From assembly GCA_021234155.1 (NCBI GenBank), contig JAJEKV010000286.1, forward strand, positions 1 to 64,000: a stretch of 64,000 bases of DNA, written 5' to 3'. This document shows, piece by piece, positions 1 through 64,000 of this stretch (positions within the stretch are counted from its first letter, which is position 1; each line of letters opens with the position of its first letter). A program made the position numbers and the translations under genes. Below the pieces are notes generated by a model. That model saw nothing but the letters and a program-made list of their open reading frames with translations, searched no databases and was not told the origin of the DNA. The stretch comes from Isoetes taiwanensis. Lineage: Eukaryota; Streptophyta; Lycopodiopsida; Isoetales; Isoetaceae.

Positions 1-1130
1 ATATTTATAAAGGTTTGACGGTGATGTCGTTTGAAATGCGTGACTTGGCTCAGGCTGATGATGAATCGTGTTACCAAAATTACAAGAGTATATGTAAATG
101 CGGATGGGTGGCAGCTGGTACGGAACACACCACCAGGTATACACAATACCTAAAATGGCGTTAGAAATTCTATCAGAAATTTAGTGGAATTTAAAATATT
201 TTGTTTGGCGCTTCGTAGTCTCTACCCGGGATTCAATCATTTCAAGGCTGCCAACAAGCGGGTTATATACATAATGCCATTCCAATTTCGTACCGATACA
301 TTCCAGTCTCCCTTGAACGATTTACAAACCCGACCCACTGCGGCTTACGGCAATCAGGGTTGTGGATAAGTAGTTCACCATGTTAAATTTGGAAGCAAAT
401 GCGCCGCGGTAAGAAAGAACTCGAGGAACAAACAGGATCATACAAAGGCGCCAAAGGAAAGACAAAGGAAGCTAAGAAAAGAATTGTAAAGAGTACGCGT
501 GCAGAGGGAGGATCACCGAGAGCGGCCTCTACCGGCAGTCGGATGGTATTAAAATTATTATCTTCATTTCATAGCACCACTAAGAAACATCTACTTGGCC
601 CGATAAAAAAGAGGTTTTACTAGATTATCTATTGGGATGACACAATGGAGCCCGGCTGATACTTGGCGAATTTGCCAGAAGATTTACCAAGCCGAGCATT
701 TGTGGTCGGCGCAACCCCGGGGAGCTTCCATTCAACTTGTGAAGAGTCTAACAGCAATGACAGTTTTAAGCGACCAAGTCAGTTTGCTTTATGGTGTATA
801 GAGGAAGCATTAATACCCGAAGTGCTAATCTGGCCAGTGCTGGGGTTTTGGTAAAGCTGTGGGTGTTCATCCTAGGAATCTTACCCAAAGCAAAATTGAA
901 AGGGGAAGATATAGATTACAAAGGGAAATGGGTTTTGTACAAAGAGTTAGAAGAAGCAGGTCATAGAACTTGTCTGCGACGGCAATTTTTTGGACGAAAA
1001 AAGTAGGGAGTCTCTCAAATGCAAAAAGGATGTTAAGTTGAGGAAGATTTGGAGCGAAGAAATGTAAGAGAGGATCATGCCACTCACTATCCCCGGAAGA
1101 ATCCAGGTTATTTCATTTCTTCATCTTCAC
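1..1130. other. Unassigned region, no recognised gene
   Basis: Short open frames only (longest 74 codons, 399-623 plus strand, Lys/Arg-rich). None has a recognisable domain, and no splice-linked set of exons could be assembled. The frame at 791-1006 ends in a basic tail. The first bases of the window (TTTATAAAGG) are reminiscent of plant Helitron 5' ends, but the terminal TC falls outside the window, so this cannot be called. Confidence 0.3.
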
Positions 1131-1672
1131 CACATTTTTTATTGTTAATGTGGTATGTGTGGTTAGTGATTACTTGTGATATGTGGTTCTTTGTGGTTAG
1201 TGATTGCTGGTGTGTGTGCCTATTATTAATCTTTGTGATATATGATATGTGCTTTCCCTAGTGTGGTGAAGGGGCTTGCGTGGTGTGAAATAAATCTTTG
1301 TCAATATATGCTTTGTGGTGCCTAGTGTGGTGAATAACATGGTGTAAAATACACTTTGTAATGTATGCTATGTGGTGCCTAGTGTGGTGAAAAATATGGT
1401 GTAAAATAAATGCTCTAAATATCCTGGCTTTGTGGTGCCTAGTGTGGTGAATAACATGGTGTAAAAATAAATGTAATATATGCTATGTGGTCCCTAGTGT
1501 GGTGAATAACATGGTGTGGTGTCTAGTGTGTGGTGCCCGATTGTGGTGCCCCTAGTGTGGTGCCTAGTGTGGTTAAAAATATGAATTGTAAAATAAATCT
1601 TTGTAATATATTCTATGTGGTGCCTAGTGTGGTGAATACGAGGTGTAAGATGAATAATGCGTAATATATGCT
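1130..1672. repeat. Degenerate GT-rich minisatellite
   Basis: The core TGTGGTGCCTAGTGTGGTGA recurs about seven times, usually followed by an A-rich spacer containing ATGGTGTAAAATAAA and a TAATATATGCTATG segment, giving irregular units of roughly 60-70 bases. The left flank (1140-1260) has a simpler GTGGTTAGTGATT pattern. Units vary in length and some are internally deleted (1500-1560), so this is an old, non-homogenised array. Confidence 0.85.
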
Positions 1673-1679
1673 ATGTTTA

Positions 1680-2990
1680 ATAGAAATCTCTTTGTTTAAT
1701 TAGCGAGGGGTGAAAGTGACACCACAGAAAAAATTACATTAAGGATGAATGAATGGAATGGGGAGAGAATCATTGGAAATCTGTCACATCAAATGCAAAG
1801 GTCAATCATTCAAAAGCTGGCTGTCACCCGGGGAAGCATTGGGAAAAAACCATAAATCTAGTTTTGCATGCGGACATTGGCTTATCACAATCCGCTATGC
1901 GGGAAGAAGAAGGAGAACACGAGCACAAACAATTTCACCGGTTCAAATCAGTCGCATCTGGTAGGACCTACTGGAGCAAATAAACCAGGAACAGAGGCGG
2001 ATATTAGAGGGCGGAGGACCCATGAATTCGAGGTATTCTAGGCTTAAAACATAGGTTAATTTCTGATGGGCTTAAAAGAATTAGAAGCCAAAGGCGGTGA
2101 TAGGCGGTTGCCTTTCTTTGTAGTAGATGTTGTTTTACGGATGATGTTGTTTACGGATGCGGTCGGGGGAGACTTAGCAGAGCTGGGTGCTTGTGCGTGA
2201 GGGGTTGTGGGGGTGGTGTATGATTAGAGGATGAGTTCTCAGCTCTCCCGGGCTTGAGAAAGCGGATATGTTCATCCAACTAAAGCGAGGAAATGATCCA
2301 TGCTTGACCATTAAAAAGTGCTCGGCGAGGGCGGATGCATGGGACACAACAACCTGAGAGAATACTTTATGAATCTGTATCATAAGTGGGGGAAGCGAAA
2401 AGCTCATGTTTTAGTGTTCTTTGGATTACACCAACTATTCAGCGAGAAACACTTGATGAAGTCTTGAGCGTGCTTGGAAGAAGAAGAGTTCACGGATCTC
2501 ACAATCACGGGGATCTGATTGAGGCCCGATAGCTTGTATGTCATCTCTAATGCATTTTGATAATACTAGAAGCTTCGGGGTTATAGTTTTCCCGATTTTT
2601 CTGCATACTTCATTTCATAAGAAGTATGAACTATTCTCTGCGGGTATGGTAGATTTCCATATGTATTTTTCTCCCTTTGAAATATAAAACAAGCGTTTGC
2701 ATCACCTGACTTCACCACCGGTTTTCACCGCGGCTTTTCACCTGATTTCACCATAATCAGCCCGGGGGGCATTGACCATTTTTGACCGGCCGAGAAAATG
2801 GAATGGCTCTCAGATTCTGATAGTATCTTGTTGATTTTGGTGGCGGCAATATATGGATCCCAAATTAGGTCCACGAATTGATATGAAAGTATTAGGAAAA
2901 TCCACTTACTGTGGCAATTGTGTAAAGGGTACTTTTATGAATATAAAGAAGTTTCTGTTTTGCATTCTCATTTTTTATGCTTCAGTTACA
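1680..2990. other. Unassigned region, no recognised gene
   Basis: Open frames of at most 77 codons on either strand, none with recognisable domain content. A G-rich stretch at 2160-2240 and a CACC-rich stretch at 2700-2770 (TTCACCNNNTTTTCACC) are simple-sequence features. Nothing else is supported. Confidence 0.3.
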
Positions 2991-3006
2991 GAAATTTATA
3001 CTTGAA

Positions 3007-3035
3007 CTAGTAATGGTGCCGGCGTTCTTTGGGTA
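3007..3035 (-). mobile_element. Helitron 3' end (degraded hairpin)
   Basis: Read on the minus strand, this ends in ...GGCACCATTACTAG followed by T, the same terminal block as the better-preserved ends at 12225 and 36934. Helitron 3' ends are known to finish in CTRR, usually CTAG, next to a T and shortly after a GC hairpin. Here the hairpin has decayed. The element body would extend to the right of 3007. Confidence 0.6.
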
Positions 3036-3204
3036 TACGTGGGGAAAGCTTTTATGTGAGCGAAAGCATTTGGTTTCAAACTCCTTGTCATAAATAAAAT
3101 TCAATATAATTAGCAAATTTATAGAGAAGTTATCATTAGTTATCACGTACTCTACTCCACGTTTAAGTTGTGCCTATGGGCTCTCAAAAACTTTGGGCCT
3201 CATT

Positions 3205-3236
3205 AACTATAGAAAAAGTGCCCAGCGTTGTTGGGC
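3205..3236 (-). mobile_element. Inner Helitron-type terminal hairpin
   Basis: The plus strand reads CTATAG, five A, then GTGCCCAGC-GTT-GTTGGGC. The arms at 3220-3226 and 3230-3236 pair with one G-T, with the same three-base loop as the ends at 12236 and 36946. The terminal tetranucleotide is CTATAG rather than CTAG. It sits about 200 bases inside the end at 3007 and looks like a second 3' end in the same orientation. Confidence 0.55.
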
Positions 3237-3334
3237 TCAGTCTGAAATCTGTTAATGAACTTATAGCTCATGTTAATCAGCAATAGGCTCAGATAGAAAC
3301 CCGTCAATGAACTTACCAGCTATTGTTTAATTCG

Positions 3335-3662
3335 TTCATATTGTAAGTAACCTTGCTTAAGCACACTAAGTTTCATGCATCTACATTAATTATTGTTTGT
3401 CAATGAATTTACTACATCCAATCTAGCATTCCGGCCAAAGATCAAATATTATTAAGTATTACGATTATTGCAAGCGTTGTGCTTTCGTAAGTCATATGTT
3501 TCATATTGTAAGTAACCTTGCTTAAGCACACTAAGTTTCATGCACATCTACATTAATTATTGTTTGTCAATGAATTTACTACATTCAATCTAGCATTCCA
3601 GCAAAGATCAAATATTATTAAGTATTGCAGTATTCCAAACGTTGTGCTACGTAAGTCATATG
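3335..3662. repeat. Tandem duplication, period 165
   Basis: The sequence beginning TTCATATTGTAAGTAACC at 3335 recurs at 3500 and runs on to GTAAGTCATATG (3662). The copies differ by a few substitutions and small indels. No coding content is evident in either copy. Confidence 0.9.
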
Positions 3663-5229
3663 TTTTGCACAAAAGGCACTACTGCCCCAAATAATAAATT
3701 TGTTGCTTCATTTACAAAAGATGTTTTCGCGTTGGAATATCATGACCTGACCACGTACAAATGGGACAGTCCTAAAATGGTCGATGGTACTTGGTGTTCA
3801 ATGTCTTTAAGCTTATCAGCATATAAATCCTGCATTTTTTGTATGTGCTGCCCTGAGAAGCGCTAGTTATTGTCTTCAATTTGACTAACATCTTATCTCT
3901 TTCTTTCGATAGTGTTTCTCCTTTTGAAGCTCAATTAGCTTTCTTTTTCAAAATCTTTGTTTGTACCAACTAAATCGGATTTCTAAGCAAGCGCGCATTT
4001 ATGTTACAATGAAGAGCAAAAGCAAGCCCACATTATGGTTATTACTTTCATGATGCTTTAATTATAATAAAAAAATCAACTTTCTTTTGAGCTATTTGTT
4101 TGTAACTTTTTGTCCAAGTTGTCTTGCAAACAATTGTGCTCAAATAGGTTTTATCTGGAGACCATGTATTCGGTGATTTTACATGAAGGCGAAATGATCT
4201 GAGGGAAATAGAAAGCATAAGGGACATGTCAAATTGGTGAAGAATGGTTAATCAAGTCTGCTCTAGATGTCCTAGATGCCTATAAATCCTGTGGCACCTT
4301 GATCCTTGCCAAATAATTCTTCAACTTCTCAACACTCTGATGCAGCAAAGCAGCACTCTAGCAATCAATCATTTGTAAATTTTTGCCTTATAAACTGTGT
4401 GATTTTTATCAGGTCTAGCTGTTTTCCCAAGGCCCTCAAGTTGAGCCAAGTTGCTCTGCTGCGTAAATGCTCCGTGTAAACAGTATTTAGCCTGCACGGC
4501 GTTAACTCTCTCCACTTGGCTAAGATCTGGTTTTTGTGGATTGGTTGTATACCTTATAATAATGAAAGGCCTACATGTTTGACATTGGAGAGCTGAAGAG
4601 ATTCATATAGTGATCAAGAATGGCTAAAGCTGCCTCTGTAGAAGGTTCTATTTGCCAGAAATTTAGTACTGCATATTCTTGCAATCATTCTCTCAGCTGG
4701 GCCTCTAAATAAAGACCAGACTATAGTTAGATATAAAAGCTTTATGTAAACGGAATGAAAAGGAGGTGACTAAAGCAATAAAGCAAGAATGCGAGAAACC
4801 GTTCTCGTAAATCAACCGCGCTGTAATGCTCTATGCAGCTACCAATTACTCTCTGAGACCACCAACATAGAATCTATGTACTGCCAAAGCTTCAATCCAG
4901 AAAACCTTTCTACAAAATCGAACAGAAATCAAACCTTTCTTTCTTTGTTTGGCTTTACGATAGAACTGGCCTGCATGTCCCTGAGCCACGAAGGAAAGCT
5001 AAGCCTTTGATGGGAAGAAAAATATTTGGTTAAAAGCTGTGTTAGGAAGGTTCTGCCAGATCTGTAGATGCCACAGTCGCCAAAGCTGAAGCCTGAACCA
5101 CCATCGGCACGACTGACATAGAGCAAAAACATCAACAATTAAATAAATGTAAACAATTAAATAAATGCCCATCCAACAGGTAATAAGAAATGCAAAAGGG
5201 ACCTGGGATGCAGTCAAGATCCAACATTC
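3663..5229. other. Unassigned region
   Basis: No frame longer than 75 codons and no recognised domain. The 3642-3866 frame starts inside the tandem duplication and has nonspecific composition. I see no repeats or RNA genes here. Confidence 0.3.
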
Positions 5230-5341
5230 AACTCCGCATGGATACCTTAGCAAGCTCTGATTTAAGAAACATACAGCTTCATGTTAACTCTGCATGGATA
5301 CCTTAGCAAGCTCTGATTTAAGAAACATACAGCTTCATGTT
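5230..5341. repeat. 56-bp tandem duplication
   Basis: Two adjacent copies (5230-5285 and 5286-5341) start AACTC and include GCATGGATACCTTAGC and AGAAACATACAGCTTCATG. They are near identical (one C/T difference), so the duplication is recent. Confidence 0.95.
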
Positions 5342-5839
5342 AACTCCCTTAGGATGTTAACAAATGCTTTGGTTTCATCCATTGTTTTCATGTGACATCC
5401 TATGAAAATAAAATCAAATTTATAGATTATCAAATGCCTTAGAACAACAAAGAATCTTAGGTTTACCTTGTTCCTCTTAATGCCCTTCAATACCTGAACT
5501 GCAAAACTTCTTGAAGAAGACCTGTAGCATAAAACATAAAGAAATCATCAGTAACTTACGACACAACAAAAGCACCAGAAGCGCAGATAATGTTTCTAAG
5601 AAAATACCACATCCATCTCCTCTTACCATTTAAACTTACGCTTAATAATAAAAATCAAAGAGGCAAATAATGTTAAAACTTTTTGATCTTTGCTACCTCT
5701 GCCAAAGTCGCCTGCCGAGACCTTATGCATAGCGATCGTGAATATTTAATCCAGAATGATGGATGGATGGCTTTAGATCCAAGTTCTTGCAGGATGCTGA
5801 TGTGCAAATCCATTTTCTCGCTCCTTCCTCTACTTGTAG

Positions 5840-6160
5840 TTAAACCCCGTCTTTGAGTTGAGATTGAAGAGCAAGTCGCTTATCTCTGGTGAATAAATCG
5901 TCCTCATCGATCTGGAGCTTGCGCCATACTACGGAGGAAAAGCTCTTCGTTGCCCTTTTTTCTAAACTTGGTATGGGCCTTTGCTGTTCTGAAGCTTCCA
6001 CCCAAGCCATAGCCGCCTTGAAGCCATCACCGATAGCAGAAGAGGAGATGCCATCACAGAGAGTTGGAGGAGGTGCATCTGCTCGAAGCCCGTAGTGCTG
6101 GAAGGTGCAAGCCGCCTTCGCGAACCCTAGCCAAAAAAACAAATTAATCTCAAAGAAACT
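5840..6160 (-). CDS. Possible first exon of an unidentified gene
   Basis: This is a minus-strand open frame of 100 codons starting at 6142. It begins in hydrophobic residues (MFFWLGFAKAAC) and continues with a mixed charged part containing SSVVWRKLQIDEDDLFTRD. It lies directly downstream of a telo-box and site-II pair (6195-6236), as expected for the start of a plant gene. The segment 5700-5835 downstream also has coding-like character in another frame (ILQELGSKAIHPSFW), so further exons or a frame break are likely. A diverged relative of the 5' part lies at 14690-14905. No family recognised. Confidence 0.35.
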   Translation of the reverse strand, partial: SFFEINLFFWLGFAKAACTFQHYGLRADAPPPTLCDGISSSAIGDGFKAAMAWVEASEQQRPIPSLEKRATKSFSSVVWRKLQIDEDDLFTRDKRLALQSQLKDGV

Positions 6161-6194
6161 TACGTGGCATCATCTCCTCCGTTGGCTTGATCAA

Positions 6195-6236
6195 ATCTGG
6201 GCCGTCAAAAATTTTAGGGTTTTATGCACGACATAC
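6195..6236 (-). promoter_or_regulatory. Telo-box and site-II promoter elements
   Basis: The plus strand contains TGGGCC (site II) at 6199-6204 and TTAGGGTTT, the complement of the AAACCCTAA telo-box, at about 6214-6222. In plants this pair is typical of promoters of translation and cell-growth genes. Position and orientation suit transcription leftward into the 5840-6160 frame. Confidence 0.5.
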
Positions 6237-6279
6237 ACTAAAACTTTATAATAAAGGATGTTGAATGAATTCCAAGGTA

Positions 6280-6790
6280 TAACTGGATTAAACTGAATTA
6301 AACTGAATTAAACTTGCACAAGGCCTGTTAGACATATGGGTGAGATCAAAGAAAGGCACTAAGGCCTGTGGTATCTGTTTTTAGAAACATGCCTGTGGTA
6401 AAACAGAATTAGAAATTTACACAAGGCACAAATTTACACAAGACACAAAGCCATTATAAACTATTTTCTCGATTAAACAAAAGGCACAAGGCCTGGATTA
6501 CAGTCGGCACAAGGCCATCATATGTTAAAAGCGAAGATCCGCGAATACTTGAGAATTAGAAATTTACACAAGGTTCAAAAGGCACAAAAGCGCCATCATA
6601 TATTCAAAAAGGCACTAAGGCCATCATATATTACAAAAAGAGGCACTAAGGCACGTATCACAAGGGGTGAGTTCACAAGGGGTGAGATCAAATGAAGGCA
6701 CTAAGGCCTATATACCATCGTTTTTCAAAAAAAAAATACAAAGGCACAAAAGGCACGTAGACTAACTTGATCAAAAAAAAAAAAAGGTGC
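6280..6790. repeat. Degenerate AAGGCAC-type repeat region
   Basis: The region opens with three TAAACTGAAT units (6285-6315). It then carries many irregularly spaced copies of GGCAC(A/T)AAGGC, often with ATTTACACAAGG or ATCATATATT beside them. A-runs at 6729 and 6772 interrupt it. There is no constant period, so it reads as an old scrambled satellite. No coding sequence seen. Confidence 0.7.
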
Positions 6791-6919
6791 CTTACGGTAG
6801 GGACTTCAAGCTTCATCGTAAGAAAAAGTGAAAATTAGTTTAGAATACATAAAAAGAAAGCAAAAATTTAATGCATGCATGCTACTTACTACGTAGAACA
6901 TTTTGGGTTCAAAAAAACT

Positions 6920-7222
6920 TCATGTTCTTCTTAGTCTTCTACCTCTTCTTCTTCTTCTTGATGCGGTCTTCCCTTTCGATTCGTTATCGAGAATCTTGGG
7001 AATCAAATTGATCATCGAAGAAGCTTCATCAGAAGGAATCCGAAAGTAGAGGAGGATTCCACCTCTTACGAAAGCTTCAGAAAGATCTTGAGCTTTAGGA
7101 AGAGGTGGAATCGGACTGAAACTCGAGGCTCGGGGCTCGAAGTGCCTTGGGCTCTGGGGTTGAGACTCCGGCAAATGGTAATTTGGCCAAGATCCTATTT
7201 CATAGCGGTCATTTTGTGCCAA
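6920..7222 (-). CDS. Possible exon beside a GC-rich island
   Basis: A 100-codon minus-strand frame reaches out of a GC-rich island (7080-7340) that is unlike its AT-rich surroundings. It is Pro/Ser-rich near the start and ends in an Arg-rich tail (SRRRRRRGRRLRRT) encoded by a CTT-type simple repeat, so the C-terminus may be fortuitous. The island may be a first-exon/promoter region. No family recognised. Confidence 0.25.
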   Translation of the reverse strand: MAQNDRYEIGSWPNYHLPESQPQSPRHFEPRASSFSPIPPLPKAQDLSEAFVRGGILLYFRIPSDEASSMINLIPKILDNESKGKTASRRRRRGRRLRRT

Positions 7223-7552
7223 AGGTGTGGCGATTTCGGCTTAGGGGGAGGGAAGGCGAGGCGAGAGGGGGAGAGAGCGGTGGAGGGGAAGGCGGCGGCC
7301 AGCGGCGCCGACGATACGATTTGGAAGGAATTGGGCCCGATGCTTCTCCTTCGACCATAGCCTATAAAGGCTGGCGTGAAATTAATTCATAGAGCCTCAC
7401 GATTTTAGGATTTCATTACCATTAGCATCTTTATTCCTTAAGATTTAGTACCATTAGCATCTTTATTCCTAAAGATTTAGTAGGCAACTAATAATAACCT
7501 CGAAAGGACCATTATTTTATTTTCTAAAAAACATAAAAATATATATAGCTCC

Positions 7553-8000
7553 AACGTGCCACCTACGATGCACCACATGATTCATCACATGATTCACCAA
7601 ATGCACCGCATGATTCACCACATGCACCATTTGCATCACCAAACATGTTGGTCAATGAAAGTCAAACATGTAACAAAGGTCATGTAAAGGCTCAAGCATG
7701 CCAAGGTGGCTCAAATATGCCACCTAGGCTCCAACATGCCAAGGTGGCTCAAACATGCCGCGTAAGCTCCAACGTGCCACCTACGATGCACCACATGATT
7801 CAACACATGATTCACCAAATTCACCTCATGATTCACCACATGCACCATTTGCATCACCAAACATGTTGGTCAATGAAAGTCAAACATGCCCGCGTAAGCT
7901 CCAACTTGCCACCTACGATTTACCACATGATTCACCACATGTTTCACCAAATGCACCACATGATTCACCACATGCACCATTTGCATCACCACATCTATCA
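7553..8000. repeat. CACCACATGATT tandem array
   Basis: Three long units start at GTGCCACCTACGATGCACC or its variants (about 7556, 7775 and 7907). Each carries a run of (C/A)ACATGATTCACC words followed by CACCATTTGCATCACC; the first two end in AACATGTTGGTCAATG. The intervening segment also has CAAGGTGGCTCAAACATGCC repeats. The 121- and 129-codon plus-strand frames here are His/Met-rich translations of the array, not genes. Confidence 0.9.
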
Positions 8001-8304
8001 CGACATGTAACACCACATTGTCATGAATCTTTGAATACATCAATTTCTTACGGAGATTTGAACTCCACGAGTGTTGCTACAGTCACGAGGAAAAAGTCTA
8101 TTGTATACAATAGTATACAACAATGTACATTAGAGTGTCAATGAAAGAATAGGTTACAAGAATAACCTCTTTGGTTACAATAATACAAACATGTGATTAC
8201 AAGTAAAGATCTATTGATCTGTCAACCTCGACTTCATTACTACGACAAGCGTGCTTCACAACATCAATCATCATTGGCGGCGTGTCCAACGGCTCGCAAC
8301 TAGA

Positions 8305-8390
8305 AATTGGTACACCACGCAACAAACATATCGGGCCTCACATTGGATGAGTAATACCTTCAAATTTCTGAACTCACCTTGCATTGGGAT
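8305..8390. repeat. Non-tandem flank of the CACCACATG family
   Basis: The block containing GCAACAAACATATCGGGC and ACCTTCAAATTTCTGAA recurs with changes at 23545-23625, where it again follows a short CACCACATG array. The array plus this flank therefore belong to one dispersed element of unknown class. Confidence 0.75.
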
Positions 8391-8543
8391 AGTATGTCCA
8401 AGTCTACCATTCTTACTTGACCACAACTTTCTTTACGAAGACACATATAGCGGGACCACCACGACCCGGCAATCGGGGTGAGTGGGGACTTGTAATTTTC
8501 TTGTTGTGCGCTTTATGGTGCCAGGAATTTTGTGTTTGCATCC

Positions 8544-9175
8544 TCAACAAAACTCATGGCGGGCTCCGGAGCCCTTGTACATTTCTAGGCTTTCAAAATG
8601 GTACACACGGTGACATTTAAGCGGGTGACCTCCAAGACCTACAATGACATACACTTTGTCGGTCTTGCGCGATAACATCTTTGGCGAGAATGGTACATTC
8701 GAAATTGCAAGTTGAGGGGTGCAACGGTTTGTCCTTTGAAGCAAGCTCGTTAAAGCGGTAATGTGTAAATGGCGGATCCATGAAATGGAACCTACGTTCC
8801 ATGTCATGCTTGATCGAAATTGGTGCATACACACGCCAAAGTCAAAGATGCGGTAAAACAAGATGATTTAAGAAACAACGAGAAGACTTCAAATCTGGAG
8901 TTGTTTATATTAAATTACTAACCTCATGAAGAAATGGACTATCATCCTTTGAACCAATCCCTACTTTTCTCCAATATTACGATTGCCTCTTGATCAAGCA
9001 CAAGAGGCTCTGGCACATCCTTTAAACACTTCAAGTGGCAAGTGTTTGCGGTGGGATGTGCGCTCTTAACTGCTAGGTCCTCGTCTTTGGTGGTGTAAGT
9101 TTACATTCAGCAAATGGAAGATCATTGAAAACCTTGAGGAACATTGAAATAGCCAAGAAATGAACAATTGAAGTA
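8544..9175 (-). pseudogene. Unidentified coding-like sequence, frame-broken
   Basis: On the minus strand, coding-like sequence runs from about 9175 (FNDLPFAECKLT) through VPEPLVLDQEAIVILE to DDSPFLHE, ending at a plausible donor (GAG|GTTAGT, near 8920). It resumes after about 8870 with ISIKHDMERRFHFMDPPF and ECTILAKDVIAQD. At least two frame changes are needed, one of them around 8950. Residue composition is protein-like, with few stops in the consensus path. I do not recognise the family. It may be the 3' part of the gene at 9390-10580. Confidence 0.4.
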
Positions 9176-9389
9176 AAACTTTGTTTATATTAAAAGTCAA
9201 GAGAGGTTACATCATATACACAATAATACTATTTCTAGGCTTTAGTTCTATGTTTTTCATCATATTAATACAAATTTGACTCTCGGTGTCAAACATATTG
9301 ACATTTTGTTGCTTTTCGACATAACTTTGCACATTCCACGCCTTGACAACCCCGAAGCCAAACCTTTAGATCATTCATGAGGAAATTGC

Positions 9390-10580
9390 CATCTACTCAT
9401 CGGGGTTCATTTGTTTTGGACAGATCATGGTGTTTGGCGCATTGAGGTACCCTTTGTATCTCTTTGTCATCAATGAGAAGCCACGTTCTCTTTTGTGAAA
9501 CACGGAATTAAAATAAGTAGACCTTTTTTGGGGTGCTTCAAAAAATTGGCTTTTCTTTGTTAAATAAATTTGTGTTGAATACGGTGATCGACTCCATATG
9601 AACTTGAATTTGTCCTTGTGTTTCATCAATGCTCCCTTAACTATGACTCTCAAGTTTTTGAGCTGCGCATTTGGACCAAAGTGCTATATGAAAATTACAT
9701 TTGCACCAATCTATGAACTCGGCCCGGCTGGTCTAGTTACTACCCACTTGGTTACGTGTGTGATCAACTTAACATCATCTTCTTTGGCGGTGGGTATGGA
9801 CTCACTCTTGTCATAGCTTCTACCGAACTCCATTGTAGTAAAAACAAAGCGGATTGGGCTTAACCTTGTAGTCTTACGCATGGGCCGAGTTGGTGCGGCT
9901 GGAAACTTACGCCGGCATTTCTTGGTAGGGCTGGAAACTACTTCAGCATCTATTCGTCTGAGGGATGGAAAAACGCTTGAGAATGTCTTGGAGGTGTCTT
10001 TTGCTTGGAATTACGCTCTTGCTTTTTCTCGAGACACTTCCGGTGCAAAAATTTAACAGATTCGGTAACTATATGGGTCAAATTAAAAGAAGACAGGCAC
10101 AAAAGGTTGGAAGTTACCTTGTGACTTACATTCCACGAAAGCGATTTGTTGAGATCATAACCTGATGCATCTGGCTGATTTGGCCGGATTGGTGTGGAGC
10201 ATGACTTAATGCATCTGTTGATGCGGCGATTCTTGTCGGTTGGAGCACCTACTAGAGCTTGACTTGATGCACCTACTGATTTGTTGACATCTTGATTTGT
10301 CCGGCTTCTGTAACCTGATGCATCTTCGATTTGCAGAGTTTCTATCGTGTCTAATGCTTTCGAGAAGGGGGTGCGAGTGTCTTGTCCCCTAGCGACCACA
10401 TTGTACATCTATATCTACAAAGTAGGGATGAAGAAGTAAGCTACATATCCCAATTGCATTAAACAAGACTTGGTTACCTTTGAGGGTGAAAATAATTCCC
10501 TTTTTGGTGTGCTAGATGGACTCACATAGTCATTGCCACCGGTATGAGCAGTTAGACCTGAATTAGTAAGCGGCACCATG
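9390..10580 (-). pseudogene. Unidentified multi-exon gene remnant
   Basis: Minus-strand reading gives linked exons: exon A (about 10580-10478, ends CTCAAAG|GTAACC); exon B (10408-10130, acceptor ATATAG, donor AAT|GTAAGT); and exon C (from 10068, acceptor CCATATAG). The frame then changes near 9955 and runs on through VSSPTKKCRRKFPAAP, MEFGRSYDKSESIPTAKED, VKLITHVTKWVV and, after stops near 9710-9690, NLRVIVKGALMKHKDKFKF to a stop at 9393. The product would be basic and Ser/Pro-rich, possibly nuclear. Exon B carries a short repeat, DASGY. Consistent splice sites argue for a real gene; stops and frame shifts argue that it is broken. Family unknown. Confidence 0.45.
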
Positions 10581-10674
10581 CTCGCAAACCACGGAATTGA
10601 ATCACAATTGATTGTAACTATGCTTTGGTTTTTAACTAAGTTCAGACTTTTTACTCTCTTTCACGATGTTCTGT

Positions 10675-10927
10675 TTTTATATATCTAAAGTGTCCCCTAA
10701 AATGAGCGGCGATCTCATCCCGAGGGGGCACTTTAGATACCTAAAAACTGAGGAGAAGCAAAGACTAAGCCAACCAGGATCTTGTTTTATGTCGGGGCTT
10801 ACTCCCTTTTGAGTTTCTGCTTGAGGTATCTAATTAAGCCACACGGTGGCGATGTCATCCCTAGGGGGCAAATTAGATACGATAAAGAAAGCGAAGGAGA
10901 CTAAGCAGGGCTTACTCTCTTTTGAGC
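10675..10927. repeat. Two tandem hairpin-forming units
   Basis: Unit 1 has arms TATCTAAAGTG (10682-10692) and CACTTTAGATA (10729-10739). Unit 2 has arms GTATCTAATT (10826-10835) and AATTAGATAC (10871-10880). Both loops share GGCGAT(C/G)TCATCC and AGGGGGCA, and both units end in GGGCTTACTC(C/T)(C/T)TTTTGAG. The stem sequences differ between units while pairing is kept. Function unknown. Confidence 0.7.
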
Positions 10928-10996
10928 TACCTATAAGTGCTCACACATGTAAGTGCCTCGGTAGCTTGAAGTTGCTTTTGATCCTCCTACTCACAC

Positions 10997-11480
10997 CTAA
11001 GGCTTGTACCCATTTGTAGAAAATTCATGACAGCAATTCTCAATGCTGTGGTGATTACAAATCCTGCAAAATGAGCATAAATTTGTCAATGAGAATACAA
11101 TTATACTAAGCACTTCAGGGAATTTTGTTATGAAATACCTCAAAATTTGGCGGACATGGAAGATGGTATTGGTATTTGCATTGACAATCAAAGTTGGTAG
11201 TGGTTTCCCCATCCATCGGAGGATCTTGCCACAGAATGGGCCAGTCACTACCATAATCTTGACCTTATCAAGGTGCGGAAGTAGTGGATCCAAGACAAAT
11301 AAAGGAAGGCGGTCCTTGCAAGGCGAAACCTCTCTAACCTTGGTTCCGGCACTTTCAATGCGGTTGTGTGCGCTTCCACCGGCGGCCATGCCAGATTAAG
11401 CTCCTCGATTTTTGTGCGCTCAAGTTCTGGTAATAGTTCCTTCATTTTCGGCCTACGTATCTTGGCATATAGCGAATACC
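10997..11480 (-). pseudogene. Unidentified coding-like exons
   Basis: Minus-strand coding-like sequence starts near 11480 (KIRRPKMKELLPELERTKI), changes frame near 11390-11340 and continues through DRLPLFVLDPLLPHLDKV and GKPLPTLIVNANTNTIFHV. It reaches a donor (TTTTGAG|GTATTT, about 11120) and resumes after an acceptor (TTTTGCAG, about 11066) as ICNHHSIENCCHEF, stopping at 10997. The Cys/His-rich end (C-x2-HH...CC-x-H) suggests metal binding, but no family is recognised. It may be an upstream part of the same locus as 9390-10580. Confidence 0.4.
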
Positions 11481-11664
11481 GTCCCCGCGACTTGGTTTAT
11501 CCTTAATCATTCCTTCCCATTTTTTTTAAATCTTTATTCATCTTTCGATGCGGAACTCAAGTTCTTTGAACCTTCATTTGTAACACCTGCGGGGCTTTGA
11601 TCACAAGTTTGCAACCTTGCCTTAGCTTGAATCGCCGATCTTGTAGGGAGTTGATCCATTCTCG

Positions 11665-12220
11665 GTGTCTGTTGAATTCATCACGGAAAGTAATCCAAGG
11701 TTAGTACCACATGACACAACGGGCACCACTTTACACACCACAAATTCCATCATGACAAACTTTGCACCACAAATGGCGTCATATTCACCACATGTGGTGT
11801 GGCATATGGCACCAAACTGGTGCCACATGCCCACCATATGTCACCACAATGCACCCAAGGCACCACATATGGCAATCCATTGCCAGCACCACAAATGGCG
11901 TCAAAGACACCACATGTGGTGCAAAATGTGGATCCATAGTGGTGCCACATTAGACACCACATGTGGCACTACAATGCACAGAAGGCACCACATCCGGCAG
12001 GCATCCACCACCCCATATGTGGCAGATAGCGTGGTGCAATATTTAGCACAGCAGTTGGCACCACATATGGCAGACAATCCACCATTCACAAGTATCACCA
12101 TATCTAACATCACATATGACACTAAGTATAGAAACATATGGAAGCCAATTCACTATTCAGATAAGGTACCACGTTTGGTACTATATGTGACACTACATAT
12201 GCTACAAACTACATTATTAA
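11665..12220. repeat. CACCACATATGGCA tandem array, period about 122
   Basis: Units start CACCACAAATGGCG at 11765 and 11887, with a third degraded unit after about 12010. Internally they are built from near-palindromic words such as CACCACATGTGGTG and CACCACATATGGCA. The 187-codon plus-strand frame (11665-12228) and its minus-strand shadows are translations of this array, rich in His, Met, Thr and Cys, and should not be annotated as genes. The array ends within a few bases of the Helitron terminus at 12225. Confidence 0.85.
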
Positions 12221-12224
12221 CATA

Positions 12225-12256
12225 CTAGTAATGGTGCCCAGCGTTGCTGGGCATAA
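12225..12256 (-). mobile_element. Helitron 3' terminus (well preserved)
   Basis: On the minus strand: GCCCAGC-AAC-GCTGGGC, then ACCATTA, then CTAG, then host T. On the plus strand the arms are 12236-12242 and 12246-12252 with a 3-base loop, a perfect 7-bp stem. This is the canonical Helitron 3' architecture (hairpin about 10 bases before CTRR, insertion between A and T). The element body lies to the right of 12225; its 5' TC end was not located. A degraded second motif lies at 12385-12425. Confidence 0.8.
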
Positions 12257-12794
12257 TTTCGAAACATGTAAATGTTGGGAACCTAAGCATTTGCATATAC
12301 ATTAACTTCTAGGCCATTTAAGGCTGTGCATTTGCGTACAATAAGTTTTGACCATTGGATCATTTTGGGAACCGGTAGATTGCAAGTGCCTCTATGAGTT
12401 GTTGATGTCTATGAGTTGCTGGGCATATGTTAGGAACTTATGTTGGGAACTGCTAAATGATACCAAGGAGGACTCCATTATGCATATACTCTAAAATATG
12501 CAATCTGAAAGAATATATATTATTGCATAATATAAATATCTGGAATGAATTATTTAGATAAAAGATGAATGGCATCATAACCATGCCCATTTATGCTTGC
12601 AAAAGCAATATTGATAATTGGGTATTACGCTCATTCGGTTTTTTGAACCGTTAATTGAAATGAATGTCAATTTTGTTCTTGTTCAAGTATCATTTCAGTT
12701 ATATTTCAAGAGGTGTGCCACAATTGTTTTGGTCCTATTCAACTATCTTCTTACCTTGTATTTTATAAAATTGTAGAAAACTAAAGCGGTTGTG

Positions 12795-12950
12795 TTTATA
12801 TAAGGAGCTTCTTATATGTTCACACATTGTGTTTTATATAAGGAGCTTCTTATATGTTCACACATTCCGATTTATATAAGGAGCTTCTTATATGTTCACA
12901 CATTCCACGGTTTATATAAGGAGCTTCTTATATGTTCACATTCCACATAT
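12795..12950. repeat. Four tandem copies of a palindromic 38-40 bp unit
   Basis: Copies start at about 12795, 12833, 12871 and 12911. Each contains ATATAAGGAGCTTCTTATAT, a 20-base near-palindrome with two mismatching positions, followed by GTTCACA(CA)TTC. Near identity of the copies indicates recent expansion. Spacers are too short and part of the repeat, so this is not a CRISPR array. Confidence 0.9.
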
Positions 12951-13399
12951 TCTTTGCTATCCGGCATCCTCTAAAAGGCGGAGACAACGAGAATAAGTAG
13001 TTATGGGCAAACAAATAGTGGAATGAGCCTATCGGACCAAGTTGGAACATTATCCTTTTGACATTTTTCTGCAACAACAACATCATTGCAAGTTGATTTT
13101 CCAAGTGACAAAACTTTTTTACTTGGCGGGATCTACAACATAATTAGTTTAAATAAAATTCCGCCATTTAAATTTGTCATTCAAAACTCATGTAAGGTAA
13201 ATATCCAATTGAGCTAGAAACTTACATGTCCATGTGGAGCCCTTAACACGGTCCATGTGGAGCCCTTAACACAGCTCAACACCATCTTTTCCAAAATTTC
13301 TTATGCATGAGCCATTGTATTGAAACTCTATAGTAGATTAAACAATTGAATTTCAAAGCCTTTTTCAACTAATAAGGCCATAATTAGCGTCTGAGGTGC

Positions 13400-14445
13400 T
13401 CCAAATTAACAACAAAACATAACGAAATCAAGTACTAAAGAACTATACCTTCTAAGTGCATGAAACCTTTCTTCTTGGCAAAGGGTTCTTTTATGCCCTA
13501 TTAAGCAAACTTCTCTTTTAGTGTTGCAAATGACACATGCTATGAGCCTTTTGTTAGATATACCTCCCATACGTACCTTTGCATTATACTCAAATATTAT
13601 TTGCTTATCATAAGAGCGAGGTAACAAATTCTCGACCGGTGGGCTATACTCACTATCCATGGGGAGACACATGAACTATCCATTCGGGGAGACACATGAC
13701 CCTTGTGAATACATGTAACGGACTTCAACCCTTTCATGTCATAACTATAGCAATTACAATCATTTACTCCAGTGAAATTGAAGGCTTCTTGTGAGTTCGA
13801 CAAATTGTATTCTCATGCGCATAATCATCTTCCTCAAAGAAGTGTTCATTGGTATATCATAAATGCGAATCTTTGCGGTCATTGGCGATGTAGTAAGAAA
13901 ATATCGGCTCTCTGGATTGAATCTCATTGAAATGCTTGTATTTTAAGCTATTGATGGGTTCGACTGTTATAGTTCGGATATCAACTTTGGGTCCCTGTGG
14001 TAACAAAAGCAAAATGATTCGTTTAAAAATGCCGACAAATAGAGTGCTCCACATTTGTGAATGCCATGGCTGGGGAAGCGTGTAAAAAGAAAGAATATCG
14101 ACACCATTTTTCCATCTAGCTAGGTATCGCACTTTAAAGAAATCTTTGCGTTTTCAAACTGTAAAGTAGAAATGAACATGCTTTGCTAAGAAAGGCTTAA
14201 TACCGCTTTGAAAATTTCTGGCGGGAACAAAGCTATACATGGGGAGAAAAATACTCTATTGTCGAAAACAATCCATTCGACGATGATCCTAAGAGCATAT
14301 GGGACCTCTGCCGCTGAAGCATAGAGAAACTTCTGTTCAAAACCCTCGTTCAATTGGCTACAATGAGATCTTAAGAAAATGAAGTGTTTGTATGCTTGCA
14401 CCTTTATATTTTCATACTGTTTGTAAAGAAATCGAGGATTCACGC
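13400..14445 (-). other. Coding-like minus-strand fragments, unidentified
   Basis: Open minus-strand stretches at 14443-14186, 14132-13857 and 13672-13406 have protein-like composition (ASAAEVPYALRIIVEWIVF; INSLKYKHFNEIQSREPIF; a Cys/His patch CVICNTKREVCLIGHKRTLC). The last patch resembles a broken RING-type zinc pattern but lacks enough ligands to call. Multiple frames would be needed to join them. It could be another eroded gene or a gene fragment captured by a Helitron. Confidence 0.25.
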
Positions 14446-14689
14446 ATTAGAACCAGATTCTTCATTTTCGCATAGAAAAGCGTTTCAAATCCCTAAGATT
14501 TCATGCGGCGATTAGCATCAAGGAACAACCGGATCAAAACTAAAAGCGGTCGAGCTGTTAAAGAAAGAAAAGATTACCATGAGGGCCGGAAAAAGGGACT
14601 GGTTCGAGGTTACCTTTGGATGTTGGGAAGTGCGATAGATTGGGCTGGAAAGGCGAATTCGAATTCAACCGTGGGTTGCTGAACTCTAT

Positions 14690-14905
14690 TGCTATGGCGG
14701 TACCCAGCTCAACCATCCGCGATCCACAACTCGGAGATTGTTCGAAGATGCGTTACGGAGGAGGAGCTAGCGGCTTCAGGCGTGCCACGGCCGCCCTCGC
14801 TAACCCTAGAAAAAAAAAACCCATGTTATCTTAAAATTTTGGCGTCGCATCATCTCCTCCATTGATTTCATCAAATTGGGCGCCCAAATTAGGGCTGGGT
14901 CCAAC
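14690..14905 (-). pseudogene. Diverged relative of the 6 kb first exon
   Basis: The plus strand shares with 6105-6200 the blocks GC(C/G)GCC(T/C)TCGC, AACCCTAG(C/A) followed by A-run, and GCATCATCTCCTCC(G/A)TTG, in the same order and spacing. In the minus-strand frame both start LG(F/L)A(K/R)AA and share APPP. Stops interrupt this copy, and its site-II/telo-box region is degraded (GGGCGCCC, TTAGGGCT). It looks like a dead duplicate of the 6 kb gene start. Confidence 0.4.
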
Positions 14906-16339
14906 ACTTACACAATAACATTATAATATAAGATAAGCGGCACCATATGACTGTCTGTAACACATTTGGAGCTACATACTCTGTGAACTGAAATTATCAT
15001 CCACAACTTTCGAAACTAGCGGCACAAATTTCCTACACATAACTTACAACACACCCAAATGAAAAGTAAGTGGTGTACTGATTGTTCAAGCTTGCTAGAC
15101 CTTCTTTGGAAAATAACAGTTCCAATATTAATTGCATCATATGGTGGTTCGAAGAAGAGGGTTGAAAAGTACCTATTTTTTGTTGATTTTCCCCGAGATT
15201 CTTCTTACGACTTGAGGAGGCTTGAATTGTGGCCTAGTCATTTCAAGAGAGGAAGCATCATCGTGGCGATTGCTCTGCTTCCTCACTATTTGAAATGATT
15301 GCATGCTTCCTCACACGTTGGGGACGGAGGCTTCAGACTTTTTTCTCTTTGTTGTTGCGAAACTCAACCAATTTATTTCTTTTCCTTTTGTGTGAAGGTA
15401 ATGCAACAGACCATAGTCTGTGAGGCCATGCCTCCCGGGCACACTTCACGCCTATGATTTTTTTGTAAAGGCACATATATTCATTATACCTCTCCTTGCT
15501 CATATTCTTCCTTTGCATGATGAAACAAAACAATATTCTAAAAACTTGAGAGAATCATGGGCATCCCAGAATCTTGAATGCAACCCACGTAAGTGGATTT
15601 TCCTAATACTTTCGGGTCCCCAAAAGCAGTTCGATTTCTTTCTTGTGTGGTAATGCTTTTCTTTTTGTACATTTCCTTGTAGGTGTATCGTGGCATTCAA
15701 GTCCGGTATGATCGAGCCATTTTGGTGATCGATCTTCTTGCGGAAATCGAAATGGTCTTCTTAGGATTAAGGGGGCGTGTCGAGTTTTTTTTGAGGAAAA
15801 TGAAAATTCAGAATCGAAATGGTCTTGCCGGATTAAGGGGGCGTGATCGAGTTTTTGAGGAAAATGATCGGTATGCGTTGCTGAATAAACTGAATAAGAC
15901 TGAAAGGACAAAATTTTGAATAAGTAATCATGTGTATTTTTGAAAAAATAACTCCCTCTCCCACTACAAATTGGTAGTTCCCACCACTTAGCACCCAAAA
16001 TGTGGTGCTAAAATGCCGTTTTGTTCCACTACAACATGCTTTCACCCGATGGCGAATACTAAAGTTTCATGTCACGAGAAAAGTATCACGGTGTTAAGTG
16101 TCTTTTCATCGTCAACAAAGAACGAGTAGATCATATAGGAGGCCCATGACGCCGTTGCTTGATCGTTTATTTCTTGAGGCCTCCTGCTATAAATTCACCG
16201 GACTAACCTATCTTGATTACTATGAACAGATCTGACTTTGTATCTTGTAGAGATAGAGCATTATACGATGGTGATCACCTTGAACTAGCTAGGCGCTGAC
16301 TTCCTAGGAACATAGTTAGGAAGAAGTAAGCAAACCCTT
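14906..16339. other. Unassigned region upstream of the helicase
   Basis: No Helitron Rep (HUH) domain was found here, although an autonomous Helitron should carry it upstream of the helicase. There is a short imperfect duplication (GGTCTT(A/G)...GGATTAAGGGGGCGTG, 15749-15780 and 15822-15845). A hairpin TTAGCACC...GGTGCTAA lies near 15989-16012. The remaining frames are short and unremarkable. Confidence 0.35.
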
Positions 16340-18210
16340 ATTTGTAGAATAAGGTTGGTGATGCTGCGTGAGGGAGCTATTCTATTTTATGTGATTCTTG
16401 CTTTGCATACTCAGTGAGGTGTTGGGAAGACTTAAAAAGTATAATGGGACTACCTATGATACCTATCAAGAAGTGGTAACTTCTTTGTTATGGGTTTATT
16501 GCATGATAGATCGAGCGGTTGTGACAATGCAAGAGGCGGTGTTGGCGTTGCAAGCGCCGATCGATTCGTTTCCTTTTTGCATTGCTTATCCTTGATGGCT
16601 CCGGCAAGTGAGTTGTGGTCGAATTTTCATGATGAGTGATAAAGGACTTCTATGATATTTGAGAGGCGGGCACTTTGCTTGCTTGAGCGGCAAGCTCTTT
16701 TGTGCATTGAAAATGTGCTTGTGCAACATGGCTCTAGTGTTCCGGCTTTGGGCTGCACGAAATCCACATTCGGTCACGACTAGTGTTGCAAGAGTTGTCA
16801 AAGTTTCCTCACCATAGATCTTACATAGAAGAGTAAAAAGATGCATTGATAAGATGAGCGTGAATCAAGGACAAATATATGATTATGTTGAAGGCGGTGC
16901 ATGGGCGGGGATAAAAGACACTGTGTTTATTGATGGGAAAGCTGGTGCGGTAAGACTTTCCTACTCAATGCTATATGTTTGTTAATCGAGGTCCCAGTTG
17001 ATTGTTTTGCCCGTGCAACAACTTGCATTGTTGGCATGTTATACCGGGGAGGGAAAAGCTGCGCACTCATTGTTTTCAAATTCACATGGCGAGAATAGTG
17101 TTCTTTGCACTTTCGACTATTGAGGCCACGTCTAAGAAAGCGAGCTTGGCGATTGAATGCCATTTAATCATTTGGGATGAATTGCGATGGCAAATAGAGC
17201 TGCGATTGAATCGCAAGTGTGATTCTCTGAGGAATTGTGTAGAAATGATGTTCCATTTGGAGGAAAATGTTTTGTGGCTGCAACGGTGACTTTTAGGCGA
17301 TAAGCCCATAGTACCCGAGTGCGAGGGAGAAGTGCCTTGATGGGCGCTTCTATTAAATCATCGAGATTTGGAGAGCATTTATTATTCACAAGTTAGATGT
17401 ATCGGTTAGAAATCTTTGCGGACCCGAGTTAATAACATTAGTGTCGTCCATAGGTAAGAATTGGCAATCGGATGTTGTGACATTTGATTTGTTTTCCACA
17501 ACAACATCTATGGAAGAGGCACGGGAATTCTTATACCGGCGGATATTGTTTGTAGACCAACTTTGTGTGAAAGAAAGAGCATTTTTATCTCCATTAAATG
17601 TGCATGTGGATGAGTTTAACAGGTCTATTCTTGATCGTATGCAGTGCGGAAAAAGAGATATTATTCTCGAGGATTCCATAAGTGAAAGTGACCAGGTAAT
17701 TCACACAAAGCGCTCTTGCTGAAAATGAGTTTCTTCATAGTTATGATCACCGACTTTGCCCAAACACATGCTTTGTCTTAAAGTAGGGCCGTGTGTCAAA
17801 TTATGAGATTGTTGGATGCGAGTAAAGGGCTTGTGAAGAATGCTAGAGTTGTTATACACGAAATGCACAACAGATTTTGTATTTGTCCGGCTTCTTGGAC
17901 ATGAGGACACGAGCTCAGAAAATATACATGCGATTTGTCGGGCAGATTTCTTTCACCAGCCAGCGCGCTGCCCTTTTACAGTACATAGACGTCAGCTGCC
18001 GTGCTGGCATACTCAACGACATTCCACAGTTGTCTTGGCCTAACATTAGATAAAATAGTCCTGGATTTGCGAACGAATGTGTTTGCTCATGGGCAATTGT
18101 ACACGGCATTGACAAGAATACGAACTAGAGAAGATGCGCTGATCCTACAGAACGAGGAATCGGCATCTGTAACGACTAGAAATGTTGTTTTTAGAGAATT
18201 ACTTGAATAG
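16340..18210 (+). pseudogene. Helitron PIF1-like helicase, decayed
   Basis: This is the helicase half of a Helitron replicase, which unwinds DNA for rolling-circle transposition. In order: the pre-helicase region (NGTTYDTYQEVVTS, 16450; TMQEAVLALQAP; PASELWSNFHDE, 16601); Walker A (DGKAGA, then GKTFLLNA after a one-base shift, about 16932-16970); Walker B LIIWDEL (17164-17184); the GDF motif (about 17288); ASIKSSRF (17345); HVDEFNRSIL (17609); MRLLDASKGLVKNARVV (17800); and the C-terminal GQLYTALTRIRTREDALIL (about 18091-18147). There are several frame shifts and at least three internal stops. No Rep domain is seen upstream. An RPA1-like gene follows, as in plant Helitrons. Confidence 0.85.
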
Positions 18211-18329
18211 TTGGTAATTTTTTTTCGCCATTATTTGTGATGGAGTTTTGATAACTTTAATTGTGTTCTGAAAAAATGTGTTCATTGTGTTCGCAGCAGC
18301 TAGGTAATTCTCGTGGCTGACCTCTTCGT

Positions 18330-20095
18330 GTGTGCATGATGATGAGGTATCCCTTGATGTCATCTCTTCTACTGTGTATGTAAAGATTTTTATTTTGAGG
18401 AAATGTTGCAGTACAAATGATGCTGAAAACATAGGAAGTGGGAGAACAATTTGTCCATTGGTTCAATTAACTCCTTACCAAGCAAATTGGACAATTAAAG
18501 TAAAAGTAATGTGGAAAGGACCTTTACAAGAGTTTGAGAACAGGCGAAGACCAGGCAAGGGGAAATTGTTTAATGTGGAGCTAAGAGACAAGGATGTATG
18601 CAAATTTGAATTGATTGGATTCTTACTTCCCTTGCTTTATGAATATTTAGAGAGTCGATCTTAATATATACTGAGGGAGCGGAAATTCAAGCAACAATGT
18701 TTGTGAGGCCGGTGACAAATTCTACAATAGACTTGAGTTGATGAAGGTAGGTTATAGGTTGATGCATAAATTGGGGATTATGTCATGAATAGAGGTAGTC
18801 GTTGAAGTTCTTTGTGGATATGTAGGTGTATTATATCTCTAAAGGAGTTGTTCGACTGCGAACAAGCGATATACAACTGTAAACCATGACTATCGAGATA
18901 GCAGCGATGATGCAGTCAATAATTGAAGTTGCGTGTGATGGGACTGCGGAGGTGGGAAACTCAATGGAGCAGAAATTTGCAAAAGTAGATGAATTGCACA
19001 AGTATCTTGATGGGAAAGTGGTCTTTAGTACATGAAATACTTTTCGATTTGTTTGTTATGGTATTGAGATAGAATACATTGTATAATTTCTCACCTTTGC
19101 GAGATGTCATTGGAATTGTTTTGGTCTACGTATCGGAAACTATTAAGTAGGAAATATGATAAGCAAGATGTTTTAAAGCGTACCATCAGCCTCCTTGATG
19201 AAAGGTATTTTATGAATACAACACGTGTGGATATTTTCTAACAAAGGAAACATATTCGATTGGAAAAAGTGTAAATGTGAGCCTATGGGGAGATCTTTTT
19301 GTGAATGAAGGAGAAAGCCATGCATAAATGTTGTGTGACATCCCAATAGTATCTTGACTCGTGTTCGAGCTAGCAAATTTCGAGGTTCTACTAATACTCT
19401 TGATTGAATTAAATTGCTAATTGAAAGCTGCCGATTAGATAGTGTCTTCACGAGGTGTCTCTTTGTCAACAACAAATAAAACAATGATGGAATTAAATCC
19501 AAACAGATTCGCTCTTGCCTTACATTACATGGTATGGGTTACATGACTTCCCTTTAAATATTGTAGCATGCTAATTCAATCACACTAAAGGTATGAGCAA
19601 GAGGGACGAAGTGTACAACGACGCCCGGTAGGTACATTGCATGATCGTGCATTTGTATCAAACATATTACAACCTTACTGTTGGGGATGGGCGGGGTAGG
19701 TTGTTAGTATGAGGTATGTTGATTCCTTGCTTTTTGCGGTCGCTTATTCTAAAGCCGCTTCTTGTGAAGATTGAGTACTTCAATGTTAGCGTGCATAACA
19801 TTTATTGATCCAAACCAGCCAATGTGGTATGAGGCATGTCTAAGATGCGGTAAGAAGGTAAGTAAGCGAGAATCGAGAATTTTGGTGCGAAATGTGGGCG
19901 ACTCTTGAACCATTAAAGAGGTGAGAGAGCTTTGATTTACCAATTGGTTTGAATGTATGTGTGATGTCATTGTTATGATCAGGTATATATTCCATGCAAC
20001 GTTGGGAGATGCAACAGGAGAAATTGTAGTTACTATCTTCAATAATGAAGGAGAACAAATCTTAGGGAGGTACCAAATGAGATGTCAAAAATCGG
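18330..20095 (+). pseudogene. RPA1-like single-strand DNA binding protein, decayed
   Basis: Homologue of the large subunit of replication protein A, a gene often carried by plant Helitrons. OB-fold signature: LTPYQANWTIKVKV (about 18465), then KGKLFNVELRDKD (about 18557). Next OB fold: RDVIGIVLVYVSE (about 19097), KRTISLLDER, and SLWGDLFVNEGE (about 19279). Zinc-binding C-terminal domain: FIDPNQPMWYEACLRCGKKV (about 19801) and DATGEIVVTIFNNEGEQIL (about 20008). Pieces lie in different frames with stops between them. Some gaps may be introns, but no clean exon chain was established. It directly follows the helicase and is probably part of the same Helitron. Confidence 0.8.
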
Positions 20096-20939
20096 GGATA
20101 ATGTAAGATAAGATTGGGGTGAGATTCTGGCTTGATGATTTTGTGATAGAAATTAGCAGGTTATCGATTGCAGGAGAATAATCAACAAGAATATTATTCT
20201 CTCTTTATGGAGCACCTTTGGATTAGCAAAATATTCCGACTAAGCGTAGTTTAGACAGAATACAATGGATTCAAGAGTCACAGAGTTGTGGTTCGTGAAG
20301 TCACTGACTATAGATTGGGAAGCTGAATCGAGGTTGTCATAGGCGGAATAAAGAGGTCTAAAATGAGATTGGGAGGAGAGTTTAATCAGTTCAGCTTGGA
20401 ATCTCCGATGGACAGCGTATAATTATCGTTTGCATAAAGGAGGCTGCGACTTTCTTTGTAGTCGATCTAAGTAAGTAGTTAATCTGAAATTGATATTATG
20501 TCATCTATTAGAAACTTTGACTTTTTGTTGTGAAGTTGTCTTTGTGTTTGGGATTTTGTTCTCAAACCTGTATGTGTTTTCTTTATGAATTTTGCTTCCA
20601 TGGTACCACGATAGATTTTGGTTAATTAGTAATAGCGAGAGGTACTTATATGAAGTGATTTGGATGATAGTATTCGGTCTGTATCCATGATTAAACTTCT
20701 GGCGTGAAACTTATTGCTAATATCACATTCTTGAAATGATGTTTAACAAGTGATAAATCTATTGATGGCATGACAACTGGTAAATTTAGTGGTGGTATTT
20801 GTCAACGAAGTGATGTGTATGATAAGTGTTTGAGAAAAAGGCTGGTAAATTATAGGTTAATTTTAGACGACCTGTGCGAGATTACTGGTATGCTTGAATA
20901 GTGAAGAGAGGACAGAGAAGGTTCATATGAAGGCAGGAT

Positions 20940-21280
20940 TACGAATGACATAGCTGGGGTCAGTAAGTTGGAGGTGGAGAATATATTGCTGAAGGCGAAG
21001 TTGGCGTCTATTATAGCGATGCTTTGTAGTTTACACGTTGAATATGAACCTCGGTACATGGACCATATTGAAGATGGAAATGCTCAAGCTCAGAAACAAC
21101 TTTCGAGTTCTACGGTGGCACAGAAGTGTTATTAGAGCAATGTCTAACTTCAGAAGATAGAGCAAAGATAGCATTATCTAAGGCTATTCAATTAGATGGA
21201 GAATTTAGAAGCAATGCAGAACTTCTAAGGGAATGCCGAGTTAGTAGATTTGAAGCTCTCACATATGTGACATTCTGAAT
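20940..21280 (+). pseudogene. Coiled-coil-like ORF downstream of the RPA1-like gene
   Basis: The plus strand reads KLEVENILLKAKLASIIAML and then EPRYMDHIEDGNAQAQKQL. After one frame change near 21110 it continues TEVLLEQCLTSEDRAKIAL, then FRSNAELLRECRVSRFEAL, to a TGA at about 21278. Regular hydrophobic spacing and high Leu/Glu/Lys suggest helical or coiled-coil structure. It may be the C-terminal part of the RPA1-like protein or a separate Helitron ORF. No family recognised. Confidence 0.4.
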
Positions 21281-21984
21281 GTTTCATGCACGTCTTACCT
21301 TTGTTTTTGTATATGCAAAGGCGCAATTTCTTTAAATACAAATTCCATCTGAATTACTTGTGAAGAGTTTGTTTTTATTTTGCATTTTCGTGGCCATTGC
21401 AATACTGTGGTTTGGTGGTAAGAGGTGTTAAATATGCTGCATACAATTTCAAGGGTATTCTGTGGGAAACCGTGGGAAACTCTAAATTGTGGGAAACTCT
21501 AAAAAAGATGCTAGTTATGATGGTGTATTCCCTTAGATTGAACTCACACTGAGTATATATGGTGCAATAAAGATATTGTATGGATACAAGTTTGATGTAA
21601 TATAGGATAGAAAAATATAGCGATCTCGTGCCTCTATGTGATTTCACAGCTTCAAATCTCTACATATTCTTTACATTTCATTAACTATTTGGCATATATT
21701 CTCAGTTTTTATAATGTTTAACAAATCATTTAAACATTTTAAACATTTAAACCTTTTTGTATGGAATGACTTCATGATATGGGATCTTAGTTTTTTGTTT
21801 TATGAATGTTTTCTACCTTATGTTTGCAGGGCATAAAGTTCGCATAGAGTTGCAAGGCAAAGTCGGGTGATCATAGCTGTGAATGAAGTTATTTCCGCCA
21901 AGACCGCTTGTGTGAATTATTTGGTCGTCTTCAGCTATGGAATCTTCAGAATAGTATCTCGTTTCAAGACGTCGCATATGATCA

Positions 21985-22290
21985 AGAATGCTTTCTTCTT
22001 ACGCAAGGTCCGTCTACAAAGAATGTCTGTCGAGTATAGGAATTCTCGTGCCTTTTCGATTCAAGTTGTTGTGCAAAACAAATCAAATGTCACAATGTCT
22101 GACTGTCAAATCTCACCTACGGACGAGACCAATGTTACTAACTTTGGGTCCGCAACATTTGCAACCAATTCATCTAACTTGTGAATAATAAATGCTCTGC
22201 AAATCTCAGATGATTTAATAGAAGCAGCTACTGTTGCGCTTCTCCCTGCAGCTGGTACTATGAATGTAAAGAAATAGACATGTTCGTCCA
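21985..22290 (-). pseudogene. Second Helitron helicase fragment, inverted
   Basis: The minus strand encodes VPAAGRSATVAASIKSS, AFIIHKLDELVANVADPKL, TLVSSVGE and then, on another frame, a segment matching the plus-strand helicase at 17345-17560 (QSDVVTFDLFSTTT region). The minus-strand translation of 17386-17560 and the plus-strand translation of 22020-22180 show the same similarity in mirror orientation. It is a short fragment of the middle of the helicase, from a second Helitron copy in opposite orientation. Confidence 0.75.
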
Positions 22291-22299
22291 ATTCTTATG

Positions 22300-22990
22300 T
22301 ATTTATCCAGTCCATTCTCTAAGAAATGTTCGAGTTTTCCATACCAATAAGTCTATGAAACTAGTTAGGAACAGTATTACCTGGCCTTTAGCTTTGTTGT
22401 GATGATTTGAAATAATGCCCAATGTGCACAATAAGGAGGTGATATATTTGACAAAATTTCTTCAGTGCACACAACATTTTAGATCTATAAGTAACTGATC
22501 TTACTCTAAATTTAAAAAGGATTTTGGTGGCACGGAATCTCCATGCTTGAATAGACTTGGCGCTCAACTGCTCCTGTTCCTTGGTTCGATTTGGGAAAAA
22601 TTGGGATAGGGATCTAATTTGCTGCTTCAAATTAGCACCCTCATTTTGGGCAATCGAGTTTGGCTAGGTGTCTCCTAACTAATGAATTAATTAGCTTAAT
22701 TAACTTAATTAGGTAATTAACCTTTAACTAAACCCTTATTAATTTAGCATACCTAAATTAATCGTTTATGGTTAATTCCATAGGTTACATACCCCCATGA
22801 TGGCATATCCTCAGCCCGTGATGTGTCCGTATACTTATACATACACCATATAAATATGTCGAACATCACAACATCTTTAGCTTCCTATTAAAAAAAAAAT
22901 TCCTTTTCAGAGTAAGAGTTGGTTTTATCATTAATTATAAAGATTCAGTTGAGAAGACTGTGTCATGATGAGAGAATTATAGTGAGAGAT
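22300..22990. other. AT-rich unassigned region
   Basis: Contains a TTAATT-rich stretch (22678-22765). No coding sequence or repeat family was recognised. Confidence 0.4.
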
Positions 22991-22999
22991 GACTATAGG

Positions 23000-23430
23000 A
23001 AATACATAGCATAGCATCACTATCTTCAAAATGCCATAGTATAAGCTTATGGATCATGGAAAAAGATGGAATTGAAGTAGGTATTGAAGGGCTCAGCAGT
23101 CCCAAAGATATAGGCATTAGCAGGGCAGTTGCCGAGGTAGAGTAAACGGAAATAATCATCATCCGCCAACAGAATAATAAGTGACCCATATAGATCTGCA
23201 ATTTGTCTATGACTGTAATACATCGATTTGTATCTAGAGAGCTGTCTTTCTGTTAGGCTGAAGTGATAGTTTCACAAGAACCACCATAAGCAGTGAACTC
23301 CGGATCAGCAGAAAGGTTATCCTACATGGCAACTTTATGGCAGATAAGATCCATTGGGTACTTTTCATGAAGGAAGGAGACTGAATTAGAGGACAGTGAT
23401 GCAAAGCTTGGGAGATTTGCAAAAGTGCGA
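23000..23430 (-). pseudogene. Unidentified coding-like sequence
   Basis: A single minus-strand path reads NLPSFASLSSNSVSFLHEKY, then DPEFTAYGGSCETITSA, then YGSLIILLADDDYFRLLYLG and NAYIFGTAEPFNTYFNSIFF. It has stops near 23325 and 23250 and a frame change near 23190. The composition looks like a soluble globular protein. Not recognised. Confidence 0.35.
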
Positions 23431-23459
23431 AGGAATGTGAAATTTTTAGGGTTTAAATG

Positions 23460-23625
23460 GTGATATCATTCACCACATAATTCATCATATGCACCACATG
23501 TCACGACATGATTCACCAGATGTACGACATGTCACCATATGATTCACCACATTAGTACACCTTGCAACAAACATATCAGGCGTCACATGGGATAACTAAC
23601 ACCTTCAAATTTACGAATTCATCTT
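23460..23625. repeat. Second copy of the CACCACATG element
   Basis: A short array of (ATT)CACCACATG/TCACGACATG words (23466-23545) is followed by GCAACAAACATATCAGGC and ACCTTCAAATTTACGAA. This is the same order as 7553-8390, showing a dispersed element with an array plus a unique flank. Confidence 0.75.
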
Positions 23626-24180
23626 GCATAGATTAAAAATTCTGGTCTCTTTTGTGTATTGCCTTCATTTTAGAGAATAGACGTTTGAATCCATATCTCA
23701 AGTTGGCTTCTTCTATGGAGATAGTTGGTGTCTGACTCAGTCAAATAAACACATATGTTGTTTAAATCGTCGTTATGTTTCGAAGACTGTTGCTAGAGAT
23801 ATTTTGTCTATCCAATTCTTATTTGTTTATGTAGTTCATTTTCTAAGAAATAAGTAGTTTGTTCTCCTTTCCTCTGAATTCATATATTGTATGAGTCTTA
23901 GAAAGCCATGCCCCTTGGATGTAAACCCGCAATTGTTAGAATTCTAAATGAATTCAGTTCAATTACATGCATGCCATCTATATAATATTTGTATGCAATA
24001 AATACAATATACATAATATTCATAGGCAAATATTAAATGGAATATTTATGTAAGAAGGCATCGTCAGTCATTGAAAATGACAGGGCATGATTAGATATGT
24101 AATAATTATAATAGGATATTAAAATCGTACTCTGCCCGATTCCTCTGTTCCTTTGTTTACTCTGCTTTCTCTTAACTGAA

Positions 24181-25091
24181 TTGCTCTCCCCTAATCAATC
24201 AAACTTTGTAAAGCCGCAAAGTTTGTTGATGCTATGTGTTTTCGGTCGAAGCGTCAAATTTGGCGAATTCTTTGGTAAGAAAGCGGTTGTATTTCTTTAT
24301 ATTATTACGTCTCCTTGTGATCAGCGACATTTTAAGCATCTTTGTAGAATTTGGAGGGAGTTCGTGATAGCACCGGATAAAGAAATCACTTCTTTGTTGG
24401 TTGAATCGAAAAAATTATTACGTCTTCACGGTATCGATTGGGCAAAAGAATCTTCTTCTTTGAAGGATGGGAGCTTTTTGCCACGAAAACAACATAAGCG
24501 ATGGCTTTGCTCTTACGTGTTTCACATCAAATACTTGGCACAAACTTGACAGCAAGAGCTCTTGATGGGACTTATTGTGTAAAACCTCTTGGTAATTGGG
24601 AACTTGGCGCTCCTAGCGACAATGGACCTGCTAATACAAATAAAAAAGCTGGGCGTGATATTAAGAAGGATTTTCCTGTGCATGTGGATGTGGATGCCGA
24701 GAATGACGTTTTTGTTACTGACGATGATTTATCTGATGAAGAAGAACCAGTATCAAAGAAAGCATTCCGTGTTCCTCTTCTGAAAGCTAACTTCAACAGA
24801 GGCCTGGTACTGCTGTATTATCTTTTGCTTTCAAGTATTATAAATGTTTTGAATTACTACTCCTTTCTTTTTGCTTAGATACTAGAACAAGAAGATAGGT
24901 GGCGAAATCCTCCCAAAGGATCCACTGTGGTAATTATCGGACCTGGTGATCAGAAAGCAGGGTTAGCAAGCAAAAAAAGCAAGCATTGTCTCAGCCATGG
25001 TTGGAATGCTTTCAAAAAAATTGTTTGGCTTACGACTTGGTGATATCTTAGAATTTAAATGGCATGGAGATGAACTTCAATATGTAGCATA
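24181..25091 (+). pseudogene. Two-B3-domain DNA-binding protein (REM/VRN1-like), frame-broken
   Basis: Plant B3 domains bind DNA as transcription factors in the nucleus. First B3 (about 24320-24560): RHFKHLCRIWREFVIAPDKE, IDWAKESSSLKDG, and in a shifted frame HENNISDGFALTCF. An acidic linker follows (VTDDDLSDEEEPVSKKAFRV, about 24712). The intron near 24806-24878 has acceptor TTGCTTAG. Second B3 (24885-25091): RWRNPPKGSTVVIIGP, HCLSHGWNAFKK, then after a one-base shift in an A-run RLGDILEFKWHGDELQYVA and stop. The architecture matches the inverted paralogue at 34123-34890. Similarity to REM/VRN1 is by domain order only. Confidence 0.7.
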
Positions 25092-25099
25092 ATAACAGG

Positions 25100-25773
25100 G
25101 GGTTACTTTTGTATTTTTGTACGCTTTTCACTAAGGTTTTGCTATGATTTTATGGTGTATTTTAATTGATGTACTAATGCGTACATCTAGAGCGCGCATA
25201 CACAAATAGTGTTTTTCATGTTTTCTTTCAATGGTGGGCACCCATGTTTTTTTTTTTTTTAACTCGTGGTATTATTAGTGATCTACATGGCATGCAAGGC
25301 TCGAAGGTCTTAATTTTAGGGTTAGAAATTTCTTTGTCAAACTCTGGATATGGCTTCAAGCAAAAATTTGAGCAAACATGGTAGAAAGTAGAAAATAAAG
25401 GGTATGGGCGGGGAAGGCACGAACTTGTTTGAATGGTGCAAGCGGAACAGGTCGATTAGTACTCTTTTTCGCTCGGCCGAAACTAGGAGGGAAGAATCCG
25501 CCCTTCCTGCCGGTATCCTTGCTCCTTCCCTTGGCCACAGTTATGGCTTCCCTTGCTCAAAGCGCCCCTGCCCCCTGCATCTCCGTGCTCTTCCTTGCCC
25601 CTTTCCTTTCAACCCATCTCTTCGTTCTCTCGCCTTTCGCGAGGCCTTTTTAGTGTAAGGTTTGATTATGGTTTGAAGAAATTTGAACCCATTTCGGGAT
25701 GGGCCCGCCTTTGGAGCCCTTCATTGATGCGAGAATGTGGCCTCGATGTGATTTTTTTTTGAAAGCGAAACAT
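25100..25773. other. GC-rich upstream region of the lipase gene
   Basis: 25400-25690 is much richer in C and G than its surroundings and open in several frames at once (60-84 codons). This is usual for GC-rich 5' regions and does not indicate several genes. A poly(T) run lies at 25249-25260. It probably represents the promoter or 5' leader of the lipase gene that starts at 25774. Confidence 0.4.
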
Positions 25774-27111
25774 CATGAGCGTCTTGGAGGTTTGCTCTTA
25801 AGCTCGCCTTAAACCTTTTATGTCCTTTGGCTGTGGGAGTCCCTTATGTTTCCACAATATATTGTTTAGTTTGCACCGGATGGGCATATAAACGCTTTGT
25901 TATTCGGTGATCGGGATAGCAATTCATGGGAATTGGCTGAAGCGGATGAATTGAACCCGATTCCTCACATGTGCGGGGCTTACTTTAGGCTTTGTGTATG
26001 AACAGGATCTAAGTCATGATAATTCAGAAATTGTGTTGGCTATGAGAGGCGTTAATCTCTGCAGAGATATGGATTATTTTGTCCTTTGGGACAACAAGTT
26101 ATGGAAACAAAGATTTAATGAGGGTTATGTGCACCATGGCTCTTGAGAGAGCTTTATTTGGTTGCTAAACAAAGAGGCGTAAACTTCTGAAGTTTACGGT
26201 GTTGAAACACCCTACATATACACTCATATTTGCAGGCCATTCTCTTGGCTCGGTGTTGCTTCAATGATGGAAATATTGGCTGTAAAATTCCCTTTTCTAG
26301 TAGGAGCTATTTCTAGAAAGGGGGTCATTGCTATGCCATTGCTCTGCTTTCGATGTATGTCTCTTAATTTGGCAATAGAATATCTGGGCGTGATCCATTC
26401 AGTAATTTTTGCGGGTAATGTTGCTTGTCATGTTACATTCCTACATTTCAATCGTTTGTTCACTAAATGTATAATTTCTTTTTGAAAGGATGATCTTCTT
26501 CCCGCGGACGATACGCCATTGGAGGATATATTCAACTCCATTTTCTGGTAATGAAAAAACTAGGGATGTTCTATCTTGATTTCCTTTGGTTACTCATTTA
26601 TAATGTTTCCACAGTCTTCCATGCCTCTAATGCGCAAGATGCACAAGAGATACATGCATTTCAGAAACAAAGCTGTACAAAGACCCTTGGCGATTATATG
26701 CACCTGGACGATTCTATCACATAGTCGAGAGGAAGTGGTGTCAGTAACTATCTAAGAACTTTTATCTCTTCCTTGAACTGGAGTTGTATGGAGTTGTATG
26801 GCATTGTAGAACTAATGTTGATGCTTGTTATTATGGAAAAAAGGAGTATCTATAATGTTGCCATAGCTGACTTGCAGGTTTTAATGTCTGGCCATGCATG
26901 CCATATCTTATTTCTTATTTAGCATTATGAGAGATGTTCTACTCTGAACATATAGTAAGCTAGATTGCTAGTTTCTATAGATGGAGTTTTCATAAATGGT
27001 AATTTGAATTCTTGCTGAAAATGCATTCTACTATCAATAAGAATTCTCATTCTCGTACAGTTGAAATTCTTCGTTGTAGTGCTTGTAAGAACACTGCCAT
27101 TTATTTTTACA

Positions 27112-27201
27112 TATGTGATTGCTATTATCGGAGCAATGCATACTATGCAACTTCTATATGTGATTGCTATTATCGGAGCAATGCATACTATGCAACTTCT
27201 G
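27112..27201. repeat. 45-bp tandem duplication
   Basis: TATGTGATTGCTATTATCGG and the following bases to CAACTTCTA occur twice in a row (27112 and 27157). It lies in the putative long intron of the lipase gene; the 45-base unit keeps frame, which explains the repetitive 115-codon frame spanning it. Confidence 0.9.
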
Positions 27202-27454
27202 CAAGTTTATGTGATGGTTTCCATCAAGGATTCTATTATTCAATTTGGCTACATGAAGACCAAAGCATAGCATCACATGTAAAAGCGCTTTTGAAGGTCA
27301 TGGAACCTTTTACATTAATTGCGTCCTCTACTTTTGGTATTATGCTAGATATTATTTAAATTAAGAGATTTGGCACTTATATACTTACATAAACAACCTC
27401 TAAAGTGTATGTTTCTTGGCAAAACAGGCCCATAAGGTAAACCTATGTTAGCTT

Positions 27455-27835
27455 TAGTTAGGGCCCGAAGGGCCCAAAATTTTTTTTAATATAACAATCC
27501 ATTTAACATTATTAACAACTACCATTAACATTATTAACGTAAACCATTGCATTTCACACATTTAAATTAAAATCCCCCTTAAACCCCCTTTGGTTTGGGT
27601 GCATATTCACACGGGGGGTTACGTAGGGCAGCGAGAGCCCCAAAAATATATTTACAATACATGTACAAAATTAACACCATTAAGTATATTCTCTCAAACC
27701 TTATAGTATTTTGCAAACCTTAATATACAGTATACAAAAATTTGTACATGCATACCCCACAAACGAGGATCGCTATGTACGGTCAAGATCTTGGAATAAA
27801 GGGCAAATATGCCCATCTTGGAATATGAAAGTTCT
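27455..27835. mobile_element. MITE-like element, copy 1 (right end missing)
   Basis: It begins AGGGCCCAAAATTTTTTTTAA (27468 on), continues through CATTAACATTATTAAC repeats and the block AAAATCCCCCTTAAACCCCC to GGGGGGTTAC (27568-27624), and ends near GGGCAAATATGCCCATC (27828). Copy 2 at 37871-38294 matches the inner part. The right terminal inverted repeat seen in copy 2 is absent here. Non-coding; presumably mobilised in trans. Confidence 0.75.
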
Positions 27836-28529
27836 GGAAGGTGCAGCTTTACATAGGCTAAAGCCTCGAAGTTAATTAGTGTTCCGAGGGCTTTTTATGT
27901 TTAGAGAGAAACAACATTTTGTTTTGCTGAATGTTTTCCTTATGTGATCGATTCTTAGTTCTCTGATTGTTTTATGTTCTCCAATGGATGATCAGACTGC
28001 CGATAAATATATATTGAATGCCCTTTCCATGATTTCTAATATTGTAGTTGGATTGAATATAAGAACCTAAAAATATTAGATGGACTATACCAAGCAGCAT
28101 TGAATGTCAACTTGTTTGTCATATGCTTATTCATAAATCGACGCTGGTCATAATTCATTCAATAATTGATAAAATGAAGCTTCCATTTATGATTGAAGGG
28201 CTTTAAGCCACAAAAGTTTATAGTTTATCTCTTGGCCAATTAAATGTTACCGTGTTTAGGCTAATTATTGTTTTTCTATCTACAGGTAATCAGAGTTCTT
28301 TCTACTTACTCTATTTTCGATTTCGATCATGCATTTATCGAGCGTGATAAGAAGGAGCATTCTGAAGTTTGCCTCCAATGGAAAAGGAAGTTCTTTGAGG
28401 AAGTACTAGCTAGGCCAAATAATCTGACTTACTTGCAAACTAAAGCCATCTTTAAGATATTCGGTGGTTTTATTTTCCAAGATATTATTGTGCTAAATGC
28501 AGGAGGCTGGCCACAAATGTGGGCATGAA

Positions 28530-31500
28530 CATGGTAGTTTTACCTTTAAAAGAATACATGGTTAATATTCTAAGTTCAATTTCCCTACCTTAAAAGTGTG
28601 AGAGGGTATCACTTTTATAAACATGTTTTATGGTAAAAGTTAAATAATATCTATGTATGTTTTTGAAAAATTTTGCTCTATAGTTGTTCTTTGCTTCGAT
28701 CAATAAGATAATTTGACTTCAATGTGTTGAATTTCTTTTGCTTTATTCTCATCCTATATTTCAATGGTAAATTTTGCAAGTTCAATTCCAAATACAATGG
28801 TCAATATCATATACCAAGTAATGTTAAGGTTTGCAGTTTATGAAGTTAGCATTTCAATTGTTGTTACATGACTTCTAATTTGCACTCACTAAAGATAATC
28901 TATGACAGATCTTCCATATCTTTTAAGGAATATTGTGTTTGCATAAAATATGCGTTCGATGAACGAGTATAATTGAGTTCCAAATAGCAAGTTCAATGCA
29001 AATATATGAACATACATGAAAATATCTGAAGAATAAATAGCTCTCCAAACAATGGTAGTCAGGAATACTATGGACATGACACAAGTGTTGCTCGTGTCGC
29101 TCGTGTTACTCCATTTGCGAAGTGACGCTGTCGCACCATTTGTCTTTAAATGGCGCAGCTTCGCCGCGGCATTTACCTATAGACGGCCCATTTTCCTTTG
29201 CCTGGTGACTGACGCAGCTGGCCGATGTTGCTTCAAATGGCACAGCTGCTCCACAATACAATAAGATTTATTCAAATTGAACCAAAATAAATGGGGGAGA
29301 AGTGCATATAGTCATAAAGGGATAGGAAGCTGAATACAACAAGCTGTGGAGGCAACTGTTTTGTTCCAATACTTACTTCCGCCCTGGAAACCTTTGGAAG
29401 ATGACGACCAAATGTTTCGAAAGCAAGTCTTCAATTATGGGGTATCAAGTGAGTTAGCTTGGCATAAACTTCCAAAGCCACATTCGCCAAGTACTAAACG
29501 TTTATGTTACAACGAGGACTTATACACTAATTAACAACTTCAATGTCTGACAAAAACAACATGTTAAACGGTCAACTTCAATGTTAACATGTTAAATTGT
29601 TGCAGAACATGATTACTCCTGACGACAATAACACATCGATCAACATACATAACAATAGATTGGTTGGCATTCATGATTTGAAAATAACACCAAATGGAAA
29701 TGCTAAATAGGTATCCACATATAGTGGAGGAAATAGTGAGGGCTCTAGAAAAGAGAACTGTGGATTTGAAGGAAGAGGAAGCAAATGTACAACATGATCA
29801 GGTGACTCAAGATGGTTCAAATTTGGAGGAAGTGGACAATTTGCACGTGAATATGCAATTACTGGGAATTCGACTGCCTCGAGTGCTTCAGGTTGTTTTA
29901 TATGTTGAGAAAGTAGACACTTCGCATGAGAATGTCCAAGTGGTACAGGAATAGGTTATGATGGACAAAAGGATCATCGACTGAGTAACAAAGGTCATGG
30001 ACAAGAAAGAGAGGCAAGACGAGGAAGAAAAAATTCAAATAACATAATTAATTTCTTAATTATTAAATTCTTCAAGACTTCTTTGTAGTTAGTTCTTGAA
30101 TTCGACTTGAACTTCGTTTTCCTTTTAAATAGCATCCTTTCAAATAATAGATCACACACGAATTTGAAGAGCTAAGATGGTATAAGGTGAATTAAAACCC
30201 GAGATCTTGTGTTGTATACTTTCACATTCCATAATGCCTTAGGATTGCTTTAAAAGATTTAGAAGACACGTTTGAGATTGTCTATCCACAATGCAAAAGC
30301 AGAATATTTCTTGAGGGCACAAACTACATAGACGGATTTATGTCTCCGTTTTACCTCTTAGATGTCCCAAATGGATGTAATTAAGATGTGCTTGAATTTC
30401 TCATCTATTAAACCTACATTTCACATCGGAGGCCTAAGAACAAACCTAGTTATTAGAGTCAGAGGATATTTCATTTAGAGCCAAGATGCAATAAAACTAA
30501 TTATGAAAAGGTTTCATCAGAGTCCTTATATAACATCTAAGGAACTTTTCGCGTCTACGTTGACAGAATCGTAAGGGAATATTAGGGAATTTACATTAGA
30601 GAATTCCGCATCTTCAGAGACATGTCTATTTGACCGAGTCGACTACAGAGAACGCATCACAAGGCAAGAAGCTCCTCGACATGGATTTTTCGGTCCATTA
30701 GGTTCATATGAAAAATGTAGGATGTCGTTTTTAATGTTTTACTCGTCTTGTGACTCTCGGGAAGAGAAGCTATATGACGACCTTTGATTATCACAAGATA
30801 TCCATTGTTGCCTTTTGGTGTCAAAACAGTGCGTTCTATCACTCTCGGAGTAAAATTCTGGGAATTTAAAAAAACAGTGAAGATATATAGGCCAAATTAT
30901 TAAAACAAAATAAATTTTGAGAGGAACCATAGTAGAAAAACATTGTCTCGTAAGTTCGTGCGAGTATTTCATGTGTTTCTTCATGCTTTCTAATAGTGAT
31001 ATATGCTCGTGATTCAATTATGAAACTATCATAATAATGTAGTGGTAAATTAAATAATGACCCATAGGCATATGTAAATGCGAGGATATGCCCATAGTAG
31101 CAATCTTGCTATCATTTCTTTGTATGCCAATCCAATTAGGTTGAAATAGTCAATCATCGTGTGCAACTACCCGTGGTTCCTTCCCATTCAATCCATAATC
31201 TTCCCCACATCTATGGTCATAATCTTTTAGGGTAAGGTTTTCAAGACAAACATGATTACGTCTCTGTTTATCATGATAACTTTCTAAGATAAGGTTTGCA
31301 AAACAACAATGCTGAGGTCTATAAAATAATTTCACTACTTAGACATAAGAAGCATTATCGTTCCCCCTAGTCATTTCTTTCAATCTTATCTTGCTTTTCC
31401 TTCTATGTTTCTTTATGATTTAATATTTGAACTCAAATATGTTAATGGAATAAGGATAAATAACTTTGTAAGGTGCATATAAGTGTCTATTGAATGCAAC

Positions 31501-31930
31501 CTTGCCCAATTAATCTTACAATGACATATGGGAAGATTCTTAAGTAGGATATCCTAGGACGTTGCGTGGAATGAACTAGAGAACGGGACGGGAGGGGGGC
31601 AAAATAGCCCCGTAACTTCTGCAAAGGGGTTGCTCTCCTATCGTGTATGATGGGAGAGCAGCATCTACAAGGGGGTAGCCACTGTTTATTAAAAACACAA
31701 GACTTTGCTAAGTGAGATGAGCATAAGAAAATATCATTGATGTTGCACCTTGGCATATAGAGTCCATATGCATGCAACATTAAGCTTCTAATGTTACAAC
31801 CAATAATGGCAATATTTTGCTTCTTCAAACACTTTATTACCATTGACAAATTGTACAATCGCTAATATTTTGAGACTAATATAAAACTGAATATGCCTTT
31901 AGATGTCGACATATACAATTAAATTCATAA
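28530..31930. other. Unassigned region
   Basis: No recognisable gene. A plus-strand frame at 29694-29954 (86 codons, acidic, Glu/Val-rich) and minus-strand frames at 30657-31017 and 31487-31858 are open but without domain signatures. 29095-29245 is GC-rich with repeated AAATGGC(A/G)CAGCT words. A hairpin CTCTCC...GGGAGAG lies at about 31631-31657. Confidence 0.3.
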
Positions 31931-31936
31931 ATTAAA

Positions 31937-32850
31937 TTGCGTGCTCAAATTAAAAGGAAGATCGGATACAATTACGGTATCCATTCCCGCTTCAAATCAT
32001 CGCTTAAATTTCATTCTAAAGTAGCTTTTCGCATTTATGATAGACAGCTTATAGAATTTCCTGATGCTATAAATACCAATGGGATGCATCATTACATGCA
32101 TGCACGTCTGATCTGTGTTCGACTTCTTTCTTTACTGTTCTTGCTCAATTGCTCCAAGGTTATTTGCAAAGAAAATTCTCAAATTAAACAATAGAAAGTG
32201 AACTCGTTTATGGATTAGAGAATTAGGAAAGATGCACTTTTAACATCCGCAAGCTAATCGATGCTTTTTGCAGGTAACTTTGAATAGTGTCGGATCAGGG
32301 ATGGGCATTCCACTCTCAGCTGATGTAGTGGCGAGAACAAGTAATACTAACAAGTTCTTATGCATTGCATGACGAGATCGCCCCGATGAAGAAGTAAAAC
32401 ACATAAAATGTGGATGGATTGAAGGAAAGGCGGGGAGTAATTTTTTTCGTGCACTAGGAATTGAACGATATTTCCCGATTTTTTGTTCAGTTTGCTAGAA
32501 GACATGTATATCTGAACCAGCCCGGGAGTACAATTCACTCAATGCTTCAACCGATATCTTCCCTATGGATCCTTTGGCCCAATTTGCATTGTTCAACCCA
32601 ATTGCGGGGGTGGACACATGGAAGAATTAAAGTACTATTGTTCAAGCCACGAAATCAAATTGAAGTAAGCATCAGAATCTCATTATGTCGCCTACAAATT
32701 GTATGTAAACTGATATTGGATGATTGTGCAGTACCTAGCACAAGGAAGGACGCCAGCACAAGCAACAGCTGTACCATCAACATCAAATTTTGTATCGCAA
32801 CGAAATAATGAATCTGAGGTAGTAGCTGCAGCCAATGGATCATCTTAAAT
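31937..32850 (+). other. Coding-like fragments, unidentified
   Basis: 31960-32190 reads KVAFRIYDRQLIEFPDAI. After a good acceptor (TTTTTGCAG, 32272) the plus strand reads VGSGMGIPLSADVVARTSNT, then in the next frame CGWIEGKAGSNFFRALGIER, and at 32733 QYLAQGRTPAQATAVPSTSN to a TAA at 32848. These look like exons of one eroded gene. I do not recognise the protein. Confidence 0.3.
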
Positions 32851-32869
32851 GATGGTTCTGTCAATGAAA

Positions 32870-34120
32870 GCTAAACCATTGTTATGAGACCACAGGGAAT
32901 TCTAAGTGTACTTATGATAAGTTATAGTATTTAAAGGTTATATAGGATCGTCTCTAGCTAGTTTCTTAACAACAGACATGTGCTCCTCTTTTGTGGGAAA
33001 TGTTCATCTTTTGTATTTTGAAAAAATATTATAAATAGATTGATCTTTTTTGCAGTCAACAATGACTGTTTAAGCATAGAAGAAAGCAACAGGCAACCAT
33101 TTCTTAACACTCCTGCAACAATATTATAGGCATCCTTCTTTCACGGATGCACTATTCACTACTTGAGTCTCATCAAGAACTATATACTGCCATATTCTTA
33201 CCTTCAACAAAAAAGAGTATTCCAAAATTATAGCTGTACACTTTAACATCTACAAGAGGCGAGCAGCATGCAAATGTCAGCGACAAGAACACCATTGCAC
33301 TTGTGGACTACACAAAGGTAGATGAACAATGAATTGTTCCTTAACTACTTCATAAAAAAAAAAGCAGCACCAAAGAAAGTAACATACAATACATATGGCA
33401 TCTGGAAAATAGATACCATTCTACCAGTCACATGCTGCTAAAAACCAATGTTAAAATCCAGGAACACATCATTCCTAAGAATGAATCAGAAGGGGGTGAT
33501 ATGATTTCTCACATTCAAACAAAAGAAAAGAGGATCTGCAGATGGCACTTCTCACAAGAAAATAGAATAAAAGCGATGGGGTAAAAGTGTTTCTGACAAT
33601 GATGTAACAGAGATAGGAACTCATGATAGAAATGACCCAAGCAACCACAATATGCCTGTAGAGTTTGTCTTGCTTTAGATGAAATACAATATGCTTGTGA
33701 AGGTTGTGTTCCTTTCTTCTTCTTCTATATTTGAATACCTATATAACAAACTGCACTTTGGCAAAAACCAAATTGGGAAGACTGTTGAAGCACACCATGC
33801 AAAGTTCATGGAAGACAAACTCCACAGACTACTTTCTGTTTCCTACACAGTAGTAAAATTCGACCTTAGATTGCTTATGCTATCTTATGTGCTGTAAATT
33901 TTGACCACCAACAGTTGAATAATTTTATTGATTTCCAAAATAAATTGCATCAAAAATTATGCAGGTATACAGAAAATTAGACTCTTCTTCAAAAAGATAA
34001 GTAGTAAAATATATTACTTCCTGTGATTACAAAGTATGAACAGTTAGTATATGGTCATGCTAATAGTTGTAAGTGGAAAATTCACAGAGACAACAAAATA
34101 TCTGTTATACAAAATTACAT
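32870..34120. other. Unassigned region
   Basis: AT-rich, frames under 75 codons, no domain or repeat recognised. Confidence 0.3.
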
Positions 34121-34122
34121 AT

Positions 34123-34890
34123 TCAGAACTTCTTCTGGTCATGCTGTGCTCCACCACGATAGATGTTCATTGTCCATTCAAGCTCGCCTACGACTTGGAA
34201 TTCCAATATATCACCAACTTTAAGAGAATAGTGGCTGACTAGCAGGTCCCAATTATGACTCAAACAATATCGACTGGTTTTTGCTTTCAAATTAGTGTCA
34301 ATACCATCTGGTCCATGAACAAGGATTGCAGAACCCCTTGGAGGCATTCGCCAACGATCTTCCTCCTTCAATCTCTGACACAGAAAATAGAGAGCTAAGA
34401 ATTTCCGGAAGGAAAACTAATCAAAGGGGAAATTTTTACTCACCAATCGATGAATAAATACGCGTTTGAGCGGTGGAACTTTAAAAGGTTTCTTAATGTC
34501 CGGTTCATCATCGATACATTAACGAGTCTTACGGTTCTTTTTGCTACATGTCTTTGTCGAAGCATTAACAACTTCCCAGTGCTTTTTCCATCCTCTACGC
34601 CAAATTCCAAGGGCTTTGGTCGATTAACGCCATCGCACTTCTTTGCAAATATCCTGTTGCTATCCTCCGATATCACACAAAAATAACATCACCATCTCTA
34701 AAAAGATTATCGGTCAAAGAAAGCTTCCCATCCTTGGCCAAAAACAATTTTGGCCCCTGCAGATGATGCCACAAAAACTTGATGTTCTTTCCCATTTGGT
34801 CCTACAACTATCACATAACAATGCGAGCAAAGCCAAAAGGAACATGATGGAGCTCCTCGGAAATAAGAAAAATGAGAAGTGCATAGCGTA
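34123..34890 (-). pseudogene. Two-B3-domain protein, inverted paralogue of 24.2-25.1 kb
   Basis: On the minus strand from 34850: HHVPFGFARIVM, then GPNGKEHQVFVASSAGAKIV, FGQGWEAFFD and, after stops and a shift, FRDGDVIFV: a B3 domain close to the consensus. Next come VISEDSNRIFAKKCDG and a basic/acidic linker whose end DDEPDIKKPFKVPPLK aligns with DEEEPVSKKAFRVPLLK of the plus-strand copy. An intron (acceptor TCTGTGTCAG) precedes the second B3: DRWRMPPRGSAILVHGP, RYCLSHNWDLLVSHYSLKVG, DILEFQVVGE, open to a stop at 34123. The second B3 is intact; the first is broken. Confidence 0.75.
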
Positions 34891-36270
34891 GAGAGAGATA
34901 AAAAATCTACTAAAGCAACCTACAAGTAAAAAACGACTAGGCTTACAAGCAAATGTTCATAATCGACATGTATTAGAAAACTTCTTGCCGTCGCCATCAG
35001 TCTACCTCCGAACATCTCCATGCAAGATTAATTCGTTCTGCTGGAGGATATTTGACTGCTTCAATATAAAAAATAATATATATTATACTATAAATATGAT
35101 TCTTAAACTATATGATTCTTATTTAATGATGACGTTGCTGACATATATACTACACATAATCCTATGAAAATACACAAACACACTAATGGTTGTATAAAAA
35201 GAAAATATGCAATTAGTGCACTATAATACTTGAGTAAATAAAATATCCAATTATGCCTAATGAGGCATTCAAAATTTAGCAAGGCCTGAGTTTATAGTAA
35301 AATAGGAAACAAAAGAATATTACAAGGGCCATTGTTACATGGAGAATGTGTAGTTGTGATCTTTGTTGAAGATACATATTTGATAGCAAAGATTCTATTA
35401 GCCAACTCTACGATGTAATAAAACATCTTATTGGGTATTCGACTAATCTCCATAATACTTCACCAAGCCAAGTCTTATTCCCGAGCAGAACACAATGCTT
35501 CATCTAGTCAACTAAATGCCTTTCTGGATTGTTTCTGGATTGTTTTAATGTCTTTGGAAATCTGTCTACTATAAGTCATAGATATAAATCTTCCTGTTTC
35601 TTAACTACACCTAGTTTTTTCTATGTGTACGTTTGTAGGGGTCAGCTTTGTGTAGTTTTGGAATATTATTTCCTAGCATCACAAACTATTATACAATTTC
35701 AAGAATTGCAAATATACTTCTCAAAGTTCAAGTGTAACATGTAGGCATCTCATGTACCAATGTATTAATTGCAGGCATCTCATGAGATACCGTATTAAAT
35801 AATATCTTATGGAAATCCATATGTAATTTGAACATTTGCCCCCTTTTGTATCGAGATAATTATATCAAATTACTCTTCCTTATAGACATCTTCTTGACAT
35901 TCACAACCATCCATTACTATTACATGCAAAGTCAAATATTTGGCCCAAAAATAAGTCTCTTTAGTAACTCAGTCCACTAAATTTAAACGAGTCGGAAAAA
36001 AGAAATCTTCATGGCAAAATGAAAACATCTCTAAGAGAAAAATTCTTATAGGGTGCCCAAGATCTCTAAATTATGATCTGTTCCTACATGATGTTAACGC
36101 AATTTGTAGATATTCATTCTAACTAACATAACCGGATCCAGAACCTTAAACAATCCCACCAAAAATAAATCTAAGGAAAATTGATTCGTACAATACACAT
36201 TTCATTCTGCACAGACCTTAAATAACAAGGGACTTGTTTATATATATGATTTATGCTATGTACTAACCTT
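34891..36270. other. AT-rich unassigned region
   Basis: No coding sequence recognised. A short repeated word, GGCATCTCATG, occurs at 35743 and 35773, the second within the palindromic ATCTCATGAGAT. Confidence 0.35.
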
Positions 36271-36274
36271 GTAT

Positions 36275-36567
36275 TCATGCTTCCGCGACTTAGGAGTCCC
36301 ATTGAAGGCGTGGGCCAAATGACCCCTCTGTGTCCTTCACTCGGGCATCTTTTTATAGATGGCCCGGGATAGACGGAGGGCCCTGCTCATGGCGAGATGG
36401 TCGCCATGGGAGGGGAAAGTCCCCGTATGTATACGACCGGGTGTCGTATATATACAGGGAGCGTCACAGTTCTCCTTCCTCCTCACTTGCTTTGTAATAT
36501 TACCATTCTTTTAATATATTGATGACACAGTTCTTAAAAAAAAAAAAAAAAAAAAAAAAAACAAAAA
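36275..36567 (+). mobile_element. Retroposed GC-rich segment with poly(A) tail
   Basis: A 250-base segment far richer in GC than its flanks ends in 26 consecutive A (36536-36561). It includes a perfect hairpin CATGGCGA-GATGG-TCGCCATG (about 36389-36409) and TATATATAC at 36449. The tail marks it as a target-primed insertion: a LINE 3' end, a SINE or a processed transcript. No tRNA A/B boxes were seen. Target-site duplications could not be delimited. Confidence 0.6.
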
Positions 36568-36732
36568 AGTTTTCTGCCAAATTGAGAAGATTGATTGATA
36601 TACGGTTTATTTACATTTATTAAGCTTGGAGGAGCTTAAATACATGCATTGGACAATGCTTACATATTACAAATTCATGAAGTTTATTGTATATTGGATT
36701 GGCATATTTTTGTTTTAAATAATCTCCATGTT

Positions 36733-36880
36733 GATCCATGCAACATATGTAGAACTATAAATGTAACATATGTTCTAGGCACATGTATATTGTTTTTTAC
36801 TGATGGTGATCCATGCAACATATGTAGAACTATAATTGTAACATATGTTCTAGGCACATGTATATTAATTTTACTGATGG
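36733..36880. repeat. 75-bp tandem duplication
   Basis: GATCCATGCAACATATGTAG starts at 36733 and again at 36808; both copies run to CATGTATATT and TTTTACTGATGG. The 80-codon frame here translates the duplication and is not a gene. Confidence 0.9.
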
Positions 36881-36933
36881 ATGTTTTGTAACATTGTTCT
36901 CTCGGTTCTATGACATAGATATTTTAAAAATAA

Positions 36934-36966
36934 CTAGTAATGGGTGCCCGGCGTTGCAGGGCATAA
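36934..36966 (-). mobile_element. Helitron 3' terminus
   Basis: On the minus strand: GCCCTGC-AAC-GCCGGGC, then ACCCATTA, then CTAG, then T. The arms are 36946-36952 and 36956-36962 on the plus strand with one mismatch. It is the same family as the end at 12225. The element body extends to the right. Confidence 0.78.
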
Positions 36967-37084
36967 GTACGGGCGTATGCGGCAACCGTGAGGTTGTAGA
37001 CAAACTTATAATACCTAACTATACTTGAGATGAAACAAAGAGGGAAATAGGAGAAGTAAGATGTGCATTTTCCAAAATCGTAAT

Positions 37085-37115
37085 TTCTAAACTAATAGGT
37101 GCCCAGCTTTGCCAA
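37085..37115 (-). mobile_element. Inner Helitron-type terminal motif (degraded)
   Basis: The plus strand reads CTAATAGGTGCCCAGCTTTGCC: same left arm and spacing as the outer end, but the right arm is mutated (GCCAAGA). It lies about 155 bases inside the end at 36934. Confidence 0.45.
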
Positions 37116-37569
37116 GATTTTGCAGTCATCTTTTATGCTGCAATTGACTTGTAGAGGTACGACTTTATATTGCCATAGAAGTTGAGAAAAACAATCTGCA
37201 ATCGACTTATAGTGGTTATGCTATATTTGATTTGGATGTACATACATGCTTTTATGTATAAGCAGTTCCAATGTCATGTGTATGTGCACAATGACAACGA
37301 ATGAATAAAATGTGATGAATGTTTTTAGTCTATTTTGTTCTCTCTAGAAGCATGAATTATTAAGCAATGTGACTTGCACATACTCCTTAATTTATTAGAA
37401 TTCTACGTTCGTTGGTATGCTTTGGCTCTGGCAACTTCCACCCATAAGTAAGTATTTCATAGTTGCTTTATTATATCTCGCGTCTCTCTTGATATATCCA
37501 CTTAAATATGCTTTGCCTCTAGAACCTAAAAGTTAAGAATTTATGTTGGCCAAATCTATTACTGGAACT

Positions 37570-37765
37570 AAGAAGATGGTTTGTATGCTACACTTTAACA
37601 TTTATGAAGATTGAATAAATTCTTTTATATGCCACATGTATTGATGCCATTGACATAATTTTCCACATCTCCATGTTTCTGAAGTTAGAAGATGGTTTGA
37701 TTGTACACTTTGACAATTGTCAATGTTGAATAAATTCTTTTCTATACCACATGTAGTGATGATGT
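37570..37765. repeat. Diverged tandem duplication, period about 115
   Basis: AGAAGATGGTTTG...TACACTTT...TTGAATAAATTCTTTT...CACATGTA(T/G)TGATG occurs at about 37571 and 37687. The copies differ by substitutions and small indels. Confidence 0.75.
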
Positions 37766-37870
37766 TCATATATGTTTCTACAAATACTGAAAAATTCAAG
37801 CACCAAGATAAGACAAATACTATTTGCGTTTCTCTAGCCATAAATACAAATATATGTTAATGCAGGATAT

Positions 37871-38294
37871 TTAATTAAAATCCCCCTTAAACCCCCTTTG
37901 GTTTGGGTGCATATTCACACGGGGGGTTACGTAGGGCAGCGAGAGCCCCAAAAAATTTACAACACATGTACAAAATTAACACCATTAAGTATATTCTCTC
38001 AAACCTTATAGTATTTTGTAAACCTTAATATACAGTATACAAAAACTTGTACATGCATACCCCACAAACGTGGATCGCTATGTACGGTCCAGATCTTGGA
38101 ATAAAGGGCAAATATGCCCATCCGACAGCTCTCGTTGCCCGGAGTAACCCCCCGTGTGAATATGCACCCAAACCAAAGGGGGTTTAAGGGGGATTTTAAT
38201 TTAAATATGTCAAATGCAATGGTTTGTGTTAATAATGTTAATGGTAGTTGTGTGTTAATGGTTTGTGTTAACTAAAAAAAAATTTGGCCCTTCA
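37871..38294. mobile_element. MITE-like element, copy 2, with long inverted repeats
   Basis: The left arm (37871-37930, TTAAAATCCCCCTTAAACCC to GGGGGGTTAC) and right arm (38144-38202) are near-perfect inverted repeats of about 58 bases. Similarity continues inward (GGGCAGCGAGAGC / GCTCTCGTTGCCC). The right side continues into the outer block ending TTTTTTTGGCCCTTC, the mirror of the start of copy 1, so the full terminal repeat exceeds 150 bases. The left outer block is missing. TTTAA flanks both inner arms. No coding capacity. Confidence 0.8.
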
Positions 38295-38840
38295 GAGGGA
38301 GGCAAGAATCCTGTCTCCTGCAGTAGAATTTGATATGGGACTGTGGACTTCACCCCTAGTGCTCGTACTAAGAAGGCTTTCTGGACCTGCTCCAAGTCAT
38401 TCCAAGTAGCAAGTGATACTACTGGGCCCCATACTTCCACCCCGTATAAAAGGACAGGCTCTACTAAGACCTTGAACATGTGTGACTGATCGGCCCAATC
38501 ATACAACTCCGCTCTACGACTATTGTTTTGCATTGCATATAGTGCCTTCCAGCCTGCCGTCACTCGTAGCCGTATAGATGTGTCCCAATGCATAGTAGAA
38601 GGAAACTCCACTCCCAAATACTTGTATGTGGATGCAACTTCCACATTCTGGCCTTGGTAACTGAAGGAGGGGACCCTCGGCTGACGTGAAGATGATATGA
38701 AAACCACCTTAGTCTTGGCCAGGTTGACGCGCATATCAGTCGCTTGGCATAATGTGTCCAGGGCATCGAGATGTCGTTGCATGTCTGCTGGTGTGTAAGC
38801 TAGGAGGTCCACATCATCAGCATATATTAACTGTGCATAT
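38295..38840 (-). pseudogene. LINE reverse transcriptase fragment
   Basis: Minus-strand frame from the C-terminal half of a non-LTR reverse transcriptase. YADD box: LIYADDVDLLAY (about 38830-38795); then MRVNLAKTKVVFIS, STYKYLGVEF, and the thumb/C-terminal region PVLLYGVEVWG and KAFLVRALGVKSTVPYQIL. It is cut at the MITE end (38294), where the frame runs into TTTGGCCCTTC sequence. The N-terminal RT motifs and endonuclease are absent. Confidence 0.85.
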
Positions 38841-40595
38841 AATATCTGTGCATGGAGATTCCTTAGTGCATATGAATCATAATAGAAAATGGTAGTAGAG
38901 CTAAAAACAAGCCATTACATTCGAAGTCCTAATATTAAGTGTGACATAATACCATGATAGATAATAGACAAATGGTAACACATTTAAAAAACAGAAAACA
39001 TTTGTTCAAGACCAAGATTTGAAAAGAACAAGTGCAGCAACAAAACTAAGAATTTAGAAACATGATGACAAGGCGACCATCATGGAAATTTCTGTTTCTG
39101 TAAATTTTTTGCATATAAAATGAACCACCCGGGAAGTCAAATCACAATAATTGATACCTACCTTCTTCAAGCTACATATTCCATATACTGGATACAATTG
39201 GTTACCCAAGACAATATGTACTAAGGATACCGCTTGAAAAACAAAGCATCTTCATGGCTTTGATGGCTTTGCACATAAGCTTGTACTTCCCACAAGAAAT
39301 GCTTCAGTCTCTTCCTGACATAAATATACTTATTCTCTTACTGAGAGCAGCAGTTGTAGAAGCCACCATTTTAAACACAGTTCTAATATTCTGTACAAAT
39401 TTGCCATTTAGACATAATCAGTCATACTCGTTTGCTCTCCTAGCCATTTTGGAACTTGTATTGTAACCCATGTTTTAATTTCTTATTATCAAATGCTTCG
39501 CTCTTGTCAGTAACATAATAAATATGCAACCTAGTCCTGTGCAATAATAGCGCCCTTGGATGCTAGATAAATAAATCCAGTGCCCTCTTCTTGTTGTACC
39601 CATCCTGTAGCGAACAGAACCATGACATACCCCATGCTAAACTTAGTGCAGCAGTGAACATGGGTAATAAGACTGTACAAAACTCGCTCATGCTTGCCCC
39701 AACTAGATACCAATGCAAGAACACTCTACTTTGAAAGAAAGAATCTGTTTCATGTCTGGAATAAAACTCAACAGTGGGTGCAGCCATCTACCACGCTCCA
39801 GCATAATCCCCTAAACCTGAGAAATCTGACTAGAAATACCACTTTCATCTGTTATTATGCTAGATATAGAAAGGAGAAGGCATACCACTTTGATCGAGGT
39901 TTATCCATGGCTACCCATTCTAGTTAAGTCGCAGAAGAAGAAACAAGCAGCTGTTCTGATCATAAATCCTGCGCTGAAGATCTTCTTCAGAAGCTAAGGC
40001 GAGCTCCAAAGAAAGAGCCCTTTACCACAAGATTAGAAGCGCATAGCAACCAACTCTCAACTCTGCAAGAAAATAACGGAATGTGCAAGCCAGTGGCCTA
40101 GCATCGACCCCTCTTCCAGCAAGCAAGGAAGGATGGATCTGTTGCACGAGATGGGCGGCCGCCTGCCACCGCCCTAGCTGCTACTTAAACTTAACATCCC
40201 CACTAAAGCAATCAGTTTCGGAATCACTCTTCTTTCCCTTAGCAATCTGCCATAGCCACTAGTTTCAGAACGGGGGCTTTCCAACAAAAACCCTAAATAA
40301 AAGGGTTCTATGGTTGAATGGTAGATATAAAAAAGGCATTGTGGTCCAGCCTGTGACATATAGATAAATTTAATCACGGCCATACAATTCTACCTCTCAT
40401 CAAAAATCAACGACCAAAAAATGGAGCACTCTCGAAATACTATTTAGTACACCTAGTTGAATACGCCAACAAAATCATAGAAAAACCTTAGTAAATATCG
40501 TACAAAAACACAAAAGAAACCCCCTATTATTATGCTAGATATTGGATATGCAAATTAGCGATCGCAAGGCATGCTATCACTCAGGTTTTTGAGCG
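38841..40595. other. Unassigned region
   Basis: Frames up to 77 codons, no domains. GC is slightly raised at 39940-40280. The word ATTATGCTAGATAT occurs at 39856 and 40529, and also at 27338 and 27342, suggesting an unrecognised dispersed repeat. No gene called. Confidence 0.3.
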
Positions 40596-40597
40596 TT

Positions 40598-40641
40598 GGC
40601 AATGATAAGCTCCAAATACATAATGATAAGCTCCAAATATG
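40598..40641. repeat. 22-bp tandem duplication
   Basis: AATGATAAGCTCCAAATA(C/T) occurs twice in succession at 40600 and 40622. Confidence 0.85.
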
Positions 40642-40815
40642 TAGAGACTAAAGAGGTGAATGTGCCTAGAGTGGACATTGAAAATCAAGGCCACAGTATC
40701 ACCTGGGACAATCTTGCAAAGTTTATGAACTTCCCTTCTTGTATGTATCAAAATAACTATCCTTTTTTTTTTTGTCTGAAGAACGTGTTTTACTTCATAT
40801 TATACACTCAAAATA

Positions 40816-41496
40816 TTACAAAGTACTTCCAGAAGTAAGAAATGTCCCTGAAGCATCAATCACTTTTGGATGATCACTCCATATTGGAATTTTAATACGA
40901 TCAGACCAATTGGAGATCTCAAAGCAATTATACAACTTCTTACGAATTTCTTGAAGCACCACCTGAGAAGAAATACGCTTATCATAAAAGACCTTTCTTC
41001 GCCTTCGTTTCCATACACTCCATATTAGCCAAGACTTTGCCATGTGAAATGCAATCCTTTTAGAAGCAGTCCCCTGATTTGGATAAATACCCAAAAGAAA
41101 GTGCTGACTATCCAAAGATACTCCAAAAAGAGAATGCAGCCAGGACCTAAGACTACTCAGCTTTGCACACAAATATAAACAGTGCTCCAATGTTTCAATG
41201 CACCGCTCACACATTGGGCAAAGTGGGCTTACTCCCGGCTTAAAGCGATGAACCATCTCATTAACTCTCAAAGAGCGATGAATCACCTGCCAAAGTAGAA
41301 CATTTACCTTTGGAGGATTATATTTAGACCAAACAAGGTTCCAGATGGATTGCCATTGAGAAGGCAAAGTCTGTAAGTGCCATTTTCGAGAAGGTGATAA
41401 AGTACTTGAGGAGGTAAGCAATCTGTAGCATGAACTTACTAGCTTCTTGCCTTCTTTAATACCTTGAACAAAGTTCCAGCATCTCTTGTTACCCAC
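40816..41496 (-). pseudogene. LINE ORF2 C-terminal zf-RVT domain
   Basis: Minus-strand frame of 226 codons matching the zinc-binding region found after plant LINE reverse transcriptases: PPKVNVLLWQVIHRSLRVNE, then CPMCERCIETLEHCLYLC (zf-RVT C-x2-C...H-x4-C pattern), then MAKSWLIWSVWKRRRRKVF. It lies 3' of the ORF1-like frame at 41721-43403 on the same strand, but the endonuclease and most of the RT that should lie between are missing, so the element carries a large internal deletion. Confidence 0.8.
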
Positions 41497-41720
41497 CTTT
41501 TGTAAAATGGCTATTATTGTTAGTTAATATGTAGCAGAGTTTATGTCGTTTTGGTTGCACAAAATTCTACTTTTGAATGATGTAACACCTGTGAAGGTTT
41601 ATGTAGTATTGGAGGCAGGGTCAACAGATAGGTCAACAAGAATTCGGTCATTCCTGCAAGTGGAGTTGACTAGTGAAGAGTCAATCAGAGCATCAGAAGA
41701 CGGAGCGTTGGAATCTTCAA

Positions 41721-43403
41721 TCAGTGAGTATCTTGGGTTGTATCCAGCAGTGGTCGGTTTTGAGCCTTATCAAAAATCCTTCCTCTTCCTTTCGGGCAGG
41801 GGAGCCCAGCAGTATCATCTTCCAAAATATTGGGTAGGTCCTGTAACACTTTGAACCTGTTTTTGCAGATGACAGGGGATGAATCTGTTGTAGATGGTGT
41901 GGGGAGGCTGGGGTCCCCTTCCTCTATTAACTTGTGGTTGAGTCCCTTTTCCATACCTGCAGATTCCTTTAAATTGATCTGATTCGATTCAGAAATCTGC
42001 CAAGTGGAGTAGTCATCCTCCCAGACTGTGTCTTCTCTGGCCTTAACTAATGTGATTTCCTCAAATTGTACCTGACCAGGAGGTTTGTGTTTGTCAAAGG
42101 TTTTAATCATGTCTGAGGTGTTGAAGGAAACTCCTTTCATGGTGCCCTTGTTTAAAACCTTGACAGTTCCACTACTATTCTGGGTCCGAGCTTCCAAAGT
42201 GTTATATTTCTGCTCTAGCTCTTTATTAGCCCGAGCAACTTTTTCCCTGATAATCTGTTTCCTTCGGATTCTCCTCGAGCTGCCATTGAGATTCCCTTGG
42301 TGGCGAGGGGGAACCTGATCCTCCTCCTCTAAGGTGAGTTGATCTGGCATCGGAATACACTTCTGTCCTCCATGCAATCTTTTCCTGCACACAGGGCAAA
42401 CAGGGGGCAATCCATTCCACCTTAAGAGCAAGGATTGATCAGTCCCAAACATATCTTGGAAAGTAACTTCAAGGGGGATAGGTTTGAGAAGATCCAATTG
42501 CATGAAGACAGTAGGAGGCCTATCAGGCCTACGTTCCGAGGAGATGAAGGAACCAATGGACGAGAAAATAGCTTTAAGGCATTGGTCCTCCCAAAAGACC
42601 AGATTAAGCTCATGCAGGTGAACATAGGCAGTATGCATGAGGGTAGAAGGACGCAGGGGATTAAATTGATATGACCATTTTTGGAATTTGATTCTAAATC
42701 CAAAATGGGTAAGATGACCCAGTTTTAGGATGTGCTCAGCTGCTTGCTCGGAGCAGAACTCAATCACAAAGTACGGGAAGCGAGTCCAGTAAATGGAAGA
42801 AATTTGGATTGATTTAGAAAGAGCACATATTTGTTTAGAGACATTCCCCAAGATAATTCCTTCCTTTTCAGTCCAACAAATAACAGCATGCGAAGATAGG
42901 AATTGAAATCTTGATTGACAGAGATCTGGGTTCAATTCAATACCTCTGCTATGTCGGTATGTCGGAGGGTTGTGTTTCTATATAGTCAAAATGTCCTGTT
43001 TAATGGTGTTATCGTCCTTGAAAGGTTGTGTTCTCCGAATGAAAGAGTTGCTTGAGTTCGCATTTAACGGAGCATAACAATCCCAGAAGGGTCGATCCGG
43101 GAAAGAGGAAGGCAGAGCATTCTTGGGTGCCATTGTAGCAGGAACGAAGGTCGTGAATTCCCCAAATTGAATCGGAGCAAGGTCTCCCTGAAGCAGAAGT
43201 TGCTGCTGGACTAGAATTTGTTTCTGTTCTTGGGGATTTAAGGCGCAGAAAGTATTTAATATTGAATGCATTGGGGGAGATAATCCGCCCGCTAGATCCG
43301 GTGAGTCCATGGTACGGGGGCGTTGCAGAAAAAACAGAGGAGCGTGAAACGAGAAGAGGGATGATTGGAAGTCAGAAAAGAAAAGATGGATGGCGAATGG
43401 CAA
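41721..43403 (-). pseudogene. LINE ORF1 (DUF4283-type RNA-binding protein), one stop
   Basis: One continuous minus-strand frame (43403 to 41721) interrupted by a single TAG at 42978-42980. The likely start is MDSPDLAGGL at about 43310. The centre resembles the DUF4283 region of plant LINE ORF1 proteins (FVIEFCSEQAAEHILKLGHL, FMQLDLLKPIPLEVTFQDMF), followed by a zinc knuckle (CPVCRKRLHGGQKC). A charged tail includes ICKNRFKVLQDLPNI. ORF1 proteins bind LINE RNA. With one stop only, this is a relatively young insertion. Confidence 0.75.
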
Positions 43404-43600
43404 AGAGGAATATGGAATTTTGGCAGGGACGAAGATACCTTTCCAGGGAGATGATGGGACCCAAAAAATCCAAGATCTAAAGCTGGAATGTAAATTACCT
43501 TACCCGCTTACCTCGATTACCGAGCCTGATCGTGATAGAACCCTAGTTAGGGTTAGGATAGATCAGGGTAGCGCTCGCGCTCGCGTCCAGACCCTTTCCC
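43404..43600 (-). other. Probable 5' leader of the minus-strand LINE
   Basis: GC-richer than average; contains AACCCTAGTTAGGGTTAGG and GCGCTCGCGCTCGCG, and near 43593-43618 a short duplication of CCTTTCCCATGAT at the boundary with the plus-strand LINE fragment. Confidence 0.4.
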
Positions 43601-44257
43601 ATGATCCTTTCCCATGATGCTCTGGTCAACTTTGATATTCCCTCTATGTTCACTCCCTCCCATCACACTCCTCTACCCATTTTATATGACAAGTATGGCA
43701 AATCAACTGTGGACCTGGTCAGCAAAATTGTGGCAGAGGCTGTGGATGCAACATGTCAGCAAATGAAGGCCCCCCCTCTGGTGGACAATAAAGAATATAG
43801 TCAATATGATGCTCAAAAGGATGCTGAGCGAATCCAGGTAAGTGACCACTCCCCTATTTGTCATAGCCATGCATCCCAAGACTGTGATTCTGGGTTGGAA
43901 ATCCCATCCTCCCTGCAAGATAACTTTGACTCTGATGAGGATTGTGAGATGGTCAAATCCACCCCTATGGGTAATGATAGTCAGAACATCGAACTGGGCC
44001 TAATTGCACTGCAGTCAAACCTTGATAGTTTAGAGACCCTGGGGCTAAACCATTTTGATATAGTTGTCCCTGACTCCGAAGAGGATCTTAGCTGCAGCCC
44101 CCTGCATGACATATCTAATACCTCTCTTAGATCTCTCAAAAAGAAAATGAAGAACAGGTCCACATCTAAGTCCCCCACAGGTAGTGAGAATTGCCCACAT
44201 TCTTACAATACTAGGAGCAGATCTTCTCCTCATGGTCTGAGGAAGCTCAAGTACTGA
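43601..44257 (+). pseudogene. LINE ORF1-like acidic frame upstream of endonuclease
   Basis: A 218-codon plus-strand frame ends 32 bases before the endonuclease start. It is acidic in the middle (DNFDSDEDCEMVKS, VVPDSEEDLSC) and basic at the end (SLKKKMKNRSTSKSPTGSE). The layout, an acidic/basic tail just 5' of an APE endonuclease, is that of the end of ORF1 in plant L1-type LINEs. It shows no clear similarity to the minus-strand ORF1 next to it. The 5' end is truncated at about 43600. Confidence 0.55.
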
Positions 44258-44289
44258 GTTACTGCCAACCAACCTTTCCCTTACTTCCC

Positions 44290-45012
44290 ATGAGGATTCT
44301 AACCTGGAATCTAAGAGGTATCAAGGGACCTACTAAGAGAAGGCGGTTCATTGCCTCTGTGAGGGACTTCAAGGCCGATGTTATAATGATCCAAGAGCAT
44401 AGACTTCCCAAATTTGAGTCTGCTAATTTGGGGGAATGGATCAAGCCTGACATGACTTCCTGCTATATCCCTGCAGATGGCACAAAAGGAGGAATTGCTA
44501 CCTTCTGGTACAATCAGAAACTCATCAATACTTACATTAGCCCTTCCAATAGGTGGTTGTGTGTTACTCTTTGCATAAAAGACTGTCAAGTTGCCTTTAT
44601 AAATATTTATGCCTCTACTGATCCATATGAGAGAGAACCAATGTGGACTGAGATCAATAACTGGATGAGTCAACAGCAGGATATTGAGAATTCGATAATC
44701 ACAGGTGACTTCAATAATACCCCCCACTGTGTCATGAAACTTGGCAACAAAATTAACATGTCTAGGAATGAGAGATACTCCTGGGAGCAATGGCACACTG
44801 ATCAAGACCTAATTTATATCCCTTCCTCCAATACCAAATTTTCTTGGAATAACAAGAGAAAAGGGGACCAAAGAACTTTTTGCATGTTGGATAGGTTCTA
44901 TATTCATAACTCTGCTAGTTGGTTGGATAATTGCAAGTCACACAGCAAGCAAATAAAGATCCCAAGCTCTAAGTCTTGGGCACAGTATCAAATAAGGTAT
45001 ACAGTCATGTAA
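44290..45012 (+). pseudogene. LINE ORF2 N-terminal APE endonuclease
   Basis: Apurinic-endonuclease-like domain that nicks target DNA for target-primed reverse transcription. The start is ATG at 44290 (MRILTWNLRGIKGPTKRR). Motifs: the Asn of TWNLRG, the catalytic Glu of VIMIQEHRLPKF, GGIATFWYN, FINIYAS, ITGDFNNTP (Asp/Asn pair), and SWNNKRKGDQRTFCMLDRFY. The C-terminal SDH motif is not found; the frame stops at 45012 (TAA at 45010-45012), and downstream sequence (KSHNWSFLKDLDAFL at about 45076) may be eroded continuation. No RT follows on this strand. Confidence 0.82.
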
Positions 45013-45714
45013 TTCTCAAGAATCATCAGTAATTCATGCAAAATCTGATATGTGAAGGCTAATCCAAGCTTGAAATCTCATAACTGGTCTTTCCTCAAAG
45101 ATCTTGATGCGTTTCTCGCCTCGAAACCCTCGAAAAAACTCAGAGCCCATTTTCCACCTTTTAAAATCCCCCGTTTAGTATTGTTCTTGGTAAATTTGGG
45201 CTAGACTTTTGTTTTTTAGTTCATTCGATGAATTCTTGATGTAATACAACCGATCCGACATCTTAGGGTCATGATTGGGTGGTTGATTCAAGTAAAATTT
45301 CCGGATCTTGGCATTTCTAAAGATTAGGGTTCTTGACAAAACAGTTCGAAATATCCCACAGGCCCGATTCGCAAAGGAGGACCAAGGTATAAAAGGAATA
45401 ACAAAATCAATATTATTAATATAATTTACGTGCTATATCCACGTGGGCCTCAGTACCTCCACTGTCCTACACGCCCGGGTATACCACAATGGCGGGGGTG
45501 ATTAATTTGGGGAATCGAGGCTTGGGGGGAATAGATAAGATTTTTTTTTTTTTGCAAAATATAGCTAGGCACATTTCCCAAGAAACCAAATATGAAGGCC
45601 CAAATGAAGGTATTTTTAAATTTTTTTTTTTGCAAGAATCTTTTTTGATGCTCTCAATAATGATGGAATCTTTTTTGCAAAATCAGATTTTTCACTTTTG
45701 GCTTAAAAATGAGC

Positions 45715-45925
45715 ATGGAAATGGTGATGTGGCAAACAAGCAAGGTGAGTTGGCAAGATGAGGATGACATGGCAAAAGGGATGATGAGGTGGCAAACAAG
45801 TTGGCAGGGAATATTTATTCTAGTCAAAACATGTGATGAGGTGGAGATGATGTGTGTGACACGTGGATGATGATGTGGGGGTGTTGGTGGTGATGTGGCA
45901 AGGCGGCATGTCACCCTTATGAACT
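45715..45925. repeat. GATGANGTGGCA-rich region, split by a LINE insertion
   Basis: Irregular copies of GATG(A/T)(G/T)(G/A)TGGCAA(A/G) occur at 45722-45925 and again at 46372-46440. The LINE 3' end at 45940-46330 separates them, so the repeat region predates the insertion. No coding content. Confidence 0.6.
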
Positions 45926-45934
45926 TATAACAGG

Positions 45935-46330
45935 GCGCCATTGAGGATGAAAGTCACGCCTCCAGTTTTGTCCGTGATACAAAGATATCAGGGGCTCGGT
46001 ATGCTCGGTTAGTTGTGCCCCATCGGGCCTTGCATGAGCTACCCGACACCGCGACCTCTGTAGGCTTGTTGGGATCATTACCTCAGAGGTAATGGATCGC
46101 GGACTTCGGTTATGCCCCGTCCAGACATTAACGGTTTGTACTTGTGATTATGTATATAAGCGTGCGGTATGTGACATCCTTATTGCTACTAAGTTTTTTC
46201 CCGAAAACCCTTGGTGGGTTTTTAATCCTCGGTAGTATCGCGCTGCTGCTCTCTCTTTATACTTGGGTCCCATAGGCCAGTTGGTCTCCGTGGACGATAA
46301 AATCATATTCTATTCTATTCTATTCTTATA
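45935..46330 (+). mobile_element. LINE 3' end with (TATTC)n tail
   Basis: A GC-richer 3' untranslated region ends GGGTCCCATAGGCCAGTTGG, TCTCCGTGGACGATAAAA and a (TATTC)4 microsatellite (about 46308-46327). It shares, in order, TTGGGATCAT, ATGGATCGC, TTTTTTCCC(G/C)(A/C)AAAC, TGGGTCCC and the tail with the element at 57590-57935. Short simple-repeat tails in place of poly(A) are known for several non-LTR retrotransposon clades. 5'-truncated: no coding part remains. Confidence 0.75.
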
Positions 46331-46449
46331 ACTTAAATTGAAGAATTTTTGCAAAGAATGGGATTCTCAATGGGGTGACACGTGTGTGATGTGACATGGC
46401 AATGAAGATGATGTGTATGATGACTTGGCCATTTTTGAGTGATGTCATG

Positions 46450-47864
46450 GGTCAATTTCAATATAAATGCATATAATTTGCATCCTTTAGGCAAATTTTG
46501 ACTTTTAATTGCTTCCTATAGGAATTTTGCACTTTCTCTCATCTTTTGACTTATAGAGAGAGAATTTTGACCCTTGATCATGGGTATGACCAAACCAAGT
46601 GGAAATTTGTGCTTTTACAAGATGGTGATGGCATGCTAAGTGTGTGTAGTGTGAATGACATGTGAAAGAGAAGTTTTGACTAGAAAAAAATCTTCTAGGC
46701 CAATTTGCTTTTAGGAAATGAAAGCTAGGCATGGAATTTAGGTCACATAGGCATGTTTTCATGGCAAAGGATATGGAAGATGGGATGTAGTTATGCCAAG
46801 AACTCAAATGGAAACATCACATACCAAGAACACTTCTAGGGGTCTGCAATTCTTCAAAATTGTGTTGCTTGAATCACCTCCCTTAGCATGCTTGTGTGAT
46901 CTTTGTTGAATGTCCTCACCTTGATCTTCAAATCTCCTCTTCACAATGTGCAAAGATGCATTTTCCTTCAATGAATTGTGCTTGCATATCTGTGTTCAAA
47001 TCAAAGTGTGAGCATGAAAATATCAGAATGTGTCTTGCTCTTCTATGCTGCCATAGCATGGCAGCATCATGCCAAACTAAAAGAACAGGCTAGTCCCCCA
47101 GCCTCTTGTTTTTTGCTTGATGATCAGAATGGAATTCCAGTCAGCTGCCAATGTGGAGGTATGTTTGGCAGCTCAATGGACCTGCAATGGATTGAAAACA
47201 GAGGGTGATGGTAGATTTAAGTATGATATGAATATGATCATGGAAGTAATCTGCAAGTGAACCTGCATGGCAAATGTGATCATTAGTAGATAATATGAGC
47301 TGCTGGATGGAAATGTGACAACAGCCTAATGGATTTGGTGGAAAAGAATGATGATTTGAAGTGTTTTATGTAAATCAAGGGCAACTCTTGTACAGATCAA
47401 TATGGAATGAATGTCTCAGGGTGCACCTGCATGTGACAAAAGATTTATTAGCATAATGAGCTGCTGTTATGGTGGGGATGGCAGTAGGTATAGGGATGAA
47501 AGTGAATGAAGAGAAGTGAATGAATGTGATATGTGTGACTGCAAATCCAGATGCTCCTGCATGGAATTCAGAACTTGAGCAATTTGATTTGAACCTTGAA
47601 TAAGTTAACACCTGCACAAATCTCCTGTTCTTGCATTAGTAGTGGAAACCTCGAATTCAAAAGCTTAATTTATGCAAATACTGGAATTTGAAAGCAAATA
47701 CTACTTACCAAATACTCCTGCATTGTTTTTTGTCTTTTCTTTTTCTTCTTTTTAGCTTTTTTGCAATCTCAGTCAACCAAAAGCAAACTAAACTAGCCTA
47801 CCTATAAATTCTAAATAAACTTTTAACTAAACAAACTTAAGGCAACATGTTGTTGCCAACACCT
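46450..47864. other. Unassigned region 3' of the Ty3 element
   Basis: Frames under 101 codons. Recurrent CCTGCATG(G/T) words (47264, 47429, 47557, 47720) at irregular spacing. This could include the LTR or 3' untranslated part of the Ty3 element, but no matching LTR copy was identified. Confidence 0.3.
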
Positions 47865-47866
47865 TT

Positions 47867-48980
47867 TCATAAGTGTAGGATATTGATAGGATTCAACAAC
47901 TCTCTGCCATCAAGTACATCTCTCAACCAATAAGAATCTTTCCCTGCCTTACCAATAACTTCAAAAAGCCCTTCCCAAAGATTCTCAAACTTAGCTGCTA
48001 TGTCTTCCCTTGCCTTATTCCATTTTAACACCAGCTCACCCAATTTGAGAGTGTCTTGGAGCTTGTGAGCAGCTTTAAATGCTGCTATATCTTTGGCCTT
48101 TTTAATCATAACTGCATTTTCTGCTCCATACCTATGTTCTTCCAGCTGCATCAATCTCACACATCTTTCTTTTAGTGCATCATCCATTTCTAAGTTTATC
48201 TGATATGCCAACCTAAGTGATGGAAGTTCAAGCTCAATTGGCACCACAGATCCTATGCCATAGACCAGACTGAAAGGTGTGTGTTTGGTAGAAGCTTTAA
48301 TGGTAGTCTTGTATGCCCATAATGCATCGTGAAGCTTTAGATGCCAATCTCTTTTAGAAATGCTAATGGTCTTCTTCAAAGCCTTGTTGGTTGGCTCGGC
48401 TTGACCATTACCTTGAGGATAGTATGATGAGCTTTTGGTATGTTTGACTTTTAGAGTAGCTAGTAGTAAGGCAATGGCTTGGCTCATGAACTGACTTCCC
48501 CTATCAGAGATAATTTTAAAAGGGATTCCAAATGAAGCACAGATGTTTTCATGAAGAAATCTTGATGTGGTGTATGTGTTTGCTTCTCTAAGAGGAACTG
48601 CTCAGCCCATTTGGTAAAGTAGTCTGTGGCCACATGAAATTGGACCTATGAAATCAAGTCCCCATGTTTGGAATGGCCCTGGAGAATTTATGGCAGTGAG
48701 AGGGGCTGGTTGCAATGTCCTTTTGCCAAAGATTTGGCATTAATGACAACATTTTATAACATCATAGCAATCTTTGAAAAGAGTGGGCCACAAATATCCT
48801 GACCTCAAGATCTTCTTAGCAGTTGTGTCAGCAGCAAAGTATCCACTACAAATGCCTTCATGGCAAGCCTCAATGATCATTTTTGCTTCTTCAGAATCCA
48901 CACACCTTAGCAACTCTTCCTCTTTGTCAACCTTGCACAATACCTCTCCAATCAATCTGAACTTTTGCACTTCTCCTTGA
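47867..48980 (-). pseudogene. Ty3/gypsy integrase, decayed
   Basis: Minus strand. Zinc-binding N-terminus at about 48970-48740: EACHEGICSGYFAADTTAKK, WPTLFKDCYDVIKCCH (HH-CC). Core (frame changes near 48740-48490): a GLDFIGP-like start, ISDRGSQF near 48510, then SSYYPQGNGQAEPTNKALKK and WHLKLHDALWAYKTT. The C-terminal part reads FENLWEGLFEVIGKAGKDSY, typical of the end of Ty3 integrases. There are stops and shifts in the core. It inserts element cDNA into the genome; here it is inactive. Confidence 0.85.
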
Positions 48981-49149
48981 ATCTCCTTTCCTAGCTACTT
49001 AAGTCTTTTGGGAACTCATTGTTTTCAAGATAATTCCTAATATCTATTTGCCAGTCCAAGTTTTTTTGCATGAAAAGCAACCAAGTTAGTAACACAATCA
49101 ACATCATTTAATCCTTCTTGATCCCCGTGCTCAAACAGAACATAGGGCA

Positions 49150-50200
49150 AATAAGAGCTGGGATTTTCAACTAAGTTCACAACTTTGACTGTAATGTTGT
49201 AAGCCTGGACTTTACAAGCCCATCTACATAACTTGGCTTTAGGCTATTTTTTTGCAAAAAGGAGAGATAAGGGGTTTTGCCTCATGTAGACTTGAGTTTG
49301 GTTATCTTGAAGCAGATGACCTTGTCTCTCTATCAGGAACATTGATGTAGTTGCACTCTTCTCCAGTCTGGGGTATCTTAACTCAGTATCAGACCACATT
49401 TTGCTGGCAAAAGCAATAACATGGTCTTCTTGCAGCAATGCCACACCAATTTCCCTTTTAGTGACACTAATATAGGCTTTGAAAGTCCTTTCTAAGTCTG
49501 GAGGCTTTAGCAGAATAGAATGGCAGATAGCATTGATGATTTTATCAAAGGATTCTTGACACTCTTCATTCCAATCAACCAAAATGTGCTTGCTTTTATT
49601 CTTAGAAAGTTTTCCAACCTTTGTGAGGTTAGAAATTGGATTTATAGTGTGTGAGAAATGAGGGACATACATTCTCAAAAAACTAGTCATTCCCATGAAA
49701 CTTTTTACCTGTTTGAGTGTTTTGGGAGGAGCAAGCTTCTTCAAAGCATCAATTTTAGCTTCTGCTACCTGAATGCCTTTTGTAGATACTTCATGTCCCA
49801 GCAAATCTCCTCTTGAGCACAGAAAAATACATTTCTTTGGGTTTAGGCTGACACCTCCTTTTCTGCATAAGGCAAATAACTTTGTTAGAAAGTCAAAATG
49901 GTCTTTGAAAGAGGTACCTAAACAAAGATCATCCAAGAAGACATGAAATGCAGTTGGGGACATATCCGTGAAAATGGTATCCATGGCCCTTTGGAAGATT
50001 GGGCTGATCTTCCTCCTTTATGCATATTTGATTGAAACCTGAGAAACCATCTAAGAAAGAATATATTTCTTTACCTGCAACAACATGTAAAACTTCTTCC
50101 AAAAAAGGCAAAGGGTAGCAATCTTTAATGGTGGCTTTATTCAAGTCCCTATAGTCAAGAGTTGTTGCAAGTCTTTTTTCTCCAAGTCTTCTTCTTGAAT
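49150..50200 (-). pseudogene. Ty3/gypsy reverse transcriptase and RNase H, decayed
   Basis: Minus strand. RT starts at LDYRDLNKATIKDCYPLPF (about 50160), then FLDGFSGFNQI. About 35 residues are then missing: EEDQP jumps directly to the QRAMDTIFTDM block (about 49990). The active-site box follows as VFLDDLCLGTS (D-D present, Tyr replaced by Phe), then GGVSLNPKKCIFLCSRG, LLGHEVSTKGIQV and KSFMGMTSFLRMYVPHFSH. The connection/RNase H follows (LKPPDLERTFKAYISVTKRE, GVALLQEDHVIAFASKMWS) and is eroded after 49250. Protease and gag are not seen upstream. Confidence 0.82.
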
Positions 50201-50502
50201 TGCTCCCTCAGCTAACTGCCCAAGCAGAACACTTTTGCATAATGCATCAGCTTCACCATTCTGCTCCCTTGGCACGTGACGTAGTCTCCAAGTCTTAATT
50301 CTCCCATAGCTTGGTCCCTAAGTAATATCGTGTCTTCATTTTTGGCCTGGTACTCCCCCAATATTTGCCTGCAAACAAGCTCAGAATCTCCAAAGATAAC
50401 AATTTCATTAATATTCAAATTCTTTGCTTCTTGAAGACCTGCTATCATAGCCTCATTAGAGGTAATTTGAGATCTCCTTTTGTCCCCATAAGAATCCTCC
50501 AA
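50200..50502 (-). pseudogene. Additional (archaeal-type) RNase H domain, out of place
   Basis: Minus-strand reading: QITSNEAMIAGLQEAKNLNI, NEIVIFGDSELVCRQILGEY, then, in a shifted frame, HVPREQNGEADAL. This is the RNase HI pattern with E, GDSELV and the H-V-P-R...AD end, as in the second RNase H of Tat-lineage Ty3 elements. In that lineage it lies between the RT-linked RNase H and integrase; here it is 5' of the RT and fused directly to mid-RT sequence at about 50200. Confidence 0.75.
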
Positions 50503-50519
50503 TAGAATGAGTACTCTAC

Positions 50520-52809
50520 ATCAAACTGCAATTAATGCAGCATTAACAACTTCATTGCTGTCGTTTTTTCCCTATAACTTTTGATCTACTCATGAAAATG
50601 CTGCGGCGTTTGTTGCATTAGATGCAGAATGAAAAGATCTTTCAAGTGATATATGGTTATGATGTATTTCAATACAAGCCATATGTGTTAACCTTAAAAA
50701 ATATGGTTTTTTGCTTTTTTCTTATATATTTACATCCCAAAAGATATAACAATGGGTTGTCATTAGAAAGATCTTGAGGAGACGAATCCATTGCCATAAA
50801 TAGTGTTCGAATCGGAGTTTTTGATCAAAAGTTATAGTAGAAAAATGACACTGCAAAAGTTAGTTAGAACTGCATTAATTACTGCTGCCACATAATACTG
50901 GAATAAAATACACTGGAGCTCTTCTCTTATTGGACAGTTTAAAAAGCTGATGTGGCTTTTTAAGCATCCCTTAATGGGACAAAATGAGATCTCAAATTAC
51001 CTCTAATGTATATTCTGCCATATTTGAGGTTGCATTAGGAAAAATTCTGCCATCTTTAAGAATAGCAGCAGAGGAAGCCACACTCAATCTTTTAGAAACA
51101 CCACCATCAAACCATAAGTGCGATTTATCTGCGTTTTGAGATTAGCAGATAAATCCACTTCTTGAGGCTAGTTGAGGGAGTCCCCCTTGGAGTATTTACA
51201 GCCTTGTTGTATTCCTCCCATTTTCGTCAGTCGTCTTTGAGCCTCCTCCTTTGTAGTTGCATGGAGGCGCTTTGTAATTTTCTTAGGCGCTCTCTTCTTG
51301 AGCCGCCTTTGACTGCCTTTTGGATCACTTGTCCCCTCTGGGCTAATTTGTTGAATATGGATTTTCTTGTGTTTTGCCAAAGTTCGTTTGGTCTAGCATA
51401 GGATTTTTCGAAGCTACCATTTTATTGTACCTTTAATCTCTTCCCTAACGATTTCAGAGTCTCGAAGGCACATGCTTCAGGCTAAGGTGATGTTCTTAAC
51501 AGTTTGGTTCGTATCTTTTTGGGCGAATCAAGAGTCTAGTTCCTGCGAGCAGGCTGGGTTTGGATTGCTCACAATGTTCAAGACTTCCTTTGTCGCTTCA
51601 CATCTTCAACATATCTGATTTGCAACTTTCTGGACTCCACAATCTACTCAGGTGCTAACTTTCGGTTTATTTTCCTCAGTTGCTTTGCATAAGCCAGCTT
51701 TGAACCTAGTTCATGTCGGCTGCCATTAGTATAGCTTATGTGTGTTGCACCTGTCAGAAGCTTGTCTGCTATCTTTTTGGATCCACGATTTCACTGTGGA
51801 TGCCAGCCACATTGATTTTTCTCAACTTGTGACATCCATAGCTTTCTCTGTCAGCGGTGCTACAACCTCACCAAGGTATTTGCTGTTTATATGCTCCAGT
51901 GCTCAAGATACTAAGTTGTAGCTGTCAATATGTGGTCGGTTGACGAGATTGTCTTTTAAGTTGCAAGAGATGTGTTCAAAACGAAGCTAAGTGTTATCCC
52001 TGTAGTTCTGTTCTTGATTTTCGTCATCTGTTCGTACACTTCCAATTCCTCCTCTCATTTTTGTTAGATTCCCTATATATTTGATAGATATAACCTTGCT
52101 TGTTGAAATTACTGTAGTTAGTTATTTAATCTATCAGACCACTTTAGCTATAGATTTATGCAACATATTCCCATCTACCTTATGCCTTGGAATGCACCTC
52201 TCTATAGGTCTTCAGCAATGCAGTATTGTTGTATAGAGAAATGTTGCTTACTGCAGATAGATTAGTGGCTCACAACAGGATATGAATTTGGTTATTTGCC
52301 TGAACTGTTTTGCTGCATTGTCAAAGCAATACGACATCGCTGATAAAAGCAGAAGCCTAAGATGATATTTAGAGGACATTATGTAAGCGAGATAAGGAGA
52401 TAAGGTAAGGTAAGCCAAGTATGCTGCTCTTTCTCAGAAAGATGGAATGTGGTCTTACTTGTCCACAGCCTTTAACATTACTTGTTCTAGTCTATTTTGC
52501 CGATTACTTTCTAATCTAGATTCTGGCTGGAAGTAGAATAGTGGTGGATCTTATCTATTTGGTTGGATTGACATTTATACTTATGTAATTTGATATGAAC
52601 TAATTTTGTTGAGATCCAAGCTATTTAAGCTAAATTGCAGCTTTTTAGTCGTGTTTCTGTTTTGTGCATTGCCTTCAATTCATTTTGCATGGAGAAATTT
52701 TTGCATTCTGGTGTAGTATCCTTGTGTTTCTAACTTCAGTCTTCCAGTTCCCTTTGCTTTCTCATTTTTTCTAGTGCAACATGCAAGAGTTCATCAAGAC
52801 CAAAGATGA
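50520..52809. other. Unassigned region
   Basis: No recognised gene. 51168-51400 is GC-richer, with a Lys/Arg/Gln-rich minus-strand frame of 70 codons (KGSQRRLKKRAPKKITKRL), possibly the end of a gag or a chance basic frame. The rest is AT-rich with short frames. Confidence 0.3.
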
Positions 52810-54512
52810 ACATTTGAGCACAGATTTCATGCAACGATGGTCAGAGGAATATATTTGTGACTAAGCTGGATCAGTTCAGCATTGTTGGGCATGCATCAAG
52901 GTCCTATTGTTGTCGACCTATTGTTGTTGTGAAATGTCAAGTGCAGGGTTGTCTTTTTTCTTCCCTTCTATTTCACGCCACACTATAGATGTTGGCAGGG
53001 ATGCTTTTATTTATTTTTTCAATGCAATTTATATAGGGGCCAAAGCATGGAGCTGGGGGGCAATTTTGCGCTAGTAAAGCACCCACTAAGCACCTAGAGT
53101 TGAAAATTTTACTTATTTTTATCGTTTTTTCTGTAACTCCGTTGAGGCTAAAATTTTGTATTCTAAGGCGTAATGTTAATGCATTTCAGAAAAAAATATC
53201 AAAAAAAATAAAAGAAAAATATTTTTTTAAAAATACAAAGAAAATGTTCCCAGAAAGCACCCCCTAAGCACCATGTGTCGCTGACATAAAAAGTGTCCCC
53301 CACCTCTATGCTTTGACCCATAGAATGGTTGGCGAATGTAAAAAAGAATAAGATTAATTTTAATGGCGAATATATCAAATAATCCATCTCTTTTCATCAG
53401 CATTTGGCGTATTTGAAGCTTTATAATTCAAAACTATAGGCAAGTACATTTATAACTTATGCTCAAAGTAGAAATGGGTTTGAATTCAAGGCATAAAAAT
53501 GGAAGTCTTTATGGAGGAAATCTAGTATTTCTAGGTCATCTATTCAATTCTAAAACCAAATTGATCCCATGAAATACATTACCTGCAAATGCAACAAGGA
53601 AGATTCTATCAAGTCACACAAATCTTAAGGAATAACTTGCAGACAATCTTGTGATGCTCAAAAGCCAGTGTTTGTATAAATGAGGATGAATACTAGATTT
53701 TTAGTCACAAGCTATAGAATTGGGGGCGAATGCACTGCTGTCCTAGCAATTATATGGCGAATGTCCTCTTGGAAGGACAACTTTGTATCAACTCAGGGTG
53801 AATATTCTAATAAAAAATATGATACGTAACCTACTAAACATTCGTAGGAAATTTTTGAAAATCCTTAAAAATTCGTCTTTTGCGAATATTCGCCACTAAA
53901 AACATCACTGGATGTTGGGGTTTTGTTTTCTCATTTTCCACAATCTTTCTTGTTAGTAATGGGTCATCTTTCCAATTGTATTCTTGACACATTGGGTTTC
54001 GTTTGCTGAATTGTCACATTCTGAAATGTCGTCATGTACTAGTTTGGATTGTCTTTCCAATTCTATTCCCGATTTAGACATTACAATCACGTATATTCTT
54101 GTTCATATGCTTGGTCATTTGCTTGCATATTTTGAGAGTTTGCAACTTCTTCGAGTATTAACTTACATCCTGGATATGGAGTCCCTACTCACCAAATTTT
54201 CACATAAGCTATTCCTCATTCTCTAGATGGCTTGGGGTATTCAAACTCCTTTTTGGTATTATGATTTAGTTCTTGTAGCAATGATGGTAGTTCAACTAGC
54301 TATTCAATGAAGATTCTATAGAGGTAGGTGCCAACAATCATTTGGAACTTCATTAATTATTTGGAACTGGAACCAAGGCGTGCAAAGGTGTCCCGCTAAA
54401 GTCGTTGGAGGAGAAGCTTCTTGATTCGAAGTATTTCTACTTTTTGGTTGGATTGGTGACATTTACAAATTTGAGGCCTCTTGGCTCCGAGGTATTTTTA
54501 CTTTATAAGTTC
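52810..54512 (+). repeat. 1.7-kb direct duplication, copy A
   Basis: Matches 61261-62970 from ACATTTGAGCACAGATTTC to CTTTATAAGTTC with only scattered substitutions and small indels (for example at 53125-53145, 53335, 53395-53412, 53743). Short frames inside (53199-53387 minus, 53984-54226 plus) are the same in both copies and show no domain. The word GGCGAAT recurs several times at 53330-53760, and GCGAATATTCGC (53882-53893) is a perfect palindrome. Identity of the element unknown. Confidence 0.92.
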
Positions 54513-55686
54513 ACAGATAACCGCAAAACGGTTCATCATGTCCGAAGTTCATAACCATCTAGTCCGATCACAGTTAGGGCTAATGGCCTGATGCCAACTT
54601 GCTTCTAGACGTGTCTTCCTTGCCGAAATCATAGCTCAGATCTTCCATTGCCGTGCCCATGCCGCCAAAAATAGGAGATGGATAACCTGAGAGTCCCCAT
54701 AATTGAATTTCGTGGTAAAGGCCATGGCCCGATTTTTGGAATATCATGAAAATTTTCCGCCAAAGACCCCAACCCCAAACCTTAGAAAACTAACTTAAAA
54801 AAAATCTAAAAAGTTTTTCTCTAGATTGGAGAAACCAAATTTAAAAAATAGATTGATGACATCAAGTGCTTGAAATGCTAAAGGATATAGTATCCTGCAA
54901 CCTCCATTACATTAAAGTAAAAACAGGCAGAGACTGCAGAAGATGTAGAGGCAGCCTTATCTTACCGACATATCGTTTTTTTCCACAAGCATTGATGTGA
55001 AATTATTCAGATCTAATGAATGATTTATTTTAGATCTACAAAATGATATTAATTAAGGTGGCTTAATTTAGATGAGAGTGCATGAGATGGCTTATCACGT
55101 GGACCTCTATTTAGACAAGCCTACTAAAAATTGAAGAGCGAAATTTGAATATCTGATTTGAAAAAAACCCAAGGGAAGCCAAATTTTTTATCTCAATCCT
55201 ACAGCTAAATTCGCCAGATTCTCTTCCAAATTCTTTGTATCTTCATTATATTTTGTTAACCATTAGATTCATGGAAAGAATAATATTTTGATTAGGACCA
55301 ACCAAAATTATCAAAACTTGTTGAGTGAAAATCTCGTGGTTCAATATTTTTTCCCATTAATATTGTCCTGATTAATGACTCTTTTTTTTCTATCCTAGTG
55401 CACCTATAAGATCTAAAATAATTCATAACTGCAAAATGCATCTTAAAAGAGATATGATACTATGGTGAATGACTCCCTAATCAAGAATGACTAAGTTGAA
55501 GAATGCCCATAGGAAAGGACGATGTTAAATTGTTTAGAAGAATCATTCATATTATTTGGAAGCTGGAGGAGCTAGTAGTAGCTTAGTCATACATACTTCC
55601 CATGAAAGAAAAAAATGAAATATATGTAGAAAGGGACAAGAAAAAGCATGGGAGTAACTTATATAATAAGGACCATGCACGAAGAG
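54513..55686. other. Unassigned region
   Basis: AT-rich; no frame or repeat recognised. Confidence 0.35.
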
Positions 55687-56509
55687 CTAGTTAGAAGGTT
55701 GGTTATCACCGGACTCCTGTAGTTTTTGACGCTGGAGGCCAGCATCCTCAGCCATTTTCTTCCAGTCGATGGTGGTAGTGTATATGTCGGCCAGTCGTTG
55801 GGCTTCTTCATAGTCGATTTCATAGCCGATGGCGCTTCTAGTAGAGTCGCTCATGGTGACAAGTGTCTCACCCTCATGGCCCCATTTCTCTATCCAATAC
55901 ATCATGTCATGTTCCAAGGTGGATCCGTCTGTGGCTCCTGTGAAGATGGGCCGCATGTTCAATTCATCAATCAGAACCTCTTCTGAGTTGCTTGGATTGG
56001 GGGCGAACCCTTCTGCAGAAAGCTTGCCTCCATAACGACAGGTGGTATATTTTCCAAGCGATTTCTTTTGTTCTATTCAACCAAAACAGATTTATTAACG
56101 ATAGCTTAACAGGTTGAGAACATAAGTACGCCAGAGTGAGTAACTTAAGTTACCCGGTTTGATTTCTACGAACCCCTCCTCTTGTTGGAGCTTATTAGTA
56201 ATGAAGATGGTGATCTTTGGTGGCAAAGCCCAATGCATCTGCAGCGATGGTATAACCAGCGAGGGTGGATGCAAGGGAGGTGATGGCTGCAAGGGTCTTT
56301 GGTTGACACTCCAAACACTTCCACAACCCCATTAGCAACCAATGCGGCAGAGAATCTCGCACCCATCCCAAAGTGATCGCCAAAACACGCCCTTTGCTCC
56401 TATCACTCCAAGAACTATGTTCGCAATAGATAGAAACTGCCTCATCTGGCCCAACTTTCACTTGATACACATCACTCGTGTTGTTGTAGACTGAAAGATA
56501 GGAACCCAT
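55687..56509 (-). CDS. Small uncharacterised protein, two exons, frame-broken in this sequence
   Basis: Exon 1 starts at 56509 (MGSYLSVYNNTSDVYQVKVG) and includes a Ala/Leu-rich hydrophobic stretch (LAAITSLASTLAGYTIAADA). The intron 56153-56074 (80 bases, GTAACT...GAATAG) joins exon 1 in frame to exon 2 (KSLGKYTTCRYGGKLSAEGF to NQPSN, stop at 55687). Exon 2 is fully open. Exon 1 needs three one-base corrections, each in a short homopolymer: a G-run near 56368 and AAAG at about 56299 and 56218. Corrected length would be roughly 240-250 residues. The hydrophobic part may be membrane-associated. I recall similar uncharacterised plant proteins but cannot name a family. It is either a recent pseudogene or a live gene with consensus errors. 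Confidence 0.6.
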
Positions 56510-56550
56510 ATTCCCTGCTTCTTCTGCTTTCCATTCATAACTCCTTCGTC

Positions 56551-56560
56551 TATTTATGCT
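56551..56560 (-). promoter_or_regulatory. TATA-like box for the 56.5 kb gene
   Basis: The minus strand reads AGCATAAATAG about 45 bases upstream of the ATG at 56509, a plausible TATA element and short leader. Confidence 0.4.
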
Positions 56561-56871
56561 ATAAGTTCCACATACATTTTGCTAACTCAGCATTATCCTA
56601 TTGTCTTTTTTTTTTTTTTTCTTTTTTTCCCCTTAATGATAGGTTAGTTTTAGCATCTTCTGGCCTATCTAGATATCTAATAGCTATAATTTTTATTTTT
56701 TTCTTGCAAAGGACAAAACTTTTCTGCATTTCACGTGGAGCATTGTTGTAGACTTTTGGAAGGATGCAATCATAGAAAAAATGAACAACAGATATAAAGA
56801 ACGCACTTAGAGATAGATATGGATTGCATCCAAGTAAGAAAATCTCGCTATCTACAATTATTTTTCCATGC

Positions 56872-57110
56872 ACATACTTTCTTGTTGCTCCATCATTTTC
56901 ATCTTCTTTATTTCATTCATTTGTATTTTGTTTACGTACTTTATATACTACATTGGCAGCATCGTCAACGATGCACTTATTGTTGAATGAACATACTTTC
57001 TTGTTGCCCCATCATTTTCATCTTCTTCATTTCATTCACTTGTATTTTGTTTACGTCCTTTATATGCTACATTGGCACCATCGTCAATGATGCACTTATT
57101 GTTTTGTTGT
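56872..57110. repeat. 119-bp tandem duplication
   Basis: ACATACTTTCTTGTTGC(T/C)CC at 56872 recurs at 56991. Both copies run through TCATTTTCATCTTCTT to GATGCACTTATTGTT with few changes. The 88-codon frame across it is not a gene. Confidence 0.92.
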
Positions 57111-57199
57111 CCCATATGCTTTATTTCATTCATTTGCATTATATTATCTGGTGGGAAAAGAGAGCGCAGTTGCTAATTAGATGGAATGTGCAGGAGTAT

Positions 57200-57935
57200 A
57201 GGTGCATCTGAGTTCAAACAAAAGCAGATCGCCACAGTCTCAAACAATATCTTGACACATGCTTCCTCAACAAGCTATGGAATGCTAGCACCCCTGAACA
57301 GGTCAAGATGGCACATTATCAACGCCACATAAATCCCATGTTGGGGTGCGGCCCGCAATGCTACCTGCGCACTCATCTACCCATGAAAAAGCGCAGATCC
57401 ATCACCTTTATCCCCAAGGTGCACACCATCTCCGGATTGAGACGGGGAGATGGATTGGGGAGCCGCGTCAGGAGAGGCTTCGTCAATGCTGCCAGGTTGG
57501 AGCTATGGAAGAGAATGCCACACCCTTCAGAGTTGTCCGACATATGATGCATTCGGATATGCTATGCTGAGCTGCTCCATCCTGGACAGCACCTGCATGA
57601 GATGCTGAGCACGAGCTCGGTATGAAGGTTGGGATCATACCTTCAAGAGATCATGGATCGCCGAGACCAGCTCGGCCCTCGGGCACTTACCTGATACGTG
57701 TACATATTTCTTTCCCTCGTGATATATAATTGTATTTGTATTTGTATTTGTACAGTTTGACAGCAAACCTATTCCTGTCACGGTTTTTTCCCCAAACAAC
57801 TCTTCGGGGCAGGGAGGGGTTTTTTAACCCAGACAGTAATACTCTTGCTGCACCTCTTGTTTGGGTCCCTTAGACCAATTGGTCTCCGTACACGATAAAA
57901 ACTCTATTTTATTCTATTCTATTCTATTTTATATG
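57200..57935 (+). mobile_element. LINE 3' portion: ORF2 C-terminus, 3' UTR and (TATTC)n tail
   Basis: Coding remnant: KLWNASTPEQVKMAHYQRHI (about 57270); the frame shifts, then HHLRIETGRWIGEPRQERL, RQCCQVGAMEEN, and in the next frame ECHTLQSCPTYDAFGY: the C-x-C...H...C pattern at the end of non-LTR ORF2 proteins. The 3' UTR follows (57590-57895), homologous to 45935-46330, ending GGGTCCCTTAGACCAATTGG, TCTCCGTACACGATAAAA and a (TATTC)-like tail (57905-57930). 5'-truncated. Confidence 0.78.
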
Positions 57936-57954
57936 TACTTAATATTTTGTTTAT

Positions 57955-58085
57955 TTTTTTTGTTTGGAGGGAAGGTTGGTGGGACATGCACCCACCCACG
58001 TCTCCCACCCGATGGTAGCCAGTGGGTTTTGGACCACGGTGGGGTTTCACCCAACCGAAGGCCTTACCACTAAACCACCACCGCA
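57955..58085 (-). mobile_element. tRNA-derived SINE
   Basis: On the minus strand it begins GCGGTGGTGGTTTAGTGG, TAAGGCC: an A-box match (TGGTTTAGTGG) near the 5' end as in a tRNA. About 45 bases on comes GTGGTCCAAAACCC, a diverged B box (GGTTCAANCC), then CACTGGCTACC. It ends in an A-rich tail (AACAAAAAAAATAAAC). Internal pol III promoter and A-rich tail define a SINE. It lies antisense, directly beyond the LINE tail at 57935. Confidence 0.65.
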
Positions 58086-58089
58086 ATGG

Positions 58090-58640
58090 GTGTATTTTGT
58101 TTATTTACACTACATTCTATGGCAAGGTCTTGGACACAACATATGGGTCCTTGCATGTTACGGTGTCTCATTTTTAGTGTCCTTTTGTCCACCCAAATTA
58201 GCACTATTTTTGTATTATGGGAAGAGGGAAATTCAAAATTACTTGAGAATATCGGGGTGGTTGATTCCCCTTTCTCGAGGGAGAGATCTCGTTTCTTTCT
58301 TTCCATCCATTTTTTGTTCAGGCTTCTTGTGATCCAATGACTAATGACGAAGACAGGAGGCGGAAATGGCGTTTGCAGAAGCAACGACAAAGAGCAAGCA
58401 AGATGAGACAACAATTGTCAAATGAAAATTTAGATTGGAGTATTGAGCACTCAAAAAAGCAATTGCAACATGCAGCCTCCATAATCACGAAAACGTCAAA
58501 ATAAAATGCTGAAAATTGAAAGCTTAAACAAGCACACTTGCTAAAACAACCCCTCACTTTATGCACAATCTACAGCCCCATCAATTTATGCACAATCTAA
58601 CAACAACTGGTAAAATAAAGGGAAGAATAAGCTCCAACAA
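58090..58640. other. Unassigned region beside the inverted repeat
   Basis: Several overlapping open frames on both strands (84-122 codons), none with a recognisable domain. 58345-58500 plus is Lys/Arg/Gln-rich (MTNDEDRRRKWRLQKQRQ), a possible bZIP-like basic stretch but too short to call. Confidence 0.3.
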
Positions 58641-58644
58641 ACCC

Positions 58645-59685
58645 ACTCCTACGAAGGTCCTTTAATGCGAGCTTAATAACATTGAATCTCAAGGCACTGA
58701 AGGATGAACCCGCTTGCTACTAAGTGTGCCATAAATTGAAAGGTGAGAGGTTTCATTGGAAAAACGACTCAATTGAATAAGCATCTCATGCCTAGAAACT
58801 GGAATTCACTACGGGCCATATAGATGGGAGCAAATTGACACCTTTAGACTAAGCGAATGGTTAGCCACAAACCGCAATCTAAGGGAAGCAACAAGAGAGG
58901 CAAAGTTCCATGTTTGGCAAGAATCATAAAATTCTGAAATACTGTCCAACATCAACAATACCATCTAGACATGAAATTCCCTCAAGGTTAACCAATTGTG
59001 GACCACTTACGTGCCGCAAAACACAACAGTATTATGTAATCACAAGGGAAATACTAAGACTAAATTAACTACTAGGGACAAGGTTTATGATTGAGATTAT
59101 ATAAGGGCCATTAGATCATGAAATGCGTCAATGCAACAATGCAAAAGCTTACGTTAAATTAAACTACATCTCAACCAACACACATTCCCCAAGAAAATAC
59201 CATCTAAGCATAAGTCCTCCAACCAAACCTAAAACTATTGCAAAGGTTTTAACGGTGGAGTGACATATGCTAGAATTATATTGGCAAGGACAAGTCAACA
59301 AAGATGCAAGTAAAAAATTATCTAAAGCTCCAAAACTAGATAGGCAAATCAATTAGGTTACACAAAAGCAAAAAGTTAGAATGATCTAAAGACTAACATT
59401 ATCAATATTACTTAAAACAAGATCAAAGGTCAAGGACGATTTCTCAATATGAAGAGAGTATATGGATAAAGAAGCCTACAGGTGAAGCTTGATGGTGCAA
59501 ATAAAGGATGCACAATGTGATTTGTGAAAGAGCAGAAAAAAGATGTGGCTTTATATAACTCTAATGAACAAGTATAGTTCAAGACACTAGGATTGCTAGC
59601 AATATGCAAGGGCAAAAAATAAGTTCTTCAGCTCATAAACAGTATGAAGGATTCAATCCGATAAACCTCAAGAGAACTTTATAGA
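58645..59685. repeat. Long inverted repeat, left arm
   Basis: The reverse complement of 62967-64000. In the parts compared, one substitution was seen (C at 59220 against C in the opposite sense at 63425, changing Gly to Ala in a shared chance frame). The inner boundary is at AGAGAACTT (59671-59679). The outer boundary is undefined because the partner arm leaves the window. No gene is evident in the arm. Confidence 0.93.
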
Positions 59686-59689
59686 ATTC

Positions 59690-61260
59690 AATCTTTAGTG
59701 TTTTTTTTTACTGAGCTGAGGATTTCTCTATACCCACCTATAATCATCATGCGACATCTCCTCTATTGCATCCGACGATGAGGTACGTCTTTGCTTTGTT
59801 TTCTTTTGCCTAATTGAAACAATTTGTTTTTTATTTTGACTACATCTATCTTTGCTTGGGAAGATTTTCCATATAGAAAAATTGCTCTCAAAGACCCTAG
59901 TAATCTAAATAGGCAAGTTTTGATTTGTTGGCATTAAGAATGTTACACATGTTCTTGCAAAAATATATTAGTTTGGGTTCTTTCCTGAATATATTACATT
60001 AGGATGCCTTTGCCACCTATAGCCATGTCCTATTGGAGGTGAAAAATAGGCACAACAGCAAATTATTGTGCACGTCTTTTCTATATATATGGCATCTCAT
60101 CTTCTTTGTTTTGTTGTGCCTGATGTTTTAAACTCCTATATGCCAAAAAAAGGTCACCCTGCTTTTCTTTTTACTTGAGATTAAGAGTTTAGGTACTACG
60201 AGGATTCGTATATCATCAAGATCATTTTGGCGAAGAAGACTTGCATATTATAAAGTGATCAAATCTGAGTATATGTAATCCCATTTTTGACTTGCAGTCT
60301 TCTGAATATTTTGTAATTAGCTGAGACAAGCTCTCTTTAGTTTTTCTAATCAAGGCACACATCCATATACATTTTATCTACTGTAACATAGGGTTGGAAC
60401 ATGCTGTTTTTCTTGTCAATTCATCCATGCCTAATTTGTCTGATACTAAGATTGACAGCAAGGAGGTATTAAGTGCATCAGAGCATCAACACCAGCTGGT
60501 TGTCTATGTGTATCTATAAAGATAGCTTAGAATGTAACATGTTGTTTGTGCGTGACTTGTTAAAGATATTTTGAATTCTTTATAGTAGTCTATTGTTCTC
60601 ATTATGATGTATCAGGGAAGTGTCATGCGATGATGTTTCTTATGCTAGGATGTTATCTTCTGGTGTAAATTGCTAGCGGTATTGTTTTCAAGATTTTTCA
60701 AGATGTTAATAATAAATTCCAGGACATGTGAGGATACAAGTAGGACGAACATGTTCCTTTTTCCAATATTATGACCTCCTATGTTTGAATGCCCATGGCT
60801 TACCTCTTTCATGTACTTGGAAGATATTATTAAGCCATCCCACTCTTCCCCGAACCGTCTATCAAAGCTTCGTATGCAGTAGCATTTGGTTTTTATTTGC
60901 ACTTCGTCTTGCCAAACATTTTTACAGAAGTCGTCGTAATAAATCCACATTTGTGTACAACCATTCTATACTTTTCCATGCCCTCCTATATCTCTAGAGT
61001 TTAAGCATCTGCATCATAACTAATCAATAGCCTAAGAACTATTTATGGCTCTTGCTTCATTATAGTTTCAATAGGTTGTCAGTCCCATCATGTGCTTCTA
61101 GATCGCTGAATATTTGTGCACTATTCATGCCCGGATGTTAAAGATCCATGCAAATGAGCATCATATTTCATGGTTAAATTCTTCACATGCATGCCATGAT
61201 GCTCCTTTTATAAATGATATTAGGAGTTCCTTCCTACATTTCCTGATGATGCTCCTTCCT
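59690..61260. other. Unique spacer between the inverted repeat and copy B
   Basis: AT-rich; frames up to 101 codons, no domain. A 14-base word, TTCCTTCCTACATTT, occurs twice at 61228 and 61252, the second abutting the start of duplication copy B (61261). Confidence 0.45.
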
Positions 61261-62970
61261 ACATTTGAGCACAGATTTCATGCAACGATGGTCAGAGGAA
61301 TATATTTGTGACTAAGCTGGATCAGTTCAGCATTGTTGGGCATGCATCAAGGTCCTATTGTTGTCGACCTATTGTTGTTGTGAAATGTCAAGTGCAAGGT
61401 TGTCTTTTTTCTTCCCTTCTATTTCACGCCACACTATAGATGTTGGCAGGGATGCTTTTATTTATTTTTTCAATGCAATTTATATAGGGGCCAAAGCATG
61501 GAGCTGGGGGGCAATTTTGCGCTAGTAAAGCACCCACTAAGCACCTAGAGTTGAAAATTTTACTTATTTTTTATCGTTTTTCTCAGAACTTCAGGTTGAG
61601 GCTAAAATTTTGTATTCTAAGGCGTAATGTTAATGCATTTCAGAAAAAAATATCAAAAAAAATAAAAGAAAAATATTTTTTTAAAAATACAAAGAAAATG
61701 TTCCCAGAAAGCACCCCCTAAGCACCATGTGTCGCTGACATAAAAAGTGTCCCCCACCTCTATGCTTTGACCCATAGAATGGTTCGCGAATGTAAAAAAG
61801 AATAAGATTAATTTTAATGGCGAATATATCAAATAATCCATCTCTTTTCATCAAGATTTGGCTTATTTGAAGCTTTATAATTCAAAACTATAGGCAAGTA
61901 CATTTTATAACTTATGCTCAAAGTAGAAATGGGTTTGAATTCAAGGCATAAAAATGGAAGTCTTTATGGAGGAAATCTAGTATTTCTAGGTCATCTATTC
62001 AATTCTAAAACCAAATTGATCCCATGAAATACATTACCTGCAAATGCAACAAGGAAGATTCTATCAAGTCACACAAATCTTAAGGAATAACTTGCAGACA
62101 ATCTTGTGATGCTCAAAAGCCAGTGTTTGTATAAATGAGGATGAATACTAGATTTTTAGTCACAAGCTATAGAATTGGGGGCGAATGCACTGCTGTCCTA
62201 GATTCAATTATATGGCGAATGTCCTCTTGGAAGGACAACTTTGTATCAACTCAGGGTGAATATTCTAATAAAAAATATGATACGTAACCTACTAAACATT
62301 CGTAGAAAATTTTTGAAAATCCTTAAAAATTCGTCTTTTGCGAATATTCGCCACTAAAAACATCACTGGATGTTGGGGTTTTGTTTTCTCATTTTCCACA
62401 ATCTTTCTTGTTAGTAATGGGTCATCTTTCCAATTGTATTCTTGACACATTGGGTTTCGTTTGCTGAATTGTCACATTCTGAAATGTCATCATGTACTAG
62501 TTTGGATTGTCTTTCCAATTCTATTCCCGATTTAGACATTACAATCACGTATATTCTTGTTCATATGCTTGGTCATTTGCTTGCATATTTTGAGAGTTTG
62601 CAACTTCTTCGAGTATTAACTTACATCCTGGATATGGAGTCCCTACTCACCAAATTTTCACATAAGCTATTCCTCATTCTCTAGATGGCTTGGGGTATTC
62701 AAACTCCTTTTTTGTATTATGATTTAGTTCTTGTAGCAATGATGGTAGTTCAACTAGCTATTCAATGAAGATTCTATAGAGGTAGGTGCCAACAATCATT
62801 TGGAACTTCATTAATTATTTGGAACTGGAACCAAGGCGTGCAAAGGTGTCCCGCTAAAGTCGTTGGAGGAGAAGCTTCTTGATTCGAAGTATTTCTACTT
62901 TTTGGTTGGATTGGTGACATTTACAAATTTGAGGCCTCTTGGCTCCGAGGTATTTTTACTTTATAAGTTC
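61261..62970 (+). repeat. 1.7-kb direct duplication, copy B
   Basis: Same sequence as 52810-54512. It begins at a CCTACATTT microhomology and ends at TTATAAGTTC, where it passes directly into the right inverted-repeat arm (shared AAGTTCTC overlap). Confidence 0.92.
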
Positions 62971-64000
62971 TCTTGAGGTTTATCGGATTGAATCCTTCAT
63001 ACTGTTTATGAGCTGAAGAACTTATTTTTTGCCCTTGCATATTGCTAGCAATCCTAGTGTCTTGAACTATACTTGTTCATTAGAGTTATATAAAGCCACA
63101 TCTTTTTTCTGCTCTTTCACAAATCACATTGTGCATCCTTTATTTGCACCATCAAGCTTCACCTGTAGGCTTCTTTATCCATATACTCTCTTCATATTGA
63201 GAAATCGTCCTTGACCTTTGATCTTGTTTTAAGTAATATTGATAATGTTAGTCTTTAGATCATTCTAACTTTTTGCTTTTGTGTAACCTACTTGATTTGC
63301 CTATCTAGTTTTGGAGCTTTAGATAATTTTTTACTTGCATCTTTGTTGACTTGTCCTTGCCAATATAATTCTAGCATATGTCACTCCACCGTTAAAACCT
63401 TTGCAATAGTTTTAGGTTTGGTTGCAGGACTTATGCTTAGATGGTATTTTCTTGGGGAATGTGTGTTGGTTGAGATGTAGTTTAATTTAACGTAAGCTTT
63501 TGCATTGTTGCATTGACGCATTTCATGATCTAATGGCCCTTATATAATCTCAATCATAAACCTTGTCCCTAGTAGTTAATTTAGTCTTAGTATTTCCCTT
63601 GTGATTACATAATACTGTTGTGTTTTGCGGCACGTAAGTGGTCCACAATTGGTTAACCTTGAGGGAATTTCATGTCTAGATGGTATTGTTGATGTTGGAC
63701 AGTATTTCAGAATTTTATGATTCTTGCCAAACATGGAACTTTGCCTCTCTTGTTGCTTCCCTTAGATTGCGGTTTGTGGCTAACCATTCGCTTAGTCTAA
63801 AGGTGTCAATTTGCTCCCATCTATATGGCCCGTAGTGAATTCTAGTTTCTAGGCATGAGATGCTTATTCAATTGAGTCGTTTTTCCAATGAAACCTCTCA
63901 CCTTTCAATTTATGGCACACTTAGTAGCAAGCGGGTTCATCCTTCAGTGCCTTGAGATTCAATGTTATTAAGCTCGCATTAAAGGACCTTCGTAGGAGTG
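62967..64000. repeat. Long inverted repeat, right arm (runs off window)
   Basis: The reverse complement of 58645-59685. The window ends inside the arm, so its full length is unknown. Confidence 0.93.

Follow-up and report, generated by a model that had tools for sequence, protein, structure and literature searches.

Multiple termini have been described in maize, where 28.7% of the helA Helitrons carry them; the intact CTAG was missing in 99 of 100 sampled inner 3' ends, which the authors derived from nested Helitrons (PMC3288121). Experiments on the Helraiser element showed that its hairpin acts as a terminator and is open to bypass (PMC4778049), and composite Helitrons formed by self-insertion were discussed in Fusarium (PMC5148889). 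Three loci of Isoetes taiwanensis, all located in the window (the whole stretch of 64,000 nucleotides that was analysed), are new examples of this known, published process. They are similar to the maize helA pseudo 3'-termini (PMC3288121) in the intact outer CTAG, the damaged (CTAT-like) inner CTAG, the orientation and the proposed nested origin, while the hairpin (GCCCAGCGTTGCTGGGC) and the host genome are different. With Helraiser/Helibat (PMC4778049) they have in common a hairpin near CTAG as a bypassable terminator, whose bypass adds downstream sequence and a new end; however, that is an animal Helitron studied in cell culture, where no palindrome could be identified at the new ends under study; in the present case the 3' end of another Helitron serves as the new end. 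Self-insertion was also proposed as the source of multiple termini in the FoHeli composite Helitrons of Fusarium (PMC5148889), where the 5' ends are multiplied and not, as here, the 3' ends.

All three Helitrons are in minus-strand orientation, which puts the 3' end of each at the left in window coordinates (Table 1). An earlier sequence-only reading had placed Helitron-like 3' ends at 3007, 12225 and 36934, and this was borne out, since CTAG occupies 3007-3010, 12225-12228 and 36934-36937 with A before each. The features are those of plant Helitrons, namely a 3' end in CTAG (CTRR), a GC-rich hairpin some 10 bp farther in, and insertion at an A/T target with no target-site duplication. The 3' boundary of Helitron 1 was set by the alignment with the copies L039/L040. 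The minus-strand 5' ends start with TC (TCTTATATTATAATGTT at locus 2, TCCTTTATTATAAAGTT at locus 1), that of Helitron 1 being AACTTTATAATAAAGGA followed by T, as in other copies, and both elements with a located 5' end (loci 1 and 2) are flanked by A on one side and T on the other; for the locus-3 element a 5' end was looked for and not located. The longest listed open reading frame (ORF) of Helitron 1 has 100 aa and the longest inside Helitron 2 has 91 aa; because neither holds an ORF above 100 aa, and thus the Rep/helicase of an autonomous Helitron is not found within them, both elements look non-autonomous. The outer hairpins, claimed at all three loci, are preserved in part: that of locus 2 folds with -9.5 kcal/mol (z -5.4), but that at 3007 is itself decayed in the window copy (-0.7 kcal/mol), being intact in the relative L040. 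Genome-wide, ACTAGTAATGGTGCCCAGCGTTGCTGGGC has 1788 exact occurrences against 0 for the backward control (1.66-Gb genome), and a second end type, CTAGTAAYGGGTGCCCGGCGTTGCCGGGC, has 429.

Table 1. Helitron features of the window (positions in window coordinates)
Feature	Positions	Strand	Description
Non-autonomous Helitron 1	3007..6258	-	3' end at 3007, 5' TC end at 6258; flanks A at 3006 and T at 6259
Locus-1 3' module, ~205 bp	3007..3216	-	Outer CTAG and decayed outer hairpin; common to at least 6 subfamilies with unlike interiors
Locus-1 inner 3' end	3207..3236	-	CTATAGAAAAA and GTGCCCAGCGTTGTTGGGC; CTAG broken, hairpin kept at 3220-3236
Non-autonomous Helitron 2	12225..14933	-	3' CTAG at 12225; 5' end AACATTATAATATAAGA followed by T
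Locus-2 outer 3' end	12225..12252	-	CTAG and GCCCAGCGTTGCTGGGC hairpin
Locus-2 inner relic	12392..12442	-	17-bp tandem repeat (CTATGAGTTGTTGATGT) running into GTTGCTGGGCATATGTTAGGAACTTATG; without left arm and CTAG
Locus-3 outer 3' end	36934..36962	-	CTAG and GCCCGGCGTTGCAGGGC
Locus-3 inner relic	37099..37116	-	GTGCCCAGCTTTGCCAAG, left arm only; 5 mismatches, profile rank 4

Some other repeats were observed in the window. A 165-bp direct tandem repeat with 93% identity occupies 3335-3664 inside the locus-1 Helitron, and an inverted repeat (37870-37946 and 38128-38204; 77-nt arms, 94% complementary, 181 nt apart) lies inside or near the locus-3 element. Identical stretches at 52872 and 61323, 8.45 kb apart, are possibly two retrotransposon long terminal repeats.

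The inner motifs were assessed with a profile covering the hairpin and the bases after it. It was derived from 37 non-redundant ends, from which the retrieved copies of loci 1 and 2 were excluded, and was scored on both window strands and on 30 random sequences of 128 kb as a control. The top four hairpins of the whole window, 12234 (38.2), 3218 (34.4), 36944 (30.9) and 37099 (15.5), are all on the same strand, and the random maximum is 13.8. Scored as a complete hairpin, the locus-2 inner motif is not recovered (rank 125), but its right half at 12415-12449 takes rank 2 in the window with 31.2 versus a random maximum of 19.3. Since these scores top the random maxima, all three inner motifs exceed chance, 37099 being the weakest match. 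As to the second, diverged hairpin that was proposed inside each end, the resemblance therefore stands at all three loci, but a stem is formed only at locus 1, where the motif (1 mismatch versus the core, profile rank 2) folds weakly as a single strand (-4.4 kcal/mol, z -2.1); the inner motifs of loci 2 and 3 form no hairpin, with -1.0 and -0.7 kcal/mol, values that shuffled sequences reach as well. At locus 2 the relic consists of the loop, the right arm and subterminal sequence (about 12406-12442). Loci 1-3 all have an end-like inner sequence in the same orientation with a damaged CTAG, this sequence being only a half relic at loci 2 and 3.

Chance resemblance at one or more loci is conceivable mainly for locus 3, whose inner motif has 5 mismatches and neither hairpin nor CTAG, and exceeds the random maximum by 15.5 versus 13.8. 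Nevertheless, the relative L074 has a decayed counterpart at the same place, at 152, a sister subfamily (L077, L084, L085, L089, L091, L092) has a stronger, other hairpin-like inner motif at 126-131 bp, and loci 1 and 2 are far above the random scores, so that such a coincidence is improbable.

The inner motifs are unevenly distributed among the relatives of each locus. The locus-1 inner hairpin is present, whole or damaged, in L040-L042 (GTGCCCAACGTTGTTGGGC, a perfect stem, in L040), L043-L050 are without a 76-bp stretch that contains it, and it is absent in L051 and L062, while the remaining subfamilies with the locus-1 module diverge at AACTATAG. Just inside the 3' end, L042-L049 have a subterminal tandem duplication of about 40-80 bp, the length of which varies by copy. 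The relatives of locus 2 share the 3' region and the 17-bp tandem repeat, in several of them running into GCGTTGCTGGGCATA. Among the relatives of locus 3 similarity is mostly lost before the inner motif, which is absent from most of the others aligned. These alignments indicate that the three loci are three subfamilies and not, as had been suggested as a possibility, one family with a conserved second terminator, because sisters of loci 1 and 3 are without the inner motif and the spacing is not fixed.

The frequency of inner ends was estimated in an unbiased sample of 48 ends chosen regardless of inner motifs (GCCCGGC-type ends are not in the sample), of which 5-6 have an inner end on the same strand not more than 1 kb away, at 124, 414, 595, 749, 876 and, doubtfully, 969 bp, in comparison with the 28.7% of maize helA with multiple termini (PMC3288121). 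Only 1 of the 48 has an inner end at 100-220 bp. Genome-wide, exact same-orientation end pairs are spaced by 90-120 bp in 3 cases, by 121-181 bp in 26 and by 401-461 bp in 12. An enrichment near 150 bp was rejected, as the 26 versus 12 places are reduced to about 12 versus 10 lineages when distinct sequences are counted, one family alone making up 11 places; with similar numbers of lineages near 150 bp and near 430 bp, no spacing is clearly favoured. The repeated spacing of 155-200 bases noticed earlier accordingly dissolves into a range of about 110-200 bp, as frequent per lineage near 430 bp. Orientation bias (26 and 12 same-orientation pairs versus 0 and 0 facing ones) was likewise rejected as a test, because facing 3' ends so close need elements shorter than the gap, so that geometry alone predicts none.

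A conserved subterminal second hairpin, functional in transposition of the family, would agree with three loci in one window and with the inner hairpin kept at 126-131 bp in several copies of the locus-3 sister subfamily. However, this structure is missing in most locus-3 relatives and deleted in the close locus-1 relatives L043-L051, the spacing is not fixed, a 61-bp interval holding roughly as many lineages near 150 bp as near 430 bp, a single unbiased copy has an inner end at the distance in question, and the inner arms and CTAG are decayed, which together make this explanation, akin to the conserved subterminal structure of the sequence-only reading, extremely unlikely. Because the unbiased sample and the genome-wide spacing show the process at many loci, the coincidence of three loci in the window is a cluster of that process and not a family trait.

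The question of which CTAG serves as the insertion end has a consistent answer. Copy homology starts exactly at the outer CTAG, and A stands before it in 91 of 96 copies not selected for A; since homology stops there while the flanks differ, the outer CTAG is evidently the insertion end. Two-ended copies have also moved as units, using the outer end and passing over the inner one, and are found between unrelated flanks with the inner CTAG either intact (L142/L143, both ends intact, 99% identical) or broken (L135-L139, L150/L151); the locus-1 relatives L040-L042 also count as mobilised in this way. L150/L151 is one chimera, 99% identical, at two unrelated sites, with an L059-like module in which the inner end abuts AACTA (L151) or AAGTA (L150). 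The copy L054 is equal to L059 (98%) up to AACTA and then has an intact CTAGTAATGGTGCCCAGCGTTGCTGGGC, 199 bp inside the outer 3' end; because L059 continues with TAGC, the target was A^T, and L054 is recognisable as a fresh nested insertion at that site.

More complex arrangements were noticed as well. L140, L141 and L145 each have, in a stretch of a few hundred bases, three successive same-orientation 3'-end-like hairpins. In 8 of 144 copies (L010, L046, L051, L059, L122, L136, L143, L144) the 3' CTAG abuts the apparent 5' end of a second Helitron, ATTATAATATAAGA being followed directly by CTAG; these head-to-tail junctions are exact, as from insertion at a resident A^TC or from rolling-circle tandem copies.

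According to these data the inner motifs are probably bypassed 3' ends ("pseudo 3'-termini") of chimeric Helitrons. Alternatively, an element could have copied its own 3' end inward by local tandem duplication or template switching. In favour of this are L147 (a local direct repeat of the end plus flank), the tandem duplication of some 80 bp next to the end, on its inner side, in L042-L046, and the 17-bp tandem repeat that the locus-2 relic adjoins. On the other hand, the sequences inside the inner motif and inside the outer end are unlike each other at loci 1 and 3, and several chimeras have unrelated sequence inside T1 versus T2, making duplication an unlikely source of the window loci.

The bypassed ends most likely originated as follows. 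Helitron A would land, oriented like a resident Helitron B, at an A^T in the final few hundred bases of B. At the next transposition of A replication would start at its 5' TC, miss the stop at its own hairpin and CTAG, and end at the hairpin and CTAG of B. The product, consisting of A, the old terminator and the last 100-210 bp of B, would insert by the end of B, and the old terminator of A, now dispensable, would decay by loss of CTAG or of one arm, or be deleted. The outer CTAG as insertion end, the fresh nested copy, the chimeras at unrelated sites and the module with several interiors are recorded in the sequences themselves; the strand-by-strand replication step is inferred from Helraiser work, and for each of the three window loci we infer an origin by nesting and bypass. 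The read-through of the first hairpin that was suggested earlier is supported in outline, with the outer CTAG used and chimeras with a bypassed end at unrelated sites, but the 3' end of a resident Helitron accounts better for the new end than formation in flanking DNA does.

Several observations stand against this origin. A direct nested precursor was found for none of the three window loci. The locus-1 relic reads AACTATAGAAAAAG and not A directly before CTAG, and hairpin-less relatives also have AACTATAG; half a terminator is left at loci 2 and 3, with locus 2 confounded by its 17-bp tandem repeat, and doubled ends also arise by local tandem duplication, as in L147.

The locus-1 module deserves separate consideration. 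Two independent inner ends (L054 and L150/L151) lie at one A^T of it and a third (locus 1 and its relatives) adjoins, at least 6 interiors join the module there, and 14-16 AT sites are possible. This clustering was noticed post hoc, and two, perhaps three, inner ends at one A^T may be less ordinary than the rest. It is a speculative and rather doubtful idea that the ~205-bp module works as an exchangeable end cassette, with AACTA^TAG close to its inner border as a hot spot of self-insertion.

In summary, a nested insertion, a chimera that has moved with its inner CTAG broken, and decayed relics occur together in one genome; such states would be expected on the proposed route to Helitrons with several 3' ends. 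The set also shows how one 3' end can pass between unrelated Helitron interiors.
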